IMG/VR virus record: IMGVR_UViG_3300025771_000021
Location: 1 to 64,000 of that record
Strand: one strand, 5' to 3'
Origin: a virus
DNA: 64,000 nucleotides
Shown: positions 1-64,000 of the stretch, one piece after another
Position numbering within the stretch: the stretch's first letter is position 1
Layout of the letters: each line of letters opens with the position of its first letter
The notes under the pieces: generated by a model
Databases searched by the model: none
Seen by the model: the letters and a program-made list of their open reading frames with translations, nothing else
Told to the model about the DNA's origin: nothing
Made by a program: the position numbers and the translations under genes

Positions 1-51
1 AGCTACAATCGTAACGACCATTATTGTGGAGTTTATAGAGAAATAATATGA
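1..51 (+). CDS. C-terminal end of an upstream gene (partial)
   Basis: An open frame enters from the left edge and ends at TGA 49-51, which overlaps the ATG of the next gene as ATGA. Only 16 residues are visible, too few to assign a family. The stop-start overlap is the same arrangement used by many real gene pairs in this window, which is the main reason to accept it. Confidence 0.45.
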   Translation, partial: SYNRNDHYCGVYREII

Positions 52-698
52 AAGGTACAGTTTGGTGTTTTGGTGACAGTTTTTCCACACCATTTAATAA
101 AGAACCATTTACAGGGTCGGATGAGTATGTTGATTATAAAGGATATGTTCCTAAAATATACCCACAAATTATTTCAGAAAAACTAAACATGAATCTTAAA
201 TACTTCTCAGATAGTGGTAGAGATAACTACTCAATATTTGAAAGTATATGTGAAGTTGCAGACAAAATAAAAGAAGATGATATTATCATTATAGGATGGT
301 CTCATATTGACAGATTTAGAGTTGTTCAAACCGATGGAATTTGGAAATCTATATTACCATTACCAAGTAAGTATTTTAAATATTGGGATATGATTCCAAA
401 TTTTAATAAAGAATTTTTTCAAATGATGTTAGTAAATCGTATTGACAAGGAAAAGAATTATGCTGATGAACTTAACAATTGGATAAAACTTTTAAATACA
501 TGCTTTAAAGATAATAAAATCATCCATTGGACAGCTTTTAAACAACCCCTTATAAATTGTATATATTTTGAAAATATAGACCTAATAGTAAATGAAACAA
601 ACGGTGAAATTAAAGATAGACATTATAGTGAATTAGGACACCAACAATTATCTGGTATATTTTTGGATATAATTAATGATACAAAAAAAATAATATGA
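48..698 (+). CDS. SGNH/GDSL-type hydrolase-like protein
   Basis: This 216-residue protein has the SGNH layout. A GDSF block lies at residues 9-12 with Ser11 as candidate nucleophile, a Gly/Asn-containing block follows near residue 58 (SGRDNYS), a hydrophobic strand ends in a GWSH segment, and a C-terminal D190-x-H192 supplies the other two triad residues. Members of this superfamily act on esters and are often acetyl-esterases or acyltransferases working on glycans. It is the first of five SGNH-like proteins in the window. The start overlaps the preceding stop, and the stop overlaps the ATG of the next small gene. The fold is fairly secure; the substrate is unknown. Confidence 0.72.
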   Translation: MKGTVWCFGDSFSTPFNKEPFTGSDEYVDYKGYVPKIYPQIISEKLNMNLKYFSDSGRDNYSIFESICEVADKIKEDDIIIIGWSHIDRFRVVQTDGIWKSILPLPSKYFKYWDMIPNFNKEFFQMMLVNRIDKEKNYADELNNWIKLLNTCFKDNKIIHWTAFKQPLINCIYFENIDLIVNETNGEIKDRHYSELGHQQLSGIFLDIINDTKKII

Positions 699-868
699 TT
701 ATATATATATTTACAGGATTAATATGGACTATATTTTTCGAATGGATATTAAGAAACTTTTCACCAACACAAGAAGGTCTACCAACTAATAGAGCAATAA
801 TATTTCACATCATTCTTTGGCCATTGGCCATGTTTATAGTATTTCGAAACCTATTTAATAATAATTAA
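695..868 (+). CDS. Small two-helix membrane protein
   Basis: A 57-residue reading frame starts on the ATGA overlap with the SGNH gene. It has two hydrophobic segments (about residues 2-18 and 34-52) separated by a short polar loop, consistent with a helical hairpin in the inner membrane. No family is recognised. Coupling to the upstream gene suggests co-translation. Confidence 0.55.
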   Translation: MIIYIFTGLIWTIFFEWILRNFSPTQEGLPTNRAIIFHIILWPLAMFIVFRNLFNNN

Positions 869-873
869 AAAAT

Positions 874-1464
874 ATGATGGATATAAAAAAATACAAAATA
901 ACCGATATTGATTTTAATGAAATGTCTGTTGAAATAGACCAAAATGTATTATATGACAAAAGGGCAAACACCGGTAATGTGTCAAAGGCTTCACCAAGTA
1001 CACAATCCATCGTTGTTATTAAAGGTGGTTGGATGGAACATATAAATAACAAGGTTATTGATATAATGAAAAAGGACATATGGAAAAACGATGATGTTTT
1101 ATTTACAATGTCAAATTGGGTTTATATCGTTGGCAAAGAGGATAAGGGGGGACCGGTCTACCACAACCACTTATCTATGGAGGACTTGAATACTGTTGGC
1201 CAATGGTCTTTTGTTTATTACACATCTATGCCAGATATATTAGAAGGAGATGATGGAGTTATATATTTTAAAAACGATAATGGTGAGGAATATAACATAT
1301 TACCAAAACCAGGAGACTTATTAATATTTCCAGCTGAACTATGGCATTTACCAAAAGTAAATCCGAAGTCTAATGAAAAACGAAGAGTTTTGGCTGGAAC
1401 ATTTTCATTACTAGATTATAGAGATAGATTTACTTCATATAAAAAAGAAGTTTCATTATTTTAA
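874..1464 (+). CDS. 2OG-Fe(II) oxygenase-like protein (TIGR02466/PF13759 type)
   Basis: The 196-residue protein has a double-stranded beta-helix signature. An upstream His in the YHNHLS segment is followed by a strand rich in Tyr, then KPGDLLIFPAELWH, whose final His is the distal iron ligand, and then an Arg-containing ERRVLAG segment that would bind 2-oxoglutarate. This spacing fits the small putative 2OG oxygenases common in T4-like marine phages. It is paralogous to the protein at 8995-9630. ATG codons at 874 and 877 are both possible. The oxygenase fold is likely; the hydroxylated substrate is unknown. Confidence 0.7.
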   Translation: MMDIKKYKITDIDFNEMSVEIDQNVLYDKRANTGNVSKASPSTQSIVVIKGGWMEHINNKVIDIMKKDIWKNDDVLFTMSNWVYIVGKEDKGGPVYHNHLSMEDLNTVGQWSFVYYTSMPDILEGDDGVIYFKNDNGEEYNILPKPGDLLIFPAELWHLPKVNPKSNEKRRVLAGTFSLLDYRDRFTSYKKEVSLF

Positions 1465-1469
1465 ATAAG

Positions 1470-2330
1470 ATGGAGTATCCTTTTTGGATTAACGATTTCG
1501 ATAGAGTGGGTAATAAGTACAACAATAAGTACCCACTTGCAGGTGAGATATTCAAATACCCATCTTCCTTTTGGTATGGTGATAATCCAAAGAAACCAAA
1601 ACAACATATGGAAAAATCTATTCGTAGATTGTTAAACCGAGCTCACCCCCAACTACCTGTTCTTGTTATTTATAATATTCCCAATAGGGACATTGGCCAA
1701 TACTCCAAGGGTGGTGCAAAGACAAGAGAACGTTACTTGGACTTTATAAAAAGATTTGCAAAAGGAGTTGGAGATAAATCCCCAATAATAATATACGAAC
1801 CCGATTCCCTACCCCACTCAACATTACTCTCAGAAGAAGAGCAGAATTGGAGAATGGAACTGATGAAAGAAGCATTGACATATCTTACTGAAAATTGTAA
1901 TGGTATAATTTATATTGATGTAGGACATTCAAATTGGCTATCACCAAAACAAGTCAGCAGATTATTAGATAGAATTTCTAACCGAAAGGTTAGGGGATTT
2001 TCAATTAACTCTTGTAATTATAGAACAACAGAAGAATGTATTACATGGGGAACTGAAGTTTGTAGATTTAGAAGAAGAGATTATTTTGTAATTGATACTT
2101 CTCGTAACGGTCAAGGACCTAAAGATGATGAGTGGTGTAACCCACAAGGTAGAGGATTGGGTGAACCATCAACAACTAAAACCGAACACAGAAAATGTGA
2201 TGCATACCTTTGGATTAAAATACCAGGTGAATCCGATGGTAAGTGTAATGGAGGACCTAAAGCTGGAATGTTTTGGGGAGAACAAGCAGAAGAACTTGTT
2301 AAAAACTCTAGTTTATATTTGGCAGATTGA
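1470..2330 (+). CDS. Glycoside hydrolase family 6-like protein (cellulase/cellobiohydrolase fold)
   Basis: The 286-residue protein carries the ordered GH6 motifs: YNIPNRDIGQYSKGG (residues 68-82), IIYEPDSL (107-114, with Asp112 as the expected general acid), IDVGHSNWL (149-157), FSINSCNY (177-184), IDTSRNGQGP (208-217), WCNPQGRGLGEPS (222-234), and LWIKIPGESDG (247-257, with Asp256 at the position of the proposed base). GH6 enzymes cleave beta-1,4-glucans with inversion. There is no signal peptide or carbohydrate-binding domain, so it is either released at lysis or carried in the virion. It lies 6 nt after the oxygenase gene. Family membership is strong; activity on cellulose itself is not established. 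Confidence 0.85.
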   Translation: MEYPFWINDFDRVGNKYNNKYPLAGEIFKYPSSFWYGDNPKKPKQHMEKSIRRLLNRAHPQLPVLVIYNIPNRDIGQYSKGGAKTRERYLDFIKRFAKGVGDKSPIIIYEPDSLPHSTLLSEEEQNWRMELMKEALTYLTENCNGIIYIDVGHSNWLSPKQVSRLLDRISNRKVRGFSINSCNYRTTEECITWGTEVCRFRRRDYFVIDTSRNGQGPKDDEWCNPQGRGLGEPSTTKTEHRKCDAYLWIKIPGESDGKCNGGPKAGMFWGEQAEELVKNSSLYLAD

Positions 2331-2349
2331 ATTAATTTTCGTATCTTTG
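2319..2349 (+). promoter_or_regulatory. Bacteroidota-type promoter for the small gene and tRNAs
   Basis: TTG at 2319-2321, a 20-nt spacer and TATCTTTG at 2342-2349 match the -33/-7 promoter of Bacteroidota. The bases just before the -7 box are TTCG, as in most other copies in this window. Confidence 0.75.
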
Positions 2350-2366
2350 TAGTAAATTATTTAATT

Positions 2367-2549
2367 ATGGAAAAACCTATATACCTAACCGACAAAAGAT
2401 TCTTTTACAATATTGCAAAAGTAGAACACCGAAACGGCAATATATCAGAAGAAGAACTTAAACTTAAAAAGAAGTTATGGGAAGATGAATACAAAGACCC
2501 AAACTACGAAGAAAAGTTTAAGAAGAAATATGGTCCAAGAGACCTATAA
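2367..2549 (+). CDS. Small charged hypothetical protein
   Basis: This 60-residue Lys/Glu-rich protein starts about 17 nt after a well-formed promoter and is followed at once by two tRNA genes, so it is probably read on the same early transcript. No domain or membrane segment is visible. Confidence 0.55.
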   Translation: MEKPIYLTDKRFFYNIAKVEHRNGNISEEELKLKKKLWEDEYKDPNYEEKFKKKYGPRDL

Positions 2550-2552
2550 TTA

Positions 2553-2626
2553 GGTCGAGTACCCAAGTGGTCTAAGGGGATGGATTGCAAATCCACTATT
2601 CGTAGGTTCGAATCCTACCTCGACCT
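2553..2626 (+). tRNA. tRNA-Cys (anticodon GCA)
   Basis: A full cloverleaf can be drawn. The acceptor GGTCGAG pairs with CTCGACC, the D stem is CCC/GGG, the T arm is GTAGG-TTCGAAT-CCTAC, and the anticodon loop TTGCAAA gives GCA. The outermost anticodon-stem pair is an A-C mismatch. The discriminator is T and CCA is not encoded. Confidence 0.9.
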
Positions 2627-2631
2627 CAATT

Positions 2632-2705
2632 GGACTCGTAGCTCAGTTGGATAGAGCATCTGCCTTCTAAGCAGACGGTCAAAGGTTCGAATCCTTTCGA
2701 GTTCA
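2632..2705 (+). tRNA. tRNA-Arg (anticodon TCT)
   Basis: The acceptor GGACTCG pairs with CGAGTTC (one G-T pair). The anticodon stem is TCTGC/GCAGA with loop CTTCTAA, and the T arm is AAAGG-TTCGAAT-CCTTT. It reads AGA, the dominant Arg codon in the genes of this window, so it probably supplements a limiting host tRNA. Five bases separate it from tRNA-Cys. Confidence 0.92.
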
Positions 2706-2711
2706 CTATTT

Positions 2712-2921
2712 ATGAAAAAAATTGTAATTGTATTACTATTTATTATTGGTTGTATTCCTGAAACAGATATATGTGCAAAAGGTGAACCATCACCAAACAA
2801 TGTAGTTTGTGTTGAAATATACCAGCCGGTAATTGCACCAGATGGAACTGAATATACAAACGCTTGTTATGCAGAAAGAGATGGATGGGATAATGGATGT
2901 TTAACTTTAAAAGAACTCTAA
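2712..2921 (+). CDS. Kazal-like small lipoprotein
   Basis: The 69-residue protein begins with a lipoprotein signal (MKK, a hydrophobic run, then IIGC with Cys14 as the lipidation site). The mature part contains YQPVIAPDGTEYTNACYA (residues 37-54), which follows the Kazal serine-protease-inhibitor pattern PVC-x-DG-x-TY-x-N-x-C. The first PVC cysteine is replaced by Ile; Cys33, Cys52 and Cys63 remain. It is expected on the host envelope. Protease inhibition or superinfection exclusion are possible roles, both inferred. The stop overlaps the next start. Confidence 0.6.
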   Translation: MKKIVIVLLFIIGCIPETDICAKGEPSPNNVVCVEIYQPVIAPDGTEYTNACYAERDGWDNGCLTLKEL

Positions 2922-3163
2922 TGTACAATAACGCAACATTCGTAACCAAAGAACAATTGAAGTTTTTAAAACAAATGGATAATTGGTTGCGTGATACACA
3001 TTTTAATTCTATCTCAGAAGTGGAGACTGTTAACGAAGTTCGTGGTCTTATTTCTAAAATAGAAGAAAAGGGTTACTACTATGAAGGTGAAGCTGAATTA
3101 CTCAATTTAATGAGAAGTGAGTATATCGAACATACAAAGAAAACTAAAAAGAAAAGGTTATGA
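2921..3163 (+). CDS. Hypothetical protein, about 80 residues
   Basis: The ATG at 2921 sits on the preceding TAA. A start at 2897 would overlap the Kazal-like gene more deeply and is less likely. The sequence is mostly helical and charged with a basic tail (TKKTKKKRL). No family is recognised. Confidence 0.55.
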   Translation: MYNNATFVTKEQLKFLKQMDNWLRDTHFNSISEVETVNEVRGLISKIEEKGYYYEGEAELLNLMRSEYIEHTKKTKKKRL

Positions 3164-3246
3164 GAAAGTTGATTTGGAAATTATACAACGATAACATGAT
3201 TTCACTTGAAGTGGCAAACTTATTATTAGATAAATACGATGAGTAA
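3160..3246 (+). CDS. Possible 28-residue peptide
   Basis: A short frame begins on the ATGA overlap of the preceding gene and ends overlapping the ATG of the next one. This continuous coupling is the only support, and it may be a translated spacer rather than a functional gene. Confidence 0.3.
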   Translation: MRKLIWKLYNDNMISLEVANLLLDKYDE

Positions 3247-3577
3247 AATTATATATATGGATGATACCATCAAGATGTTGGGTAAAAAAAATGCAAAAGA
3301 TACCCAAAAACTTATTACTGAAAATGATGTGATTCATACTGATACAATAACTTACTTATCAGTTGAAGAAAAGGATATCAAAATAAGAAAAACTTTGGAT
3401 GGTAGACCTTTGGTAGAGTTGGATGAACCAATGGCACTTATCGTAAACACAAAAGTTCCACACAAATGGATTTTACAAGATACAGAAACGGGTGAAATTT
3501 ATCGTGGAACAACAGAAACCACCATTGGTAAACAATGGGAAAAGATTATAGAGATAAATGATAATATAGACTCATAA
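3239..3577 (+). CDS. Hypothetical protein, 112 residues
   Basis: The soluble beta-rich protein contains a DETGEIY-like strand-turn (residues about 80-92) and a C-terminal acidic tail. It precedes the Hint-like gene by 16 nt. No family is recognised. Confidence 0.55.
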   Translation: MSKIIYMDDTIKMLGKKNAKDTQKLITENDVIHTDTITYLSVEEKDIKIRKTLDGRPLVELDEPMALIVNTKVPHKWILQDTETGEIYRGTTETTIGKQWEKIIEINDNIDS

Positions 3578-3593
3578 TCATTTTAAAAATAAA

Positions 3594-4082
3594 ATGGAAA
3601 ATAAAATAGAACCACTTAAAGGATTTACATCGGATAATTTTATTATAGATGGCATGTTTAACAAAATAGAAGTTGATGATGTAGACAACTTAACTGATTT
3701 GTTAACCTGCCGAATAGATGTAAATAATAATCCTATTTTATTAGAATCTAAAAATTGTAATGAATTTCTTATAAGAAGTTGGACAAAGTTAGTCAAGCTT
3801 CATCTCAATATTAAAGATATAAAAACTCCACCGGTACAAAAATTTATTAAACCTTATATTATTTGTGCAATGCATCAGGATTTTTGGGTAACCAATAAGA
3901 ATAACTTTATAAGAGCAAACAACATACAATTAGGAGATGAACTCCTTACCTTTTCATTTGATACATCATTGACTGTTAGTAAAATAGAATTACTAAAAAA
4001 TGAAAATAAAAAAAACATATACGAACTAAAAAATATAACAGATAACAACAATTATTTTGTTAATGGTGTTTTAACAAGATAG
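3594..4082 (+). CDS. Orphan Hint-like (hedgehog/intein fold) protein, no visible splice junctions
   Basis: The C-terminal half of this 162-residue protein follows the intein/Hint pattern. CAMHQDFWVT (residues 91-100) resembles block B with His94, RANNIQLGDELL (107-118) matches the A-x-x-L-x-x-GD-x-L segment, VSKIELL forms the next strand, and NIYELKNI...YFVNGVL (141-160) resembles block F. The protein stops two residues after that block, so the C-terminal His-Asn and an extein are absent, and no nucleophilic Cys or Ser follows the start Met. Splicing is therefore not expected. A P4H-like oxygenase follows 35 nt downstream. Two more such proteins lie at 21.2-22.1 kb. The fold assignment is tentative. 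Confidence 0.5.
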   Translation: MENKIEPLKGFTSDNFIIDGMFNKIEVDDVDNLTDLLTCRIDVNNNPILLESKNCNEFLIRSWTKLVKLHLNIKDIKTPPVQKFIKPYIICAMHQDFWVTNKNNFIRANNIQLGDELLTFSFDTSLTVSKIELLKNENKKNIYELKNITDNNNYFVNGVLTR

Positions 4083-4117
4083 ATGTATATATCTAATTTG
4101 TGTAAAAAAAAATAAAA

Positions 4118-4702
4118 ATGTACAATAGATTTATTGAAAACTTCTTTTCTAAACAAGAGTGTGAAGATATAATAGAGTTTAGTAAAACAAAAAAACTAAT
4201 AAAATTAACATCGGTCTATATTGATAAAGATAATAATTTCATACCACATGAAGAAGAAGATGAGGAGAATAATAACAGAAGAAACGGTACGATGTATAGT
4301 GAAAGTGAAATCATAAAAACACCATCTTTAAAAAAAATATACGATAGAACTATTCAATATATAAATGACGAACCTCCCTACAAAGGTATGAGTTGCGATG
4401 GTATTCCTAAATTCACATTCAATAAATACGAAAAAGGAGATTACTTAAATCATCATTTTGATGGCCATGAAATCGAGTTGGGTGCGATTATAACAATAAT
4501 ATATCAACTAAATGATAATTACGATGGTGGGGATGTTACCTATATTATAAATGACGAGGAACTTATTGTTCCTAAAAAACAAGGTTCTATTTTTATATTT
4601 GATTCGAGAATAGTTCATTCTGTAAAAAAGGTTAAATATGGATGTAGATACTCTATGAATTCGTGGCCAGTTTCAAAGATTGAAAAAAAATCTTTGGTAT
4701 AA
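4118..4702 (+). CDS. 2OG-Fe(II) oxygenase, prolyl-4-hydroxylase-like
   Basis: The 194-residue protein has the P4H catalytic core. FNKYEKGDYLNHHFDGH (residues 101-117) contains the H113-x-D115 iron ligands. It is followed by a strand ITIIYQLN, YDGGDVTY (135-142), KKQGSIFIFDSRIVHSV (153-169) with the distal His167, and Arg177 for 2-oxoglutarate binding. The family hydroxylates prolyl or other peptide side chains and related small substrates. It lies between an orphan Hint-like protein and a promoter that starts the next unit. The enzyme class is secure; the target is unknown. Confidence 0.82.
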   Translation: MYNRFIENFFSKQECEDIIEFSKTKKLIKLTSVYIDKDNNFIPHEEEDEENNNRRNGTMYSESEIIKTPSLKKIYDRTIQYINDEPPYKGMSCDGIPKFTFNKYEKGDYLNHHFDGHEIELGAIITIIYQLNDNYDGGDVTYIINDEELIVPKKQGSIFIFDSRIVHSVKKVKYGCRYSMNSWPVSKIEKKSLV

Positions 4703-4703
4703 T

Positions 4704-4734
4704 TTGGCCAATTAAAAATAATTTCGTATATTTG
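4704..4734 (+). promoter_or_regulatory. Bacteroidota-type promoter
   Basis: TTG at 4704-4706 is followed by a 20-nt spacer and TATATTTG at 4727-4734, again preceded by TTCG. The small zinc-binding protein starts 17 nt downstream. Confidence 0.78.
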
Positions 4735-4750
4735 TACAAATAACTATTAA

Positions 4751-4915
4751 ATGATTATTATGGATATGGTACCTGACACTATTGAAAAATGCGTAAGTTG
4801 TGGAGAAGATACTCCATACAGATTCAACGAAAACATCTACATGAGAAATTGGTATGTAGAAGGAGCTGGACAACTTTGTGAAACTTGTTATAACAAAATA
4901 TATCAAACGGTATGA
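4751..4915 (+). CDS. Small zinc-ribbon-like protein
   Basis: The 54-residue protein has two CxxC pairs (Cys14/Cys17 and Cys43/Cys46) that would bind one zinc ion. It follows directly after an early-type promoter, so it is probably made early, perhaps to bind nucleic acid or a host protein (inference). An internal ATG at 4760 is an alternative start. Its stop overlaps the next ATG. Confidence 0.6.
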   Translation: MIIMDMVPDTIEKCVSCGEDTPYRFNENIYMRNWYVEGAGQLCETCYNKIYQTV

Positions 4916-5175
4916 CTGAAAAAGATTTAATTAATTTAGGATTCGATAAATTCGAACAAAATGATGAAGAAGATAGATTCTACTATTATTGTTATGATTT
5001 AAATGGTGAATCGGGAGGTGGTTCTTTGATATCTCTTGCTAATGATGAAGTAGAGGATGGTAATTGGAAAGTTTCTGCATGGGATATCCATGAGAACTTG
5101 GTATTCGAAGATAAAGAAGATGTCAAGATATACATTGATTTATTAGAAAGAAATATATTACAAAAAGAACTTTGA
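4912..5175 (+). CDS. Acidic hypothetical protein, 87 residues
   Basis: The soluble protein is rich in Asp/Glu and aromatic residues. It is coupled to the zinc-ribbon gene upstream (ATGA) and to the glycosyltransferase-like gene downstream (TTGA). No family is recognised. Confidence 0.55.
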   Translation: MTEKDLINLGFDKFEQNDEEDRFYYYCYDLNGESGGGSLISLANDEVEDGNWKVSAWDIHENLVFEDKEDVKIYIDLLERNILQKEL

Positions 5176-5864
5176 TACTATCATTTTTATCATATGGAGA
5201 AAAATATCACAAAGAGTTTTTAGAAATATCAAAAAACTTTAAAAAAGAAAATATAGTCGTTGCTTCTGATAAAATATTTGAAGAGTACCACACAGTATTA
5301 ATAAAAGACGATTTTAATTTTAATTTAAAAGAATTATCAATAACTGAATCTCTTGGGAAAGGTGATTCGGTTTTATATATAGATACTGATACTATTGTTA
5401 AAAATCCAAATTATAACATATTAAACGAATTAGATGATGGTATATATGTAAAGTGGATTGGTAATGAAGTTGAATATCTAAATGAAATAATAACATCTAA
5501 GAGTTTTAGCTATGGTAAAACTTCAAGAAGTGATGTAAACAAATATGGAAAAGAACTTTTTAATATAGTGGGTAAACCAATTAAGTTCATAGATGAGTGT
5601 ATATTATACATAAAATTAAAAGGGGATATAAAGAATGAATTTATAAAAACCTATAAAGATATAGTATATAAGTTTAAAAATAATACACCTTATAGAGAAA
5701 CCGATGATAAGTGGGGTGCAATGGAAGGGTGTATAATATGGTCGGTATCTGAATTATTAAACATTAATATAGATAGTACATCATTATCAGAGTTTTTTAA
5801 AGAATTTGAACACTATGGTCCAACATCAGGACATTCCACAAAAAATATAAAAACAGTTATTTAA
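5172..5864 (+). CDS. Glycosyltransferase-like protein (GT-A fold)
   Basis: The 230-residue protein opens with a beta strand (ILSFLSYG) and carries GKGDSVLYIDTDTIVKNPN (residues 63-80), in which D71-T-D73 is the metal-binding DXD motif of GT-A transferases. A conserved acidic/aromatic C-terminal half follows. The frame starts at TTG 5172, overlapping the previous TGA as TTGA; the first internal ATG would remove the nucleotide-binding strand. It probably transfers a sugar from a nucleotide donor in the cytoplasm. Donor and acceptor are unknown. Confidence 0.6.
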   Translation: MILSFLSYGEKYHKEFLEISKNFKKENIVVASDKIFEEYHTVLIKDDFNFNLKELSITESLGKGDSVLYIDTDTIVKNPNYNILNELDDGIYVKWIGNEVEYLNEIITSKSFSYGKTSRSDVNKYGKELFNIVGKPIKFIDECILYIKLKGDIKNEFIKTYKDIVYKFKNNTPYRETDDKWGAMEGCIIWSVSELLNINIDSTSLSEFFKEFEHYGPTSGHSTKNIKTVI

Positions 5865-5872
5865 ATATCAAT

Positions 5873-6211
5873 ATGAGATATAACGTCAATTTAGATAAAC
5901 AAGTTCTTTTAGAATTCCTTCTATTTGAATGGTGGGAGAAGTATTGGGATAAGTATTCAAAACAAGATAACATGAAATTGTGGTGGATGAAGCATATATA
6001 CCATTCTAAATACTTCGAAGAAGCTGTTGTGTATGTAGAACAGGGTGGTAATGTTATATGGGAGTTCGAAGATAAACATAAGTTTATATTAAACAAACTT
6101 ATCCCCAAATACAAAAAATATGGTAGAGAAGATTTCGTAAAGTTGTGGAAACAATATAAAAAAGAGTTCTATTCTCATCCAAGAAAGATAAAGCATAAGT
6201 TTGAATATTAA
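5873..6211 (+). CDS. Hypothetical protein rich in Trp, Tyr and Lys
   Basis: The 112-residue protein is strongly aromatic (EWWEKYWDKY near the start) and basic at the C-terminus. No membrane span or known motif is seen. Its stop overlaps the ATG of the FMN-binding gene (TAATG). Confidence 0.5.
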   Translation: MRYNVNLDKQVLLEFLLFEWWEKYWDKYSKQDNMKLWWMKHIYHSKYFEEAVVYVEQGGNVIWEFEDKHKFILNKLIPKYKKYGREDFVKLWKQYKKEFYSHPRKIKHKFEY

Positions 6212-6627
6212 TGATTAAACTATTTATTTTACTTTCCTTATTCAATACTAAATTAGAATCAAGAGCACAAAAGTATTTGGGTAAGTATTATGATAAAGAA
6301 GTATTACTTATAGAACAAAGGGATATCTCAAATGGTAAACTTTATTATATACCTAATACAAGTGATATTCTTTATATAGGTAAATCCCCATCAAGGTTTG
6401 AGGACTTTGACTTTATGGTTCTATTTGATAAAGATAAAACAATCAAGTTAGTTAAGATTTTAGTATATCGAGAAGATTATGGTGGAGAGATAGGAGGCAA
6501 ACGATGGTTAAGACAATTCATTGGATGGAAAGAACCTAAACCTTTTGTTGATGCAATAAGTGGAGCAACAATTTCGGTACATAGTTTAAAGACAAGTATT
6601 AACACATTATTAAAAGAAATTCGGTAA
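6211..6627 (+). CDS. FMN-binding domain protein (RnfG/NqrC-like)
   Basis: The 138-residue protein has the two halves of the FMN_bind domain: YREDYGGEIGGKRWLRQFIGW (residues 87-107) and VDAISGATISVHSLKTS (113-129). The segment D114-x-x-SGAT-x-S matches the consensus at which ApbE-type enzymes attach FMN covalently, with Ser122 at the acceptor position in place of Thr. The short hydrophobic N-terminus (MIKLFILLSL) may be a weak export signal or anchor. Such domains normally serve in Rnf/Nqr electron-transfer complexes or stand alone in Bacteroidota. No ApbE gene is seen here, so modification would depend on the host. Confidence 0.72.
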   Translation: MIKLFILLSLFNTKLESRAQKYLGKYYDKEVLLIEQRDISNGKLYYIPNTSDILYIGKSPSRFEDFDFMVLFDKDKTIKLVKILVYREDYGGEIGGKRWLRQFIGWKEPKPFVDAISGATISVHSLKTSINTLLKEIR

Positions 6628-6659
6628 TTATAATATAACAATTAAGCAAGGAAACAATC

Positions 6660-7160
6660 ATGAATACATTTACTCAGATACTAGCAGGATTCGGAGGATT
6701 AATATGGATAACAATAACATTCCCTCTATACATAACATACATCCTATGGAGAAACAATTGGAAAGTACTTCATAGTGTATCAGACAGTTGGTACATCCTA
6801 AAACAAAAAGAACAACACGAAGAGATATTCTTTACTCTATTCACTTACTTTCTCGGTATAGGACTTATACTTCAGTACTATCACTCCCCCTTATTCTTCT
6901 TAGGAGGTATGGGTTTATTTTGGGTAGGTACTCAAACACAATTCAGAGGAGAATCCATTAAGGGTACAATACACTATGTAGGAGCAGTCTTAGCCATAGT
7001 ACTATCCCTTATAGGATTACTTACTCAAGGTGTGTGGATTCCCTTACTCATATGTGGAGTAGGAACTGGTATTATGTACTTAGGAAAGATAAAGAACTTT
7101 ATTTGGTGGGTTGAGATGTTAGCCTTCCTAACTATAATATGGGGTCTATGGATATTATAA
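6660..7160 (+). CDS. Polytopic membrane protein
   Basis: The 166-residue protein has about five or six hydrophobic helices with short loops and a His/Asp/Trp-bearing segment (HSVSDSWY, residues 37-44). It would sit in the inner membrane. Its length and pattern loosely recall small DUF998-like membrane proteins, but I cannot confirm this. An SD-like AGCAAGGA lies upstream. Confidence 0.6.
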   Translation: MNTFTQILAGFGGLIWITITFPLYITYILWRNNWKVLHSVSDSWYILKQKEQHEEIFFTLFTYFLGIGLILQYYHSPLFFLGGMGLFWVGTQTQFRGESIKGTIHYVGAVLAIVLSLIGLLTQGVWIPLLICGVGTGIMYLGKIKNFIWWVEMLAFLTIIWGLWIL

Positions 7161-7209
7161 TGTGGTTAATGGTTCTGTGGATGGGTAATCAACTAATCCT
7201 CAACTCACG

Positions 7210-7365
7210 ATGAAAAGAGGGTGGAGATTATGGGCTAAAGCTCTTGGAGGTAAGGAAGGGAATAATAGAGAAGCTGATATAGTTGCTCTATGGAGAACTT
7301 TGATTGTGTTACAAGCAGTTATTACGAATGCATTCATAGTATGGAATATACTGAGGAAGTGGTAA
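7210..7365 (+). CDS. Small membrane-anchored protein, 51 residues
   Basis: The frame begins MKRGWRLWAKALG, then has a polar KEGNNREAD segment, and ends in one hydrophobic helix (LIVLQAVITNAFIVWNIL). I recall similar miniproteins of the form WRLWAKALG...ITN in marine T4-like phages, which supports a real gene, though this is from memory. The role is unknown. Confidence 0.55.
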   Translation: MKRGWRLWAKALGGKEGNNREADIVALWRTLIVLQAVITNAFIVWNILRKW

Positions 7366-7416
7366 CATATTTCCTATTAACTGAATATATAGAGATAAGA
7401 GGAAACATATTTCCTA
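7364..7416 (+). repeat. Two direct copies of AACATATTTCCTA
   Basis: The same 13-mer occurs at 7364-7376 and 7404-7416, exactly 40 bp apart, in the short non-coding gap before the next gene. It could be a repeated protein-binding site. Nothing else in the gap is recognisable. Confidence 0.5.
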
Positions 7417-7437
7417 AATACTATCAATAGAAAGAAG

Positions 7438-7644
7438 ATGAAAAATACTTTTTTGACCGACCAAAAAATTTTTAAAAAGACCGACACTAACTTAGTGAGT
7501 ATACTATTAAGTGAAGGGTTATTATCTTTTCTTTTAACTTTTTTTCCGTTAAGTGCTGGTAGTGCTTATAACTATACAAAAATTAAAAAAATAATTCAAA
7601 AAAATATTAACAACCTCGATTATGGAGAAAAGAAGAGAATGTAA
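7438..7644 (+). CDS. Possible small protein with one hydrophobic segment
   Basis: The 68-residue frame is preceded by AGAAAGAAG. It has a hydrophobic stretch at about residues 22-44 and a Lys-rich C-terminal helix. It overlaps the next gene by 23 nt, which weakens the call slightly. Confidence 0.42.
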   Translation: MKNTFLTDQKIFKKTDTNLVSILLSEGLLSFLLTFFPLSAGSAYNYTKIKKIIQKNINNLDYGEKKRM

Positions 7645-7981
7645 TGTTTGTGGGAAGAACAAACGATATTCCAAATTCAAACACAACGAAAAGAAAACTT
7701 GTCTGAAGTGTGAAACTCGTTGGTGGATGCAATTCCTAAGAAAGTTGATACAAGAGAGAAGATTATCACCACAAGAAAGAATTGGAAACCGATTGGGATA
7801 TATGGGTTCTGCTTTTATCATGTCATCCCCATACCTCCTCCCCTACGATAACATTGGTGTATATACTTACTTGATTGGTGCGTTATTATCTTTACCACAA
7901 GTTTGGTTAGCTAAACAATGGAACTTGGTAGTGATTAATTTAAATCTATTAGTAGGATACGGCCTATATCTTTTCTCGTGA
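7622..7981 (+). CDS. Zinc-ribbon plus three-helix membrane protein
   Basis: The 119-residue protein starts with a four-Cys zinc site (Cys7, Cys10, Cys27, Cys30) on a basic background, followed by three hydrophobic helices (about residues 60-75, 80-96 and 101-118). The cytosolic zinc knuckle fused to a small membrane bundle is unusual. The helices recall half-transporters of the PQ-loop type only vaguely. Confidence 0.58.
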   Translation: MEKRRECNVCGKNKRYSKFKHNEKKTCLKCETRWWMQFLRKLIQERRLSPQERIGNRLGYMGSAFIMSSPYLLPYDNIGVYTYLIGALLSLPQVWLAKQWNLVVINLNLLVGYGLYLFS

Positions 7982-7989
7982 TATTTATA
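7981..7989 (+). promoter_or_regulatory. ATATTTATA motif (candidate late-type promoter element)
   Basis: This nonamer matches the element found upstream of the virion genes. The next ATG is only 4 nt away, so if it is active the first full leader would belong to the protease gene at 8121. Confidence 0.35.
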
Positions 7990-7993
7990 TCTA

Positions 7994-8172
7994 TGAGATA
8001 TAACCCATTCACATGGGAACAGAAGTTATACTTAACCTTTGTTATTCTTGGAAGAATATTCCAAAATTTAATTCTCATCGTTTACCACTTCACCTTGATG
8101 AAGTATTATCAATTAAAACAATGGTTACATACAAAATACATAAAGTTACGTTATCTATTGTTCTCGTATTAG
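7994..8172 (+). CDS. Possible small membrane protein
   Basis: A 59-residue frame with a hydrophobic centre (LYLTFVILGRIFQNLILIVYHF) and a basic C-terminus overlaps the protease start by 52 nt. The N-terminus could extend 16 nt upstream. It may be real or may only be the leader of the protease transcript. Confidence 0.38.
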
Positions 8173-8597
8173 TTACTCTAAATGTTTTAGCATTAACTAA
8201 TTGGGAATATTATCTTTTCTTTCGTTCTGATAAATTGTTTATCGATGAACGAGTAGAAGAAGATGTAAACGATGTGATAAAGGGGTTTTATAAACGAGGT
8301 GTTCCATTACATCAAATCGGTGAGGAATCATTTATGGTTTCTATCGATGATTGTATGCCTCCCTTTTATTGGGGAATAGCTGAAGGAACTGGTATACCCG
8401 ATAAAGTTCTTATTAGTCTCAATAGAGAAATTCTCAAATCAACTACCGAATTTAGAAAGTGGGTCATTGCTCACGAACTTGGACACGAACTTGGATACTT
8501 CCATGAAGATACTTTATACATCATGGGTCAGTATTTAGGAAAGGGGTCATATGATAAAGCTATGGATGAGTTGATAAAAAAAATTAAAAATAAATAA
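8121..8597 (+). CDS. Membrane-anchored metzincin-type metalloprotease
   Basis: Starting at ATG 8121 gives a 158-residue protein with an N-terminal signal anchor (about residues 9-26). The motif HELGHELGYFH (118-128) has the exact metzincin spacing HExxHxxGxxH, and a Met follows at residue 135 in YIMGQ, suitable for the Met-turn. A longer frame from 8013 exists but would place 36 polar residues before the anchor. The catalytic domain should lie outside the cytoplasmic membrane. At this size it is a minimal member. A lysis or envelope role is inferred. Confidence 0.75.
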   Translation: MVTYKIHKVTLSIVLVLVTLNVLALTNWEYYLFFRSDKLFIDERVEEDVNDVIKGFYKRGVPLHQIGEESFMVSIDDCMPPFYWGIAEGTGIPDKVLISLNREILKSTTEFRKWVIAHELGHELGYFHEDTLYIMGQYLGKGSYDKAMDELIKKIKNK

Positions 8598-8605
8598 TAT
8601 AAATT

Positions 8606-8998
8606 ATGAATTTTAACGATTGGAATGATGACGATGATTTCGAAAATGAAGATGGTAACCATAGAAATGGATATTTCGATAGAATAAGACAAAATGAAAA
8701 AGAAATGTTGAAAATAAATATGGTACGTCATTTTGAATTTCCACCTTCTTTAGAAGAGTGGAGAGAATTTTTTGGTGAACCCACCGATGAAGATTGTGCC
8801 GATATAACACAAGCTTATATAAAACAACACCATCATTATGGAGAAAATCATATTGCTCAATTCGTAGATGCATTCGATATTAATTGGGTAAGATATTTAT
8901 TATGGTACAATGAATCAGTTGAAGAATATGAACTATGTGCAATACTAAAATCACACATAGATATAAACATCAAATCTCATAAAAAAAGTATTAAATGA
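8606..8998 (+). CDS. Acidic hypothetical protein, 130 residues
   Basis: The N-terminal 20 residues are almost entirely Asp, Glu and Asn. A His-rich segment (KQHHHYGENH, about residues 73-82) and a hydrophobic WVRYLLWY helix follow. No family is recognised. It is coupled to the next gene by ATGA. Confidence 0.55.
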   Translation: MNFNDWNDDDDFENEDGNHRNGYFDRIRQNEKEMLKINMVRHFEFPPSLEEWREFFGEPTDEDCADITQAYIKQHHHYGENHIAQFVDAFDINWVRYLLWYNESVEEYELCAILKSHIDINIKSHKKSIK

Positions 8999-9630
8999 AA
9001 GAATTAAAGCTTTGTGATAAAATGTCATATTGGTTATCTAGATTTGACACTAAAAATTTAAAATCGATTCTATCAGACACCATATCTTTATCAGAAAAAA
9101 ATAAAGCCAACAATGGAGCTCACATGGTATCTAAGCACAAAAATCTAAATGAATTTAATGAATGGATAAACAAAAAGGAAAATCATTTATCGGAACTTTG
9201 TCATCATGCATTCTCAGTTTGTAAGGGGATTACTAAAAAGGAATGGGAATCGATTGAAAGTACATTTTGGATTAATATAGTTAAAGCTAAAAATCCTGTT
9301 CAAAGGGGGAAAGTCGATGGTAGGGATGATTTAGTATGGCACAATCATACCGAAATAAATAAAAAATATGAAGAAAATCCACCAGACTATACATTCGTAT
9401 TTTATTTACAAATGCCAAATAATTTAAAAAATGATGATGGTATGATTTATTTAAGAGGTTCTAAGGGTGAGATAGTTTCATTCCTTCCCAAAGTTGGTGA
9501 CTTATTAATTTTGGATGGAAATTGTTGGCATTCACCACAAACAGCATTAAATTCAGACATGGATAGAATTGTACTTGCCGGTAATTTTTATTTTAAACCA
9601 AATTTAAAAAAAATGAAAACATTATTATGA
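8995..9630 (+). CDS. 2OG-Fe(II) oxygenase-like protein, paralogue of 874-1464
   Basis: The 211-residue protein shares the layout of the protein at 874-1464: LVWHNHTEI, then PDYTFVFYLQMPNN, DDGMIYLRGSKGE, LPKVGDLLILDGNCWHSPQ with the distal His, and DRIVLAGNF with the Arg. It belongs to the small putative 2OG oxygenases. It is coupled on both sides by ATGA overlaps, to the acidic protein before it and the SGNH-like protein after it. The substrate is unknown. Confidence 0.7.
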   Translation: MKELKLCDKMSYWLSRFDTKNLKSILSDTISLSEKNKANNGAHMVSKHKNLNEFNEWINKKENHLSELCHHAFSVCKGITKKEWESIESTFWINIVKAKNPVQRGKVDGRDDLVWHNHTEINKKYEENPPDYTFVFYLQMPNNLKNDDGMIYLRGSKGEIVSFLPKVGDLLILDGNCWHSPQTALNSDMDRIVLAGNFYFKPNLKKMKTLL

Positions 9631-10532
9631 AAAAAAAAATGTTTTCATTTGGATGTTCTTATACCAACTACCTTTGGCCGACCTATGCTGATTATATAGG
9701 TACCATGTTTGAAAATTATTATAACCAAGGGATATCGGGTTCTGGTAATAAACGAATATTTAATATTGTTTGTTCACATCTACATAAGTTTACTAAAAAT
9801 GATTTTGTTGTAATCCAATGGAGTGGGTTAGAAAGAAACGATAAAATATTACCACCCACCCACAATAGAATCGATACATTCTCTAATAGACGAATTGATG
9901 ATGGAACTTGGTTTTCAAATGGTTCTGTATTTGAAAACAATGGATTTTTTTCGGAAGAATATCGTACTAATTATTTTAGTTATGATGAACAATACGAAAT
10001 GTTAATATCATATTGTAAATGTTTAAAGATGATATTAGATAATATAGGATGTAAGTATTTGTTTATTTTTATGTCAAACCCACTAAATCCTTTGTTAAAG
10101 AAACTCAACGGAGAGCCATTGGCTATATATTATGAATCGGAACTAAGAAATAGAATGTTAGAATCTTTTTATAAAAAATATAATCACGAACATTTTAATC
10201 GAGAATTCATAAGAAACCTTAACTTTTATAAAAAATGTTTATTTCATCTACAAACAGAAATAGAACAAAATGAAGAATCAAATTATACAGCATCAGATTT
10301 GAATGAGCATTTTATCAAAGATTATCATCCTAAATCACATACTCACTATAAAATAGCCCTTAAACTAATTAAAGATTTAGATATAATTGGAGACCATCCT
10401 CTTAAAGAAGATAAATTAATGTCTTTATCAAAAGAAATTGACAATAAATTTACATATGATAATCTGGAAAAAATTGAATACGATTATAAAACCATACAGG
10501 TTGAATCACACAATTCAATCAGAGATTTATAA
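9627..10532 (+). CDS. SGNH hydrolase-like protein, large version
   Basis: The 301-residue protein carries FSFGCSYTN (residues 6-14, Ser11 as nucleophile), QGISGSGNKRIF (34-45) with block II Gly and Asn, and KDYHPKSHTHY (231-241) with Asp232 and His234. The 55 residues after the catalytic His are an extra helical tail. An ATG at 9639 is an alternative start. It is translationally coupled to the oxygenase before it, suggesting they act on the same molecule. Confidence 0.65.
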   Translation: MKKKMFSFGCSYTNYLWPTYADYIGTMFENYYNQGISGSGNKRIFNIVCSHLHKFTKNDFVVIQWSGLERNDKILPPTHNRIDTFSNRRIDDGTWFSNGSVFENNGFFSEEYRTNYFSYDEQYEMLISYCKCLKMILDNIGCKYLFIFMSNPLNPLLKKLNGEPLAIYYESELRNRMLESFYKKYNHEHFNREFIRNLNFYKKCLFHLQTEIEQNEESNYTASDLNEHFIKDYHPKSHTHYKIALKLIKDLDIIGDHPLKEDKLMSLSKEIDNKFTYDNLEKIEYDYKTIQVESHNSIRDL

Positions 10533-10568
10533 TATAAAAATATTTAATAATAAAAACAACATTTAATA

Positions 10569-11447
10569 GTGGATACTGTAATATACTCTTATAAAAATAT
10601 AAACACACAAGGTAAAACATTTGACGATGATTTTATTAAAATGGCAAGGTTATCGGTTGAATCATCTTCTAAGTTTTACAAAACAAAGTTATATTGTGAT
10701 GGGGGTAGTAAAGAACTATTTGACAGGTATAATATAAAATTTGATGAGGTTATAGTACTTGATGAGTTAAATGATTATAGTGGTTCTGTATTTTGTATGC
10801 CAAAAATAATCACAATGATGCATCAAACTGAACCATATATTCATTTAGACTTTGATGTTTTAATTTTAAGAAAACTTCAAGATAAAGATTGTATTGGATT
10901 TGCATATCCTGAAGTTAGTATATCACCCACATATAATTTTGAACAAATTGAGTATGTATATGAATCCTATATATTACCATTTAAAAAATACTCAAAGGAT
11001 AAAACAGATTATAAAGAATCTATACTTTGGAACTTTGATAAGATACCAAATCATGGTATCATTTATGTAAACAATCCAAACATAATAAAGTCAGCTTACC
11101 AGCAAATTATAATAGATTTTGAAGATGCGGTAAACGAATCGAAACCAATGGAGGGATTGGCTCAGTATATAGAACAGTTTAGCTTAAAAAGATATTTAGA
11201 TGAGAATAAAATAAAATATGATTTTTATGAAGATGTTTGTAATTTTTCATTTGAAATCGATATGAATAAATTTACAATAAGGGGTAATAGTAAATTAAAA
11301 ACAGATTTACACTTCTTATTACATCATGATTTTATTCACTTTCATAATTACCCATTAAATAGAGAACTGTTTAGAGAAATAATTGATTATTTTAATATGT
11401 CTATTTTTAATAAAAAAACTGAAAAAATAAATAAAATTTTAATGTAA
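10569..11447 (+). CDS. Glycosyltransferase-like protein with DXD motif
   Basis: The 292-residue protein starts at GTG 10569, which keeps the first beta strand DTVIYSY. The segment PYIHLDFDVLIL (residues 89-100) has D94-x-D96, the metal-binding pair of GT-A enzymes, and NHGIIYVNN gives the usual acceptor-side strand. It resembles the small Bacteroidota GT-like proteins of the DUF6734 kind, a recollection I could not check. Together with the SGNH and oxygenase genes it fits a glycan-decoration module. Confidence 0.62.
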   Translation: MDTVIYSYKNINTQGKTFDDDFIKMARLSVESSSKFYKTKLYCDGGSKELFDRYNIKFDEVIVLDELNDYSGSVFCMPKIITMMHQTEPYIHLDFDVLILRKLQDKDCIGFAYPEVSISPTYNFEQIEYVYESYILPFKKYSKDKTDYKESILWNFDKIPNHGIIYVNNPNIIKSAYQQIIIDFEDAVNESKPMEGLAQYIEQFSLKRYLDENKIKYDFYEDVCNFSFEIDMNKFTIRGNSKLKTDLHFLLHHDFIHFHNYPLNRELFREIIDYFNMSIFNKKTEKINKILM

Positions 11448-11452
11448 AATAT

Positions 11453-11483
11453 TTGGATTTCTCATATTTTTTTCGTATATTTA
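11453..11483 (+). promoter_or_regulatory. Bacteroidota-type promoter
   Basis: TTG at 11453-11455, a 20-nt spacer and TATATTTA at 11476-11483. The promoter and leader are nearly identical to those at 25987-26031. Confidence 0.7.
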
Positions 11484-11511
11484 CTATGTAAATGATTAAG
11501 ATATAAAAGTT

Positions 11512-11832
11512 ATGGCAACTACACAATTTGAAATCTGGTTAGAAAAAGTAGAAAAAGAAAGAGAATCTTATTGGAATAAAAACTTCTCTTACAAACCTTA
11601 CACCCCACTAATTATTGAGAAAGGTAGAAAGTATATAAAACTTACTGATTCAATTAATGGTTCAGTTTGGGGATTCGTTTCTATGGTTGATGGTGTGAAT
11701 AAAGGAGCAGCAATTAAAAAAGGTGATTTACTAATGCCTGCATCTTGGAGAACTCCTGCTAAACATAGTAGAGGAAACATCTTTGAAGGAACTGATAGTT
11801 GGAACTTCAATGGACCTAATTATTTAAAATAA
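11512..11832 (+). CDS. Hypothetical protein, 106 residues, early-type
   Basis: The soluble protein has a central beta-rich segment (SVWGFVSMVDGVNKGAAIKKG) and follows its own promoter. No family is recognised. Cleaner codon use than the neighbouring cargo suggests a backbone gene. Confidence 0.6.
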   Translation: MATTQFEIWLEKVEKERESYWNKNFSYKPYTPLIIEKGRKYIKLTDSINGSVWGFVSMVDGVNKGAAIKKGDLLMPASWRTPAKHSRGNIFEGTDSWNFNGPNYLK

Positions 11833-11851
11833 ATTATAAAACTTAAACGAT

Positions 11852-12079
11852 ATGAACATTAAAGAATTTTACTTAGAAAACTACCCAACAGATGATTTGG
11901 GTACAGAACTTAAAGATAACACAACCTTTACAGGTTTGTTAAATGAACTACACAATGGTAATGATGTATATGATTACATCGGTGTTGGTGATAGTTTAAT
12001 TAGAGAAAGATTGTTTGAAAAACTTTCAAACATACTCAACACTTCTTATGATTACATTTGGAACCTTTGGTTAAAATAA
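11852..12079 (+). CDS. Small hypothetical protein, 75 residues
   Basis: An acidic, mostly helical protein whose TAA overlaps the ATG of the next gene. No motif is recognised. Confidence 0.52.
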   Translation: MNIKEFYLENYPTDDLGTELKDNTTFTGLLNELHNGNDVYDYIGVGDSLIRERLFEKLSNILNTSYDYIWNLWLK

Positions 12080-12321
12080 TGGAATGGGATGATATACATG
12101 AGTTAGAAGCAGATATCTACTCAAAGGATTCAAAAACTCCACAACAAGTTATGGAACACAAATTCAATGTGGTTCATAATCGTAATTGGAAAGAATACCT
12201 CAACTCAATTGAGTGGGATGGTCTTTGGTTGAAACACGATACCGAAGAAGAAAGACAAAGAAAAAAAGAAGAACAATATCAAAGGGAATTAGAAAACTCT
12301 CCTTTTGCAAAATGGTTTTAA
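12079..12321 (+). CDS. Small hypothetical protein, 80 residues
   Basis: The ATG at 12079 overlaps the preceding stop; a start at 12058 is possible but less natural. The C-terminal third is a charged helix (EEERQRKKEEQYQRELE). Its last codons contain the -33 element of the halogenase promoter. Confidence 0.52.
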   Translation: MEWDDIHELEADIYSKDSKTPQQVMEHKFNVVHNRNWKEYLNSIEWDGLWLKHDTEEERQRKKEEQYQRELENSPFAKWF

Positions 12322-12335
12322 TCCGCATATTTAAG
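12305..12335 (+). promoter_or_regulatory. Weak promoter before the halogenase gene
   Basis: TTG at 12305-12307, a 20-nt spacer and TATTTAAG at 12328-12335. The -7 box deviates from TAnnTTTG, so this is weaker than the other copies. Confidence 0.45.
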
Positions 12336-12351
12336 TGTGTAAATTTATATT

Positions 12352-13596
12352 ATGAAAAATATTCACATAATTGGAGGAGGTACTGCGGGTTGGTTAACTG
12401 CTATGTTCTTACAAAACATACAACCAAAATCAAATATAACTTTGATTGAAAGTAAATCTATCGGCATAGTAGGTGTGGGTGAAGGTACTACCCCAAACAT
12501 AAGAGCTTTATTTAAACGGCTATGCATAGATGAAGAGGATTTTCAATCAAATACAAATTCTACGAGAAAGATAGGAATTCATTTTAGTAATTGGCCTGGA
12601 GATGGTTCATCTTATAATCATGATTTTTATTTATCAAATAAAAGAAATTACGCATTTCACTTTGATACCTATACTCTTGGTGAATATTTTAAAAACAAAG
12701 CCAAACAAAAAGGTATTAACTATATACAAGATGATGTATTGGAATTCAAAACAGAAGATGTACTAATTAATGGAGATACCGAATCCCACATAAGACAACT
12801 AATACTCCAAGATAATGGAGTTATTGAAACTGATTTTATATTTGATTGTACCGGATTCTCACGATTAATTCTAGATAAGGTTATGAAATCAAAATGGGTT
12901 TCTGTTAAAAAATACTTAACCCTTAATTCAGCATTACCCTTTTATTTACCAAACGACACTTTGTTATCTAAAGATACTAATACACGAACAGATTCCATCA
13001 GTATGAAAAATGGTTGGTTATGGATGATACCACTCCAAGATAGAATGGGATGTGGGTATGTTTTTGATTCCAACTATATAAGTGATGAAGAAGCAAAAAA
13101 AGAAGTAGAAGAATTCTTAGGTCATTCTGTTGATTTTAAAAAAAGAATATCGTTTGAATCAGGATACTTTAATGAAGTATGGAAAGGAAATTGTATATCA
13201 ATTGGATTAAGTGGGGGTTTTTTTGAGCCACTTGAAGCAACATCCATAATGACTATTATTATTCAATTAAATAAATTGATAAGTAACTCGTTTGATTACA
13301 CTAAACGGAATTTTTATAATCTATCTATTAGAAATGCAAATGAACAAATTTTAAATTTTATAAGATATCATTATGTATGTGATAGAGATGATTCTAAATT
13401 TTGGCAAGATTATAAAAAAAGAGAAATGCCTGATAAATTAAAATCTCTTTTAAATGATAAAAATAAATTAAAAGTATTAACTACGAAGGAATTAAATAAA
13501 ATTTTAAAAAATCCAGTTGGCGCAACTGTATTTGATATACCAAGTTATTTAATACAAAGTTCGGGTAATTTTAAAAAAGAAACCCCAATAATATAA
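12352..13596 (+). CDS. Flavin-dependent tryptophan-halogenase-like protein
   Basis: The 414-residue protein has the FAD-binding GGGTAGW (residues 8-14), the family segment VGEGTTP (42-48), Lys73 in RKIGIHFSNW near the position of the catalytic Lys, and GWLWMIPL (221-228), which matches the WxWxIP halogenase signature. It is shorter than characterised tryptophan halogenases (around 500-540 residues). Homologues occur in some marine T4-like phages. It needs reduced flavin from a reductase, and none is seen here. Halogenation of a small molecule or peptide is inferred. Confidence 0.85.
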   Translation: MKNIHIIGGGTAGWLTAMFLQNIQPKSNITLIESKSIGIVGVGEGTTPNIRALFKRLCIDEEDFQSNTNSTRKIGIHFSNWPGDGSSYNHDFYLSNKRNYAFHFDTYTLGEYFKNKAKQKGINYIQDDVLEFKTEDVLINGDTESHIRQLILQDNGVIETDFIFDCTGFSRLILDKVMKSKWVSVKKYLTLNSALPFYLPNDTLLSKDTNTRTDSISMKNGWLWMIPLQDRMGCGYVFDSNYISDEEAKKEVEEFLGHSVDFKKRISFESGYFNEVWKGNCISIGLSGGFFEPLEATSIMTIIIQLNKLISNSFDYTKRNFYNLSIRNANEQILNFIRYHYVCDRDDSKFWQDYKKREMPDKLKSLLNDKNKLKVLTTKELNKILKNPVGATVFDIPSYLIQSSGNFKKETPII

Positions 13597-13646
13597 TAAA
13601 TGTAAATTGGAATTAGAAAGATTTCCCTTTACTAAATAGTTTTAAT

Positions 13647-14009
13647 ATGGAAAAAATAAAATGGAGTTATGTACTAATAGGAGCATTCCTAACTTTCTTC
13701 GCACAAGGTGGTGCATGGGCTCAACACAACCTACAATTTAAATACACAGATTATGGAACAACATGGTGGGGATGGTATGTCTTATCTATCCCACTTACTT
13801 GGTTATTCTTAACAGGTACGAAATATACTGTTGAAGGATTCGATGGTTCTGTGTGGTCTAATAGATTTGTTGGATTTACAATTGGTATAGTTGTTTACGC
13901 AGTTCTTACCTCTTGGTTCTTCAATCAACATATAACTTGGAAGATTGGAGCACAGTTATTATTAGCAATGGGTATATTATTAATACAAGCTCTTTGGCCA
14001 GGAAAATGA
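13647..14009 (+). CDS. Membrane protein with four predicted helices
   Basis: The 120-residue protein has hydrophobic helices at about residues 6-25, 43-59, 75-91 and 97-117, plus a Trp-rich loop (TTWWGWYV). The pattern FAQGGAWAQHNLQ...WWGWYV recalls an uncharacterised membrane protein of marine T4-like phages. It is coupled to the Smr gene by ATGA. Confidence 0.62.
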   Translation: MEKIKWSYVLIGAFLTFFAQGGAWAQHNLQFKYTDYGTTWWGWYVLSIPLTWLFLTGTKYTVEGFDGSVWSNRFVGFTIGIVVYAVLTSWFFNQHITWKIGAQLLLAMGILLIQALWPGK

Positions 14010-14224
14010 ACGAATTAGATTTACATGGATTCACCCACGATGAAGCTGTATTTGTTACTGAAAATTTTGTATTAATGGAATCACAAGACCCACTATTCCA
14101 ATGTCGAATCATTGTAGGTAACTCTTCCAAAATGTCAGAATTGGTAAAGGAAGTATTAGATAAACATGATTTTAGATACTATATCCCAAGTTGGAATATT
14201 GGTGAAATAATAGTATCAAATTAA
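14006..14224 (+). CDS. Smr-domain mini-protein
   Basis: Starting at ATG 14006 on the previous stop gives 72 residues beginning MNELDLHGFTHDEA. The L-DLHG motif (residues 4-8), an Ile-Ile-Val-Gly-Asn strand-turn and a closing NIGEIIVSN strand match the Smr (small MutS-related) fold. Smr domains bind or cut DNA or RNA, and in bacteria some rescue collided ribosomes. A stand-alone phage version might process nucleic acid during host takeover (inference). Confidence 0.65.
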   Translation: MNELDLHGFTHDEAVFVTENFVLMESQDPLFQCRIIVGNSSKMSELVKEVLDKHDFRYYIPSWNIGEIIVSN

Positions 14225-14236
14225 ATTACAAATATT

Positions 14237-14267
14237 TTGGATAATTAAAATATTTTTTGTATATTTG
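14237..14267 (+). promoter_or_regulatory. Bacteroidota-type promoter
   Basis: TTG at 14237-14239, a 20-nt spacer and TATATTTG at 14260-14267. It drives the SWIM protein gene starting at 14286. Confidence 0.78.
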
Positions 14268-14285
14268 TAATATAAAACTTAAAAT

Positions 14286-14474
14286 ATGAACCAATGGAAT
14301 TATCGAGAAATGGGTTCTCGAAACAAAAAGACTGGTAAGTTAAATTACTATCAAGTTACAGTAACAGATTATAAGATATCCGATTGTTCGTGTCCAGCAA
14401 GAGGGTTTAGAAGATATACCCCATGTAAACATATGAAACGTTTACACGAAAAGCTAGGACACTTAGCTATATAA
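14286..14474 (+). CDS. SWIM zinc-finger mini-protein
   Basis: The 62-residue protein contains C34-x-C36 and C47-x-H49, the CxC...CxH zinc site of SWIM domains, in the context DCSCPARGFRRYTPCKHM. SWIM modules bind DNA or proteins. This one is a stand-alone domain under an early-type promoter, so an early regulatory or DNA-metabolism role is plausible but unproven. Confidence 0.72.
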   Translation: MNQWNYREMGSRNKKTGKLNYYQVTVTDYKISDCSCPARGFRRYTPCKHMKRLHEKLGHLAI

Positions 14475-14487
14475 AAGGAAAATAAAA

Positions 14488-14748
14488 ATGAGATTACCTA
14501 TAATAAAGCATTTAGTAGAGAACCCAGATTTCGATGAAGATTACTTCGAAGAAACTGTGTATGTGTTAGTATCACTTGCCGATGCACGAGGAATCAAAGA
14601 TGAAGAACTCGATGTAATTGGTGAGTTGGTATCTAACCTTGAAGGTGCCATTGATGTTAAAAAACAAATCAAAGATGGTGTACCTCAGAAAGAAGCACTC
14701 AATTCTTTTATGCAAAGAGTAATGGGTTCATTAAAAAAGATACAATAG
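14488..14748 (+). CDS. Small conserved-looking protein (DUF6952-like)
   Basis: The 86-residue protein has the frame RLPIIKHLVEN...KDEELDVIGELVSNLEGAI...KEALNSFMQRV. I recall this pattern from a small Bacteroidota family (DUF6952), which would support the host assignment, but it was not checked. An AAAAGGAAAA sequence precedes the start. Confidence 0.58.
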   Translation: MRLPIIKHLVENPDFDEDYFEETVYVLVSLADARGIKDEELDVIGELVSNLEGAIDVKKQIKDGVPQKEALNSFMQRVMGSLKKIQ

Positions 14749-14751
14749 TAT

Positions 14752-15633
14752 ATGGTGATTCCTACTACAATACTCTTTAATGATAGAGTATGTTTTATAA
14801 CTTTTTATAAGGTTGGTAGTAGAGCTACTGTTGACTTATTTAATAGATTTACCAATCAAGAAAACATTATTAAGGCTGAAATTAAAGTAGATGAAAACTT
14901 TAAACTTATAGATGATGACATTTCCCATATTGGTAAACAACTTGCTCAAATTGAAAAGGACAAGGTAAGAAAAGAATTAAATAATATTTTTTTAGAGAAA
15001 ACAGAAAAAGATATAATAATATTATATCGAGACCCATCTAAAAGATTTTTAACAGGAATTATAGAAGAATTTTCATTTAGTTTAAAAAAGTATTTTGATA
15101 ATGATAATTATAACACAATTATAAGTGATGTAATAAATTCGTTAAATTTTAATGGTACTCAAGATGAATACGAATCAATTTTAGAAAGAAAGGGTGTTTT
15201 TGTATTAAATCAAAATTATAGTAGACTATCTAAAAATGAATCTGATTTTTATAAAAAATTATTTTATGAATATATTAATGAACTTTCCAAACGTTCGTTT
15301 AATACTGGACATACATATCACTATTTGACACCACTTTTTTTATTATTAGAGACCAATGAGGCCATAAAAAATAATCGTAAAATAAAATTACTAAATTTAG
15401 ATTTAGATAAAAATAAATTACAAGAAACCTTACTTGGATATGGCTCTCATGGTGAAGTTGAATCAATTCCTAATTCAACTTCCAATTCATTATTCGTAGA
15501 TTTTGCAAACGAATTGATATTCAAAGGTCAGGCTGATTGGGATAAACAAAAACTTAAAAACTCTATATCAAGATATCTAATGTATGAAAATATAGGATAT
15601 AAAAAACTTATAAATAATCCTAAAAATATTTAA
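14752..15633 (+). CDS. Sulfotransferase-like protein
   Basis: The 293-residue protein has an N-terminal P-loop-like segment FYKVGSRAT (residues 18-26), corresponding to the 5'-phosphosulfate loop, and IILYRDPSKRFL (89-100), whose R93-DP-x-x-R98 matches the 3'-phosphate-binding motif of PAPS-dependent sulfotransferases. Overall similarity is weak and the rest is low-complexity and Asn/Lys-rich. It is one of three such proteins here. Base composition is more AT-rich than the genes around it, consistent with cargo. Confidence 0.55.
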   Translation: MVIPTTILFNDRVCFITFYKVGSRATVDLFNRFTNQENIIKAEIKVDENFKLIDDDISHIGKQLAQIEKDKVRKELNNIFLEKTEKDIIILYRDPSKRFLTGIIEEFSFSLKKYFDNDNYNTIISDVINSLNFNGTQDEYESILERKGVFVLNQNYSRLSKNESDFYKKLFYEYINELSKRSFNTGHTYHYLTPLFLLLETNEAIKNNRKIKLLNLDLDKNKLQETLLGYGSHGEVESIPNSTSNSLFVDFANELIFKGQADWDKQKLKNSISRYLMYENIGYKKLINNPKNI

Positions 15634-15641
15634 TAAAAAAT

Positions 15642-15672
15642 TTGTATAATTAAAAAATAATTCGTATATTTG
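15642..15672 (+). promoter_or_regulatory. Bacteroidota-type promoter
   Basis: TTG at 15642-15644, a 20-nt spacer and TATATTTG at 15665-15672. It begins the operon of acidic small proteins at 15696. Confidence 0.78.
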
Positions 15673-15695
15673 TAAAAATTAATTAAATTAAAATT

Positions 15696-16067
15696 ATGGA
15701 CAAAGTTTATGTAAGACAGGCTGAACGATATACAGTATGGGAAGCCACAGAACCAATCGAAGTTGATGTAGAAAAACTTCGTAAATGTGACCCACCTTTC
15801 GAGGGTGAGAACGAACAAGACCTTTTAGAATACCTAAAAGATAATGTTTGGGGAAATTATGATTGGGCTGAAAATGAAACCAATCAAGAAGTTTATGGTG
15901 AAGATGCAGCTATGGAACTAACCTTTGATGAGGTGTACGATGTAGAAGTATATTCAGATACTCGTGAGAAGTACCAACAAGCTTGGTTAGATGTTGGAGT
16001 ACCAAACGATGAGTATCGTAAGATGGGTGGATTTGAAGTAAAGGCAACTAACGTAGATGAAGCATAA
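15696..16067 (+). CDS. Acidic hypothetical protein, 123 residues
   Basis: A strongly acidic, aromatic protein directly after a good promoter. Several phage early inhibitors are small and acidic, but no specific family is recognised. Confidence 0.6.
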   Translation: MDKVYVRQAERYTVWEATEPIEVDVEKLRKCDPPFEGENEQDLLEYLKDNVWGNYDWAENETNQEVYGEDAAMELTFDEVYDVEVYSDTREKYQQAWLDVGVPNDEYRKMGGFEVKATNVDEA

Positions 16068-16070
16068 GTT

Positions 16071-16337
16071 ATGGCAATAGATAAAGACAAAGCAAAAGAG
16101 TTAGTTAACGATGCGAGATACATTCACGATTCGTTAAAAACATATCTCAAAGATGATAGTATAGAAGATTCATTATTATTCTTCTATGGGCACAAATGTA
16201 TTCAGTTAGCATCTGAACTTTTTCAAGAGGTAAATTTGAGAGATATAACTAAGAAACAAAAAGGTTATACTTATGATTTACTAAATGCATTTAAGGAAAA
16301 GTATCCAGAGTTTGAAGAAGAGTTCAATAAACAATAG
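16071..16337 (+). CDS. Hypothetical protein, 88 residues
   Basis: A helical soluble protein starting 4 nt after the preceding stop and ending 3 nt before the next gene. No motif is recognised. Confidence 0.58.
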   Translation: MAIDKDKAKELVNDARYIHDSLKTYLKDDSIEDSLLFFYGHKCIQLASELFQEVNLRDITKKQKGYTYDLLNAFKEKYPEFEEEFNKQ

Positions 16338-16339
16338 TT

Positions 16340-16942
16340 ATGGCAAGTGAAATGACATCCTTTGTTAAGGTTAAGAACGCTAACAAAGAAGTATATCAAA
16401 AGTTAAAAGAAATCTTCACACCAAGTGAAGGTAAGTACGATGTAAACTCAATCGAGTTAATCAATCGTGTTTGGGGAAGAAACTATTCCTATAAAGAAGA
16501 AAACGAAAATTGGGATGAAGAAAAAGATTGGCCATCTTGGGAAGAGTGGGATAAACTACTTGGACCTAAGTGGTGTAATGGAGAAGAGTTCTATATGGAT
16601 GAAGGAGATGATGAAGGTTCTTTTATTCTCAGAGCTGCATATGCAGTACCACAAGTTCTACTCGAAAAGATAGCAAAAACTCTTAGTGAGATTAAAGAAG
16701 ATTGTTATTTAGTTGGTAACTACGAACACGAAGATTATGACCCAGTTGGTGCATTCTTATACGCAAAAGATTGGGATGATATCGAAGATTTAGATTCGGG
16801 TTATGATTCAGAAGATTTATGGGAAAATGATGAACTTAGAGATGATATGTGGGATGAAGTTTCTGAATTAGAAAAAGATATTGAAAATGCGTATTTTGAG
16901 TACTTAGAAGATAAAAAGAATAATCCTGAAGATTACGAATGA
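16340..16942 (+). CDS. Very acidic protein, possibly DUF1281/ferredoxin-like fold
   Basis: The 200-residue protein has many Trp/Asp/Glu residues. Segments such as NRVWGRNYSY, GPKWC and the C-terminal YDPVGAFLYAKDW recall the Api92/DUF1281 family of phage and mobile-element proteins. That comparison is from memory. The last 60 residues are nearly all acidic and helical. Confidence 0.55.
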   Translation: MASEMTSFVKVKNANKEVYQKLKEIFTPSEGKYDVNSIELINRVWGRNYSYKEENENWDEEKDWPSWEEWDKLLGPKWCNGEEFYMDEGDDEGSFILRAAYAVPQVLLEKIAKTLSEIKEDCYLVGNYEHEDYDPVGAFLYAKDWDDIEDLDSGYDSEDLWENDELRDDMWDEVSELEKDIENAYFEYLEDKKNNPEDYE

Positions 16943-17127
16943 GAAAATTAATTTATAACGTAACAGATGGTGATGAAAGATATACTTTAGAGTTTATCAC
17001 CGATAGAACTCCTGAATGGACAGAGCAACAATATACAAGACATCGTATTAATTGTAGAATGGATTTAATTTCAAATGAAACCACAGAAGAACAAAAACCG
17101 ATATCAAGAGAAGTTGGATTGGGATGA
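16939..17127 (+). CDS. Small hypothetical protein, 62 residues
   Basis: The frame starts on the ATGA overlap with the acidic protein and has a short beta-rich N-terminal half. Its last 53 nt overlap the next frame. No family is recognised. Confidence 0.45.
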   Translation: MRKLIYNVTDGDERYTLEFITDRTPEWTEQQYTRHRINCRMDLISNETTEEQKPISREVGLG

Positions 17128-17278
17128 TATGACTCATGGTGAGGCATCCCACCACATCGGTAAAAAGACTACCGAAAAAGTTCACAAATCAAAAAAAGAT
17201 TATTCTCGAAAAGGAAAATCTAAAAAGAAATGGGATAGGTTCGATGATGATGATTTCTATCCAGATTCAAGAATATAA
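17075..17278 (+). CDS. Small basic/acidic protein, 67 residues
   Basis: A Lys-rich middle (KKTTEKVHKSKKDYSRKGKSKKK) followed by an acidic tail suggests a nucleic-acid-binding peptide. It overlaps the previous frame by 53 nt, so one of the two starts may be misplaced. Confidence 0.45.
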   Translation: MKPQKNKNRYQEKLDWDDMTHGEASHHIGKKTTEKVHKSKKDYSRKGKSKKKWDRFDDDDFYPDSRI

Positions 17279-17305
17279 ATAATATATACTTATATACTTG
17301 AAAAG

Positions 17306-17379
<74 letters not shown>

Positions 17380-17415
17380 CTACATTAAACTAAATTAATG
17401 TAATTAAATTAAATT

Positions 17416-18315
17416 ATGAAAAAAGTAATTTTACTATTTTTACTTTCAGTTATAGGAATAACTGTAAGTTGTGAGAAATCAGATTGGTTCTCACCAGAGG
17501 ATGTCGATTCCATCAAAGCAAGCTATCAAACTTATATTAATGATTTGACAGATGCTAAAAATGAATTGACAACTCAAGTAACAGACCTTACAACACAAGT
17601 TACTAATCTCACAACCGAGGTTGAAGAATTAGAAGCTTCTGTAAGTACTCTGACCGAATCAAATACTACGTTAATCGCTGAGAACGCAACAGTTCAAACA
17701 TTAACTGATAACGTAGCTACTTTGACTGCACAATTAGCAACCTTAACTTCTGAGAAAGAAGATTTGGATGCACAGATTGTGACTTTAACAACATCTAACA
17801 CAACTCTAACAACAAGTAACACAACGTTAACAGACCAAGTTACAACACTTACATCAAGTGTAACTGCTCTACAACTTGAGATTACTGATTTAGAAACAGA
17901 GGCAACTACGTTAGAGGGACAGATTACTTCATTAAAAGATGAAGTATTAACATTTAAAAACTTTAAACTATTGAGAGAGAAACTTGATACAATGGTGGCA
18001 GCAACGATTACTGATACTAATCTAAATGCAGCTATTGATTCTATCTCTATTGGTTTAACTTCTTCAAGTGTATCAGCAACTGTATTGAAAGGATTGATTA
18101 GTACTGAAGCAGATTGGTTATTTGATAACGCAATCAAGACAGGTACTACATCTATGACTACGGCAGTAAGTACATTCTATGATACATCCACAGATACAAA
18201 TGTAATTAACTTTAGAACTTTAGTTGGTGAACTAACAACTACTTGGAACACTGCTAAAGAAAGTACGTTAATCACATGGTTCATCGAATTCATTAAAGAA
18301 TACGAGAATCTATAA
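17416..18315 (+). CDS. Coiled-coil lipoprotein
   Basis: The 299-residue protein has a lipoprotein signal ending in the lipobox ITVSC (Cys19). It is followed by about 140 residues of heptad-like repeats with Leu/Val at core positions and Thr/Ser/Asn between (for example TTLTTSNTTLTDQVTTL), then a C-terminal alpha/beta-like domain. It should be anchored in the outer membrane and reach into the periplasm. A spanin-like or receptor-masking role is possible. The Thr-rich heptads are unusual. The gene sits alone between tRNA-Ala and tRNA-Glu. Confidence 0.7.
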   Translation: MKKVILLFLLSVIGITVSCEKSDWFSPEDVDSIKASYQTYINDLTDAKNELTTQVTDLTTQVTNLTTEVEELEASVSTLTESNTTLIAENATVQTLTDNVATLTAQLATLTSEKEDLDAQIVTLTTSNTTLTTSNTTLTDQVTTLTSSVTALQLEITDLETEATTLEGQITSLKDEVLTFKNFKLLREKLDTMVAATITDTNLNAAIDSISIGLTSSSVSATVLKGLISTEADWLFDNAIKTGTTSMTTAVSTFYDTSTDTNVINFRTLVGELTTTWNTAKESTLITWFIEFIKEYENL

Positions 18316-18342
18316 TTGACTGCCAGGCAAGCGTTGGTTTAT

Positions 18343-18360
18343 GGTTGTACCTTAACAACC
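18343..18360 (+). other. Hairpin upstream of tRNA-Glu
   Basis: GGTTGT (18343-18348) pairs with ACAACC (18355-18360) around a 6-nt loop. An alternative longer stem uses TTGGTT and AACCAA. It follows the lipoprotein stop and lacks a clear T-tract, so it may be a weak terminator or a processing signal for the tRNA. Confidence 0.4.
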
Positions 18361-18366
18361 AATTTT

Positions 18367-18438
18367 GGCCCCTTCGTCTATCGGTTAGGACGCCAGGTTT
18401 TCATCCTGGAAAGAGGAGTTCGATTCTCCTAGGGGCTA
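18367..18438 (+). tRNA. tRNA-Glu (anticodon TTC)
   Basis: The acceptor GGCCCCT pairs with AGGGGCT. The anticodon stem CCAGG/CCTGG holds loop TTTTCAT, and the T arm is AGGAG-TTCGATT-CTCCT. It reads GAA, the favoured Glu codon of the phage genes. Confidence 0.92.
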
Positions 18439-18454
18439 CTAAACATTTTAAATT

Positions 18455-18793
18455 ATGGTTACAACTATATTAATAGTATCTTTATCAATCTGTATAATTC
18501 TTTTATCAAGAGAAATTATCAAATTACAAAAAAGAGTTGATGTTCTTAACAAAGAAACCAACACAAGAATTTCGGTAACAGACCAACAAACTCATTTAAG
18601 AATTAATGAGGAGGTATCTCAACTTCTTGATATCATTAAACAGAATGCAGATAATACAGATACTTCAATAGAATATCAGTTAAAAGAATTGGAAAAGAAA
18701 ATTAAATCACTTATTCCACCTACCAACGATGAGTTGATGATGGAGGTTAAAAAAATGAGAGATGATTTTTTTGCATTAAGACAAAACTTTTAA
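18455..18793 (+). CDS. Single-pass membrane protein with coiled coil
   Basis: The 112-residue protein has an N-terminal transmembrane helix (residues 3-19) followed by a long charged coiled coil. That topology is shared with inner-membrane spanins, and the coiled-coil lipoprotein lies just upstream across a tRNA gene. The pairing is an inference from topology and position only. Confidence 0.55.
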
Positions 18794-18798
18794 AAAAA

Positions 18799-18883
18799 GG
18801 AGAGTTGGCAGAGTGGTCGATTGCGGCAGTCTTGAAAACTGTTGAGGGTAACACCTCCGGGGGTTCGAATCCCTCACTCTCCG
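18799..18883 (+). tRNA. tRNA-Ser (anticodon TGA)
   Basis: The acceptor GGAGAGT pairs with ACTCTCC. The anticodon loop is CTTGAAA, a long variable arm (about GTTGAGGGTAACACCTC) is present as expected for tRNA-Ser, and the T arm is GGGGG-TTCGAAT-CCCTC. Length is 85 nt. Confidence 0.92.
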
Positions 18884-18896
18884 CAAACAACATAAT

Positions 18897-19103
18897 ATGA
18901 AAAGATATCCTCATCAATGTGGACCAATAGAATATATTAACAATGAGGCTTATCAAATTGTTGCGAGATATTCCATAACAGAAGTTAAAGATGCTCAATT
19001 AATCAAAGAATGGTTGGGGTGTGATACCGTATTTAAATCAAACAGACAAAATCTATTTATATTTTGTAATCACATAGAAGAGATAACTTGGGAAACGATA
19101 TAG
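18897..19103 (+). CDS. Small hypothetical protein, 68 residues
   Basis: A soluble alpha/beta protein just after tRNA-Ser. Two Cys residues (Cys8, Cys42) and a third near the end are present but form no known motif. Confidence 0.52.
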
Positions 19104-19105
19104 TT

Positions 19106-19648
19106 ATGAAAATTCTGATAATTGCAATACCCCGTTCTGGTTCAACTTCGTTGATGAGCAATATAGCTAATATTTTATCTTTAAAACCAGTACCCGAACC
19201 ATTTAATCCTACATTTACAAAAAAGGTTAATTATACTATTGGTGAAGATGATGTTGTTGTTAAAATAATTACAGGACAGGATGATAGATATTCGGATATA
19301 ATTGATTGGGATTATTGGAAATCATTTATATTGGATTTTATTCCACAATTTGATAAAACAATATTGTTAACAAGAATGGATACTAAAGCTCAATTAGAAT
19401 CATTCTCATATGCTAGTCATTTTAAAAAAGGATGGTTTGAATCTTATACTTATGAATCACCACCATACGAAGTGATATCTGATTGTAAAGAATATTTAGA
19501 TTCAAGTATTGAAGCTATTAAAGAAGTAATAAGAAAATTAAAAAATAAAGGAATACATTTGGAAATAAAATATTATGAAGATTTTTTCGATGTATCTTCA
19601 GAAAAAAGACTAAGAAAATCATCCAAAAGCAATAATACTTTAATTTAA
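19106..19648 (+). CDS. Sulfotransferase-like P-loop protein
   Basis: The start at ATG 19106 (rather than 19088, inside the previous gene) gives a 180-residue protein opening with MKILIIAIPRSGSTSLM. PRSGSTS (residues 9-15) is the 5'-phosphosulfate-binding loop of PAPS sulfotransferases, and ILLTRMD takes the place of the usual RDP strand. It is shorter than most family members and may be a minimal or eroded version. It lies just before the dCMP deaminase. Confidence 0.6.
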   Translation: MKILIIAIPRSGSTSLMSNIANILSLKPVPEPFNPTFTKKVNYTIGEDDVVVKIITGQDDRYSDIIDWDYWKSFILDFIPQFDKTILLTRMDTKAQLESFSYASHFKKGWFESYTYESPPYEVISDCKEYLDSSIEAIKEVIRKLKNKGIHLEIKYYEDFFDVSSEKRLRKSSKSNNTLI

Positions 19649-19661
19649 TATACTTATATAT

Positions 19662-20117
19662 ATGAGATGGGTACAATACTTCAGAGAACTTGCACATACA
19701 GTCAAGAAAAAATCCAAAGATAAGAACACACAAATTGGTGCTGTAATTGTTGGTAAGGATAAAGAAATTGTATCTACTGGTTATAATTCTTTTCCTCGTG
19801 GTATTAATGATAATCTCGATGAAAGACAAGAAAGACCAGAAAAGTATTATTGGTTCGAACATGGTGAAAGAAATGCAATCTACAATGCAGCAAGAATAGG
19901 AGTTTCTACCAAGGGAACAACTATGTACCTTTCATGTGGAGTTCCTTGTTCAGATTGTGCAAGGGGAATCATAAATGCAGGAATCGTTCGTATCTTTTGT
20001 GAACGAGGTGGTGGAGCAAAAGGACCTAAATGGGCAGATTCAGCCGAACGTAGTTGGGAGATGTTAGAAGAAGCTGGTGTTAAAGTTTGTTTTTACGATG
20101 ATGATTTCCATGTCTAA
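19662..20117 (+). CDS. Deoxycytidylate (dCMP) deaminase
   Basis: The 151-residue protein has the zinc-dependent deaminase signature: HGERNA (residues 67-72, His67 ligand and Glu69 proton shuttle) and PCSDC (95-99, Cys96 and Cys99 ligands). The N-terminal NTQIGAVIVG and GYNSFPRG segments are typical of dCMP deaminases. The enzyme converts dCMP to dUMP for dTTP synthesis, a common T4-like function. The radical SAM gene begins inside its last codons. Confidence 0.88.
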   Translation: MRWVQYFRELAHTVKKKSKDKNTQIGAVIVGKDKEIVSTGYNSFPRGINDNLDERQERPEKYYWFEHGERNAIYNAARIGVSTKGTTMYLSCGVPCSDCARGIINAGIVRIFCERGGGAKGPKWADSAERSWEMLEEAGVKVCFYDDDFHV

Positions 20118-21192
20118 TTTGGTTAATAAAGATACATATTGTGCCTTACCATTCAATCACCTTTACGTTGAATCCACAGGTGACTTAAAACCATGTTGTA
20201 TTGGTAGTAGATTTAACTCATATACAAATTTAAAAGATATGAGTATCGAAGAGGCATTTAACACGGAAGAATATAAAAAACTTAGATTGGATTTACTTAA
20301 TGGAATAAAAAATCCTTTGTGTAATTCATGCTGGAATAAAGAAGAGAAGGGTATACTATCTCATAGACAACAAGTAGGTCAAACTGAGAATGTTCTTGGA
20401 GTGTGGGAGGAATACTATACGAAAGATGGGTATATGAAACCTGAGTTTGAGTATCTTGATATTAGATTTTCAAACTTATGTAATTTTAAGTGTATAATGT
20501 GTACTCATGATTATTCTTCATCTTGGTATGAAGAAAGACATAAAAAAGAAGGTAGACCAAAAGTTTTAAAAGTCAAAGAAAATATCGTATCGGAATTAAT
20601 CCCATATATAAAAAAATTAAAAAGTATATATTTTGCAGGTGGAGAGCCTCTGATTATGCCCGAACATTTCGAGTTACTTTCTTATCTACATAAACATAAT
20701 AGAGATATTTCTATTGTTTACAATACAAATTTATCTGTTATAAAATATGATACTACTGATTTAGTCAATATGTGGAAAGACTTCAAATCAGTAATGGTTC
20801 AAGTTAGTGTTGATGGTATGTATGAAATCGGAGAAAAAATAAGAGAGGGGTTTAAGACAGATAGATTTATAGAAAATATAAAGGTAATTAAAAATAATAA
20901 TATTACATACCACATATCACATACTACAGCAACTTATAATGTAAAAAATATTTATAACTTTATAAATGAACTATTAGATAGTGGTGTTATAAATAATACA
21001 AATGAGGTAAGTATAAATAACTTTGTAGTTACTCCTGAAAAATATTGTATATCAAACTTATCAACGGAAGAAAAAATAGAAATATACAACTATTTAATAG
21101 ATGTAAAAAGTAAAATAGAAGGAGATAGGATAATAGGTCAGATTGATGAAATTATAAAATTTCTTGACCTAAACTTAGAAAAAGTCATATAA
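20110..21192 (+). CDS. Radical SAM enzyme with N-terminal twitch/SPASM-like cluster
   Basis: From ATG 20110 the protein has 360 residues. Cys11, the CC pair at 29-30, Cys71 and Cys74 form an N-terminal auxiliary-cluster region. CNFKCIMC (124-131) is the CxxxCxxC site for the SAM-binding 4Fe-4S cluster, and YFAGGEPL is the GGE motif that contacts SAM. This is the twitch-domain radical SAM layout. The start overlaps the dCMP deaminase stop by 8 nt, and the Hint-like genes follow within 1 nt. The likely substrate class is a peptide or sugar; it cannot be specified. Confidence 0.85.
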   Translation: MSNLVNKDTYCALPFNHLYVESTGDLKPCCIGSRFNSYTNLKDMSIEEAFNTEEYKKLRLDLLNGIKNPLCNSCWNKEEKGILSHRQQVGQTENVLGVWEEYYTKDGYMKPEFEYLDIRFSNLCNFKCIMCTHDYSSSWYEERHKKEGRPKVLKVKENIVSELIPYIKKLKSIYFAGGEPLIMPEHFELLSYLHKHNRDISIVYNTNLSVIKYDTTDLVNMWKDFKSVMVQVSVDGMYEIGEKIREGFKTDRFIENIKVIKNNNITYHISHTTATYNVKNIYNFINELLDSGVINNTNEVSINNFVVTPEKYCISNLSTEEKIEIYNYLIDVKSKIEGDRIIGQIDEIIKFLDLNLEKVI

Positions 21193-21193
21193 A

Positions 21194-21625
21194 ATGTTAA
21201 AAGAAGGTACTTTAATACAGTTAGAAAAAACCAAAAAACAAATTGAAAGAATAAATCTAAGAGAAGAAGTAGTATCCTATGATGTAGAGAGTGCATCATT
21301 TTCTAACAATAGTATTGTTTGTTCTTATTATTCAAACATAGTAGATTCTTTCAGTAAAATAACTTTTGAAAATGAAGAATTTCTAATATGTGGTGGTCAT
21401 ACAAAAATATATACAAAACAAAGAGGTATTATATTAGTAGATAATCTTAGATATGGTGATATGTGTTTACGATTAGAAATAGTAAATAACAAAAAAATAA
21501 AACAATGGGTAAGAGTTAAATACATAACATTTGAAGATAATAAGGATGAAATATTTAGATTTATTCAGAGGTTAAGTGGATTTCAATTCTTTTTTGCAAA
21601 TAATTATTGTATTGGAACACCGTAG
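21194..21625 (+). CDS. Orphan Hint-like protein, first of a tandem pair
   Basis: The 143-residue protein shows FLICGGHTKIYTKQRGIILV (residues 63-82, block-B-like with His69), VDNLRYGDMCLRL (82-94, the L-x-x-GD strand), VKYITF, and RLSGFQFFFANNYCIGT (126-142), a degenerate block F ending with the protein. No nucleophile follows Met1 and no terminal Asn/extein is present. It begins 1 nt after the radical SAM stop, so the two are surely co-expressed. The fold is inferred from the pattern shared with 3594-4082 and 21628-22074. Confidence 0.48.
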   Translation: MLKEGTLIQLEKTKKQIERINLREEVVSYDVESASFSNNSIVCSYYSNIVDSFSKITFENEEFLICGGHTKIYTKQRGIILVDNLRYGDMCLRLEIVNNKKIKQWVRVKYITFEDNKDEIFRFIQRLSGFQFFFANNYCIGTP

Positions 21626-21627
21626 AA

Positions 21628-22074
21628 ATGAATAGATTTTTATCAAAAAATATGTCAATTACTTTAGATAATAGAGTAAAAACAATAGAGGAGTTATTCC
21701 ACAATTCAGAAAAGATACTTTCTTATGTTAATGGTGATATTAGGGAATCTGATTTGAATGTTAACAAACTCGAATCCCAAACCCCTTATTTTTTAAACAT
21801 GATATCTTTTGTACCTCCAAAAGAAGATAAACATAAACACATGACTATTTTGGTAGGTGATGGTATATATTTTTACTTAAATAATAAAGATAAATGGGTA
21901 TGTTCCTCTGATTTATGGCGTGGTGATTCTGTAAAACTATTTAATGGAGAAGAGCTTATTGTAAATGAAATACTATCAAAAAAAGAAAATGAAATATATA
22001 TTATAGAAGATATATTACCACACAATACTTTTTTTATAAATGGAATATTATCTAGTACGATGAAGTTAAAATGA
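21628..22074 (+). CDS. Orphan Hint-like protein, second of a tandem pair
   Basis: The start at ATG 21628, 2 nt after the previous stop, gives 148 residues. The C-terminal half has MTILVGDGIYFYL (72-84, Asp in place of the block B His), SSDLWRGDSVKL (93-104), VNEIL (112-116) and EIYIIEDI...TFFINGIL (122-141), closely parallel to the Hint-like protein at 3594-4082. The N-terminal half is unrelated to the other two. The stop overlaps the next ATG. Confidence 0.48.
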   Translation: MNRFLSKNMSITLDNRVKTIEELFHNSEKILSYVNGDIRESDLNVNKLESQTPYFLNMISFVPPKEDKHKHMTILVGDGIYFYLNNKDKWVCSSDLWRGDSVKLFNGEELIVNEILSKKENEIYIIEDILPHNTFFINGILSSTMKLK

Positions 22075-22229
22075 CAAACGAGAAAATCACAGAAGAACTC
22101 TTAATTAAATCCCACTCACTTGGAATCAAAGATGAAGTATGGAAACTTGCATCCAAACTTAAAGAAGAAGATAGAACTTTAGATTTCAATGGTTCAATTC
22201 AACAAGCTTTCGAACAACTTACTAAGTAA
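22071..22229 (+). CDS. Small hypothetical protein, 52 residues
   Basis: A helical charged protein (MTNEKITEELLIKSHSLG...) coupled to the Hint-like gene by ATGA. The pattern ELLIKSHSLGIKDEVW...LAEED-like is typical of small phage helical proteins, but no family is assigned. Confidence 0.5.
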   Translation: MTNEKITEELLIKSHSLGIKDEVWKLASKLKEEDRTLDFNGSIQQAFEQLTK

Positions 22230-22240
22230 TCCATTTCCAT

Positions 22241-22249
22241 ATATTTATA
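22241..22249 (+). promoter_or_regulatory. ATATTTATA motif 4 nt before a structural-type gene
   Basis: The late-type nonamer ends 4 nt before the ATG at 22254. If it acts like the other copies, transcription would start at or near the start codon and yield an essentially leaderless mRNA. Confidence 0.4.
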
Positions 22250-22253
22250 GTAT

Positions 22254-23111
22254 ATGGAATACATCTCTTTAGAAAATATAAGAAATAAATACCCAGAAGA
22301 ACTTTCTGTATCTCAAAAATATACAAGAAGAGGAAACTCTATTGTGTATAGTGGTAAGAGTGAATATTCAAATACAATTAATTTAGATTTTGATGTATCT
22401 GGTATAAACACAGTACCAAATAGTTCATTTAAATTTATTGTAGATATTGGGGGTTCTTTGTATACCTCTCCTGATTTTTTGAATTTATTACAAAATGCAC
22501 AACGAGAAAACAACCCATACTTTCAGAAAAAAACCGTTCCTATTGTAAAAATAAATTTAGGTGAAGCTACTACTCAAATTAGTGACCAATCTACGGCTGA
22601 GAAATATGCAGAAGTATCTGTAACTAACAATTTAAATTTTGGTGATACAACAAATAAAATATTACAACATATAGATTGGCTGATTAGTGACCAAAATGAA
22701 GGACTTAGAGACATTAAGTCCGGTGGTAATAGAGTTTATGGAGATTATAAATTGAATACGAGTCAATATAATATTGAGAGTGATAGTGGTCTTGGATTCG
22801 AGTTTACAGATGCACTAGAAAGTGGATTGGGGGAAACAGCTGAAACTAAAAACATTGTAGTTCCTGATACATCTACACAAGAAACATCAATATCAAAAAG
22901 AGAAAATATTCAACCCCCACCTGTTTACATACCCATAAAAAGAAAAACAGATTTTGATTTTTTAAGTGGAGGTAGAAATACAGGTCTAAGACAATTATCA
23001 GACCCAACTGGCTTAGATAGAACCGGACTAAGAGATGCGTATGATACTGGAGATTTTGGTCCACTTGGAGCAATGTTTGATAATGGGGAATTCGGTTCAT
23101 TTGATTTTTAA
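22254..23111 (+). CDS. Putative virion-associated protein sharing a motif with the 51269 gene
   Basis: The 285-residue protein has a beta-rich N-terminal half, a Pro/Thr linker, and a C-terminal motif TGLDRTGLRDAYDTGDFGPL (about residues 252-271). A near-identical motif occurs near residue 427 of the virion-cluster protein at 51269-52837. A partial extra copy (RNTGLRQLSDP) precedes it. The late-type motif just upstream and the shared motif suggest a virion protein encoded away from the main late cluster. Confidence 0.6.
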   Translation: MEYISLENIRNKYPEELSVSQKYTRRGNSIVYSGKSEYSNTINLDFDVSGINTVPNSSFKFIVDIGGSLYTSPDFLNLLQNAQRENNPYFQKKTVPIVKINLGEATTQISDQSTAEKYAEVSVTNNLNFGDTTNKILQHIDWLISDQNEGLRDIKSGGNRVYGDYKLNTSQYNIESDSGLGFEFTDALESGLGETAETKNIVVPDTSTQETSISKRENIQPPPVYIPIKRKTDFDFLSGGRNTGLRQLSDPTGLDRTGLRDAYDTGDFGPLGAMFDNGEFGSFDF

Positions 23112-23137
23112 GAACTGAAAGAAGAGAGCTTTAGATT

Positions 23138-23488
23138 ATGAGAAAAAGAGCAGTAAGTCTTACTAATTGGAAAAGGTATTTGGATTATGAAAATAATCCA
23201 AAACTTATCCCTTTTATAAAATCTCGTGGTAATGAGGTGTTTTGGCAAATTTCTCAAAACGTATGGAAATATAATGGTAGGGGGCTGTCATCACTAACTA
23301 TGATTATACATGAAAATGCACCCTATGCTATTAATATACCAAAAAAAGAATATTTTGAAGTTATGAATTATGCTTTGAGATTTTTTGAAAAGAGAGAAGA
23401 TTATAAAAAATGTCAAAGTATAATAGAATGGTTGGATAATATGAAGGAAAATGATAAAAAGAAAATAAAAAAAATTAAACTTATATAA
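23138..23488 (+). CDS. Hypothetical protein, 116 residues
   Basis: A basic, helical protein preceded by AGAAGAGAG. It ends in a Lys/Ile-rich tail. No family is recognised. Confidence 0.52.
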   Translation: MRKRAVSLTNWKRYLDYENNPKLIPFIKSRGNEVFWQISQNVWKYNGRGLSSLTMIIHENAPYAINIPKKEYFEVMNYALRFFEKREDYKKCQSIIEWLDNMKENDKKKIKKIKLI

Positions 23489-23493
23489 GGGTT

Positions 23494-23502
23494 ATATTTA
23501 TA
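23494..23502 (+). promoter_or_regulatory. ATATTTATA candidate late promoter
   Basis: The nonamer lies 20 nt upstream of the SGNH gene at 23523, the same spacing as before the virion genes. Confidence 0.5.
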
Positions 23503-23522
23503 TTAGAATATAAAACATTTTT

Positions 23523-24263
23523 ATGAAGATATTGAAGTATTGGAATAAAGATTCGTTTGAAATTACTAATTACAAATGGTTTTTATCTGACAGAAAAAAT
23601 AAAACCTTCACTACCAGTGGTTCTGATAACTCCAATCAAAACAAATACACATATAATAAACTTGGATTTAGAGGAGACTCGATTCCATTAAGTGGTAAGA
23701 AATTAATGGCAGTGGGATGTTCTCACACCGAAGGTATTGGCGTCAATGATGATGAAACTTGGCCATATTACCTATCAAGATTATTAAACTTTTCCCATAT
23801 AAACTTTGGATTTACAGGAAGAAGTAACGACTACATAGCTAGGTGTGTACTTTCTTTTGTAGAAGAAATAAACCCAGACCTAATCTGTATAATGTATTCT
23901 TATCCAGAAAGAAGAGAATATTACACTAACAGTGGTGGGATAGAATCATATCATCCTAATCCATGGGGTTGGTTTTTAGAAAATGAGAAAGAATTTAAAT
24001 CAATAACTAATATATCTAACGATAACAATAATTTTATAAATTGGTATAAAAATCATCTACTAATAAAAAACTATTTACAAAATAAAAAAATACCATTTGT
24101 TTGGAATGGTAAATTTTTAAACACAGAATATAGCGATGAGTTCAGATTTGATGGTAATTATGATATCGAATATGGTAATCACGCAACTTCAATACAAAAT
24201 AAAATATACGCTAACGAATTATATAATTTTATAAAAGAAAGAGAATATGCCGGAGAACATTGA
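23523..24263 (+). CDS. SGNH hydrolase-like protein
   Basis: The 246-residue protein has YTYNKLGFRGD (residues 42-52), a feature of SGNH proteins with an extra N-terminal strand. GCSHTEGIGV (65-74) follows with Ser67 as nucleophile, then GFTGRSNDYIAR (96-107) with block II Gly and Asn, and a C-terminal acidic/His pair near Asp214 and His220. It overlaps the phoH start by 17 nt. Unlike the other SGNH genes it has its own late-type motif. Confidence 0.66.
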   Translation: MKILKYWNKDSFEITNYKWFLSDRKNKTFTTSGSDNSNQNKYTYNKLGFRGDSIPLSGKKLMAVGCSHTEGIGVNDDETWPYYLSRLLNFSHINFGFTGRSNDYIARCVLSFVEEINPDLICIMYSYPERREYYTNSGGIESYHPNPWGWFLENEKEFKSITNISNDNNNFINWYKNHLLIKNYLQNKKIPFVWNGKFLNTEYSDEFRFDGNYDIEYGNHATSIQNKIYANELYNFIKEREYAGEH

Positions 24264-24909
24264 GAAAAACCCACCAAAGGGTAAAGTTAAATTTAACTTA
24301 ACTCTTTCAGAAGAACAAAAAGAAGCAAAAGCAAATATCTTATATCACCCATATAATTTTATATTGGGTAAAGCTGGTAGTGGTAAAACACTCCTAGCGG
24401 TACAAGTTGCATTAGATATGTTTTTCACAAGACAGATAAACAAAATCATTATAACAAGACCAACTGTATCCAATGAAGATAATGGATATTTACCTGGTTC
24501 TCTTGATGAAAAGATGGAGCCTTGGTTAGTTCCTATTCGTTCTAATATGAGAAAGGTTTATAACAAACCTATGATATTAGAAAAGATGGAAAGAGAAGAT
24601 AATATTGAGTTGGTATCACTATCACACTTTAGAGGAAGAACTTTTGAAAATGCATGTGTGATTGTAGATGAATTCCAAAACTTAACTAAACAACAATTAG
24701 GAATGGTATTGGGTAGGTTGGGTAAACAATCCACAATGATTCTTACAGGTGACCCACAACAAATTGATTTAAAGTTTAATAATGATTCCGCGATACATGA
24801 AGTTCCAAAATTAAAACCATCTCAATATGTATATTCGGTATCATTAAAAGATAATCATAGACACGAAGCGTTGGATGAGTTATTGAAATTATTAAATGAA
24901 TATTCATAA
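24247..24909 (+). CDS. phoH: PhoH-like ATPase
   Basis: The 220-residue protein has Walker A GKAGSGKT, the family segment TRPTV...GYLPG, Walker B VIVDEFQN and TGDPQQIDL. PhoH proteins are very common in marine T4-like phages and act as RNA-associated ATPases whose role during infection is unsettled. The start overlaps the SGNH gene, and the stop TAA overlaps the ATG of a radical SAM gene. Confidence 0.9.
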   Translation: MPENIEKNPPKGKVKFNLTLSEEQKEAKANILYHPYNFILGKAGSGKTLLAVQVALDMFFTRQINKIIITRPTVSNEDNGYLPGSLDEKMEPWLVPIRSNMRKVYNKPMILEKMEREDNIELVSLSHFRGRTFENACVIVDEFQNLTKQQLGMVLGRLGKQSTMILTGDPQQIDLKFNNDSAIHEVPKLKPSQYVYSVSLKDNHRHEALDELLKLLNEYS

Positions 24910-25964
24910 TGAATCGGTTAAATGAATACATATGTGCAGTTCCATTTGATTCCCTTGAAGTACATGACAAGAGGAACTTTCTTTGTTGTGCGTCTTGGTT
25001 AACAAAACATTTACCTGAAGGTGCATCTGTCTATGATTCTTTTAACTCACAAGAAGCTAAAGATGTAAGAGACTCTATGATAGATGGTTCATATAGGTAT
25101 TGTGATGAAAATCAATGTCCTTACTTAAAAATGTTTAAGAATGGTACTGCCGCTCCAATCTATCATAAAGATAAGTTATCTGAAGATTTAAAAGAACGAG
25201 TTGAGAGACATAAAAAAGGACTTGAAATAAAACCAACAGTAGTTCAATTTTCTATGGATAGAACTTGTAATTTAAAGTGTCCATCTTGTAGACTTGATTT
25301 AATAGTTGCGGACAGTCATAAAATAAAACAAGTAAAAGCTCATATACAAGAGATAGAAGATACATACGCTGACAGTATTAAAACACTATATATAACAGGA
25401 ACGGGAGACCCATTTGTATCGGTTGGATTCAGAGATTTTCTTAGAAATTTCGATAAATCTAAATACCCCAACTTAGATACCATACATCTTCACACAAATG
25501 CCACTAAATGGAATAAAGAAATGTGGGAGAGTATGCCAAATGTACATGAGTTTGTACATTCAGCTGAAATATCAATAGATGCTGCAACAAAATACACATA
25601 TGAGAACGAAACAAGAATCGGTGGTGATTGGGATGAACTAATTGAAAATTTACATTTTATATCTAAACTACCAAATCTAAAAAGAGTAAAAACTTCATTT
25701 GTTGTACAAGACACTAATTACAAAGAAATGAAATTGTTTTATGATACAATGACTTCTATATTTGAAAAAAAAACAAAAGTATTTTTTGGTAGAATAAATA
25801 ATTGGGATACCTTTACTGAAGATGAATTTGAACAAAAAAAAGTATGGGACTCAAACCATCCTTATTACAATGATTTTGTAAAAGAAGTAAACTCAGTACT
25901 TCCTGCGTATAATTGTTTTCATAATCTTGAAGAATTTTTATATAAAAAATCTAATTTAATTTAA
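24909..25964 (+). CDS. Radical SAM enzyme, twitch/SPASM-like
   Basis: The 351-residue protein has N-terminal auxiliary-cluster cysteines (Cys9, Cys26, Cys27, Cys65, Cys70), the SAM-cluster motif CNLKCPSC (residues 120-127), and GTGDPF in place of the usual GGEP strand, which still provides the Gly-x-Asp contact. It starts on the PhoH stop (TAATG). It is more diverged from the other two twitch proteins than they are from each other. The substrate is unknown. Confidence 0.83.
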   Translation: MNRLNEYICAVPFDSLEVHDKRNFLCCASWLTKHLPEGASVYDSFNSQEAKDVRDSMIDGSYRYCDENQCPYLKMFKNGTAAPIYHKDKLSEDLKERVERHKKGLEIKPTVVQFSMDRTCNLKCPSCRLDLIVADSHKIKQVKAHIQEIEDTYADSIKTLYITGTGDPFVSVGFRDFLRNFDKSKYPNLDTIHLHTNATKWNKEMWESMPNVHEFVHSAEISIDAATKYTYENETRIGGDWDELIENLHFISKLPNLKRVKTSFVVQDTNYKEMKLFYDTMTSIFEKKTKVFFGRINNWDTFTEDEFEQKKVWDSNHPYYNDFVKEVNSVLPAYNCFHNLEEFLYKKSNLI

Positions 25965-25986
25965 CTAAAAATAATTTACTTTTTAT

Positions 25987-26017
25987 TTGGAAATCTCGAT
26001 TTTTTTTCGTATATTTA
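25987..26017 (+). promoter_or_regulatory. Bacteroidota-type promoter, duplicate of 11453
   Basis: TTG at 25987-25989, a 20-nt spacer and TATATTTA at 26010-26017. The region from the -33 box to about 15 nt past the -7 box is nearly the same as at 11453-11497. Confidence 0.7.
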
Positions 26018-26039
26018 CTATGTAAATGATTGATAAGAT

Positions 26040-26246
26040 ATGAAAAAGTTATTACAAAAGATAGAATCCAAAATACTCACTAAGTTATTTACAAGATGGG
26101 TAAACAATGAATTCGATACTGAACTATTAGAATTAACTAAGATGACTATTCAAAATAGAGAGATACTTGTAAAAAGTATGATTGATAGGGCTAACTACAA
26201 ACCAATATTGGGATTTCACTCTCATTTAAAAAAAAACATAAAATAA
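26040..26246 (+). CDS. Small helical basic protein, 68 residues
   Basis: The single gene between two promoters encodes an all-helical, Lys-rich protein. No family is recognised. Confidence 0.52.
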   Translation: MKKLLQKIESKILTKLFTRWVNNEFDTELLELTKMTIQNREILVKSMIDRANYKPILGFHSHLKKNIK

Positions 26247-26247
26247 T

Positions 26248-26278
26248 TTGGTAAATACAAATAATCTTCGTATATTTA
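26248..26278 (+). promoter_or_regulatory. Bacteroidota-type promoter
   Basis: TTG at 26248-26250, a 20-nt spacer and TATATTTA at 26271-26278. It drives the deoxynucleotidase gene. Confidence 0.7.
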
Positions 26279-26295
26279 CAATGTAAATAAGTGAT

Positions 26296-26778
26296 ATGAC
26301 ACAAAAGAAAATAGTTTACATTGACATGGATGGTGTCCTTGTTGATTTTGGTGCTGCAATTCAAGATTGGTTCGACAAACATCCACATTTAGTAGAGAGA
26401 TACAAAGAGTTTCCTGACCATATACAAGGTCTATTCAGAAACCCACCACCAATCGATGGTGCAATCGAAGCAGTAAAGAAACTACATGAAAGTGGTAAGT
26501 ATGAATTGTTCATCGCAACTTCGGCACCTTGGGGTAATGCTGGTTCTGCAATGGATAAGAGATTGTGGATTGAGGACCATTTTGGTAATTTGTTCCACAA
26601 AAAAATGTTTATCACTCATAGAAAAGATTTACTTCTTGGTGATTATCTAATTGATGATAGAACCAAGAATGGGGCTGGTGAGTTTAGCGGAGAACTTCTT
26701 CAGTTTGGTATAAATTGGGAAGATGGAAAAGAGGGCCAGTTCCCCAACTGGCAATCAATCTTAGATTACCTTTTATGA
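26296..26778 (+). CDS. 5'(3')-deoxyribonucleotidase-like HAD phosphatase
   Basis: The 160-residue protein opens with YIDMDGVLVDF, the DxDGVLxDF nucleophile motif of NT5C-type HAD enzymes. It has ATSAPW as motif II and LGDYLIDDRTKNGAGEF as motif IV. The family removes phosphate from deoxynucleoside monophosphates and is frequent in T4-like phages, where it probably tunes nucleotide pools. It has its own promoter. Confidence 0.86.
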   Translation: MTQKKIVYIDMDGVLVDFGAAIQDWFDKHPHLVERYKEFPDHIQGLFRNPPPIDGAIEAVKKLHESGKYELFIATSAPWGNAGSAMDKRLWIEDHFGNLFHKKMFITHRKDLLLGDYLIDDRTKNGAGEFSGELLQFGINWEDGKEGQFPNWQSILDYLL

Positions 26779-27218
26779 AAAACGATAAGTTAGGATTTTT
26801 AGATTACCTTATTTTAGTTTTATTGTTAGGTGTATTGATTCTTTCAACATCATGTACGCAAGAAGGTGTTATACCATTTCAACCTACTTTAGAATTAGAT
26901 GCAAGATTACCACATGATACTAATGGATATTATCATCTAAAACTAAATCCAAACACAAACCAAACCATACATAGAATTGATGGTAGGGTTACCAATATAT
27001 TAGAACCAACAAAAGTCAGTTTTAGTTCAAATTTATCTTGGTTATTTATGGGAGAATCCGTACCAACATCTAATTTTAGTTCTTGGGCAACTCCAGATGA
27101 CCCAAGTATATCAAATGTAATCGCACCCATTTATGGCATGAGAACTGATACATTAACTCTTGTTTGTAGAGTTAATGAATGGGATATCATACAAAAACTA
27201 AATATTGTATTAGAATGA
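26775..27218 (+). CDS. Putative lipoprotein
   Basis: The start at ATG 26775 (overlapping the previous stop) gives a 147-residue protein with a hydrophobic segment and a lipobox-like LSTSC near residue 27, followed by a beta-rich domain. A long polar N-terminal region (MKNDKLGFLD) precedes the hydrophobic run. An outer-membrane or periplasmic location is likely. Confidence 0.6.
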   Translation: MKNDKLGFLDYLILVLLLGVLILSTSCTQEGVIPFQPTLELDARLPHDTNGYYHLKLNPNTNQTIHRIDGRVTNILEPTKVSFSSNLSWLFMGESVPTSNFSSWATPDDPSISNVIAPIYGMRTDTLTLVCRVNEWDIIQKLNIVLE

Positions 27219-27535
27219 TTGAATACCCCTCGACACCAATAACAGAAGAAACCTTTGAAAGACAAGGATGGGAGATGATAGTAGAAAAAGAAGAAATAGA
27301 TGGAGAGGTTGATGAGTATTACTACTGGGTCTTACCTCTACCAAAAGATAATCCTGACCCTAACTGTTTTAAACTTATTTCATCTAATAATGATGATTAT
27401 AAGGAAATCGAATTATTGAAAGAGGGAGAATATATAGTAGAAATAAATGAATCATATGGACTTGGATTTTGTTATTCAGAAGAAGAATTAGAAATTCTTT
27501 ATAGAGCTTTAACAAAATCAGAAATAGAAGATTGA
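27215..27535 (+). CDS. Acidic hypothetical protein, 106 residues
   Basis: The ATG at 27215 overlaps the lipoprotein stop as ATGA; the longer frame from 27179 is less likely. It is rich in Glu and Tyr. The TGA is part of the first operator palindrome of the next gene. Confidence 0.55.
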   Translation: MIEYPSTPITEETFERQGWEMIVEKEEIDGEVDEYYYWVLPLPKDNPDPNCFKLISSNNDDYKEIELLKEGEYIVEINESYGLGFCYSEEELEILYRALTKSEIED

Positions 27536-27596
27536 CATATTGTCATGTTATATGTTTACAAAACTGACAAAATGTCATCTTATATGTTGACAAATA
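27533..27596 (+). promoter_or_regulatory. Tandem 32-bp repeat with TGACA-N3-TGTCA palindromes (operator)
   Basis: TGACA-TAT-TGTCA at 27533-27545 and TGACA-AAA-TGTCA at 27565-27577 are perfect palindromes centred 32 bp apart. The sequence after each is also repeated (CAT-x-TTATATGTTxACA), so the whole unit is a two-copy direct repeat. This lies 58-120 bp upstream of the small heat-shock gene and looks like a duplicated repressor or activator site. Confidence 0.65.
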
Positions 27597-27653
27597 CGAT
27601 TGGTATGAATTTGGTAATATATAAATCGAAGTTTAATTTAAAAAAGGAAAATT

Positions 27654-28034
27654 ATGTACATTGCAACATTCGACAGATTATTTGACTCAGTATGGAATGA
27701 CCCATTCATTTCAGAAGCGGTAACAAAACAAAGAAAAACTTATGGAAACTTCGATGTAGAAGTTTTAGAAAATGGGAAGCAACAAGTTACAATTAACACT
27801 ATTGGACATAACCCAAAGGATATTACAGTAGATGTAACTGAAGAAGAAATTACAGTTAAAGCAAAGAAGGGAGAGGATAAATCTCGTTTCGTAAAGGATA
27901 TCGATTTAACTTTTACAGTTGGTTCTGATTATGATGGAACTAAATCTGAGGCTAAATTCGAAAATGGATTACTCACTCTCCTAATTGATAAGAAGGTAAA
28001 TAAAAAGGCAAAGACCCTAAAAATTTCTTATTAA
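27654..28034 (+). CDS. Small heat-shock protein (Hsp20/alpha-crystallin domain)
   Basis: The 126-residue protein has an N-terminal FDRLFDSVWNDPF helix, a beta-sandwich with NPKDITVDVTEEEITVKAKK, and the AKFENGLLTLLIDKK segment matching the A-x-x-x-n-G-v-L signature of Hsp20. Phages of the T4 group often carry one, and it probably prevents aggregation of phage or host proteins during infection. An AAAAAGGAAA sequence precedes the start, and a strong terminator follows. Confidence 0.87.
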   Translation: MYIATFDRLFDSVWNDPFISEAVTKQRKTYGNFDVEVLENGKQQVTINTIGHNPKDITVDVTEEEITVKAKKGEDKSRFVKDIDLTFTVGSDYDGTKSEAKFENGLLTLLIDKKVNKKAKTLKISY

Positions 28035-28056
28035 TCATATCCGAGTAAATTGATGG

Positions 28057-28084
28057 AAGGGGGTGGTAACACTCCCTTTTTTTA
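28057..28084 (+). terminator. Rho-independent terminator after the Hsp20 gene
   Basis: AAGGGGGTG pairs with CACTCCCTT across a GTAA loop (one G-T pair), followed by a T run. Confidence 0.85.
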
Positions 28085-28091
28085 TATCATA

Positions 28092-28100
28092 ATATTTATA
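28092..28100 (+). promoter_or_regulatory. ATATTTATA candidate late promoter
   Basis: The nonamer lies right after the terminator and 24 nt before the next start codon, the position expected for a new transcription unit. Confidence 0.55.
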
Positions 28101-28124
28101 AGTAAACAATAAAATATATCATAT

Positions 28125-28304
28125 ATGAAAGATATCTATATAGATAGAGTTGCAAATAACATCGATTCTTGTGTTACCAAAGTAAATGTGGTAAAAGGAA
28201 TGATTACAGGAGAAAGACCTGCTGACCCAAAACAGGCAGAATCTTATCTACAACAAATCGTTAAAGTCCTTGAAGATATCAAGGAGGTTGTGGAACGAGG
28301 ATGA
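28125..28304 (+). CDS. Small helical protein, 59 residues
   Basis: The frame begins MKDIYIDRVANNIDS and is amphipathic and helical. It lies 3 nt before the EF-hand membrane protein in the same unit. No family is recognised. Confidence 0.55.
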   Translation: MKDIYIDRVANNIDSCVTKVNVVKGMITGERPADPKQAESYLQQIVKVLEDIKEVVERG

Positions 28305-28307
28305 TAA

Positions 28308-29612
28308 ATGAAATTCAGAACTCTTTTATTAGGACTATCAGCATTATTTGTAGCGTTTAATGCAGCATTCTTTTCGGTAAGTGGTTTATCGAAACTATTT
28401 GCTGGTGCTTCACTTTCAGTAATTCTAATGGCAAGTTCACTTGAAGCAGCAAAACTAATTACTGCTGGTTATCTATACAACTATTGGGAAAAGATTAATA
28501 AAGCTTTTAGAATTTATTTATCTATTGGAGTTTTAATTTTAGTACTAATAACTTCATTGGGTATCTATGGATTCTTAACTGCTGCATTCCAAGATACCTT
28601 TAATACTTTTTCGGTAACTGAAAAACAAAAAGCATTTTTAGAACAAAAAGAAGAATTCTGGCAATCAGATGTAACAAGATATGATGAAGAACTTAAAAGA
28701 ATTTCTAATAATATTAGTACTCTCAGTAATGCAAAAACTTCCTCAATCCAAGTACGGGACACATCGGTTGTGGGCGGTGTTAGACAAACCATCTCCACTA
28801 CTGAACTTAGGTTATCTCAACAACGTATTGCAGTGGAAGAGGAAAATCGTAAAGAAGTTCAAGCGAAAAGAGAAGTAGCAGCAGATTCTCTACAATCTAT
28901 CCAACTTAGGATATTAGATTTAGAAACTGATACAGATGTATCTGCAGAACTTGGACCTCTTCAATATCTTAGTGGATTATTAGATAAACCAATGGACCAG
29001 ATTATCAACTGGTTTATTCTAATCATCATCTTTGTATTTGACCCACTTGCAGTTGCACTTGTAATTGCATTTAACAATGCGGTTAAAGTTGATAAAGGTG
29101 AGAAAGATAAAAAGAAAATAGTTCAGAAACGAGAACTCTATGGTGAATCTGATATAGATAATCGTAAAGAATCCGATTTGTGGTCTAATACTTTACAAGA
29201 TGGATTGGAAGATGAAGAGTGGGATGAATCACATGGGTTAGACCAAGTACTAAATGATATGGTGGAAGATATCGAAGTAGAATCAGAAGTAGTTGAATCT
29301 GATGAATCTTATTTAGATTTGGATGGGGATGGGATTATATCAGATGAAGAAAGATTGGCAGATACCGATGGAGATGGTAAAATATCAGAAGAAGAATACA
29401 ATGAATGGTATGAAAATAACGGTGGTTGGAAAGAACCATATAAAGGAAGAGATTATTGGTTTCATCCAAAATTTGATTGGTCAAAAAGAGAACGATGGAT
29501 AAATAACCAAGGTGCTATTAAATATTGGGTAAATAATAGAGGTGGTAGTTATACAAAAGTACAAGAATACAAAAATGAATACCCAACAGATTTCTCATCA
29601 AAAACTTATTAA
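28308..29612 (+). CDS. Membrane protein with coiled coil and paired EF-hands
   Basis: The 434-residue protein has three N-terminal hydrophobic helices (about residues 5-25, 30-55 and 68-93) and a charged coiled coil (105-210). A fourth helix follows (about 232-258), then an acidic cytosolic tail with two EF-hand loops: DLDGDGIISDEE (337-348) and DTDGDGKISEEE (352-363). It ends in a Trp/Tyr-rich segment. I recall the four-helix coiled-coil part from marine T4-like phages, but tandem calcium-binding loops on it are unusual. A calcium-responsive envelope function is inferred. Confidence 0.72.
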   Translation: MKFRTLLLGLSALFVAFNAAFFSVSGLSKLFAGASLSVILMASSLEAAKLITAGYLYNYWEKINKAFRIYLSIGVLILVLITSLGIYGFLTAAFQDTFNTFSVTEKQKAFLEQKEEFWQSDVTRYDEELKRISNNISTLSNAKTSSIQVRDTSVVGGVRQTISTTELRLSQQRIAVEEENRKEVQAKREVAADSLQSIQLRILDLETDTDVSAELGPLQYLSGLLDKPMDQIINWFILIIIFVFDPLAVALVIAFNNAVKVDKGEKDKKKIVQKRELYGESDIDNRKESDLWSNTLQDGLEDEEWDESHGLDQVLNDMVEDIEVESEVVESDESYLDLDGDGIISDEERLADTDGDGKISEEEYNEWYENNGGWKEPYKGRDYWFHPKFDWSKRERWINNQGAIKYWVNNRGGSYTKVQEYKNEYPTDFSSKTY

Positions 29613-29613
29613 T

Positions 29614-29958
29614 ATGAATAACGCAGTAACACTTACAGAATCAGCAGAAAAAAAGTTATTAGAAACTTTTCAAGAAGAAGGAAAATCAACAGATACACAT
29701 CATCTTAGAGTTGGTGTGGCAAGTGGTGGTTGTAGTGGATTGCAATACTACATGGAAATCCACAAAAAAGAAGATAGAGATGAAACTGATGAAGTTACAA
29801 CCTATAATGAAATTGAAGTAGTTGTAGATAGACAATCATTCTTTTACCTACTTGGTTCTCAATTAAACTTTTCATCAGGTCTTAATGGAAAGGGATTTGA
29901 ATGGTCTAATCCAAATGCACAAAGAACTTGTGGATGTGGTGAAAGTTTTGCTTTATAA
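29614..29958 (+). CDS. A-type iron-sulfur cluster carrier (IscA/ErpA/HesB-like)
   Basis: The start at ATG 29614, just after the previous TAA, gives 114 residues. SGGCSGLQY (residues 38-46, Cys40) and TCGCGESF (105-112, Cys106 and Cys108) supply the three conserved cysteines. The protein carries and delivers Fe-S clusters. HesB-like genes are known in marine T4-like phages. Here it might serve the four phage radical SAM enzymes, each of which needs 4Fe-4S clusters. Confidence 0.88.
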   Translation: MNNAVTLTESAEKKLLETFQEEGKSTDTHHLRVGVASGGCSGLQYYMEIHKKEDRDETDEVTTYNEIEVVVDRQSFFYLLGSQLNFSSGLNGKGFEWSNPNAQRTCGCGESFAL

Positions 29959-29960
29959 AT

Positions 29961-29991
29961 TTGGATATTTAAAATATTTTTCGTATATTTG
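29961..29991 (+). promoter_or_regulatory. Bacteroidota-type promoter
   Basis: TTG at 29961-29963, a 20-nt spacer and TATATTTG at 29984-29991. It drives the UV-endonuclease gene. Confidence 0.78.
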
Positions 29992-30021
29992 TATAGAAAT
30001 AAAACATAAAACTATACTATT

Positions 30022-30921
30022 ATGAATTTAGGCTACGCATGTATTAATATGACTCTTGGTAATCAAAAACCAAAAGTTACCACAAATCGTTCAATGATTA
30101 AACGTACCTTTTTAGAAAAAGGTGTTGAATATGCTGGTGAATTAGGATTACAAAACTCACGAGATTTATTTAAAATATTAGAGTGGAATAACCACAACAA
30201 CATCAAAGTATTTCGTTTATCATCAGATATGTTCCCTTGGGCATCTGAATATGGTATCGAGAACTCACCATACTACAAACGAATAGAAACTGTATTACAA
30301 GCATGTGGTCACTATGCAAAAACACATGGTATTCGTATCACTTGTCATCCTGGTCCTTTCAACGTATTAGTATCACCCAACGAACGAGTGGTACAAAACA
30401 CAATTACTGATTTAGAAATTCATGGTAAGATATTTGATATGTTAGGCCTTTCTCGTACACCTTACAACAAAATCAACATTCATTGTAATGGTGTGTATGG
30501 TGATAAGATTTCTGCTATGGATAGGTTCTGTAAGAACTTTGAAAGGTTATCAGAATCAGTTAGAACACGTCTAACAGTAGAAAACGATGATAAGGGTACA
30601 ATGTACTCAGTAAAAGATTTAATGTACATACACGAACGTATAGGGATTCCTATTGTGTTTGATTATCACCACCACAAATTCTGTACAGGTGATTTATCAG
30701 AACAAGAAGCATTAGAACTTGCTTTATCTACTTGGCCTGATGGTATCAAACCAATCGTACATTATTCAGAATCAAAAGCGTTACATGAAGAAAACGATAA
30801 ACTTAAACCACAAGCACATTCAGATTATATCAACGAGTTACCTAACTTATATGGTAATGATGTGGATGTGATGGTAGAGGCTAAGGCGAAGGAGTTATCA
30901 ATCCTTCCTTTTATTAATTAA
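30022..30921 (+). CDS. uvsE: UV DNA-damage endonuclease (UvdE/UvsE-like)
   Basis: The 299-residue protein begins LGYACINMTLG and has the TIM-barrel metal-site segments of UVDE: FRLSSDMFPWAS, RITCHPGPFNVL, NIHCNGVYGDK, LTVENDDKGTMYS, VFDYHHHKFC and IVHYSES. UVDE nicks DNA 5' to UV photoproducts and starts an alternative excision repair. It is useful for a phage in surface waters. It has its own promoter, and the small basic gene follows in the same unit. Confidence 0.88.
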   Translation: MNLGYACINMTLGNQKPKVTTNRSMIKRTFLEKGVEYAGELGLQNSRDLFKILEWNNHNNIKVFRLSSDMFPWASEYGIENSPYYKRIETVLQACGHYAKTHGIRITCHPGPFNVLVSPNERVVQNTITDLEIHGKIFDMLGLSRTPYNKINIHCNGVYGDKISAMDRFCKNFERLSESVRTRLTVENDDKGTMYSVKDLMYIHERIGIPIVFDYHHHKFCTGDLSEQEALELALSTWPDGIKPIVHYSESKALHEENDKLKPQAHSDYINELPNLYGNDVDVMVEAKAKELSILPFIN

Positions 30922-30933
30922 AAATAGGAGATT

Positions 30934-31089
30934 ATGATGAACAGAGTTTTAAGAATGTTTAAATCGAGTATTGCTCGTAGAAAACGTAGAGAATTAAAAG
31001 AACTTAAAGAAGAGTTACAAGAAAGAAAATATAAAAAAGCACGCAACCTTCGTAAAAAACATCAAAAGATAAAGGGTAAAAAAGAATGA
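30934..31089 (+). CDS. Highly basic small protein, 51 residues
   Basis: More than a third of the residues are Lys or Arg, arranged on a predicted helix (RRKRRELKELKEELQERKYKKARNL in shorter segments). An SD-like AGGAG precedes the start. A nucleic-acid-binding role is plausible. The stop overlaps the next ATG. Confidence 0.55.
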   Translation: MMNRVLRMFKSSIARRKRRELKELKEELQERKYKKARNLRKKHQKIKGKKE

Positions 31090-31226
31090 CAGAAGATGAT
31101 AAAAAATACAGACAAGGTAGAAGTAAAAGACAAGTAGAAGAAAATGAACGTATAATGTTCATATCTTCTATTTGTTTAGGAACTACCTTATTGGGAATTA
31201 TAATTTTTGGTTTACTTAATGGGTAA
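31086..31226 (+). CDS. Small single-pass membrane protein, 46 residues
   Basis: A charged N-terminal half (MTEDDKKYRQGRSKRQ) is followed by one transmembrane helix (about residues 24-43). It is coupled by ATGA to the basic protein before it and overlaps the next gene by 8 nt. Confidence 0.5.
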   Translation: MTEDDKKYRQGRSKRQVEENERIMFISSICLGTTLLGIIIFGLLNG

Positions 31227-31434
31227 TTTAAATGCAAGTGTACCTGTCGTAGTAGTACATAAAGGCCCTAGAAAAAACTCTAAAGTTCAATTAGAGATAT
31301 TTAATAACATTAGACCTGATGATATCATCGATGGTAATAAACGAAAACCATACATTCCACACGAGAACGAAATACTCGAACTTGGGTGGGGTGAAACTTT
31401 TATAGAAAAATATAAAAAGAAGTATAAACTTTGA
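31219..31434 (+). CDS. Small hypothetical protein, 71 residues
   Basis: The ATG at 31219 is preferred over an upstream TTG. It is a basic, Pro-containing protein whose stop TGA overlaps the TTG start of the helicase. No family is recognised. Confidence 0.5.
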   Translation: MGNLNASVPVVVVHKGPRKNSKVQLEIFNNIRPDDIIDGNKRKPYIPHENEILELGWGETFIEKYKKKYKL

Positions 31435-32813
31435 AGTTACGAGAAAATCAAATAGAACCAGTTGCAATTGGTGTGGAGTTTTTTAGAACTCCTAAAATGA
31501 AACCTTCGATTATCGTTGCCCCAACGGCATTCGGTAAATCGATTGTTATCGCTGCCATTGCAAAGGAACTAGGTGAGAAACTTCTCGTACTCCAACCATC
31601 TAAAGAACTGTTAGAACAGAACTATAATAAATTTGTTACACTTGGTGGTGAGGCATCAATATACTCAGCATCAATGGGTAGTAAAGAATTAGGTGATGTA
31701 ACTTATGCAACGATTGGTTCAATAATCAACATTGCACATCAGTTCAAAGAGATGGGGGTCAGTAAAATCATCATAGATGAGTGTGATAGGTATCCGAGAG
31801 ATAAATCGGGACAACTCCGTAGATTCGTAGACGGTATGAAAGCAACTCATGTACTTGGTTTAACTGCAACCCCCTTAAAATTGCAAACCAACATGGGAGA
31901 TACAGGCCCATTTTCAAAGTTGGTAATGTTAACGAATCGTTCTAAACATGGAGTGTTCTTTAAATACATTCTTCATGTTTCTCAGATTCAAGACATTGTA
32001 AAGTTAGGTTATTGGACACCGTTAGAGTATCAATCTTATGATTTCGATACTGGTGCTTTAGTTTATAATTCTTCTGGTGCTGAATATACTTCTGATTCTA
32101 TTGCTCGTTCTTATGAAAACCAAAACATTGGTAATAAGATTGTAAAGAAGATTGAAGAAGTATATGATAGAAAATCTATTTTAGTTGCAGTACCAACAAT
32201 AGAACAAGCAACAGAACTTGCAAAAAAGATTCCACAAGCAGCAGTAGTTCATGGTGGTACACCAAAGACAGAACGAGATAGAATAATCGAAGAATTTAGA
32301 AACCAACAGATACGAGTTATTGTACAAGTAAATGTGTTAACAGTTGGTTTCGATTACCCTGAATTAGATTGTTTGATTACAGGTAGACCAACCGCATCAA
32401 TTTCTTGGTGGTATCAATTCGTTGGTAGAGGGACTCGTATCCACCCAAATAAAAAAGATTGTTTAGTTGTTGATTTTGTGGGTTCAGTAGAAAAGTTTGG
32501 TAAGGTTGAAGAACTATACTATAAAGATACTGGTGGTGAAGAATGGGAATTATTTGGTGAGGGTAAAAAACAAATCACAGGTATCCCAATGCACGAAATC
32601 GGAGTACACTTGGAAGGAGGTATTAATCTTGCAGAAAAAACCAACGAAGATGGTGATATAGAAAAAGTTTATATGACCTTTGGTAAATATAAAGGTAAAC
32701 CAGTTGCATCAATACCACCTTATTACAGAAAGTGGTTAATTGATAATATTACTTGGGGTCCTTGGAACATAAAAGTAAAAGAAGAAATAGAAAGGTTGGC
32801 AAATATAAAATGA
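31431..32813 (+). CDS. DEAD/DEAH superfamily-2 helicase (UvsW-like) with C-terminal DUF3820-like domain
   Basis: The 460-residue protein starts at TTG 31431, overlapping the previous TGA. It has APTAFGKS (residues 30-37, Walker A), IIIDECD (113-119, Walker B), TATP (145-148) and FVGRGTR near residue 338 (motif VI). The last 45 residues hold TFGKYKGKPVASIPPYYRKWL, the pattern of DUF3820 domains. UvsW-type helicases process branched DNA and R-loops during T4-like replication. The DUF3820 tail on such a helicase is uncommon. A radical SAM gene follows by ATGA overlap. Confidence 0.85.
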   Translation: MKLRENQIEPVAIGVEFFRTPKMKPSIIVAPTAFGKSIVIAAIAKELGEKLLVLQPSKELLEQNYNKFVTLGGEASIYSASMGSKELGDVTYATIGSIINIAHQFKEMGVSKIIIDECDRYPRDKSGQLRRFVDGMKATHVLGLTATPLKLQTNMGDTGPFSKLVMLTNRSKHGVFFKYILHVSQIQDIVKLGYWTPLEYQSYDFDTGALVYNSSGAEYTSDSIARSYENQNIGNKIVKKIEEVYDRKSILVAVPTIEQATELAKKIPQAAVVHGGTPKTERDRIIEEFRNQQIRVIVQVNVLTVGFDYPELDCLITGRPTASISWWYQFVGRGTRIHPNKKDCLVVDFVGSVEKFGKVEELYYKDTGGEEWELFGEGKKQITGIPMHEIGVHLEGGINLAEKTNEDGDIEKVYMTFGKYKGKPVASIPPYYRKWLIDNITWGPWNIKVKEEIERLANIK

Positions 32814-34075
32814 GTTTAGATAAATCAAAATTAAATAAAGATACTTTTTGTATGGCTCCTTGGATAGAGGCTCATTTTAGTGTACAAAAAAATATACTTC
32901 CTTGTTGTATATACAATATGGATTATTCTTTTGGTAATCTGAATAATTCGGATGATGTAGTTGAGATATACAACAGTGATATAGCTAAAGAAGTTAGAAA
33001 AAGTTTATTTAATGGAATAAAACACGAGGCTTGTAAATCATGTTGGTTATCTGAAGAAATTTCAACAAATGATAGTTACAGAATAAACCACAATAAAATG
33101 TATAAAAGATTTATAAATGAATCTTTAGAAAATACAAACGAAGATTTTTCTTTAAAAAAAGTAACACTTAGACGATTGGATATTAGATTTGATAATAAGT
33201 GTAATTTAAAATGTAGAATATGTACTGCTGAATATTCTACTTCTTGGTATTCTGATAATAAAGAAATTCAGAAAAGAACTAAACATTTAGGACATATCGA
33301 TTTGTCAGGAAATATTTATAAACAAACTGTAAGTGAAAATGTTTATTCTTTTATATTATCACAACTTACAAATGTAGATGAAATATTTTTTGCAGGAGGA
33401 GAACCACTTATACAAGATAAACACTACGAAATTTTAAATAAATTAATAGATTTAGGAATTTCTAAAAATGTAGCGATAACATATAATACCAATTTTACTA
33501 AATTAAAATATAGAGATTATGATGTATTGGATATATGGAAAAACTTCAGAGTAGTTAATGTATGTGCTAGCTTAGATGACTCTCATGAAAGGGGAGAATT
33601 TCAACGTAAAAATATGGTTTGGGAAGATGTAATAAATAATGTAAAGTTATTAAAAGAAAAAGGAACACCAAATATATCCTTTTCAATAATACCCACACTA
33701 TCATCTCTTAATGTTTATAATTTACCAAATTTCCACAAAGAATGGATAGAATTGGGATATATAACTTATAATGATTTTTTTGTAAATATACTATGGGGAC
33801 CTGATTGGTATGATGTGAAAAACTTACCAAATAAAAATAAAAAAGAGGTGATTAAAATATATCAAGATTATATAAATTATTTACAAGAAATAGAAAATTC
33901 AGAAGTTAGTGTAGAAGAATTTAAAAAATGTATATCGTATATTAAAAAAGAAGGACATACAGAAAAAATGGAAGCTTTTGAAAATTTCAACAAAACACTT
34001 GATGAATTAAGAAATGAAAATTTATTAAAAGTACTTCCTGAGTATAAAAACCTATATATAAAAAATGTCATTTAG
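32810..34075 (+). CDS. Radical SAM enzyme, twitch/SPASM-like
   Basis: From ATG 32810 on the helicase stop, the 421-residue protein has auxiliary cysteines (Cys14, Cys32, Cys33, Cys75, Cys78), CNLKCRIC (residues 131-138) as the SAM-cluster motif and FFAGGEPLIQDKHYE as the GGE strand. It is clearly related to the protein at 20110-21192. It overlaps the next radical SAM gene by 11 nt, so the two are made together and may act in sequence. Confidence 0.85.
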   Translation: MSLDKSKLNKDTFCMAPWIEAHFSVQKNILPCCIYNMDYSFGNLNNSDDVVEIYNSDIAKEVRKSLFNGIKHEACKSCWLSEEISTNDSYRINHNKMYKRFINESLENTNEDFSLKKVTLRRLDIRFDNKCNLKCRICTAEYSTSWYSDNKEIQKRTKHLGHIDLSGNIYKQTVSENVYSFILSQLTNVDEIFFAGGEPLIQDKHYEILNKLIDLGISKNVAITYNTNFTKLKYRDYDVLDIWKNFRVVNVCASLDDSHERGEFQRKNMVWEDVINNVKLLKEKGTPNISFSIIPTLSSLNVYNLPNFHKEWIELGYITYNDFFVNILWGPDWYDVKNLPNKNKKEVIKIYQDYINYLQEIENSEVSVEEFKKCISYIKKEGHTEKMEAFENFNKTLDELRNENLLKVLPEYKNLYIKNVI

Positions 34076-35273
34076 AGAAAAATCAAGATTCTTAACAAAA
34101 GAGGCCGAATTTAAAAGAAATAAACAAAAAACCTTACTTCATTTTGAATTGTCAAATAAATGCAATTCTCAATGTCCTGGATGTCCGCGATACTTTTTAA
34201 ATACACCAGTTATAAATCCGGCTTTAACATTGTCTGAAGTAAAATATGAAGATTTTGTAAAATGGATTCCTGAATATATATTACAAACAGCTTCTAAAAT
34301 AAACATATGTGGTGGTCATGGAGACCCAATATTATGTACAGATTTAATTAAAATACTTGAGTACATAAAAATAAATTTAGGACAATCTGGGTTTGTTGAG
34401 ATAAGAACAAACGGTGGAACACGAAGTGAGAAATTTTGGAAAACACTTGCAGAAATATCTAATAACAGAATTGTATTAATTTTTAGTGTAGATGGTTTAG
34501 AAGATACAAATCACAAGTATAGAAGAAATGTAAAGTGGAATGTTCTTGAAAAGAACATAAAAACCTTTACCGAAAATGGAGGTATTGGGTTTCAAGAATG
34601 TTTACTTTTTAAACACAATGAACACCAAAAAGATGAAATAAAAAAATGGAATTCTGAAATTGGACTAAAGGAAGTTACATTTAAAAGACCAATCGGTTTT
34701 GATAACTATGTGGACAAAAAGTCAAAACCCATGCCAGTTTACGACAATTGGGGGGATATAGATTACTTAATTGAGCCTGCTAATGAATATATACCCGATG
34801 GTTTTGTTTATGATAAAAATGATTTTGAAAGAAATTTACCCTTTATAGACAAAGCTAAAAAATCGTGCGATTTTAATCCAGATGAAATTAATTATGATAA
34901 TTATTTACACTTTAATGATGTAGAAATTAAATGTAAATCCATCACAGATAATAGTGTTGAGTATTATATGAACACACATGGAACTCTATATCCTTGTTGT
35001 TATATTCCCACTCATGAAAATATAAAAGTACCAATTGATGAAATAAAACAAATTAGAAAAATATTGGATAATTCCAATAATCAATATAATTTAAATTATA
35101 ACTCCTTTGAAAATATAATTGATTTGTTTGATAATAATTTAGTTCCAACTTGGGACAAAAAAGTTGAAGATGGAAAGTGCTTATATTGCTCAAGACAGTG
35201 TGGAGTTGATAAATCTATACAAGACCTATTTGTAGATGGTCCTCCTGATTATTTATTGAAATCAATAATATGA
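34065..35273 (+). CDS. Radical SAM/SPASM enzyme
   Basis: The 402-residue protein has the SAM-cluster motif CNSQCPGC (residues 33-40) near the N-terminus and ICGGHGDP as the GGE-like strand. It has a C-terminal SPASM-type cysteine set: CC in YPCCYIP near residue 307, then Cys372, Cys375 and Cys379. Here the auxiliary cluster is C-terminal, the canonical SPASM order, unlike the other three. SPASM enzymes often modify peptides or aminoglycoside-type sugars. Coupled overlaps join it to the previous radical SAM and the next SGNH gene. Confidence 0.85.
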   Translation: MSFREKSRFLTKEAEFKRNKQKTLLHFELSNKCNSQCPGCPRYFLNTPVINPALTLSEVKYEDFVKWIPEYILQTASKINICGGHGDPILCTDLIKILEYIKINLGQSGFVEIRTNGGTRSEKFWKTLAEISNNRIVLIFSVDGLEDTNHKYRRNVKWNVLEKNIKTFTENGGIGFQECLLFKHNEHQKDEIKKWNSEIGLKEVTFKRPIGFDNYVDKKSKPMPVYDNWGDIDYLIEPANEYIPDGFVYDKNDFERNLPFIDKAKKSCDFNPDEINYDNYLHFNDVEIKCKSITDNSVEYYMNTHGTLYPCCYIPTHENIKVPIDEIKQIRKILDNSNNQYNLNYNSFENIIDLFDNNLVPTWDKKVEDGKCLYCSRQCGVDKSIQDLFVDGPPDYLLKSII

Positions 35274-35947
35274 AAAATATATGGTTTTTTGGAGATAGTT
35301 TTACAGATGGAACTCAATGTAATCCTGGTGATGAATACTATGAAACTTATGCTGAATTGGTTAGTGAAAAATGGACAACTATCGTTTCACGAGAAATGGA
35401 AGGTATTGAAAAATTAAAATCACTACCAGCATGTTCAGTACATTACATTTTAAAAGAGTTAATACTAAATTTAAGTAAATTTAAAAAAGATGATATAGTA
35501 ATTTTATCTGGTACTATAATTGAAAGATTGGATACCTATGCCAATTGGCATAAAAATGAAAAAGAACTTTCAAAAGATATTAGGAATAAAATAATATCTA
35601 AACCAATTATGTATGAATTATTAGAAGAAAAAAAATACTCTGATATTATTTCATTAAAACGTAGAGTAAATTTATTAGAATATATGGAGCACAATATATT
35701 CCCATATGTACAATATATAAAAAAAGACTTTGAAGAACAGATATATTCTATAAAACATGAATTAATAAAAAGAGGAGTTGATTTTTTTTATTGGGAACAT
35801 TCTGATGTATATAAATTCGAATCAATAGAAAAAGAAACAAATGGTAAAATCAAAGATGGTCATTTCAGTTGGAAAGGCCACAAAGATTTTGCAAAATATT
35901 TTTTAACAGAATATGTTAAATTACCCAAATATATAAATTTAATATAA
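35270..35947 (+). CDS. SGNH hydrolase-like protein
   Basis: The 225-residue protein has WFFGDSFTDG (residues 5-14, Ser10 as nucleophile) and KDGHFSWKGHKDFA (195-208) with Asp196 and His198. The usual block II Gly/Asn is not obvious. It resembles the protein at 48-698 in length and termini. It is coupled by ATGA to the SPASM enzyme, placing it in a three-gene cargo unit after the helicase. Confidence 0.68.
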   Translation: MKNIWFFGDSFTDGTQCNPGDEYYETYAELVSEKWTTIVSREMEGIEKLKSLPACSVHYILKELILNLSKFKKDDIVILSGTIIERLDTYANWHKNEKELSKDIRNKIISKPIMYELLEEKKYSDIISLKRRVNLLEYMEHNIFPYVQYIKKDFEEQIYSIKHELIKRGVDFFYWEHSDVYKFESIEKETNGKIKDGHFSWKGHKDFAKYFLTEYVKLPKYINLI

Positions 35948-35954
35948 TTTAATT

Positions 35955-36122
35955 ATGCAAAGTTTAAAACTATATGAGTTGAAAATAGAACAACTCGAAA
36001 AAGAAAATAAAGACCTTAAACAACAACTTGAAAAACAAGAGTTAATAAAAGAAGGTTATAAAGAAGAAATTTCTAAGTGGAATAAAAAATATAAAGATTT
36101 AAAAAATCAAATGATAAAATGA
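35955..36122 (+). CDS. Small coiled-coil protein, 55 residues
   Basis: An entirely charged heptad-repeat helix (LYELKIEQLEKENKDLKQQL and onward). It starts 7 nt after the SGNH stop and is coupled to the next small gene by ATGA. Confidence 0.5.
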   Translation: MQSLKLYELKIEQLEKENKDLKQQLEKQELIKEGYKEEISKWNKKYKDLKNQMIK

Positions 36123-36247
36123 CACCACACGATATAAAACAAATTCAAAGAGAATTATCATTACTTAAAATGAAAGAAGTAATTACGATAAACGATAAAT
36201 ACAGAATACAAAAATTACAACAATTATTAGACGAAAATTATGATTAG
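36119..36247 (+). CDS. Small hypothetical protein, 42 residues
   Basis: A helical, charged peptide joined to its neighbours by overlaps on both sides; its stop lies 5 nt inside the SAM synthetase gene. The coupling is the main support. Confidence 0.42.
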   Translation: MTPHDIKQIQRELSLLKMKEVITINDKYRIQKLQQLLDENYD

Positions 36248-37202
36248 AACAGCAGAATGTGTATCACCGATGCACCCAGATAAGATGTGTGATAGAATAT
36301 CAGACACTCTTTTAGATTTATATTTAGAACAAGACCCTAACTCACGAGTAGCAATTGAAACTTGTGGTGGTATGGGTGAAGTTTATATAACAGGAGAAGT
36401 TACTTCAAATGCAAATGTATCTGAAGAAAAAATTACCGAAGTAGTTAAAGAAATTGTGAAGGATGATGTTATCGTTCTTATAAACCTTAACTCACAATCA
36501 CCAGAGATTGCAAATGGAGTTGATACTGGTGGTGCAGGAGACCAAGGAATTATGACTGGTTATGCTTGTAGAGAAAACGAACAACTACTACCACAAGAAT
36601 ATTTCCTTGCAAGAGAACTCAACAAATTCATTTTTGAGAAGTTTCCTTTTGATGGTAAAACTCAAATCACTTTAGATAGAAATAGAATCAGAGCAGTTGC
36701 CTCTTTTCAGAAAGCACCCACTACTGAACTATACACTTTGGTAACCGATTTCTTCAAAGAATACCCACAATACACTTTACAAGAAATCCATTGTAATCCT
36801 GCGGGTGATTGGAACATTGGAGGATTTACTGCGGATGCAGGATTAACTGGTAGAAAACTTGCAGTAGATAATTATGGTCCTCGTATCCCAATCGGTGGAG
36901 GTGCGTTTAGTGGTAAAGACTCAACCAAAGTTGATAGAAGTGCTGCCTACATGGCTCGTAGAGTTGCAGTAGATATCTTAGAACAAAATCAAGAAGCACA
37001 AGAAGTATTCATTCAACTCGCTTATGCAATTGGATATGACCAACCACTTCAGGCAACTGCAGTAATCGATGGAGTAGAAACTCCAATCGAAGGATATGAT
37101 TTATCACCAAAAGGAATTATCGAATTTTTAGATTTAAGAAAACCAATCTTTGCAGAAACCGCAAAGTTTGGACATATGGGTGCAGGATTTTCTTGGAAAT
37201 AA
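36240..37202 (+). CDS. metK: S-adenosylmethionine synthetase
   Basis: The 320-residue protein has SPMHPDKMCDRISD (residues 9-22, variant of EGHPDKxxDQISD), TGEV (51-54), GAGDQGIMTGY (98-108, the ATP-binding hexapeptide region) and GGGAFSGKDSTKVDRSAAY (219-237, the catalytic P-loop-like GGGAFSxKD). It makes SAM from methionine and ATP. Cellular MetK proteins are about 380-420 residues, so this is a compact form with shortened loops but intact motifs. It is rare in phages. It could supply SAM to the four radical SAM enzymes encoded nearby. Confidence 0.92.
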   Translation: MIRTAECVSPMHPDKMCDRISDTLLDLYLEQDPNSRVAIETCGGMGEVYITGEVTSNANVSEEKITEVVKEIVKDDVIVLINLNSQSPEIANGVDTGGAGDQGIMTGYACRENEQLLPQEYFLARELNKFIFEKFPFDGKTQITLDRNRIRAVASFQKAPTTELYTLVTDFFKEYPQYTLQEIHCNPAGDWNIGGFTADAGLTGRKLAVDNYGPRIPIGGGAFSGKDSTKVDRSAAYMARRVAVDILEQNQEAQEVFIQLAYAIGYDQPLQATAVIDGVETPIEGYDLSPKGIIEFLDLRKPIFAETAKFGHMGAGFSWK

Positions 37203-37204
37203 AT

Positions 37205-37235
37205 TTGGAAATATAAAAAATTATTCGTATCTTTG
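37205..37235 (+). promoter_or_regulatory. Bacteroidota-type promoter
   Basis: TTG at 37205-37207, a 20-nt spacer and TATCTTTG at 37228-37235. It starts the unit that contains the nucleotidyltransferase and deformylase. Confidence 0.78.
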
Positions 37236-37254
37236 TATAACAAAACTATAATAA

Positions 37255-37725
37255 ATGAAAAAGTATAAAGTTATTTTAATTAGTGGAGGATTTGACCCTG
37301 TTCATAGAGGACACATCGAATGTATTAATAATGCCAAAGAACTTGCTGATGAAGTTTGGATTGGTCTTAATAACGATAGATGGTTACAACAGAAAAAAGG
37401 TAAAGCATTTATGAACGAAAAAGAAAGACATTTTATAATGAGTAATCTTAAAAATGTTGATTGGGTTTATATAATGAATCCCAAAGACTACGAAGATAAA
37501 ACTGCAATTGATTTCATAGAACAAGCTAGATTAAAATATATCAAAGAAAATGGTGAATTACCAAAAGGTGTAATGGCATTTGGTAATGGTGGTGATAGAA
37601 CAGAAACTACAACACCAGAAAATGATACTTGTAATGGATTTGGAATTGATTCAGTATGGGGATTGGGAGAAAAAGTACAATCTTCATCTTGGTTATTAGA
37701 AAAGTATTTAAATATTGCAGAATAA
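37255..37725 (+). CDS. Cytidylyltransferase-like nucleotidyltransferase
   Basis: The 156-residue protein has GGFDPVHRGH (residues 11-20), the HxGH motif of the cytidylyltransferase/adenylyltransferase superfamily, a lysine-rich turn, and a C-terminal SSSWLLEKY segment equivalent to the ISSTxIR loop. It joins a nucleotide to a sugar phosphate, alcohol phosphate or cofactor precursor. Activation of a sugar for the glycosyltransferases is possible; NMN adenylyltransferase activity is an alternative. Confidence 0.78.
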   Translation: MKKYKVILISGGFDPVHRGHIECINNAKELADEVWIGLNNDRWLQQKKGKAFMNEKERHFIMSNLKNVDWVYIMNPKDYEDKTAIDFIEQARLKYIKENGELPKGVMAFGNGGDRTETTTPENDTCNGFGIDSVWGLGEKVQSSSWLLEKYLNIAE

Positions 37726-37964
37726 TGAATATAGAACAATTAGTAAAAGATTATCCCAACGATATGGAGTTGGGTGGGAAGATTAGAGAACTCTATTGGA
37801 AAGGTAGAGAGAACTTTGATACTCTAAAAGAAAAAATGAAAGATGCAAAAATCTTTGAATCACCAGATGGAGGTAAAACTGTTTATGTTCGTGGGTGGGG
37901 TGAAGATGTTTCTTCAAGAAAAAAAGTTACAACACAATTAAATTTATTCGATGAGGCTAATTAA
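37725..37964 (+). CDS. Hypothetical protein, 79 residues
   Basis: The ATG at 37725 sits on the previous stop (TAATG). The C-terminal QLNLFDEAN resembles a beta-clamp-binding motif (QxxLF), so it may bind a sliding clamp; this is an inference. The gene overlaps the deformylase start by 14 nt. Confidence 0.55.
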   Translation: MNIEQLVKDYPNDMELGGKIRELYWKGRENFDTLKEKMKDAKIFESPDGGKTVYVRGWGEDVSSRKKVTTQLNLFDEAN

Positions 37965-38565
37965 AGACCCAAATAAGTTGAGAAAACCATTGGAACCAAA
38001 ACCAATGACTCAAGAACAGATTGATGAAATATCAACAACTCTATTAACAGAACTTACAAAACATGGTGGTATAGGATTATCTGCAAACCAAATAGGTTTA
38101 GATGTTCGTGCCTGTGTAATCAATGTAAAAGAACCTTTGGTACTAATAAACCCAATCGTTACAGAAGTATCAAAAGATACCGTTGCATATGTAGAACAAT
38201 GTTTATCATTAGATAAAACAATGAAGAAACCTGTCAAGACTGTAAGACATAAATCATTTACAGTTGAGTGTGATAATTTAGGAACTGTTATCTTTTCACC
38301 AGACCAAAAAGAACCTTGGAAGGATTCTAATGAATTCTTTTCAGATGAGGGGTTATTAGAGTGTGTTTGTGCACAACACGAACTAGACCACCTTAATGGG
38401 GTTCTAATCACCGATAAAATCAGAAGATATACAACAACAGTTGTATCAACTAAAAAGTATGGTAGAAACGATAGAGTAATGGTAAAACTTGCTAATGGAG
38501 ATACTGAATTTATGAAGTATAAAAAGGCACAACCTTTACTTTCACAAGGAGCAGAAATCCTCTAA
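37951..38565 (+). CDS. def: Peptide deformylase
   Basis: The 204-residue protein has all three deformylase motifs: GIGLSANQ (residues 40-47, GxGLAAxQ), EQCLS (82-86, with Cys84 as metal ligand) and QHELDH (142-147, with His143, Glu144 and His147). It removes the formyl group from new proteins. Phage deformylases are known in marine T4-like phages. The insertion between motifs 2 and 3 and the C-terminal tail make it longer than typical phage forms (around 130-150 residues). Confidence 0.9.
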   Translation: MRLIKDPNKLRKPLEPKPMTQEQIDEISTTLLTELTKHGGIGLSANQIGLDVRACVINVKEPLVLINPIVTEVSKDTVAYVEQCLSLDKTMKKPVKTVRHKSFTVECDNLGTVIFSPDQKEPWKDSNEFFSDEGLLECVCAQHELDHLNGVLITDKIRRYTTTVVSTKKYGRNDRVMVKLANGDTEFMKYKKAQPLLSQGAEIL

Positions 38566-38578
38566 AAAATTTGTAAAA

Positions 38579-38842
38579 ATGGGAAAACTTATATTTAGAT
38601 ATACAGATGAACTCGTAGAAGATATACGAGAAGCAAAAGAAATTGAACTCACCGTACCAGATGATATGGATATCAATGAGTTTAAAGTTATGTGTGTAAG
38701 AATGGCATCTGCTATGGGATATCAAGAAAAATCTATCCAAAAATCATTTGGAGATTTGGTTTTCGGTGATGAAGATGTAAACACATTAAAGGAATTATTA
38801 GATGAACTTAACATCAAAAGAAACAATCAAGAATTTGAATGA
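38579..38842 (+). CDS. Hypothetical protein, 87 residues
   Basis: A soluble acidic protein with an N-terminal strand pair and helical C-terminus, in the deformylase operon. No family is recognised. Confidence 0.55.
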   Translation: MGKLIFRYTDELVEDIREAKEIELTVPDDMDINEFKVMCVRMASAMGYQEKSIQKSFGDLVFGDEDVNTLKELLDELNIKRNNQEFE

Positions 38843-39092
38843 ACGCCTATTTACTCAATCAGCAGTTATTGAAACCCTCTGTGAATTGTTGATTAGTAAA
38901 GAAGTGGTTACACATGATGAGTTAGAAAATCTCATTTACAATAATATAGAAACTCGAAAAGACGAGTTAAAAGAACTAACAAAAAAACTCAAACCAACTA
39001 AGATACAAATCTCAGTTGAAGATGAGTTTAATAATGCATTTGATGAGGGTCTAATGGAGGGAATGTACTTCGGTCCAATTGGTGAATGTTAA
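38802..39092 (+). CDS. Hypothetical helical protein, 96 residues
   Basis: It overlaps the previous gene by 41 nt. Mostly charged helices, with a short Gly/aromatic end (GMYFGPIGEC). No family is recognised. Confidence 0.5.
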   Translation: MNLTSKETIKNLNERLFTQSAVIETLCELLISKEVVTHDELENLIYNNIETRKDELKELTKKLKPTKIQISVEDEFNNAFDEGLMEGMYFGPIGEC

Positions 39093-39109
39093 GATAACTT
39101 AATATTTAT

Positions 39110-39140
39110 TTGGATATATAAGATATTTTTCGTATCTTTG
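39110..39140 (+). promoter_or_regulatory. Bacteroidota-type promoter
   Basis: TTG at 39110-39112, a 20-nt spacer and TATCTTTG at 39133-39140. It begins the unit with the lysozyme-like protein and the late sigma factor. Confidence 0.78.
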
Positions 39141-39168
39141 TAAAAGTATTATCCCAAAAGGAGAAACT

Positions 39169-39753
39169 ATGAAAAAATATAATGTAATAGGACTTGTATC
39201 CCTTATATCATTAATACTGATGAGTTTTACAAGTTATATAATGAGAGATTCTGTTGAAACAACAATCCTCAAAGCAAAACCAATAGTAACGATAGAACCT
39301 ACTATTGAAATTAAACCAATCAAAATTGAAATTGACCAAACACAAATGTTCTTAGATGCAATCGGAATGAGAGAATCATCAAACCGATACGATGTTGTGA
39401 ACAAATGGGGATATATGGGAAAATATCAATTTGGAAGAAGAACTCTTAAATCATTGGGTTACGATATAACAAAAAAAGAGTTTTTGAATTCACCAATACT
39501 ACAAGAAAGAGCAATGTTAGATTTACTAAATCACAATAAGAAAATTTTACAGAAGTATATAAATTATTGGGATGGTAAAAAAATCAATGGTACTATAATT
39601 ACCGAAAGTGGTATCTTAGCAGCTGCACATCTTGCAGGACCTGGTAATGTTAAAAGATTCCTTAAAGAAGGAAAAGAATTTAAAGATGGCAATGGTACAA
39701 AACTTACAAGATACCTTACCTTATTTAGCGGTTATGAAATAAATATCGATTAA
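39169..39753 (+). CDS. Membrane-anchored lysozyme/lytic-transglycosylase-like protein
   Basis: The 194-residue protein has an N-terminal hydrophobic segment (residues 6-24) that could be a signal anchor or releasable SAR sequence. The catalytic part has IGMRESSNRYDVVN (65-78) with Glu69 as the catalytic acid, and GYMGKYQFG (81-89), as in goose-lysozyme/SLT-type folds. It probably degrades peptidoglycan at lysis. AAAGGAGAAACT precedes the start. A TM-plus-coiled-coil gene follows 1 nt later, consistent with a lysis unit. Confidence 0.75.
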   Translation: MKKYNVIGLVSLISLILMSFTSYIMRDSVETTILKAKPIVTIEPTIEIKPIKIEIDQTQMFLDAIGMRESSNRYDVVNKWGYMGKYQFGRRTLKSLGYDITKKEFLNSPILQERAMLDLLNHNKKILQKYINYWDGKKINGTIITESGILAAAHLAGPGNVKRFLKEGKEFKDGNGTKLTRYLTLFSGYEINID

Positions 39754-39754
39754 T

Positions 39755-40030
39755 ATGTTAGAACTATTTACAACCTATAATATCATTATTGGTATTTCGG
39801 TTATCACAAATGTTATATTATTGGTAGGTGTTAGAAACCTACTTAGACAGAACGAACAGTTGGAAGATAGATTAGTTGAAACCAATGATTTCGTAAAGAA
39901 TAAAGTAGAAGCATCACTTGATAGAATGAGACAATTAGATTTCAAACAAGCCTTTGAAAAAGATGATGAAGTTGGTGTAACTTTCCAAGAATTAAAAAAA
40001 GTAGTTGAAGAACTAAACAACGACCTATAA
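39755..40030 (+). CDS. Single-pass membrane protein with coiled coil
   Basis: The 91-residue protein has an N-terminal transmembrane helix (residues 8-28) and a long charged helix. It sits between the lysozyme-like gene and the sigma factor. The topology fits an inner-membrane spanin or a scaffold, neither proven. Confidence 0.58.
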   Translation: MLELFTTYNIIIGISVITNVILLVGVRNLLRQNEQLEDRLVETNDFVKNKVEASLDRMRQLDFKQAFEKDDEVGVTFQELKKVVEELNNDL

Positions 40031-40031
40031 T

Positions 40032-40805
40032 ATGGCCAAACAAAGAAGAAAAAAATCCAAAATATATTTTGGTACTCCTGCACAAGAAGCAATCATAGAA
40101 TACAACAAATCAAAAGACCCAGCAGAAAGGTCTAAGATTTACGAAACAAGAATTAAATATCCTTTTGAAAAACTTGCAGAAAATGTTTTAAACACATTTA
40201 AATTTACTTACTTTGATGTTCCTAAGAAAGATATACAAACAGAAGTAGTTTCTACAATGGTAGAAAAAATGCATATGTTTAAAGAAGGTAAGGGGAGAGC
40301 GTTTTCATACTTTACTATTATTGCAAAAAACCATCTTATCTTAAAAAATAATGGAAATTATAAAAGGTGGAAACAAAATTCACTTCTTTCAGAGATGCCA
40401 GAAACTTGGAATCCTGAAAATGATTTTGAAGTAGTACAAGAGAATAATGAGTTTAAAGAATTTAAATATATGATGATTGCATATTGGGATAGAAATTTAA
40501 ACTCCGTATTTACAAAGAAAAGAGATTTACAAATTGCTGATGCCGTATTAGAATTATTTAGACGAAGTGACCATATAGAAAACTTTAATAAAAAACATCT
40601 ATACCTACTTATAAGAGAGATGACTGATTGTAAAACTCACTACATCACCAAAGTTGTAAATGTAATGAAACAACATCAGAAAAAAATGTTAAATGAGTAT
40701 CTTGAACATGGTGAGTTTAAAGAACCAAATAGAAAACCATTTTGGCAAAAACCAACTCAAGAAGATGAGGGTGAGAACCCATATTTAGATAACGAATTTT
40801 TATAG
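40032..40805 (+). CDS. Late-transcription sigma factor (T4 gp55-like)
   Basis: The 257-residue protein has YPFEKLAENVLNTFKF (residues 43-58), the region DIQTEVVSTMVEKMHMF (67-83), and GRAFSYFTIIAKNHLI (88-103). These align by pattern with sigma region 2 of gp55-type factors (core-binding plus the aromatic AFSYFT strand-helix). T4 gp55 directs host RNA polymerase to late promoters together with the sliding clamp. The ATATTTATA sites before virion genes are its likely targets here. The protein is longer than T4 gp55 (185 residues) because of extra N- and C-terminal segments. Confidence 0.7.
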   Translation: MAKQRRKKSKIYFGTPAQEAIIEYNKSKDPAERSKIYETRIKYPFEKLAENVLNTFKFTYFDVPKKDIQTEVVSTMVEKMHMFKEGKGRAFSYFTIIAKNHLILKNNGNYKRWKQNSLLSEMPETWNPENDFEVVQENNEFKEFKYMMIAYWDRNLNSVFTKKRDLQIADAVLELFRRSDHIENFNKKHLYLLIREMTDCKTHYITKVVNVMKQHQKKMLNEYLEHGEFKEPNRKPFWQKPTQEDEGENPYLDNEFL

Positions 40806-40811
40806 AAAAAA

Positions 40812-42518
40812 ATGAAAGGTTATATTTTAGGAATATCGTGTGGATATCACGATAGTGCAGCTGCACTGATTAAAGATGGAAAAGTTTTAGGAGCGGTAGA
40901 AGAAGAAAGATTTACTGGTATAAAACACGATTCATCTTTTCCTATTAATACAATCCAATGGTTATACAAAGAATTCAAAATAGAAGGTGAGGATATAGAA
41001 TCAGTTGCTTTCTATGATAATCCCAAAACCAAATTAGATAGAATACAAAAATCTCTTAAACGAGGACCTATATCTCAATATTTTAATCGTGGTAAAATTC
41101 TAAAAAGAAATAAAATAAAATACGATACTTTTGAAAAACAAATTTATGGTATTACACATACCAACGTAAATATATTTTATTCAGACCACCACCTTTCACA
41201 CGCATCATATTCCTTTTACACATCTCCATATGATAGAGCATCTATTCTTTCGGTAGATGGAGTTGGTGAATGGGAAACAACCACTCTTTGGTATGGTGAA
41301 GGAAATAAGATTTCAAAAATACAACAGATTAACTTCCCACATTCACTTGGGATGTTATATTCAGCCTTTACTGCTTTCTTAGGTTTCAAACCAAACGAAG
41401 GTGAGTACAAAGTTATGGGTTTGGCTCCATATGGTGACCCAAAAACGTTTCTTAATAAATTTAGGAAACTATATACCCTCACAGATGATGGTGGATTCGA
41501 ACTGAATATGGAATACTTTACATATGATTGGTCAGATACTCATATGTTTAACGAGAAGTTGGGACAACTCTTGGGTATTCCAAATCGGTTACCTGAAGAT
41601 AATTTAAATCAACCTCACAAAGATTTATCAGCAACTCTACAACACGAATACGAATTTCTATTCTTTAGATTAGTAAATAGATTATTCGCAGTTCGTTCAT
41701 CTAACAATTTATGTTTGAGTGGTGGATGTGCATACAATGGAACTGCAAATGGAAAGATATTAGAGAAATCAAACTTTAAGAATGTTTGGATTCCACCTGC
41801 TCCATCTGATGCTGGTTCTGCTATCGGTGCCGCACTTCATGTTTATTTCGAAATGGGGGGAACTCAAAAGGTAGATAACACAACTCCTTATCTTGGTCCT
41901 CACTACAAAAACGAAGATGTAGAAAAGGCTTTAGAAGAAATGGATGTAGATGTTTGGTTCGAAAAGAAATCACATTCAGAAATAATTCCTTTAATCTCAA
42001 AAGAAATCACAGAAGGAAATGTAGTAGGTTGGTTTGAAGGTAAAATGGAATTTGGTTCTCGTGCATTAGGAAATCGTTCTATTTTAGCAAATCCATGTGA
42101 CCCACAAATGAAATCAAGGGTAAATCGAGTAATTAAAAAGAGAGAAGGATTCAGACCCTTTGCTCCAATGGTAAAGTTAGAAGAACAAACAAAATACTTT
42201 GATTATAAAAAAGAAGTTCCTTATATGAATCAAGTGGTAAAGGTAAAAGAAGAGCATCAATCTAAATTACCAGCAATCACTCATGTTGATGGTTCTGCAA
42301 GAATTCAATCAGTTACCAAAAGACAACATAAGAGAATCTACGAACTTCTCACACAACTTCACAAAGATAATGGATATCCAATAGTTCTCAACACTTCATT
42401 CAATTTAAAAGACCAAACAATGGTTTTAGACCCAAGAACTGCAATCGAAACTTTCTTAGATTGTGAAATGGATACTTTAGTAATTCACAATTATATTATA
42501 AAGAAAAAGATTTTATAA
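40812..42518 (+). CDS. Carbamoyltransferase (NodU/CmcH/TobZ family)
   Basis: The 568-residue protein has GYHDSAAAL (residues 11-19), YSDHHLSHASYSF (123-135) with the metal-binding His residues, LSVDGVGEW (146-154), and the C-terminal YrdC-like-associated half with MEFGSRALGNRSIL and EGFRPFAPMV. These enzymes make carbamoyl-adenylate and transfer the carbamoyl group to a sugar or antibiotic hydroxyl. Homologues occur in marine T4-like phages. It is full length. It probably decorates a glycan or nucleotide sugar. Confidence 0.9.
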   Translation: MKGYILGISCGYHDSAAALIKDGKVLGAVEEERFTGIKHDSSFPINTIQWLYKEFKIEGEDIESVAFYDNPKTKLDRIQKSLKRGPISQYFNRGKILKRNKIKYDTFEKQIYGITHTNVNIFYSDHHLSHASYSFYTSPYDRASILSVDGVGEWETTTLWYGEGNKISKIQQINFPHSLGMLYSAFTAFLGFKPNEGEYKVMGLAPYGDPKTFLNKFRKLYTLTDDGGFELNMEYFTYDWSDTHMFNEKLGQLLGIPNRLPEDNLNQPHKDLSATLQHEYEFLFFRLVNRLFAVRSSNNLCLSGGCAYNGTANGKILEKSNFKNVWIPPAPSDAGSAIGAALHVYFEMGGTQKVDNTTPYLGPHYKNEDVEKALEEMDVDVWFEKKSHSEIIPLISKEITEGNVVGWFEGKMEFGSRALGNRSILANPCDPQMKSRVNRVIKKREGFRPFAPMVKLEEQTKYFDYKKEVPYMNQVVKVKEEHQSKLPAITHVDGSARIQSVTKRQHKRIYELLTQLHKDNGYPIVLNTSFNLKDQTMVLDPRTAIETFLDCEMDTLVIHNYIIKKKIL

Positions 42519-42519
42519 G

Positions 42520-42657
42520 ATATTTATGATTATAGAAGGGATGGAAAAAACTTTTAAAGTTCGTTAGTTTAGAAACACTACTAGCATCCATATGATACCC
42601 TAATCGTAATTCAAAATGATTCGATAGAAACCCACCAATAGGTGGGTTTGGTTTTTT
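42520..42657 (+). other. Intergenic unit: ATATTTATG element, about 100 nt without a gene, then a terminator
   Basis: Between the carbamoyltransferase stop and the next late gene there is a late-type motif variant (ATATTTATG, 42520-42528), a stretch with no convincing frame (only a 13-codon ATG frame) and a strong terminator. It could encode a short non-coding RNA of about 110-120 nt, or simply be the end of the carbamoyltransferase transcript. Confidence 0.35.
42628..42657 (+). terminator. Rho-independent terminator
   Basis: AAACCCACC pairs perfectly with GGTGGGTTT across an AATA loop, followed by GG and a six-T run. Confidence 0.88.
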
Positions 42658-42719
42658 ATATAAATTCCACTTTAACTTAACACTAAATTAACATTACATA
42701 ACATTTTCTTAACATTGGT

Positions 42720-42728
42720 GTATTTATA
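42720..42728 (+). promoter_or_regulatory. GTATTTATA candidate late promoter
   Basis: A one-base variant of the ATATTTATA motif lies 16 nt before the gene at 42745, with an AGAGGA sequence between. Confidence 0.5.
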
Positions 42729-42744
42729 ATAAAGAGGAATACCT

Positions 42745-43077
42745 ATGAGAACACAACATTTACTTTTAGTAAAAATGGTTAAGATAGTGTGTATTCTTTT
42801 ATTAGCACTATTTAGTACACCAATTTTCTCCCAAACTTCAGAAGGAGAAATAAAAAAGTACAAACAAGATTGTCAAACAGGTTACTTCATCAAGAAAGAT
42901 GGTAAATGGTTAAGACATGGTATATGGAAACATCACTATGCATCTGCCGAGTATGACAATGGACAAATGGTTTGGATTGAATTAAAAGATGGTAGAAAGT
43001 TTACCTCAGAACAAATCAAAATCAAACAATTAGAATTAAAGATTGCGAGATTAGAAGAAAGAATCGCATCTAACTAA
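42745..43077 (+). CDS. Exported small protein
   Basis: The 110-residue protein has a signal peptide (hydrophobic residues about 12-25, cleavage after PIFSQ-like AxA-type site). A domain follows with GKWLRHGIWKHHY and DNGQMVWIELKDG strands, as in MORN/WG-type repeats, then a C-terminal charged helix. It has a late-type motif and AAAGAGGAAT before it and a terminator after it, so it is its own late unit. An envelope or lysis-related role is inferred. Confidence 0.65.
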   Translation: MRTQHLLLVKMVKIVCILLLALFSTPIFSQTSEGEIKKYKQDCQTGYFIKKDGKWLRHGIWKHHYASAEYDNGQMVWIELKDGRKFTSEQIKIKQLELKIARLEERIASN

Positions 43078-43082
43078 AATCT

Positions 43083-43112
43083 AAAACCCACCAACTCGGT
43101 GGGTTTTTTTTC
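43083..43112 (+). terminator. Rho-independent terminator
   Basis: AAAACCCACC pairs with GGTGGGTTTT across an AACTC loop, followed by a T run. The stem is nearly the same as that at 42628. Confidence 0.9.
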
Positions 43113-43265
43113 ATATATATTTTATTAAATACAAACGATAATTGAGGATTCCATATATATTAGCTAATTTTTTTATGGACTTTTCATAGTTATTTGATGG
43201 ATATCCCAATGTTTTGTAATATGAAAAAGTTATAGATTGCTTAACCAAAACAAAGGAGATAATTT

Positions 43266-43502
43266 ATGGAATTTCTAAAAAAGATTGGCTCTTGGGCTAA
43301 CTCATTAACAGAAATTGGTATAAGTATCATCGCTCTTGGAGTAGTATTAGAAGTACTATTCAAAGGTGCAACGATTCCTTTCTGGCCAGATAACTCAGTA
43401 GTAGATAATCTAATGAGTATTTTGGGTGGATTGAGTAATGAAGGACTACTTGGTTTAGTAGGAGCATTCATTTTATACCACATCCTTAAAAACAAATCAT
43501 AA
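43266..43502 (+). CDS. Small membrane protein (holin-like topology)
   Basis: The 78-residue protein has two hydrophobic helices (about residues 15-34 and 56-74), a short amphipathic N-terminus and a Lys-containing end. CAAAGGAGAT precedes the start and a terminator follows 28 nt after the stop, so it forms its own unit. Its size and two-helix form would suit a holin, but I recall similar virion-cluster proteins in marine phages, so the role is open. Confidence 0.6.
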   Translation: MEFLKKIGSWANSLTEIGISIIALGVVLEVLFKGATIPFWPDNSVVDNLMSILGGLSNEGLLGLVGAFILYHILKNKS

Positions 43503-43530
43503 GGACTCAACTTCCATAAGCGCGTTGGAT

Positions 43531-43559
43531 AAAAACCTCACTTCGGTGAGGTTTTTTTA
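43531..43559 (+). terminator. Rho-independent terminator
   Basis: ACCTCAC pairs with GTGAGGT across a TTCG tetraloop, with flanking A and T runs. Confidence 0.92.
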
Positions 43560-43565
43560 TTCAGT

Positions 43566-43574
43566 ATATTTATA
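43566..43574 (+). promoter_or_regulatory. ATATTTATA candidate late promoter
   Basis: The nonamer follows the terminator directly and lies 22 nt before the first gene of the virion cluster at 43597. Confidence 0.65.
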
Positions 43575-43596
43575 TACAACATAATGTATAAAAATC

Positions 43597-44007
43597 ATGA
43601 GTACAGATTTTGAATTATTTCCAGGAAAGAATCTAAGTGGATTGTTCAAGGATATCTACGATAACCAACAAAACAAGAAACAAAGAATCTCAGAACTGAT
43701 TGCTGAAATGAAGAAGGTAATCAGACACGCAGGTGATATGGCAGTTATTGGACCAATCATCAAAGATTTAGTTGATACCTCAGTAAAGAACGATGATGCT
43801 TTAATCAAGATGGCAGCAATTGCTCAACGTATCATTGGTGCACAACACAAAGCAGAAGGAGATAGTGGATTCCTTTCTGATGAAGAAAAAGAACAACTTC
43901 TAAAACAATTAGATGAAACCATCGCAGAAGTGGCCGATGAACAAGATTTAAAGGTTGATGAACTTACAAACGAAATAGAAGAATTAAAACAAAAGGTAGG
44001 TAAGTAA
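43597..44007 (+). CDS. Virion-cluster protein, 136 residues
   Basis: The protein begins FELFPGKNLSGLFKDIYDNQQNKK, then an all-helical region, and ends in a Glu/Lys coiled coil. It opens the late structural operon, 1 nt before the spike gene. A structural or assembly role is inferred from position; the family is not recognised. Confidence 0.6.
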   Translation: MSTDFELFPGKNLSGLFKDIYDNQQNKKQRISELIAEMKKVIRHAGDMAVIGPIIKDLVDTSVKNDDALIKMAAIAQRIIGAQHKAEGDSGFLSDEEKEQLLKQLDETIAEVADEQDLKVDELTNEIEELKQKVGK

Positions 44008-44008
44008 C

Positions 44009-45262
44009 ATGGCAAAAGAAATATTAGTACAGTCCTATAAAAATAAATCAACAAATAAAAAGAGCAGAACTAGTAGTGTAACTGGAATAGTTATAGATGT
44101 TATATTAGATGATGATACTTCTCCTGACTTATCAATAAATGATACTGATAATTTTTCCACTAGTAAAGATACTAGATTTGTTGGATGTGTTCTTGTTAAA
44201 AAAACTAAAAGTTTAGAATCTTCTTTTAAATATACAGGAGAACCAATTCCCCCTTTTAATACAGACGAGGACCTTCCTTTAAAAAATGAAGAAGTTGAGT
44301 TAATAAAGTTAGGAAATAGTTTATATTACAAACGATTAAATTCAACCGACTTAAATGTTGGAAATGCATTTGAAGGGAAAACAACAAGAAGTTTTAAGGC
44401 AGATGAAAAAGAATCTCCATCTGGTGACTATTCATCAACCTCCTCTACTGGTACTTCAAAATCATCTGCAACAGATAATGATGAAAAAATAGGTAAGTAT
44501 TTTGAACCTACCCAAGTAAATAGATTATTAAAATATGAAGGTGATAAAATAATTGAATCTAGATTTGGACAATCTATTAGATTTAGTGGATACAATAATC
44601 AAGATGAAGAATTGTCACCAACTATTATAATAAGAAATAGACAAAACTCTGAAAGTTTATCTAAATTAAAAAGATTTGATTCTGTTGAAGAAGATGTAAA
44701 TAAAGATGGTTCAACGATATTACTTTCATCTAACAAATATAAAATCGATTTTCAACCTGGCACTGTTGATGATGGTGGTTCGTCTGATTTTGAAACAAAT
44801 CCAATTAACTTTGAATTACCACAAGAATATACAGGATTTGACCAAATGTTGTTATCATCTGAAAGAATTATCTTATCTGCTAAATCACAAGAGATGATTT
44901 TCTTCTCAAAAGGAAATTATGGATTTATATCAGATGGTAAGTTTACGATAGATAATGGTAATGGTGGTGCTGATTTAGATTTTGGTGATGATGTAAATAT
45001 TACTACTGATAGAAACAATGGGAATTTTTCAGTAAATACAGGTAATGGCAATATCTTACTTAATACTGATAATACCAATGAAGCGATTGTTAGAGGTAAC
45101 ACTCTTGTAGATTTACTTACTCAACTTATAGATGCAATAAATCAACAAACTTTCAATACACCATCAGGACCAACGGCATTAGGACCGAATAACAGAGCAA
45201 CCTTTAATGATATTAAATCTAAACTTAGAGATGCTCTATCAACTTTAAACTTTACGGAGTAA
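44009..45262 (+). CDS. Baseplate hub/spike protein (gp5-like)
   Basis: The 417-residue protein has an N-terminal segment with strands like RFVGCVLVKK and KIGKYFEPTQVNRL. The core IIESRFGQSIRFSGYN...PTIIIRNRQ resembles the OB-fold and linker of T4-like gp5/spike proteins. A Gly/Asn/Asp repeat region suited to a beta-helix follows (GNFSVNTGNGNILLNTD), then a helical end. Its place upstream of gp25 and gp6 fits. No lysozyme domain is present. Confidence 0.62.
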   Translation: MAKEILVQSYKNKSTNKKSRTSSVTGIVIDVILDDDTSPDLSINDTDNFSTSKDTRFVGCVLVKKTKSLESSFKYTGEPIPPFNTDEDLPLKNEEVELIKLGNSLYYKRLNSTDLNVGNAFEGKTTRSFKADEKESPSGDYSSTSSTGTSKSSATDNDEKIGKYFEPTQVNRLLKYEGDKIIESRFGQSIRFSGYNNQDEELSPTIIIRNRQNSESLSKLKRFDSVEEDVNKDGSTILLSSNKYKIDFQPGTVDDGGSSDFETNPINFELPQEYTGFDQMLLSSERIILSAKSQEMIFFSKGNYGFISDGKFTIDNGNGGADLDFGDDVNITTDRNNGNFSVNTGNGNILLNTDNTNEAIVRGNTLVDLLTQLIDAINQQTFNTPSGPTALGPNNRATFNDIKSKLRDALSTLNFTE

Positions 45263-45265
45263 AAG

Positions 45266-45838
45266 ATGTCTTGGAATAGTTTTAAATCCATTATGAATGC
45301 TTATATGAGTAATCCGAATGGAGTAAAATCCAAAGAAGATTTTGCCAAACAATTTACTCAGGCATATGATTCTGCAATGATTACTGGTTCTGTTGTTACT
45401 CGTGGTTTTGGTGGGTTTCCTCTTCCAATTCAAAAAGGAAATAAAGAGTTAATGGAAACTATGGTAGTTCTTGCTTGTTCAATAGCATTGACTAAAAAAG
45501 ATAGACATACTTTCATAAAAGATTTAGGTAAGGCAGTATTGGGATATTGGGGTGGAGCAACCTTACAATTAATACCACCATCGATTCCAGCCGTAGGTTC
45601 ATTTCAAAATATAGCAGCAACAACGGCAGTGGTTTCTAATGCGGGTACTTGGCCAGAAACACCACCAGAATTCCCAACAGATGATAGTGGTAAATTTTTA
45701 GATTTATTTATTGCATATGCAACAACACACCTAACAACAGTTCAAGCAATTGTATCTACAACATCATTATATCCTGGTTTTCCATTATTACCACCATCTC
45801 CTGGTGTTGTAACTCTGACTGGATATCAATTACCATAA
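45266..45838 (+). CDS. Virion-cluster protein, 190 residues
   Basis: A mostly helical N-terminal half (WNSFKSIMNAYMSNPNG) and a Pro/Gly/Thr-rich C-terminal half. It lies 3 nt after the spike gene. A baseplate or tail-associated role is inferred from position. Confidence 0.58.
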   Translation: MSWNSFKSIMNAYMSNPNGVKSKEDFAKQFTQAYDSAMITGSVVTRGFGGFPLPIQKGNKELMETMVVLACSIALTKKDRHTFIKDLGKAVLGYWGGATLQLIPPSIPAVGSFQNIAATTAVVSNAGTWPETPPEFPTDDSGKFLDLFIAYATTHLTTVQAIVSTTSLYPGFPLLPPSPGVVTLTGYQLP

Positions 45839-45851
45839 AACTAACAAAGAT

Positions 45852-45860
45852 ATATTTATA
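45852..45860 (+). promoter_or_regulatory. ATATTTATA candidate late promoter
   Basis: It lies 25 nt before the gene at 45886 with an AAAAGGAAA sequence between, inside the virion cluster. Confidence 0.62.
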
Positions 45861-45885
45861 TTAAGATAAAAGGAAATTTTACAAA

Positions 45886-46455
45886 ATGGATAACAAACAA
45901 CTTATAAAAGTAATAAAAGCACTAGTGGAAGTTGAAGTAGCAAAGAAACATGAAAAGTTTCTTAAAGAACAATTTCCAGCAATACTTGATGAAGCCGTTA
46001 AAGGTAAAATGAAAACTTTGAAAAAAACCACACCAACAAATGTGGTGAGTGAAGAAGTAGACCCCTTTGAAGTGGCAAATCAAGTATTACAAAATGAAAG
46101 ACAAGAACAACCAAAAAGACAATTCACTAAAAATGAAGCGTTAAATGAAGTTCTAAATCAAACAAAACCATTCACTAAAGAACAAAGAGCGGGTGGAACA
46201 CAAGTTAAATCTGTATTAGATTCATTTCAACCAGTAAATGAAAGTATGGATAAAACAGTTGAGTTTACTCAAGGAGGAGCAGGAGCTGGTTTAGATGGAA
46301 TGAGAGCTTCAATGGCATCACAAATGGGTTATGGTGACCTACAAACAAGTGGTGGAGCTAAAAAAAGTGGATTGGGTGTTCAGACAGGATTACCAGCTTT
46401 AGATAGAGTTTTAAACAGAGATAACTCTGAATTAGTTAAAAGATTTAAAAGATAA
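45886..46455 (+). CDS. Virion-cluster protein, 189 residues
   Basis: A helical N-terminal domain is followed by a long polar, Gln/Lys/Gly-rich region (GGAGAGLDGMRASMASQMGYG) and a C-terminal NRDNSELVKRFKR helix. It has its own late-type promoter, and the stop overlaps the next ATG. Function is unknown; a head or tail completion role is possible. Confidence 0.58.
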   Translation: MDNKQLIKVIKALVEVEVAKKHEKFLKEQFPAILDEAVKGKMKTLKKTTPTNVVSEEVDPFEVANQVLQNERQEQPKRQFTKNEALNEVLNQTKPFTKEQRAGGTQVKSVLDSFQPVNESMDKTVEFTQGGAGAGLDGMRASMASQMGYGDLQTSGGAKKSGLGVQTGLPALDRVLNRDNSELVKRFKR

Positions 46456-46574
46456 TGATTGAAGGTTTAATCATATTAGTAATGTTAGGTGTTTCTGTAT
46501 TTACACTTACCAAAAGTTTAAAGAAAAAGGCTTATGGTGAATGTGGATGTGGGAAGTGCCAATGTGGAGGATAA
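46455..46574 (+). CDS. Cys-rich membrane miniprotein (FeoB-associated-like)
   Basis: The 39-residue protein has one hydrophobic helix (residues 3-19), a basic KSLKKKAYG stretch, and the tail ECGCGKCQCGG with four cysteines. This is the layout of FeoB-associated Cys-rich membrane proteins of Bacteroidota, though that family is only recalled here. It is coupled to the gene before it by ATGA and lies 3 nt before gp25. Confidence 0.55.
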   Translation: MIEGLIILVMLGVSVFTLTKSLKKKAYGECGCGKCQCGG

Positions 46575-46577
46575 TAA

Positions 46578-47006
46578 GTGGCTTACGAGTTAGGTAGAAA
46601 AGTTGTATTAGATACAGAAGAGTTTGACTCTTATGCATATGGCATTTCATCGCCAACAAAAAGAGGTAATGTTATGTTTGAACAAACATTTACTTCATTT
46701 GAAGCTGCTAAATCAAATCTTCGTAATTTGTTACTAACAAGACAAGGTGAGAGAGTAATGCAACCTGAATTTGGAACAGGATTACACGAACTTTTATTTG
46801 GTCAAATTGATGAAGATTTTGAAACAAATATACAAACTACACTAACTGATAGTGTTAGTTTTTGGTTACCTTATATTACTATTGATGAAATAACAATAGA
46901 AGCGACTGATGAAATGAAAGATAAAAACCAAGTTGGTTTAGAGGTTTCTTTTAAGGTTGGAACAGACGAACAAATAAGTACATTAGGAATAACGTTTCAG
47001 GGGTAA
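46578..47006 (+). CDS. Baseplate wedge protein gp25-like
   Basis: The 142-residue protein starts at GTG 46578. It has the gp25-like pattern: FEQTFTSFEAAKSNLRNLLLTRQGERVMQPEFGTGLHELLFG, with the RQGERxMxPEFGTGL signature, then an IQTTLTDSVSFWLPYI helix and an N-terminal strand. It forms part of the wedge and sheath-initiator ring at the baseplate of contractile tails. It sits just before gp6, as in T4-like phages. Confidence 0.9.
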   Translation: MAYELGRKVVLDTEEFDSYAYGISSPTKRGNVMFEQTFTSFEAAKSNLRNLLLTRQGERVMQPEFGTGLHELLFGQIDEDFETNIQTTLTDSVSFWLPYITIDEITIEATDEMKDKNQVGLEVSFKVGTDEQISTLGITFQG

Positions 47007-47009
47007 AAA

Positions 47010-49025
47010 ATGGCTTTAAACGCAAGAAATAATACAAGTGGTAGAAATATAAATTATCTTAATAAAGATTTTAATCAATTTAGAGATAATCTTGTTGAAT
47101 ACGCCAAAACGTATTTCCCACAAACATATACAGATTTTAATGAATCATCACCAGGTATGATGTTTATAGAAATGGCATCTTACTTAGGTGATGTACTTTC
47201 TTATTATATAGATGATACTTTAAAAGAATCTTTTATAACAACCGCAACTGATAGGGAGAACATAGTGGCCTTATCAAACATAATGGGATATAAACCAAAA
47301 GTTACATCACCAGCGATTACAACTATTTCTGTATATCAACTGGTACCAAGTAAACTTAAAAGTGGTCAAAATACAGAATACGAACCTGATAGTAGATTTT
47401 ACTTGAGAATAAAAGAAGGTATGTTGGTAGAATCAACTGAAAGTGGAGTCACATTTAGGACTTCTGAATTGGTTGATTTTAATGAATCTTATGATAGAGA
47501 AATTTCAATTTATCAAAGAGATGAAAATGGAAAACCTGAATTCTATCTTGTAAAAAAACAGGTTAAAGCTTTGTCTGGTCTTTTAAAAACAGTAGAAGTT
47601 ACTGCAAACGCTTCTGATTCATTTCAAACATTCACTCTTGGTGAAACTAATATAATCAACATTCATGATGTTAGAGATTCAAATGGAAACAAGTGGTATG
47701 AAGTTCCTTATCTTGCACAAGAATCGGTTTATATAGATTATCCAAATACAGAACAATATGACAAAGACTTATCTCAATTTAAAGATTCTGTTTCAAACAT
47801 ATTAAAAGTATTAAAGACTTCAAGAAGATTTGTAAAACAAATAAATCCTGATAATACAACATCAATAGTATTTGGAGGAGGAACCGCTTCTGATGATGAA
47901 ACTTTAATACCTAATTTTAAAAATGTTGGTTTGGGATTGAATTCTTCTATTGATAGATTAAATGACTCATTTGACCCATCAAACTTTTTAAAAACAAAAT
48001 CATATGGTCAATCCCCAAGTGGAACTATGACAATTTCATATTTAGTTGGTGGTGGGATTGATTCAAATGTATCCAAAGGACAACTTGTTAAAATAGAATC
48101 AATTTCTTATGATGATGATGACGGTATATTCACACCAAGTGAATTGAGTTTATATAAATTTTGCAAATCCTCGGTTGCAGTAGACAACGAAATTCCAGCA
48201 ACAGGTGGGAGAGGTCCTGAAACTATAAATGAGATACGAGAGAATTCATTAGCAATGTTTGGTTCTCAAAATAGAGCGGTAACTCGTAAAGATTATCAAG
48301 TAAGAGTACTGTCTTTACCTGGAAAATATGGTGGTGTTGCAAAGGCATATTGTGCACCTGATGGGGAGTTGGATAATAATTCTCCTTCCTCAATATTATC
48401 AAATCCACAATCCCTACAACAATTTTCTGATTTGGTTATTTCTTTAAAAGAAAAAGACTTATCAGAATCACAAATACAAGAAGAAATAAATAAATTTTTA
48501 GTTGGTAAAAAATCTAACTTAGATGAAAAAAATAACCCATTTGCTATCAATTTATATCTACTTGGATATGATAATAATAACAAATTAACTAATCTAAACA
48601 GAGCAGTTAAAGAAAACGTAAAAACTTATTTAGGTGAGTATAGACTTTTAACTGATGGACTAAATATTTTAGATGGATTCATAATAAATATTGGAGTTGA
48701 TTTTGAAATAAGAGTGTATAGTGGATATAATAATAGACAAGTAATGACCTCTTGTATAAGAGAAATAAAACAATTTTTTAATATTAATAATTGGGGATTC
48801 AATACACCTATAAATTTATCTGAATTAGAATTGGTAATTGCTGGAGTTGAGGGAGTACAATCTGTTCCAAAATGTGACGTTACTAATAAATGTGGTGGAA
48901 ATTATTCAAATGTTAAATATAATATTTCAGCGGCAACTAAAAACAAATTAGTTTACCCATCACTTGACCCATCGGTATTTGAATTAAAATTTCCTGATAA
49001 GGACATAAAGGGGAGGGTTGTATAA
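47010..49025 (+). CDS. Baseplate wedge protein gp6-like (baseplate J)
   Basis: The 671-residue protein has NYLNKDFNQFRDNLVEYAK near the N-terminus, ESSPGMMFIEMASYLGDVLSYYID and the baseplate-J core with NSLAMFGSQNRAVTRKDYQVRVLSLPGKYGGVAKAYC (in segments). The C-terminal domain has DGLNILDGFIINIGVDFEI. Gp6 forms the wedge that joins the baseplate hub to the periphery. It is full length, and its stop overlaps the next start. Confidence 0.9.
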   Translation: MALNARNNTSGRNINYLNKDFNQFRDNLVEYAKTYFPQTYTDFNESSPGMMFIEMASYLGDVLSYYIDDTLKESFITTATDRENIVALSNIMGYKPKVTSPAITTISVYQLVPSKLKSGQNTEYEPDSRFYLRIKEGMLVESTESGVTFRTSELVDFNESYDREISIYQRDENGKPEFYLVKKQVKALSGLLKTVEVTANASDSFQTFTLGETNIINIHDVRDSNGNKWYEVPYLAQESVYIDYPNTEQYDKDLSQFKDSVSNILKVLKTSRRFVKQINPDNTTSIVFGGGTASDDETLIPNFKNVGLGLNSSIDRLNDSFDPSNFLKTKSYGQSPSGTMTISYLVGGGIDSNVSKGQLVKIESISYDDDDGIFTPSELSLYKFCKSSVAVDNEIPATGGRGPETINEIRENSLAMFGSQNRAVTRKDYQVRVLSLPGKYGGVAKAYCAPDGELDNNSPSSILSNPQSLQQFSDLVISLKEKDLSESQIQEEINKFLVGKKSNLDEKNNPFAINLYLLGYDNNNKLTNLNRAVKENVKTYLGEYRLLTDGLNILDGFIINIGVDFEIRVYSGYNNRQVMTSCIREIKQFFNINNWGFNTPINLSELELVIAGVEGVQSVPKCDVTNKCGGNYSNVKYNISAATKNKLVYPSLDPSVFELKFPDKDIKGRVV

Positions 49026-50083
49026 TGTATCACTTTGTAACAGCATCCAAAGATGCAACGATTTACTTACAACAACCAACTCAGAATACTGGCTTGGATG
49101 AAATCTTAGAAGTTTCTAAAACTTATTATGGAAACTTAAAAGATGTTGCTCATTCACTTATTAAATTTGATACAACTCAATTATCAACTTTAATTACAAG
49201 TGGTGAGGTAACCATGTCATCTGCCGAATTAATCCTTCGAGAGTGTGAATCAAGTGAAATTCCGTTGGATTATACAATTTATGCATATCAAGTTTCTCAA
49301 TCATGGGATATGGGAATTGGAACTCGCTTTGATGATATTACAACAGATGGAGTTTCTTGGAATAAAAGAACAACAACTGACAATTGGTTGGGTAATGATT
49401 TCGCCGAAGGAACTTCTGGTTCATTCAATGGTAAGGGTGGTGTTTGGTACACTGGTTCGGTTGCAACACAATCATTCTCATACGAAACATCTGATATTGA
49501 AATGGATGTATTAGAACCAATGAATACTTGGTTAAGTGGTTCAATTCCAAATGAAGGTTGGATTTTAAAACACGATTCTGCAGTAGAAAATGATACAGAT
49601 GATTATGGTCAATTAAAATTCTTTTCAAAAGAAACAAATACTATTTACCAACCTAAATTAAGAATTGGTTGGGATGATTCTTCGTTCTCTACTGGCTCTT
49701 TAACAGAACTTACCGCTGATGATATTCATGTAACATTCAAAAGATTAAAGACCAGATACAAGCGTGGAAGTAAACCTGAAATCAGAGTTTTCGGTAGAGA
49801 GAAGTATCCTCTCAAAACATACACCAATCAATACTCTTACACAGATGTAAAATATTTACCATCATCTACTTATTACCAAATAAAAGATATAGTAACAGAA
49901 GATGTGATTGTACCGTTTGGAGATTATACAAAAGTTTCGTGTGATTCAAATGGTAACTTCTTTAAACTCGATTTAACAAATTGGGAATATCAACGAGATT
50001 ATTATATTGAAATTAAAGTAGATAGAAATGGTGTAATCGAATATTTCGAAGATAAGGATTTAACTTTCACAATAGAGAAATAA
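49025..50083 (+). CDS. Virion protein with DNRLRE-like beta-sandwich
   Basis: The 352-residue protein begins VTASKDATIYLQQPTQNTGLDEILEV, continues with SLIKFDTTQL and SAELILREC, and has SQSWDMGIGTRFDD and QPKLRIGWDDSSF. This resembles the DNRLRE-type carbohydrate-associated sandwich. It lies between gp6 and the coiled-coil/BACON-like protein. A baseplate-peripheral or fibre role with possible glycan binding is inferred. Confidence 0.62.
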   Translation: MYHFVTASKDATIYLQQPTQNTGLDEILEVSKTYYGNLKDVAHSLIKFDTTQLSTLITSGEVTMSSAELILRECESSEIPLDYTIYAYQVSQSWDMGIGTRFDDITTDGVSWNKRTTTDNWLGNDFAEGTSGSFNGKGGVWYTGSVATQSFSYETSDIEMDVLEPMNTWLSGSIPNEGWILKHDSAVENDTDDYGQLKFFSKETNTIYQPKLRIGWDDSSFSTGSLTELTADDIHVTFKRLKTRYKRGSKPEIRVFGREKYPLKTYTNQYSYTDVKYLPSSTYYQIKDIVTEDVIVPFGDYTKVSCDSNGNFFKLDLTNWEYQRDYYIEIKVDRNGVIEYFEDKDLTFTIEK

Positions 50084-50086
50084 TAA

Positions 50087-51265
50087 ATGGCAATTGATAA
50101 TCAATTTAGAATTAATGAACTCATAAGTAGTGGTTCCGGAGCTATCGTATCAAAAGATAGTATCACTGGAAATCATACCTTTGTGCAAGGTTCTAAAACA
50201 ATTGTTCTTGGAAAATCAGAAGGTGGACAAGCTCCATATACACACTTAAAAGGTGAAAGAGATGGGGAGCAGACTGGTAGAATTGAAAAACCAAAATATA
50301 ACGAAGAAGAGTTAATAAAGGCAGTTGATACTAAAGTTGATGAATTAATTGGACCTCCAAAGAAACCACAACCTGATGTAGTTCCAAGACCTGTATATGA
50401 AGATTTAAGAAGATTATACAACGAAGCCTTAGCTGAAATATCAAGATTAGAAAACTTAGTTAGTGAATTAGAATCAAGAATTGCACAGCTTGAAGCTGAG
50501 AATGAGGCTCTTAAAATAGAAAACGATTCATTACAATTAAGAACCTCAACTGCGGAAAATGAGGCACAGTCTGCTAATCAAAGATATGGAGATTTATTAA
50601 AAGATTTTTCAAACGCTATTGTAAAAGGAACACGAGATGCAATAGAAAGGGTATCATTAAAAGCACAAGTAGAAGGTTTAAGAGCACAGAAAGAAACTCT
50701 AAGAGAACAATTAAAATCTCTTAACCTGATAATTGGTCAGTTACAAGCACAAGTAGAAGCCGAACAAGTTAGACAAGCTGCATCTGAAGCCCTTGAAGGT
50801 GTAGTTGGAACATATGAGCAAAAAACAAATACAGGTTGGAAACTACCTCAGTCTGAAATTAAAAAACAAGATAAACAACTTTATCTTGAAATATGGACTA
50901 GAAATAATAAGAATGATATTAGAGTTGTTCAAGGAACCGCTATTAACGTTTATAACTTCAATGAAGAAGAACCACAGACGTTTACTGCGTCAAGTAATGT
51001 TTCATGGTTAAGAGTTGGAGGACCAATTACAGTTCAGCCACGAGAAGGAAATGAAGCTGGTAAAGGTTATATAGGAGTTCAATGGTCAAAAGGACCAAGA
51101 ACGTCTAAGAGAAAACAAGAAATACCTGGTACAGTTACAATAACCGCTTCTCCAAGTGGAGAACAACACACTATATCAGCTATTATGTTTAAAGAGGTAC
51201 AAAGATTAAATAAAGATTTTACACAAGGTAGTACACGAAGTGCTGCTGGTTCGGAGAAAAGTTAA
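50087..51265 (+). CDS. Virion coiled-coil protein with BACON-like C-terminal domain
   Basis: The 392-residue protein has a short N-terminal domain and a Pro-rich hinge near residue 92. A long coiled coil follows (about 105-235, ISRLENLVSELESRIAQLE pattern), then a C-terminal beta domain (about 290-375) with TASSNVSWLRVGG and GTVTITASPSGEQHTISAIMF. The latter has the pattern of BACON domains, which bind carbohydrate or mucin in Bacteroidota. The trimeric-fibre look suggests a tail fibre or fibritin. The BACON call is tentative. Confidence 0.6.
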   Translation: MAIDNQFRINELISSGSGAIVSKDSITGNHTFVQGSKTIVLGKSEGGQAPYTHLKGERDGEQTGRIEKPKYNEEELIKAVDTKVDELIGPPKKPQPDVVPRPVYEDLRRLYNEALAEISRLENLVSELESRIAQLEAENEALKIENDSLQLRTSTAENEAQSANQRYGDLLKDFSNAIVKGTRDAIERVSLKAQVEGLRAQKETLREQLKSLNLIIGQLQAQVEAEQVRQAASEALEGVVGTYEQKTNTGWKLPQSEIKKQDKQLYLEIWTRNNKNDIRVVQGTAINVYNFNEEEPQTFTASSNVSWLRVGGPITVQPREGNEAGKGYIGVQWSKGPRTSKRKQEIPGTVTITASPSGEQHTISAIMFKEVQRLNKDFTQGSTRSAAGSEKS

Positions 51266-51268
51266 TAG

Positions 51269-52837
51269 ATGGCAATTAGTAATTTTAAAAATATAGAAAA
51301 TACCAAAGGATATTTTGTCAATGATAGTGATAGAAAAATCTTTGAGAGAGAAGTCTCCAAGGGTTATTTTGGTATGAATATAGGAGATATTATTGAGTTT
51401 GTCATATATGATTCAAATGATAACATATTACCTCAAGAATCAAGTGGTGGTAAATATGTAAGGTACATAGAATACAACGATGATTCTGAAAAGAAATACT
51501 TTGGTAAAGTTCAAAAAAATAAAACAACATTAAAATCAAACGATTCCGATGAGTTCTTTATTGATACTGAAAAACTAATTACGGAAGCTGGATATAAGAA
51601 TGGTGTTTTCAAGACTCAAATATCTCTCTTAAATAGAAGGCTCGGTTCTGAAGATAGAGAGAATGATAAAGTGTGGATACATGAAATTGCTCCCTCTAGA
51701 ACTGAAATAAGAGTATTGCCAACAATTGATGATAAAACTGGTAAACCGAATTCTGATTTGGAAGAAAGATATAATTGTTTTATAAATGAAAAAACATTTT
51801 ACTCAGATTTATCTCCTTTTATCGATTCTTTTGTTGAACAATTTGATGTAGAAAAGGTTATACGAGATTTTTTAATTTCTAAGGGGGATGTTAAATCTGG
51901 ACAATCTTACATTAGTTTAATTAGAGATGAATTTAAAATAGAAAGTTTTGATTTGTTAATTCAACAAATAAGGGATAGATTTATAAAATCTGTTAATTAT
52001 TATAAACAAAATAGAGATTCTAATATTTTATCTAATAACTACGGCCAACCATTAGGAAATACAAAAGGTATTTGTACTGATGTAAATAATATTCTATATG
52101 ATATTATTAATATAGTAGGTAATTGTGTTGAATATTCATTGCCAAAAAGAAATGTTCGTTCTGAAAATTCTTTAACCATAGAACAACAAGAAAGTTTAGA
52201 TAAGGTAAATGATATATTAAAAACAGTAACAAGTAATTCCAAATATACATCTACAATACCATCCTCAGTATCCGCTAAAATAGTTGGATGTAAGAACCCA
52301 TCGGCATCAAATTATAATCCTGATGCAGATATACATGATGAGGGATTGTGTGTTTTTATTGAAAAACCACAACCTAAACCACAACCTAAACCACAACCTA
52401 AATTACAACCCAAACCACGACCTAAACCAGTGGTAATACCACCAAAACCAAAACCTAAACCAGTGGTAATACCAAAACCAAAGGTTGACCCTGATTTCAT
52501 ATTAAATGATTCGGTTGAGTTTACAAGAGAGGTATTGTCAGAACCAGGTGGTTTAGATAGAACGGGATTGAGAGAAAGATATGATACTGGTGATTATGGA
52601 CCATTAGCTGCTATTTTAGAGGAACAGTCAACTCCGATAGTAACTTATACACCACCGGTAGTAAACACACCAATATCAGTTGGTTCTAGATTTTTAAATC
52701 CAATTAGTGATACTACAACAGTAAGTGGTAGAGCTACCGCCTTGAATAGTGGTCGAAGTCCTTTGACTGAAGAACCGAATTTGTTTAATGAAAGAATAGT
52801 TACATCCCAAAAAAGATTTTTAAAAGATAGATTTTAA
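51269..52837 (+). CDS. Virion protein with GC-x4-A-x-NY motif and Pro/Lys-repeat linker
   Basis: The 522-residue protein has a soluble N-terminal domain (1-340). It then has GCKNPSASNYNPDADIHDEG (from about residue 341), a Pro-Lys-Gln repeat linker (KPQPKPQPK and onward, about 367-405), and SEPGGLDRTGLRERYDTGDY (about 423-442). The first motif matches the Cys-bounded GC-x4-A-x-NY-x-x-x-A repeat abundant in marine Bacteroidota surface proteins. The GLDRTGLR motif recurs in the protein at 22254. A flexible virion appendage is inferred. Confidence 0.62.
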   Translation: MAISNFKNIENTKGYFVNDSDRKIFEREVSKGYFGMNIGDIIEFVIYDSNDNILPQESSGGKYVRYIEYNDDSEKKYFGKVQKNKTTLKSNDSDEFFIDTEKLITEAGYKNGVFKTQISLLNRRLGSEDRENDKVWIHEIAPSRTEIRVLPTIDDKTGKPNSDLEERYNCFINEKTFYSDLSPFIDSFVEQFDVEKVIRDFLISKGDVKSGQSYISLIRDEFKIESFDLLIQQIRDRFIKSVNYYKQNRDSNILSNNYGQPLGNTKGICTDVNNILYDIINIVGNCVEYSLPKRNVRSENSLTIEQQESLDKVNDILKTVTSNSKYTSTIPSSVSAKIVGCKNPSASNYNPDADIHDEGLCVFIEKPQPKPQPKPQPKLQPKPRPKPVVIPPKPKPKPVVIPKPKVDPDFILNDSVEFTREVLSEPGGLDRTGLRERYDTGDYGPLAAILEEQSTPIVTYTPPVVNTPISVGSRFLNPISDTTTVSGRATALNSGRSPLTEEPNLFNERIVTSQKRFLKDRF

Positions 52838-52850
52838 ATAGGAATAAAAA

Positions 52851-55800
52851 ATGGCAGCACCAAACCGCAGGGGTAATTTTAATGGAGAAAAAGTAGGAGA
52901 ATGGACCTGGTCAGATGTGACCGGTACATGGCTCAACCTTGGTGGTATTGCTAATCTTGGTAGTAATATCAGTATTACAAATCCATATAGCGAGGCATTT
53001 GAAAAACTATCATATAATTTAGAAAGAAGTAATATTGCTGTTGATGTTGCAACTTCTCTTAGAGAACAAATGGGCGATTTAAGTGGAGTTGGTAGAGGAA
53101 TACAAAACCTACAAGCAATATATGGTGGAGGTACAACAAACGCCATTTCCATTATTTCTAAACCATATGATATAAAAGTAAATGTTCTCATAAGGAGAAG
53201 TCTTTTTAGGGGAGACGTTCATATTAATGGTTCTTTAAATAATAATACTACTAAAATATATAATGTCAAGGAGCTTTCTAGTACTCTAACATATGATATA
53301 AGGGAGAGTGGTAAAAAAACAAAAGAATCTTATAAAGTATATAGTAGACAAGTTAGTAACATAGGTGGATATCCTACTACCAAATGGGTGGTTTATGTTG
53401 ATAAGTATATTAATGGTGTATTCAATTCTAAAAAAACATATGATAAAGATGGTGATTTGGTTATTTTAGAATTTGATACTTCTATTTGGGATACTCCTCC
53501 TGTAACCAAAGCCTCACCTGTAATTAGTGATGTTAACGATACTTTGGAAACAATTTTAGAACCAACTACAAGTGAACCAATTATAAGAAGAGCTTCAGGT
53601 GCAACTGTAAAATTATCAAGACCATCTATATCAGTATCACCATCATCAACCTCTTATAATTTAAATGATAGTGGTGTTAATATTAGTTGGAATACTACAA
53701 ACGCAAAATCAGTAAATTTCACTTTAGGAAAAGTTAAAAGAACTTTAGGTACTCGTGGTTCATTAACGTTAAGACCTTCCGATTTTCCAAACGGAGCGGG
53801 TCAATATACTGCGTATTTACAACCAGTTGGAGATGGTGGTAGTGGTGATGTGGGTAAGGTTGTTCTAAATGTATTACAAAAAACCACACTTCCTGGTCCT
53901 GACATTACCCATATTACTTATCCTCAGAATATTATTGGTAAAGATTTCCAAGGGTATGATGTTGATTTTAGAATAGACTGGGCTTCTGTTAATACTGATT
54001 GGGTAGATGTTTATGTTGGTAAAAAATCAAATTCCAATGGATTGGCTTCTAAAAAATCCCCACAGGGTTCTTTGACATTAAACATATCAGATGTTCTTAA
54101 AAAAGCAGAAGATAGATTATCGGAAGATACTGATGTTGTACAATTTAAATTAATTTTAATTCCATATAACGACCAAGGTGACCAAACAGTAAGTGGTAAG
54201 GAAGAAGAAATTTTAATTAATTTTGATAAAGGTAATCTTAAACTTCGTAGAGGAGATGTTGTAAGAGATATTAGGGAATCAATTAAGAAACAATTTAATA
54301 CCGATATTCTAAAAAATCAATCTTCAAAATATCTAACTCACATATTACACATAGGAGATGCGGATAATAAGTTAATATCTACATGGGGAATTGATAAAGA
54401 AACTTTTTCTGAATATAGAGTTGTTGATGAGATGACGGGTAGAGAAGAAAAAGTAAAAGAAGTAAAAACTCTTGTACTAAAACTTTATGAACCATTACCA
54501 AAAGATATACAACCAAACCAACAAGTTTGGATTTCTAAAATAGAATCAATACCAATTATTGAACAAATAACAGTAATTGACGAGGGGGGTGACGATTGTA
54601 TTGTATTACAACCAAATTTAAATGATAAATTTGTTGATAATGTTGGTTTACAAATTTACGATGATTTAATATCAAGTGGTTCTGCAACCTCAACTAATAT
54701 TATTAATGAAATAGTTAGTTCTTCTGGTTTTAATTTAGATAAATTAGACATACAGTTTGTTTCTGAATCTGTTTCATTAGTTGGTTCAGAAGAAACAGGA
54801 TATGTTTACCAAAAATCGGGTGAAACTTATGCATGGAATAATTTTGTAAAATATTCATCTGCATCGGAAAGGGTACAAAACTTTTGGTATAAATTAGAAC
54901 TTATTGAGTTTTATGATAATAAATTAGAATTGATTACATCTGGTTCTGATTTCACATCTTCTATATCTTTATTAAACGAAAAAAATAGAATAGAACGAAA
55001 GAAAAATGAAGTAACACTTGGTTTTGATGCATTTGAAAAATGGTTGTACACAAGTTCATCTGTTGATGGTCTTACATATCCAGGTGCAGGTCAGATAACA
55101 CTATCATCTTCTACGGATTCTGATTCTACCGCTTGGTATGAGGGGATTTACAGTTCTGCTCAAAATTATGATAAATACAACACATCAAGACTAGTAAATA
55201 ACTTACCATCTCATGTTCAAAACGAAGATGTTGGTCAAGAGTTTGTTCTGTTCTTTGACATGATAGGTCAGCATTTTGATATTCTTTGGTTATATACTAA
55301 AGAATTTTCTAAAAGCAAAAAAATTGAACATAAACAAAAATTTGGAATTAAAGATGAGTTTATATACCAAATGTTAGAATCTCTTGGTTGGGATGCTGAT
55401 TTAGGTGTTCAATCACAGGCCTTGTGGGAATATGCTTTTGGTAAATCGAGTGATTCTTCGGTAGAAAGATTAACAAGTGGAAAAGATAGACAAAATCAGG
55501 TTTGGAGAAGAATTCTAAATAACTTACCATACCTTTTAAAACACAAGGGTACAAAAAGAGCACTTCATGCTTTAATGTCTTGTTATGGTGTTCCTGCTTC
55601 ATTACTAACGGTAATGGAGTTCGGTGGACCAAAAGACGTTACTCAATCCGGTACAAGTAATTTCACTTATGAGGATAGAACTGCATCTATTAATATAAGT
55701 GGGTCTGCTTCCATAACGATACCTTGGAAAACACATACATCGGATTATCCAAACTCTGTTGAAATAAGATTAAATACTCAAGAAAGACAAGACCAACAAA

Positions 55801-57743
55801 TAATTAGTGGTTCTAATTGGTCATTAGATGTTTTAAAGGATACCGGCTCATTGGCTACGTTCCAACTAACTGTTGGTTCTGTTTCCTCTTCAACTCAACC
55901 AATACCATTCTTCAATGATGAGTACACTCAAATTGTTGTAAATAGAGTAACTGGTAGTAGTGGTGATGAATTTACTCTTTATGCAAAAGAGGCATTCCAA
56001 GAAAGAATTAGAAACGAGGTATCAACTACATTATCCGCAACAACAAAAGCGTGGACAAGTGGTAGTGAAATTAAAATTGGTGGAAGTACATTTAATGGTT
56101 CGGTTGATGAATTTCGTTTATGGAAAATTCCATTAGATGAGGTAAATATTGACAACCATACTTTGTTACCTGATGCTATTGATGGTACATCCCCTTCCGC
56201 GTCAACCGAAGATTTAATTTTAAGACATGACTTCGAATATCCAAAAAACAGAAATACTGATACTGAAATTAAAAACGTATCAATAACAAGAACATATAGT
56301 ACTGGTTCAATTGCAAGTGGATTTGATAGTGTTGCTATGTATCCATATCAATATACTCCATATGATAGAACAGTAACCGCAAAAGTTCCTTCAAGTGGAT
56401 TTAATCTTAATAACAAATTAAGATTTGAGTCTCAATATGAATTGGGAGAAACAAATGTATTATCGGCTACATCAAGTATTGATTTATCATATCGTTCTCG
56501 TTCAACCAAAAAGTCATTTGATAAATCACCAATTGATTCTGATAAATTAGGATTATTTTTCTCTCCAATTAAAGAGATTAATATGGATATCCTAAAATCA
56601 GTAGGTCCTTTAAATATTGATGATTACATAGGAGACCCATCTGACAATTATAATGATACATATTCTTCATTGGAAACATTTAGAAATTATTATTTCGAAA
56701 GATTTAATTTAAATTTCAATGAATATGTTCAGTTAGTTCGTTATATAGAACGAGGGTTGTTTGACCAACTCGAATCCCTTGTACCAGCAAGAGCTAAAGT
56801 TGCAAAAGGTTTACTTTTTGAACCACATATCTTAGAGAGAAGTAAAACTAAATGGACAAAACCAACAGGTGATGAAAATTACCATGAAACTGTTATTAAC
56901 ACTACTGAAGATACAATAGTAACATCAGACAATCCACAATACTTAGCTTTAGTATCTGCTTCTGAAGATACTAAACTTAATGTAGATACTCCATTCTATG
57001 ATGGACACATTAGTGAATCGGATGATACGAGAGTTTCTACTGAAATTTTAAACTATGATGGAACATACTCATCTTTTGATGATACTTCTTTAAGTGGAGT
57101 AATTACAAGAAATAGTGGCTCTACTATGGGAGGATTTGAGATATTTATAGATGCCAAACTAACTGGCTCTGCAAATGCATTCTATGACTCAACTACATTC
57201 CAACAAGTAGGTGGATTCGGTCCTGAAGATTTAGCCGTGGCTGGATTTGGTTTATATGGTAGTGGTTCTCATGCTATTAGAACACGATTTGATTTATATG
57301 GGAATATAGTTAAAGATAGAATTAAAGTTTTTAAAGTAAAAGAATCTTATACTGAATACGAAAGACAACAAGTTAGTGGTTGGCCTAAAACAACTGGTTC
57401 GAATGACCAAGTTGCTTATGATGTTGTTGGAGTAGAAAAATATAGAACAAAAGTTACTATACTACCATTTTTAGATTCAAATGGTTCTGAATCAACTGAT
57501 ATTACATCAGGTGGTAATATTGTAGAAGTTACACCTTTAAACGGAACATTTTCAACTCATTATAGAATAGTAGAAGATTTAACAAGTGGATTAGAAAATT
57601 CATTCTTTAATGGTTCAAAACAAACAAGCGGAACTACCTTAGATGGTGGTTCACCTGTACAAACATTTACTACTAATCCTAACACACTTAGAGTTAATGA
57701 TAGTGGTAGAGGTAGTGGTGAACCAATTTTAGAGGTAGATTAA
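52851..57743 (+). CDS. Giant tail/baseplate protein (gp7-like), with Ig-like and LamG-like domains
   Basis: The 1630-residue protein has an Ig-like domain (about residues 255-345, SVSPSSTSYNLNDSGVNISW) and a long beta-rich region. A tail-hub segment with YLLKHKGTKRALHALMSCYG (about 896-915), typical of T4-like gp7/tail-protein-I proteins, is followed by a LamG/concanavalin-like sandwich (about 945-1100, FNGSVDEFRLWKIPLDE). Near residues 1351-1410 lie three 19-residue repeats starting E/D-DT. It probably forms the baseplate periphery and contacts the cell surface. It is the largest gene in the window. Confidence 0.75.
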   Translation: MAAPNRRGNFNGEKVGEWTWSDVTGTWLNLGGIANLGSNISITNPYSEAFEKLSYNLERSNIAVDVATSLREQMGDLSGVGRGIQNLQAIYGGGTTNAISIISKPYDIKVNVLIRRSLFRGDVHINGSLNNNTTKIYNVKELSSTLTYDIRESGKKTKESYKVYSRQVSNIGGYPTTKWVVYVDKYINGVFNSKKTYDKDGDLVILEFDTSIWDTPPVTKASPVISDVNDTLETILEPTTSEPIIRRASGATVKLSRPSISVSPSSTSYNLNDSGVNISWNTTNAKSVNFTLGKVKRTLGTRGSLTLRPSDFPNGAGQYTAYLQPVGDGGSGDVGKVVLNVLQKTTLPGPDITHITYPQNIIGKDFQGYDVDFRIDWASVNTDWVDVYVGKKSNSNGLASKKSPQGSLTLNISDVLKKAEDRLSEDTDVVQFKLILIPYNDQGDQTVSGKEEEILINFDKGNLKLRRGDVVRDIRESIKKQFNTDILKNQSSKYLTHILHIGDADNKLISTWGIDKETFSEYRVVDEMTGREEKVKEVKTLVLKLYEPLPKDIQPNQQVWISKIESIPIIEQITVIDEGGDDCIVLQPNLNDKFVDNVGLQIYDDLISSGSATSTNIINEIVSSSGFNLDKLDIQFVSESVSLVGSEETGYVYQKSGETYAWNNFVKYSSASERVQNFWYKLELIEFYDNKLELITSGSDFTSSISLLNEKNRIERKKNEVTLGFDAFEKWLYTSSSVDGLTYPGAGQITLSSSTDSDSTAWYEGIYSSAQNYDKYNTSRLVNNLPSHVQNEDVGQEFVLFFDMIGQHFDILWLYTKEFSKSKKIEHKQKFGIKDEFIYQMLESLGWDADLGVQSQALWEYAFGKSSDSSVERLTSGKDRQNQVWRRILNNLPYLLKHKGTKRALHALMSCYGVPASLLTVMEFGGPKDVTQSGTSNFTYEDRTASINISGSASITIPWKTHTSDYPNSVEIRLNTQERQDQQIISGSNWSLDVLKDTGSLATFQLTVGSVSSSTQPIPFFNDEYTQIVVNRVTGSSGDEFTLYAKEAFQERIRNEVSTTLSATTKAWTSGSEIKIGGSTFNGSVDEFRLWKIPLDEVNIDNHTLLPDAIDGTSPSASTEDLILRHDFEYPKNRNTDTEIKNVSITRTYSTGSIASGFDSVAMYPYQYTPYDRTVTAKVPSSGFNLNNKLRFESQYELGETNVLSATSSIDLSYRSRSTKKSFDKSPIDSDKLGLFFSPIKEINMDILKSVGPLNIDDYIGDPSDNYNDTYSSLETFRNYYFERFNLNFNEYVQLVRYIERGLFDQLESLVPARAKVAKGLLFEPHILERSKTKWTKPTGDENYHETVINTTEDTIVTSDNPQYLALVSASEDTKLNVDTPFYDGHISESDDTRVSTEILNYDGTYSSFDDTSLSGVITRNSGSTMGGFEIFIDAKLTGSANAFYDSTTFQQVGGFGPEDLAVAGFGLYGSGSHAIRTRFDLYGNIVKDRIKVFKVKESYTEYERQQVSGWPKTTGSNDQVAYDVVGVEKYRTKVTILPFLDSNGSESTDITSGGNIVEVTPLNGTFSTHYRIVEDLTSGLENSFFNGSKQTSGTTLDGGSPVQTFTTNPNTLRVNDSGRGSGEPILEVD

Positions 57744-57774
57744 TAAAAGAAAATAATTAAAAATTATAAATGTT

Positions 57775-57783
57775 ATATTTATA
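57775..57783 (+). promoter_or_regulatory. ATATTTATA candidate late promoter
   Basis: The nonamer lies 25 nt before the virion gene at 57809, with AACAAGAGGAATA between. Confidence 0.68.
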
Positions 57784-57808
57784 TATTGAATAACAAGAGG
57801 AATAAATT

Positions 57809-58438
57809 ATGGCTTATTTAGATAATTCAACAATTACCGTAGATGCAATTCTTACTAAAAAGGGTAGAGAAAAACTTGCAGCCGGTCAAGGTTTAAACAT
57901 TACAAAGTTTGCTTTGGGTGATGATGAGGTAGATTACACTCTATACGAACCAGCACATCCAAAAGGTTCTGCATATTATGATGCAGCAATTAGAGCAATC
58001 CCAATCACAGAAGCTTCACCAGATGAAACTCAAGTATTAAAATACAAATTGGTAACTTTACCAAAAGGAACAAAGAAGATTCCAAAAGTAGAATTTGGTG
58101 TTCCGAATATTTCGGTGAACCAAACTTCAGGTCAAGTTGCTTTATCACCAACTACATCCCCAAGTGGAAATTCACAAGCAGGATATACAGTAGTTCTTTC
58201 AAACAAAAACGCTGGTTCTGTAATTGGTGAAGGAGCGGGAGCTGGAAGTGGAACTGTACCAGTATTCTTAGGAGATGAAATTACAACAACTGCAGCAGTA
58301 GAAACGGGTCTTACATTTACATTTATTCCTAACCCAAATATTACTACTACTATTAAGACAACATTGACTGTATATGGTAACGAAACAGGTGGTTCACAAA
58401 CTATTCCTGTTACGGTAACCTATGTACAACCAACATAA
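57809..58438 (+). CDS. Virion structural protein, 209 residues
   Basis: The protein begins AYLDNSTITVDAILTKKGREKLAAGQGLNITKFALGDDEVDY, a conserved N-terminal pattern I recall from virion proteins of marine T4-like phages. A beta-rich, Thr/Gly-rich C-terminal half suits an exposed surface domain. It has its own late-type promoter and AAGAGGAATAAATT upstream. It is co-transcribed with the next gene. Confidence 0.65.
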   Translation: MAYLDNSTITVDAILTKKGREKLAAGQGLNITKFALGDDEVDYTLYEPAHPKGSAYYDAAIRAIPITEASPDETQVLKYKLVTLPKGTKKIPKVEFGVPNISVNQTSGQVALSPTTSPSGNSQAGYTVVLSNKNAGSVIGEGAGAGSGTVPVFLGDEITTTAAVETGLTFTFIPNPNITTTIKTTLTVYGNETGGSQTIPVTVTYVQPT

Positions 58439-58457
58439 TAAAGAGGAACAATAAAAG

Positions 58458-59669
58458 ATGGCACAAATAACAGGACAAGCAGGAGTAAATTTATCTACCG
58501 AATTAGCTAATTATTTATCAGCTAATCAAGGTAACCTCACTTCTGAACAATTAAGTCAAATTATCAATAACTATTTGACTGGTGGTGATAAATTAGCCAC
58601 TCAGGGTGGTTCAGTAACACAAGGAATCTATAAAAGATTTGGTGAATTTGACCAAGTAACTGGAAAAGTTGAAGTGGTAACTACTGGTTTGTGGAGTGGA
58701 GATACTGGTAGTTTAACTACTTTCTATACTTCATCTGCTCAAGTATCCGCTGCAAGTGGAGATTATTACTATAATGTTTATAATACCGCAGAAACTTCAT
58801 CAGTACAATTCGCAGTTGCATATGGACATAGATTGGGTAGTGGTTCGGTATCATTAGCTAATAATGATAATTCAACAGTGGCTACAAAAGCAACTTACGC
58901 ACAATACAAACAAATTTTATTAGAACAAGATGATTCTCAATTTACATTTTTCTCATCTTCTGCAGCGGGAACTCATGATTCGGATGCCATCTATGTAATC
59001 AATGTTGCTCGAGCAAGATACAAAGAAAAAATGGATGCAGGAAACTGGACACTTTGTTTAAGTGGTTCTAATGGTGTTTCTTATTTCATTGATGATAGTG
59101 GTAAGAAATTCGATGATACGGTTGGTAAAGCTGGTAGAGTGTTTAATGTGGTAAGTGGTTCTCTTAACTTAGGAACTGAAAATGCTGCAACTGTTAATAC
59201 TGCAACTGCTTCTAACGGACAAGGATTTGGATTGTTCTATCCAGACCAAGGTCTTATCGTACTTAACCCAGCCGCTATATCTAATGTAGTTGGTTCTGAA
59301 CTTTCACCTTCGGATAGTGTAACTGTTGAACAAGAAAACCATAAATTACTATGGAATTCTATTAAATTAGGAGCGGGTTCATCTACCAATCCAGGATTTG
59401 AAGCTCGTAGAACTGAAAATGTTTCTACATCTCATTATTTTGTAAGAGCAACAAACAGAGAATTTAATTATTCAAATAACCCCTCATTCGTAACAGGTTC
59501 GGATGGAACATTTGCAGAATCTACTTTTGAGAAAGACCCAAAAACTTTCATCACAACGGTAGGACTTTATTCTGATGCAAATGAACTTATCGCGGTAGCT
59601 AAAACTTCACAACCAATTGCTAAATCATTTGATAAAGAAGTATTAATCAAAGTAAAACTTGATTTTTAA
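58458..59669 (+). CDS. Virion structural protein, 403 residues, paralogue of the next gene
   Basis: The protein has a polar helical N-terminal domain, a central beta region with Ser/Thr/Gly repeats, and a C-terminal block (REFNYSNNPSF...TVGLYSDANELIAVAKTSQPI...LIKVKLDF). It shares this end with the next gene. The LYDxxGEMIAVAK-type ending is a pattern I recall from marine T4-like phage virion proteins. AAAGAGGAACA precedes the start and a strong terminator follows the stop. Confidence 0.7.
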   Translation: MAQITGQAGVNLSTELANYLSANQGNLTSEQLSQIINNYLTGGDKLATQGGSVTQGIYKRFGEFDQVTGKVEVVTTGLWSGDTGSLTTFYTSSAQVSAASGDYYYNVYNTAETSSVQFAVAYGHRLGSGSVSLANNDNSTVATKATYAQYKQILLEQDDSQFTFFSSSAAGTHDSDAIYVINVARARYKEKMDAGNWTLCLSGSNGVSYFIDDSGKKFDDTVGKAGRVFNVVSGSLNLGTENAATVNTATASNGQGFGLFYPDQGLIVLNPAAISNVVGSELSPSDSVTVEQENHKLLWNSIKLGAGSSTNPGFEARRTENVSTSHYFVRATNREFNYSNNPSFVTGSDGTFAESTFEKDPKTFITTVGLYSDANELIAVAKTSQPIAKSFDKEVLIKVKLDF

Positions 59670-59687
59670 TCTAACTTAACCTATGAA

Positions 59688-59713
59688 CAACCCCACTTCG
59701 GTGGGGTTTTTTG
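59688..59713 (+). terminator. Rho-independent terminator
   Basis: CCCCAC (59691-59696) pairs with GTGGGG (59701-59706) across a TTCG tetraloop, followed by a T run. It ends the 57809-59669 unit. Confidence 0.92.
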
Positions 59714-59720
59714 TTTCCAT

Positions 59721-59729
59721 ATATTTATA
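59721..59729 (+). promoter_or_regulatory. ATATTTATA candidate late promoter
   Basis: It follows the terminator and lies 15 nt before the ATG at 59745, with AGAGGAA between. Confidence 0.65.
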
Positions 59730-59744
59730 TAGAGGAATTATCGT

Positions 59745-60875
59745 ATGTTAAAATCAATACCAAAATCAAATATATCTCATAGGAGTTTTAAAGTCTATAA
59801 GAGATTTACAGCAGACCAATCAGTTTATCCGGTAATAAAGGCATATTCTGAGGATGGGGTGTTTGATTCCGATACATTCACTAAAGATGAAGGTGTATAT
59901 GTTCATTTGATTTATAAATCAATTGAAAAAAAATATTATACTGATAATGGTTTATTAAACAATTATGGTTTAACTAATAAAAATCGTACATTTGCGGAAG
60001 AACGAGAATTTGGTGATACTATTTATGTAATAAAAATAAATCAATCAAAATTTGGTGAGAGAATCAAACCAGGTTCTTTAGACATTACAGATACAGATAG
60101 AAACATTACATATATAGATAGTGGTGATGGTAGATTGACAAGTTCTTCTCCAACTTATGTTATAACAAGTTTAGATGTTGAAAATGGAACATTGACTTTA
60201 TCGATAGATGGTAATGATGTCATTTTAACAGTTACTTCAATTGATTTGGAAACAGGTGCTGCAATTTTGACCTATGGTTCTTCTACTGATACTGAATTTA
60301 TATCTATTATTGATTTTGAAAATGATACAATTACTTTTACTGCTGAACTTCAGTTTGGTAGTTTGCAATTTCCAAGACAAGATTTTGGAAATATATTTTA
60401 CTCAGATGGTTTAATTGTATTTACAGAACTTGATGTTGATTTAGAAAATTATGAAATAGAATATAGAGCAACACAAACAATACACGAAACCGAAGTTTTA
60501 CTTGAAGCAAAATCAGGCGAATTTAATTTCTCACAAAACCCATCTGCTGTTGATGTTACACTTAGTGGTTCGTATGATTTTACTACAACCGCAATTACAA
60601 ATGTATCACCTGCTAAAACAGTTAAAATTAAAGAAGTTTTAGATATATCACAAAAAACATCTTATGATGGTTCATATGGTTCTAATACTGGCTCTTGGGA
60701 TGATTATGATAATTATAAAATTACAGACCCAACTGGTTCATATTTAGCTCCGTTTGTAACAACTATTGGGTTATATGATAACGAAGGTAATATGATTGCG
60801 GTAGCTAAATTACCTCAACCAATTAAGAATTTACCAGATTATGATGTGAACTTTATTGTTCGTTTTGATACTTAG
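59745..60875 (+). CDS. Virion structural protein, 376 residues, paralogue of the previous gene
   Basis: The N-terminal SNISHRSFKVYKRFTADQS differs from the previous gene. The central EREFGDTIYVIKINQSKFGERI and the C-terminal FNFSQNPSAV...TTIGLYDNEGNMIAVAKLPQPIKN...FIVRFDT are parallel to it. This ending is a pattern recalled from marine T4-like virion proteins. A separate late-type promoter suggests that the two paralogues are needed in different amounts. Confidence 0.72.
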   Translation: MLKSIPKSNISHRSFKVYKRFTADQSVYPVIKAYSEDGVFDSDTFTKDEGVYVHLIYKSIEKKYYTDNGLLNNYGLTNKNRTFAEEREFGDTIYVIKINQSKFGERIKPGSLDITDTDRNITYIDSGDGRLTSSSPTYVITSLDVENGTLTLSIDGNDVILTVTSIDLETGAAILTYGSSTDTEFISIIDFENDTITFTAELQFGSLQFPRQDFGNIFYSDGLIVFTELDVDLENYEIEYRATQTIHETEVLLEAKSGEFNFSQNPSAVDVTLSGSYDFTTTAITNVSPAKTVKIKEVLDISQKTSYDGSYGSNTGSWDDYDNYKITDPTGSYLAPFVTTIGLYDNEGNMIAVAKLPQPIKNLPDYDVNFIVRFDT

Positions 60876-60878
60876 AAC

Positions 60879-60887
60879 ATATTTATA
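60879..60887 (+). promoter_or_regulatory. ATATTTATA candidate late promoter
   Basis: It lies 19 nt before the ATG at 60907, with AAAAGAGGAAGA between. Confidence 0.62.
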
Positions 60888-60906
60888 CTAAAAGAGGAAG
60901 ATTATT

Positions 60907-61092
60907 ATGGCTTCAATTAAAGACTTATACGACAAATCAGATTTTTCTAAATATCCATTGGGTACTAAATTAGACAAAACACCAATCGAAGCGGATGGTG
61001 GTAAAGATTTGTCTAAAGATGAAAAGGCTCTTGAAAAAGCAAGAGGAGCTAAATTAAATCTGAAAAAATACTCAGATTCGGTTCAATACTAA
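60907..61092 (+). CDS. Small late protein, 61 residues
   Basis: A polar, Lys/Asp-rich protein (DLYDKSDFSKYPLGTKLDKTPIE). With its own late-type motif and SD-like sequence it is likely abundant, perhaps a small virion or scaffold component. Confidence 0.58.
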   Translation: MASIKDLYDKSDFSKYPLGTKLDKTPIEADGGKDLSKDEKALEKARGAKLNLKKYSDSVQY

Positions 61093-61103
61093 ACCAATCA
61101 CTT

Positions 61104-61673
61104 TTGAGTTTATTAATCAATCATTTTAACAAATGGGGGTTTGTTCATATACCAAAAACTGGTGGAACAACAATATCTACTGTGCTTAGAACTCAACCAA
61201 ATACAGAAGTGTTGGATTCTCACAATTCTATAAATAAATTATCTGATATAAATGGATATTATATATTTTCTTGTGTTAGAAATCCTTTTACAAGATTAGC
61301 TTCTACATATTATCACGAATGTAGAAAATCACAACAAATACCCTTTTCTAATTTTTTAAAAGAGATAGACAAGAATTATATATTATATCTTCCCCAAAGT
61401 TATTATTTAAAAACCGGTAAGGAACTTAATCAAAATATATCGTACATTTGTAGGTACGAAAATTTTATAAACGATTTTAAAAATGTACTTGATAAATTAA
61501 ATATATCGAGTCAAATTCCTCACCTAAATCGTAATCCAATTTATGATAGACATCCAAACTTAAATCAAGAACAATATTATAAGTTTTTGTATCAAGAGGA
61601 GTGGATGAAAGATTGGGTACGAGAAAGGTACGAAGATGATTTCAAAATTTTTAACTATGACATGGACATATAA
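61104..61673 (+). CDS. Sulfotransferase family 2-like protein
   Basis: The 189-residue protein starts at TTG 61104, since the first ATG would remove the nucleotide-binding strand. FVHIPKTGGTTIS (residues 13-25) is the PAPS 5'-phosphosulfate loop, and FSCVRNPFTRLASTYYHEC (55-73) is the RNPxxR 3'-phosphate motif. This is the clearest of the three sulfotransferases here. The family transfers sulfate to glycans. It comes right after the late unit and overlaps the next gene by 17 nt. Confidence 0.8.
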   Translation: MSLLINHFNKWGFVHIPKTGGTTISTVLRTQPNTEVLDSHNSINKLSDINGYYIFSCVRNPFTRLASTYYHECRKSQQIPFSNFLKEIDKNYILYLPQSYYLKTGKELNQNISYICRYENFINDFKNVLDKLNISSQIPHLNRNPIYDRHPNLNQEQYYKFLYQEEWMKDWVRERYEDDFKIFNYDMDI

Positions 61674-62127
61674 AGGAAAACTAATAACTGAATTATCAGA
61701 CATGCCCGAAGATGTATTTGGGTTTATTTACAAAATAACAAATGGTAAAACTGATGAATACTATATTGGAAAAAAACAAGTAGTTTCAGTTCGTAAAAGA
61801 AATTTCGGTAAAAAAGAAATTGCTGCTCTTGAAGATAAGAGAATGAAAAAATACGAAATGGTTACCAAAGAATCTGATTGGAAAACATATCGTTCATCCA
61901 ATGGAACAGTAAGAATGTGGTTTCACGAAAATGATAAAGCTCTTAAAGAAGATAGAAGAGATGATATCAATGACCAACTAAAATTAGAGATACTTCATTT
62001 TTGTTCAAATAAAAAATCACTTACATATTACGAACTACAAGAACAGTTTGCACATAATGTTCTTGCTGATGAAAATTCACTAAACGATAATCTTCTTGGA
62101 AAATTTTTTCGAAAAGATTTGGAATAA
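61657..62127 (+). CDS. GIY-YIG-like protein (possible nuclease)
   Basis: From ATG 61657 the protein has 156 residues. DVFGFIYKITNGKTDEYYIGKK resembles the GIY-YIG N-terminal strands (x-x-IY-x-ITN...YYIGKK). Downstream SVRKRNFGKKE and a DWKTYRSSNG segment could supply the catalytic Arg and a DNA-contact loop. The usual catalytic Glu is not clear. It may be a homing-type or restriction-type nuclease or an inactive relative. Confidence 0.55.
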   Translation: MTWTYKGKLITELSDMPEDVFGFIYKITNGKTDEYYIGKKQVVSVRKRNFGKKEIAALEDKRMKKYEMVTKESDWKTYRSSNGTVRMWFHENDKALKEDRRDDINDQLKLEILHFCSNKKSLTYYELQEQFAHNVLADENSLNDNLLGKFFRKDLE

Positions 62128-62149
62128 TGGAAAATTTTTCGTATATTTG
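62119..62149 (+). promoter_or_regulatory. Upstream of two tandem promoters before the primase
   Basis: TTG at 62119-62121, a 20-nt spacer and TATATTTG at 62142-62149. No gene starts close behind it; the next is the primase at 62258. Confidence 0.65.
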
Positions 62150-62176
62150 TATGTAACCCATTTTATAATAAAAAAT

Positions 62177-62196
62177 ATTTTATACTTTTATAAAAT
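62177..62196 (+). other. AT-only hairpin between the tandem promoters
   Basis: ATTTTATA (62177-62184) pairs perfectly with TATAAAAT (62189-62196) across a CTTT loop. It lies in the 130-nt non-coding stretch before the primase, which otherwise holds only the two promoters. It could be a regulatory structure or an easily melted site. Confidence 0.4.
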
Positions 62197-62207
62197 TTAA
62201 AAATAAT

Positions 62208-62238
62208 TTGGATAATTAAAATATTATTCGTATCTTTG
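62208..62238 (+). promoter_or_regulatory. Bacteroidota-type promoter directly before the primase
   Basis: TTG at 62208-62210, a 20-nt spacer and TATCTTTG at 62231-62238. The primase starts 19 nt downstream. Confidence 0.78.
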
Positions 62239-62257
62239 TATCAAGTAAAAAGTAACC

Positions 62258-63199
62258 ATGCTTGCACATCACGATAAACAACAAGTTATAAACATCTTAG
62301 ATGATGTCTTAGGACCAGGTACATCCATGAAAGGGGATGAACAAGCACATTACTGTCCTTTCTGTCATCATCACAAGAAAAAGTTACAGATAAACATACA
62401 GACACAAAAGTGGCACTGTTGGGTTTGTGATTCCAAAGGAAAACGAATCCAAAGTTTACTTAGAAGATTGCACGTTGATTCTCATAAGTTAAAAAAGATA
62501 TACGAGATTTACGGTGATGATTATGTTGTATATAGTAATAATACCGAAGATGAAAAGGTAGAGTTAAGGTTACCTAACGAGTTTCGTTCACTATTAGAAG
62601 AACCAAAGGGATTAAACCCAACGTTCAGAAAGGTGAAAGAGTATGCACGAAAGAGAGGTATTACTCAAGGGGATATCAAACGTTATAACATTGGTTATTG
62701 CGATTCTGGTCATTATGCCAATCGTATTATTATTCCAAGTTATGATAACGATAATCGACTCAATTACTTCATCGCACGTTCTGTATTCGATGAGGAAAAA
62801 TTTAAGTATAAGAATCCGCCAGTTTCGAAAAACGTTATCATGTTCGAAAACCAAATAAACTGGCAAGAACCTATTACCTTAGTAGAGGGAGTATTTGATG
62901 CAATGGCTGTGAAGAGAAATGCAATCCCTCTACTTGGTAAATTTATTCCAAAAACTTTAAACGATACTATATATAAAAAGGAAGTTAAAAGTATCAACAT
63001 CTTACTTGATGAGGATGCACAAGACCAAGCGTTATATTACACTATGCAATTCCAAAATCAAGGAATCACTACAAGAAACATAAAACCATCAGATAAAGAT
63101 GCTGGTGAAATGGGATTCTCCCAAGTTAATACAATTCTAAAAGAATCAAAACAAACAGGATTCGGTGATATTATATCACAAAAATTAAAAGGGTTATGA
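62258..63199 (+). CDS. DNA primase (CHC2 zinc finger plus TOPRIM)
   Basis: The 313-residue protein has an N-terminal zinc site (Cys33, Cys36, Cys54, Cys57 in CPFC...HCWVC). The TOPRIM part has LVEGVFDAMAVKR (Glu of motif 1) and INILLDEDAQDQA (the DxD of motif 2). It makes RNA primers for lagging-strand synthesis. No helicase domain is fused, so a separate helicase is expected outside the window. An SGNH gene is coupled to its stop. Confidence 0.9.
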   Translation: MLAHHDKQQVINILDDVLGPGTSMKGDEQAHYCPFCHHHKKKLQINIQTQKWHCWVCDSKGKRIQSLLRRLHVDSHKLKKIYEIYGDDYVVYSNNTEDEKVELRLPNEFRSLLEEPKGLNPTFRKVKEYARKRGITQGDIKRYNIGYCDSGHYANRIIIPSYDNDNRLNYFIARSVFDEEKFKYKNPPVSKNVIMFENQINWQEPITLVEGVFDAMAVKRNAIPLLGKFIPKTLNDTIYKKEVKSINILLDEDAQDQALYYTMQFQNQGITTRNIKPSDKDAGEMGFSQVNTILKESKQTGFGDIISQKLKGL

Positions 63200-63978
63200 A
63201 TAGATTAGTTGCGTATGGTTGCTCTTGGACAGAGGGAGAGGGTGCTGATGTTTCGATTGAATCAACTTTATCTGCAAATGAAAAAAGAAAGTTTAGAAAT
63301 GAACATTCTTGGCCAAAACTTCTTGCAGATAAGTTAGAAATACCTTTGATTATAAATAAAGGTATTAGTGGTAATTCTAACAGAAAAATGTTTAATGATA
63401 TTATAAAAGATGTTGAGTCTGGTAATATCACATCTTCTGATTTTGTGTGTATAATGTTTTCATCTTCTCTACGAGATTATGTTCCATTTTTACCAGATGG
63501 AGAATGGATTTCTTGGTCAGTTAAACATTTATTACAAACACCTGATAGATTTTATCATAGTTATGATGAACATGGTGTTTCTCGTTCTTTTAATGAATTC
63601 TTATCAAATTATAAAAAATATTTTGTTACTAATTTATTTTCACAAAACTACTATAACATAGTAAATCAAAATTATATAATTTTTTTACAACAAATGTTTT
63701 CTCATTATAAGATAAAGTATATTATGTCAGAGGGATTAGAGTTGATGGTGGATGGTGTAAATAAATTAGATGATAAGACTCACTTAATAAATTATAAAAA
63801 CTATTTTGGTAATGGAAATTTAACTTTTAGAACATTTCTAAATACTTTAAAAAGAAATGATATTTGGGAAAAATTAGAAAATTACCAAGAAATAGCAACA
63901 CAACATCCAAATAAAGAAGGATATAGAATTATATCAGATGAATTATATAAGTTCATCAACAAAAATAATATTTTATGA
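63196..63978 (+). CDS. SGNH hydrolase-like protein
   Basis: The 260-residue protein has AYGCSWTEGEG (residues 6-16, Ser10 as nucleophile), NKGISGNSNRKMF (54-66) with block II Gly and Asn, and TQHPNKEGYRIIS (235-247) with His237. The Asp of the DxxH pair is replaced by Gln or Thr, so the triad may be incomplete. It starts on the primase stop (ATGA) and its own stop overlaps the next ATG, the usual cargo arrangement here. Confidence 0.66.
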   Translation: MNRLVAYGCSWTEGEGADVSIESTLSANEKRKFRNEHSWPKLLADKLEIPLIINKGISGNSNRKMFNDIIKDVESGNITSSDFVCIMFSSSLRDYVPFLPDGEWISWSVKHLLQTPDRFYHSYDEHGVSRSFNEFLSNYKKYFVTNLFSQNYYNIVNQNYIIFLQQMFSHYKIKYIMSEGLELMVDGVNKLDDKTHLINYKNYFGNGNLTFRTFLNTLKRNDIWEKLENYQEIATQHPNKEGYRIISDELYKFINKNNIL

Positions 63979-64000
63979 TAATAAACAAGATTTACCATCT
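63975..64000 (+). CDS. Start of a further gene (partial)
   Basis: An ATG at 63975 overlaps the SGNH stop as ATGA and the frame is open to the right edge. Eight complete codons (MIINKIYH) are visible. It opens with a hydrophobic strand, as cytoplasmic enzymes often do, but no family can be assigned. Confidence 0.45.

What the first reader, a model, noticed from the sequence alone, without database searches (positions are those of the whole stretch)
3594..22074. Three orphan Hint-like proteins that appear unable to splice
Proteins at 3594-4082, 21194-21625 and 21628-22074 share a C-terminal pattern: a block-B-like strand, L-x-x-GD-x-x-L, a V-x-x-I strand, then Y/F-x-(I/L)...(F/Y)F-(V/I/A)-N-G/N ending the protein. 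Established knowledge: inteins and hedgehog domains need an N-terminal Cys/Ser and a C-terminal His-Asn or acceptor. Here no nucleophile follows Met1, the last residues stop at or just past block F, and one copy has lost the block B His. All three sit beside modification enzymes (a P4H-like oxygenase or a radical SAM gene). Inference: a Hint fold reused as a binding or scaffold module in a phage modification system, which I do not know to be described.
Basis: partly seen in the sequence, partly recalled or inferred. Interest (0 to 1): 0.78.

Follow-up and report, generated by a model that had tools for sequence, protein, structure and literature searches.

The report
Dead intein-fold proteins in a phage
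A marine phage carries three small free-standing proteins that have the fold of self-splicing inteins but lack every residue needed to cut or splice, and similar dead copies recur in related phages, which suggests the fold is being reused as a plain structural or binding module.

Summary
Confirmed and extended, with one part rejected. The three window proteins are complete, stand-alone Hint (Hedgehog/intein) domains. A profile built only from Hints of related phages, window left out, finds them (E 2e-10, 5e-6, 6e-5; next best ORF about 0.02). AlphaFold models of two (pLDDT 91.5 and 88.7) match bacterial intein-like domains and inteins at Z 16-19. No splicing chemistry is left: the Cys1 position holds Met1, Gly or Arg/Phe; the terminal His-Asn is missing or replaced (Gly-Thr, Ser-Thr); there is no room for exteins. 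They look like real genes: open frames, coding bias like their neighbours, coupled starts and stops. Sibling phages carry a large protein with tandem Hints in the same conserved gene block, and three further dead stand-alone Hints occur in relatives. Each dead copy is closest to a canonical Hint, but of different subtypes, so they probably arose repeatedly. The link to modification enzymes is not supported: sibling radical SAM genes lack adjacent Hint genes, and such enzyme genes are common with or without Hints. Best reading: Hint modules released from a tandem-Hint phage protein and kept as non-catalytic binding or structural folds, perhaps like ataxin-1's AXH module. The partner is unknown.

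The parts
3594..4082 (+). P0001, stand-alone Hint-fold protein; Gly10 at the Cys1 position, Arg162 at the penultimate His position, no residue at the Asn position
21194..21625 (+). P0002, stand-alone Hint domain; Met1 at the Cys1 position, block B His kept, His-Asn replaced by Gly141-Thr142; starts 1 nt after the radical SAM stop codon
21628..22074 (+). P0003, stand-alone Hint-fold protein; Phe4 (or Arg3) at the Cys1 position, block B His lost, His-Asn replaced by Ser143-Thr144; starts 2 nt after the P0002 stop, and its stop overlaps the next start (ATGA)
22071..22229 (+). 52-aa conserved gene (MTNEKITEELLIK...); in L003 and L004 it directly follows the radical SAM gene
20077..21192 (+). radical SAM protein upstream of P0002; context, association with Hint genes not conserved
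22254..23111 (+). 285-aa protein of the conserved block that neighbours Hint genes in siblings (function unknown)
23138..23488 (+). 116-aa protein; in most siblings with Hints it closely precedes the tandem-Hint protein or a stand-alone Hint
4118..4702 (+). 2OG-Fe(II) oxygenase downstream of P0001; context only

Best explanation
The three proteins are free-standing Hint-fold domains, most likely derived from the tandem Hint modules of a large phage protein that sits in this gene block in sibling phages. They have lost the N-terminal nucleophile and the terminal His-Asn and have no flanking exteins, so they should be unable to splice or cleave (shown from sequence and models, not by assay). They look like real genes whose fold has been kept while the sequence diverged (open frames, codon bias and models show the state; that it reflects selection is inferred). 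They most likely act as non-catalytic binding or structural modules, for example contacting the products of the neighbouring conserved genes or other Hint-bearing phage proteins (inferred; partner unknown). Dead stand-alone Hints have probably arisen more than once in this phage group (inferred from differing nearest canonical subtypes).
For: Profile made without window sequences: E 2.2e-10, 4.9e-6, 5.5e-5, with a gap to 0.017. AlphaFold models of P0001 (pLDDT 91.5, pTM 0.85) and P0003 (88.7, 0.84) match BIL domains and inteins: P0001 Z 19.1, rmsd 1.9, 137 aligned with 6y75; P0003 Z 16.9, rmsd 1.9, 129 aligned with 2in0. Catalytic positions are empty in the alignment and the structural alignments. 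Open frames exceed the proteins by only 5-8 codons, so no N-extein fits (for context, 1). Coding bias z 4.4-6.0, like neighbouring genes; chance of an open 143-codon random frame about 2e-6. Starts and stops are coupled. Siblings carry tandem Hints in the same gene block. Dead stand-alone Hints also at L003 9595-10251, L024 13053-13559 and L147 6083-6568; a terminal HN is found in 1 of 7 stand-alone versus 166 of 193 fused Hints (Fisher p 8e-5; 1e-4 after thinning; phylogeny not corrected). Nearest canonical Hints differ between orphans, and the L147 orphan is closest to a Hint of the gene just upstream of it.
Against: The alignments used for folding contained canonical Hints, which can pull a model towards that fold (the high confidence over the whole length argues against a forced fit). 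P0002 was not modelled. No close homologues of the three were found, so selection could not be measured. No partner or phenotype is known; drifting remnants are not excluded.
Confidence: 0.6

Rival explanations
1. Decaying remnants: Hint modules that lost their parent protein and are drifting towards loss, without function.
For: All catalytic residues are gone, divergence from canonical Hints is high (roughly 11-26% identity), the copies lack close relatives, and no MKGTLF-type parent protein is found in the contig.
Against: Three intact ORFs in an AT-rich genome (8.7% chance of a stop per random codon), coding bias like neighbours, coupled starts and stops, confident whole-domain folds, and dead stand-alone copies in other lineages.
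Confidence: 0.22
2. Parts of a peptide or protein modification pathway with the adjacent radical SAM and 2OG oxygenase enzymes (substrates, scaffolds or carrier-like proteins).
For: P0002 starts 1 nt after the radical SAM stop codon; P0001 ends 35 nt before a 2OG oxygenase gene.
Against: Sibling copies of the radical SAM gene have no Hint gene beside them. 2OG and radical SAM genes are about as frequent near blocks with and without Hints (counted). The window has seven such genes, so chance adjacency is easy.
Confidence: 0.08
3. They act in trans on other Hint proteins of the phage, pairing with or regulating active Hints that lie elsewhere in the genome.
For: In L003 and L147 a dead stand-alone Hint lies directly downstream of a protein with active-looking Hints.
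Against: No canonical Hint is found in the 74.6-kb contig; the contig may be incomplete.
Confidence: 0.08

Closest known systems
Bacterial intein-like (BIL) domains (2LWY; T. thermophila BUBL1 BIL2, 6Y75/6TMM)
   Same: Same fold over the whole domain; the nearest solved structures for P0001 and among the nearest for P0003.
   Different: BIL domains keep catalytic residues and cleave or splice flanking proteins (PMC7664689, PMC4031507); these proteins have neither the residues nor flanks.
Tandem-Hint phage protein of sibling phages (MKGTLF-type; Hint part similar to phrog_21587)
   Same: Encoded in the same gene block; canonical Hints of this kind are the nearest sequence relatives of the stand-alone proteins.
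   Different: Its later Hints keep Cys1 and mostly His-Asn and are fused to a ~460-aa N-terminal region; the first Hint usually lacks Cys1.
AXH module of ataxin-1 and HBP1
   Same: By sequence the phage Hint profile matches ataxin-1 AXH (E 8e-12) and Pfam AXH matches 31 of 44 members of the Hint alignment. AXH mediates protein-protein interactions (PMC9515312).
   Different: The match covers only about the first 109 of 144 profile positions; no AXH hit was listed for the window proteins themselves, and they keep the C-terminal part of the Hint fold.
[quoted passage not shown]
   Same: Also lack Cys1.
   Different: They are inserted in exteins and still splice, using a +1 or block F nucleophile (PMC7664689, PMC4031507); these proteins have no exteins and no terminal Asn.

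Membership tests
Hint (Hedgehog/intein) fold superfamily | Hint beta-fold over the whole domain | tested here: met
   Models of P0001 and P0003, best Z 19.1 and 16.9 to BIL domains and inteins; P0002 by profile only, positions 4-143 of 147, E 2.2e-10
Intein (class 1) | N-terminal Cys or Ser nucleophile | tested here: not met
   Gly10, Met1, Phe4/Arg3 at this position
Intein (class 1) | C-terminal His-Asn followed by a +1 nucleophile | tested here: not met
   Arg-stop, Gly-Thr-Pro, Ser-Thr-Met
Intein (class 1) | Inserted between two exteins | tested here: not met
   Open frames only 5-8 codons longer than the proteins
Class 2/3 inteins (no Cys1) | Terminal Asn and exteins kept | tested here: not met
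BIL domains | Catalytic Cys1 with cleavage or ligation of flanking protein | tested here: not met
   No Cys1, no flanks; activity itself not tested
Hedgehog autoprocessing (Hog) domain | Cys1 after an N-terminal domain | tested here: not met
   No Cys1 and no N-terminal domain
AXH module | Match to the AXH profile | tested here: inconclusive
   Most canonical phage Hints match; no AXH hit was listed for the three proteins
Phage modification system with radical SAM / 2OG enzymes | Conserved adjacency to the enzyme genes | tested here: not met
Non-catalytic binding module | Binds a specific partner | not testable with these tools
   needs a pull-down or the structure of a complex

The most novel reading that the evidence does not exclude
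Marine phages of this group repeatedly turn self-processing Hint modules into free-standing, catalytically dead Hint proteins with a new binding or virion role, a prokaryotic counterpart of the AXH module and a possible picture of how AXH itself arose.
Probability: 0.33. Interest if true: 0.72.

Novelty: new variant of a known kind. Interest (0 to 1): 0.5.

Why it matters
Hint domains are known for self-processing chemistry. Stand-alone Hint proteins that have lost all of it, found several times in one phage group beside relatives that still have it, give a natural series from active module to dead fold. That makes the reuse of an autoprocessing fold as a plain binding module directly testable.

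Tried and rejected
Close homologues of the three proteins: none in IMG/VR; in the phage collection only two weak partial matches to P0002, E 0.4-0.6. Fusion to the radical SAM protein: rejected, since the radical SAM protein ends at the same place in siblings. Parent tandem-Hint protein elsewhere in this contig: no match to its N-terminal part, though the contig may be incomplete. Fold of that N-terminal region: no PDB sequence match and no Pfam family shared by more than one member. Dead stand-alone Hints among named phages: the L024 copy has no match; I also looked at the gene list of Lactobacillus phage P1, whose 143-aa protein appears among the viral structure matches, without identifying the gene. 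Papers on inactive or phage Hints: nothing on stand-alone dead Hints seen in the lists. L161 4959-5459 is stand-alone but canonical, so it was not counted as dead. The Cys assigned to position 1 of the L024 orphan lies outside the aligned region and was not relied on. HHalign on single sequences covered only the last 46-53 residues of P0001 and P0003 (probabilities 76 and 51), which is why the models mattered. A phylogenetic tree was not built: the domains are short and diverged.

Full report
WHAT WAS CLAIMED. Three short proteins in the window were said to share a Hint-like C-terminal pattern, to lack splicing residues, and to sit beside modification enzymes. The window is part of a 74.6-kb virus record.

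THE OBSERVATION. The three ORFs are at the stated coordinates. P0001 and P0003 are detectably related to each other (30% identity over about 84 residues, E 1.3e-5). Pfam PT-HINT reaches P0001 at 3.5e-4, under its curated cut-off, and the C-terminal part of phrog_21587 reaches P0002 at 1.4e-5. No close relatives were found in IMG/VR, and the named phages gave only two weak partial matches to P0002, E 0.4-0.6.

RELATED PHAGES. A search with the radical SAM protein and with the PhoH-like protein brought in sibling phages with the same gene order. Several carry a large protein beginning MKGTLF... with Hint domains at its C-terminus, many of them canonical (Cys1 ... His-Asn). A profile built only from those canonical Hints already hit the three window proteins (E 1.2e-6, 2.4e-6, 3e-3) ahead of the background at 0.16. 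After enlarging the set with a Hint search of IMG/VR and rebuilding the profile with the window and known orphan sequences left out, the values are 2.2e-10 (P0002, positions 4-143 of 147), 4.9e-6 (P0001, 52-144) and 5.5e-5 (P0003, 8-144), while the next ORF scores 0.017.

FOLD. AlphaFold models made with an alignment of the stand-alone proteins and canonical Hints are confident for P0001 (pLDDT 91.5, pTM 0.85) and P0003 (88.7, 0.84). Their best solved matches are bacterial intein-like domains and inteins (Foldseek; VIA-align Z 19.1, rmsd 1.9, 137 aligned for P0001 with 6y75; Z 16.9, rmsd 1.9, 129 aligned for P0003 with 2in0). The alignment could bias the models; the confidence over the whole length argues against a forced fit. 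P0002 was not modelled and rests on the profile match.

DEAD ACTIVE SITES. In the alignment Met1 of P0002 stands exactly where Cys1 stands in canonical copies. In the structural alignments, residue 10 (Gly) of P0001 and residue 4 (Phe; residue 3, Arg, in one of them and in the sequence alignment) of P0003 take the place of intein residue 1, and the ends are Arg-stop (P0001) and Ser-Thr (P0003) where His-Asn should be; P0002 has Gly-Thr. The block B His is present in P0001 and P0002 and lost in P0003. In-frame stops leave room for only 5-8 further codons upstream (open frames of 170 and 148 and 156, against 162, 143 and 148 residues), so there is no N-extein, and the proteins end at the domain end.

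REAL GENES. Codon bias in frame is z 4.4, 4.5 and 6.0 over shuffles, like neighbouring genes, and a random frame of 143 codons in this 30.7% GC sequence would be open with probability about 2e-6. P0002 starts 1 nt after the radical SAM stop codon, P0003 2 nt after the P0002 stop, and the P0003 stop overlaps the start of a conserved 52-aa gene.

GENE CONTEXT. In L003 and L004 the same radical SAM gene is followed directly by the 52-aa gene; the two Hint genes of the window are an extra pair at that junction. In siblings the Hint genes keep company with the block dCMP deaminase - 52-aa gene - 285-aa-type gene - 116-aa-type gene. 2OG oxygenase genes are near this block with a Hint in 11 of 14 loci and without in 9 of 14; radical SAM genes in 4 of 14 and 3 of 14 (my count; loci are fragments and related).

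RECURRENCE. Among 202 Hint matches in the fetched loci, seven proteins are stand-alone (230 aa or less, complete): the three here, L003 9595-10251, L024 13053-13559, L147 6083-6568 and the canonical L161 4959-5459. A terminal His-Asn is found in 1 of 7 stand-alone and 166 of 193 fused Hints that reach the domain end (Fisher p 8e-5; 1e-4 on a thinned set; relatedness not corrected). Each stand-alone protein is closest to a canonical Hint, but of different position or subtype; the L147 copy is closest to a Hint in the gene just upstream. I read this as several independent births from tandem-Hint proteins; no tree was built. A search of 45 further records added no new dead stand-alone copy.

MECHANISM. 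No self-processing is expected from these proteins as encoded. What remains is a stable predicted fold with coupled expression. The best-supported use is a non-catalytic binding or structural role; the partner is unknown. AXH of ataxin-1 offers a parallel: the phage Hint profile matches ataxin-1 AXH by sequence at 8e-12 over about its first 109 positions, Pfam AXH matches 31 of 44 members of the Hint alignment, and AXH is a protein-protein interaction module (PMC9515312). No paper in the library holds both 'AXH domain' and 'intein', which does not show that the link is unknown. Drift of remnants remains a serious rival.

KNOWN LITERATURE. BIL domains lack the +1 nucleophile and mostly cleave; type A keeps His-Asn (PMC7664689, PMC4031507). 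Class 2 and 3 inteins lack Cys1 but still splice (same papers). I found no description of stand-alone dead Hints in phages; many journals are not in the library.

Noticed in passing
L034, L023, L180, L024 and other loci with tandem-Hint proteins: In 58 phage proteins with two or more Hints, the first Hint lacks Cys1 in 56 while all 110 later Hints have it; in 5 the Asn of the first Hint is directly followed by Cys1 of the next.
   Followed up: partly
L045 18006, L050 18938, L058 18435, L065 13810, L067 13418, L070 18976: A Hint without Cys1 but ending His-Asn-Thr forms the N-terminus of collagen-like Gly-X-Y repeat proteins.
   Followed up: no
alignment A4 (phage Hint domains of loci L023-L216): Phage Hint domains match the ataxin-1/HBP1 AXH module by sequence (Pfam 31 of 44 members; ataxin-1 chains E 8e-12), which suggests AXH is a Hint relative.
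   Followed up: partly
window 20077-21192, 24909-25964, 32753-34075, 34065-35273; 874-1464, 4118-4702, 8995-9630: Four radical SAM and three 2OG oxygenase genes in one phage window.
   Followed up: partly
window 3239-3577: A 112-aa protein just upstream of P0001 matches only the last 57 positions of the 559-position family phrog_4098.
   Followed up: no
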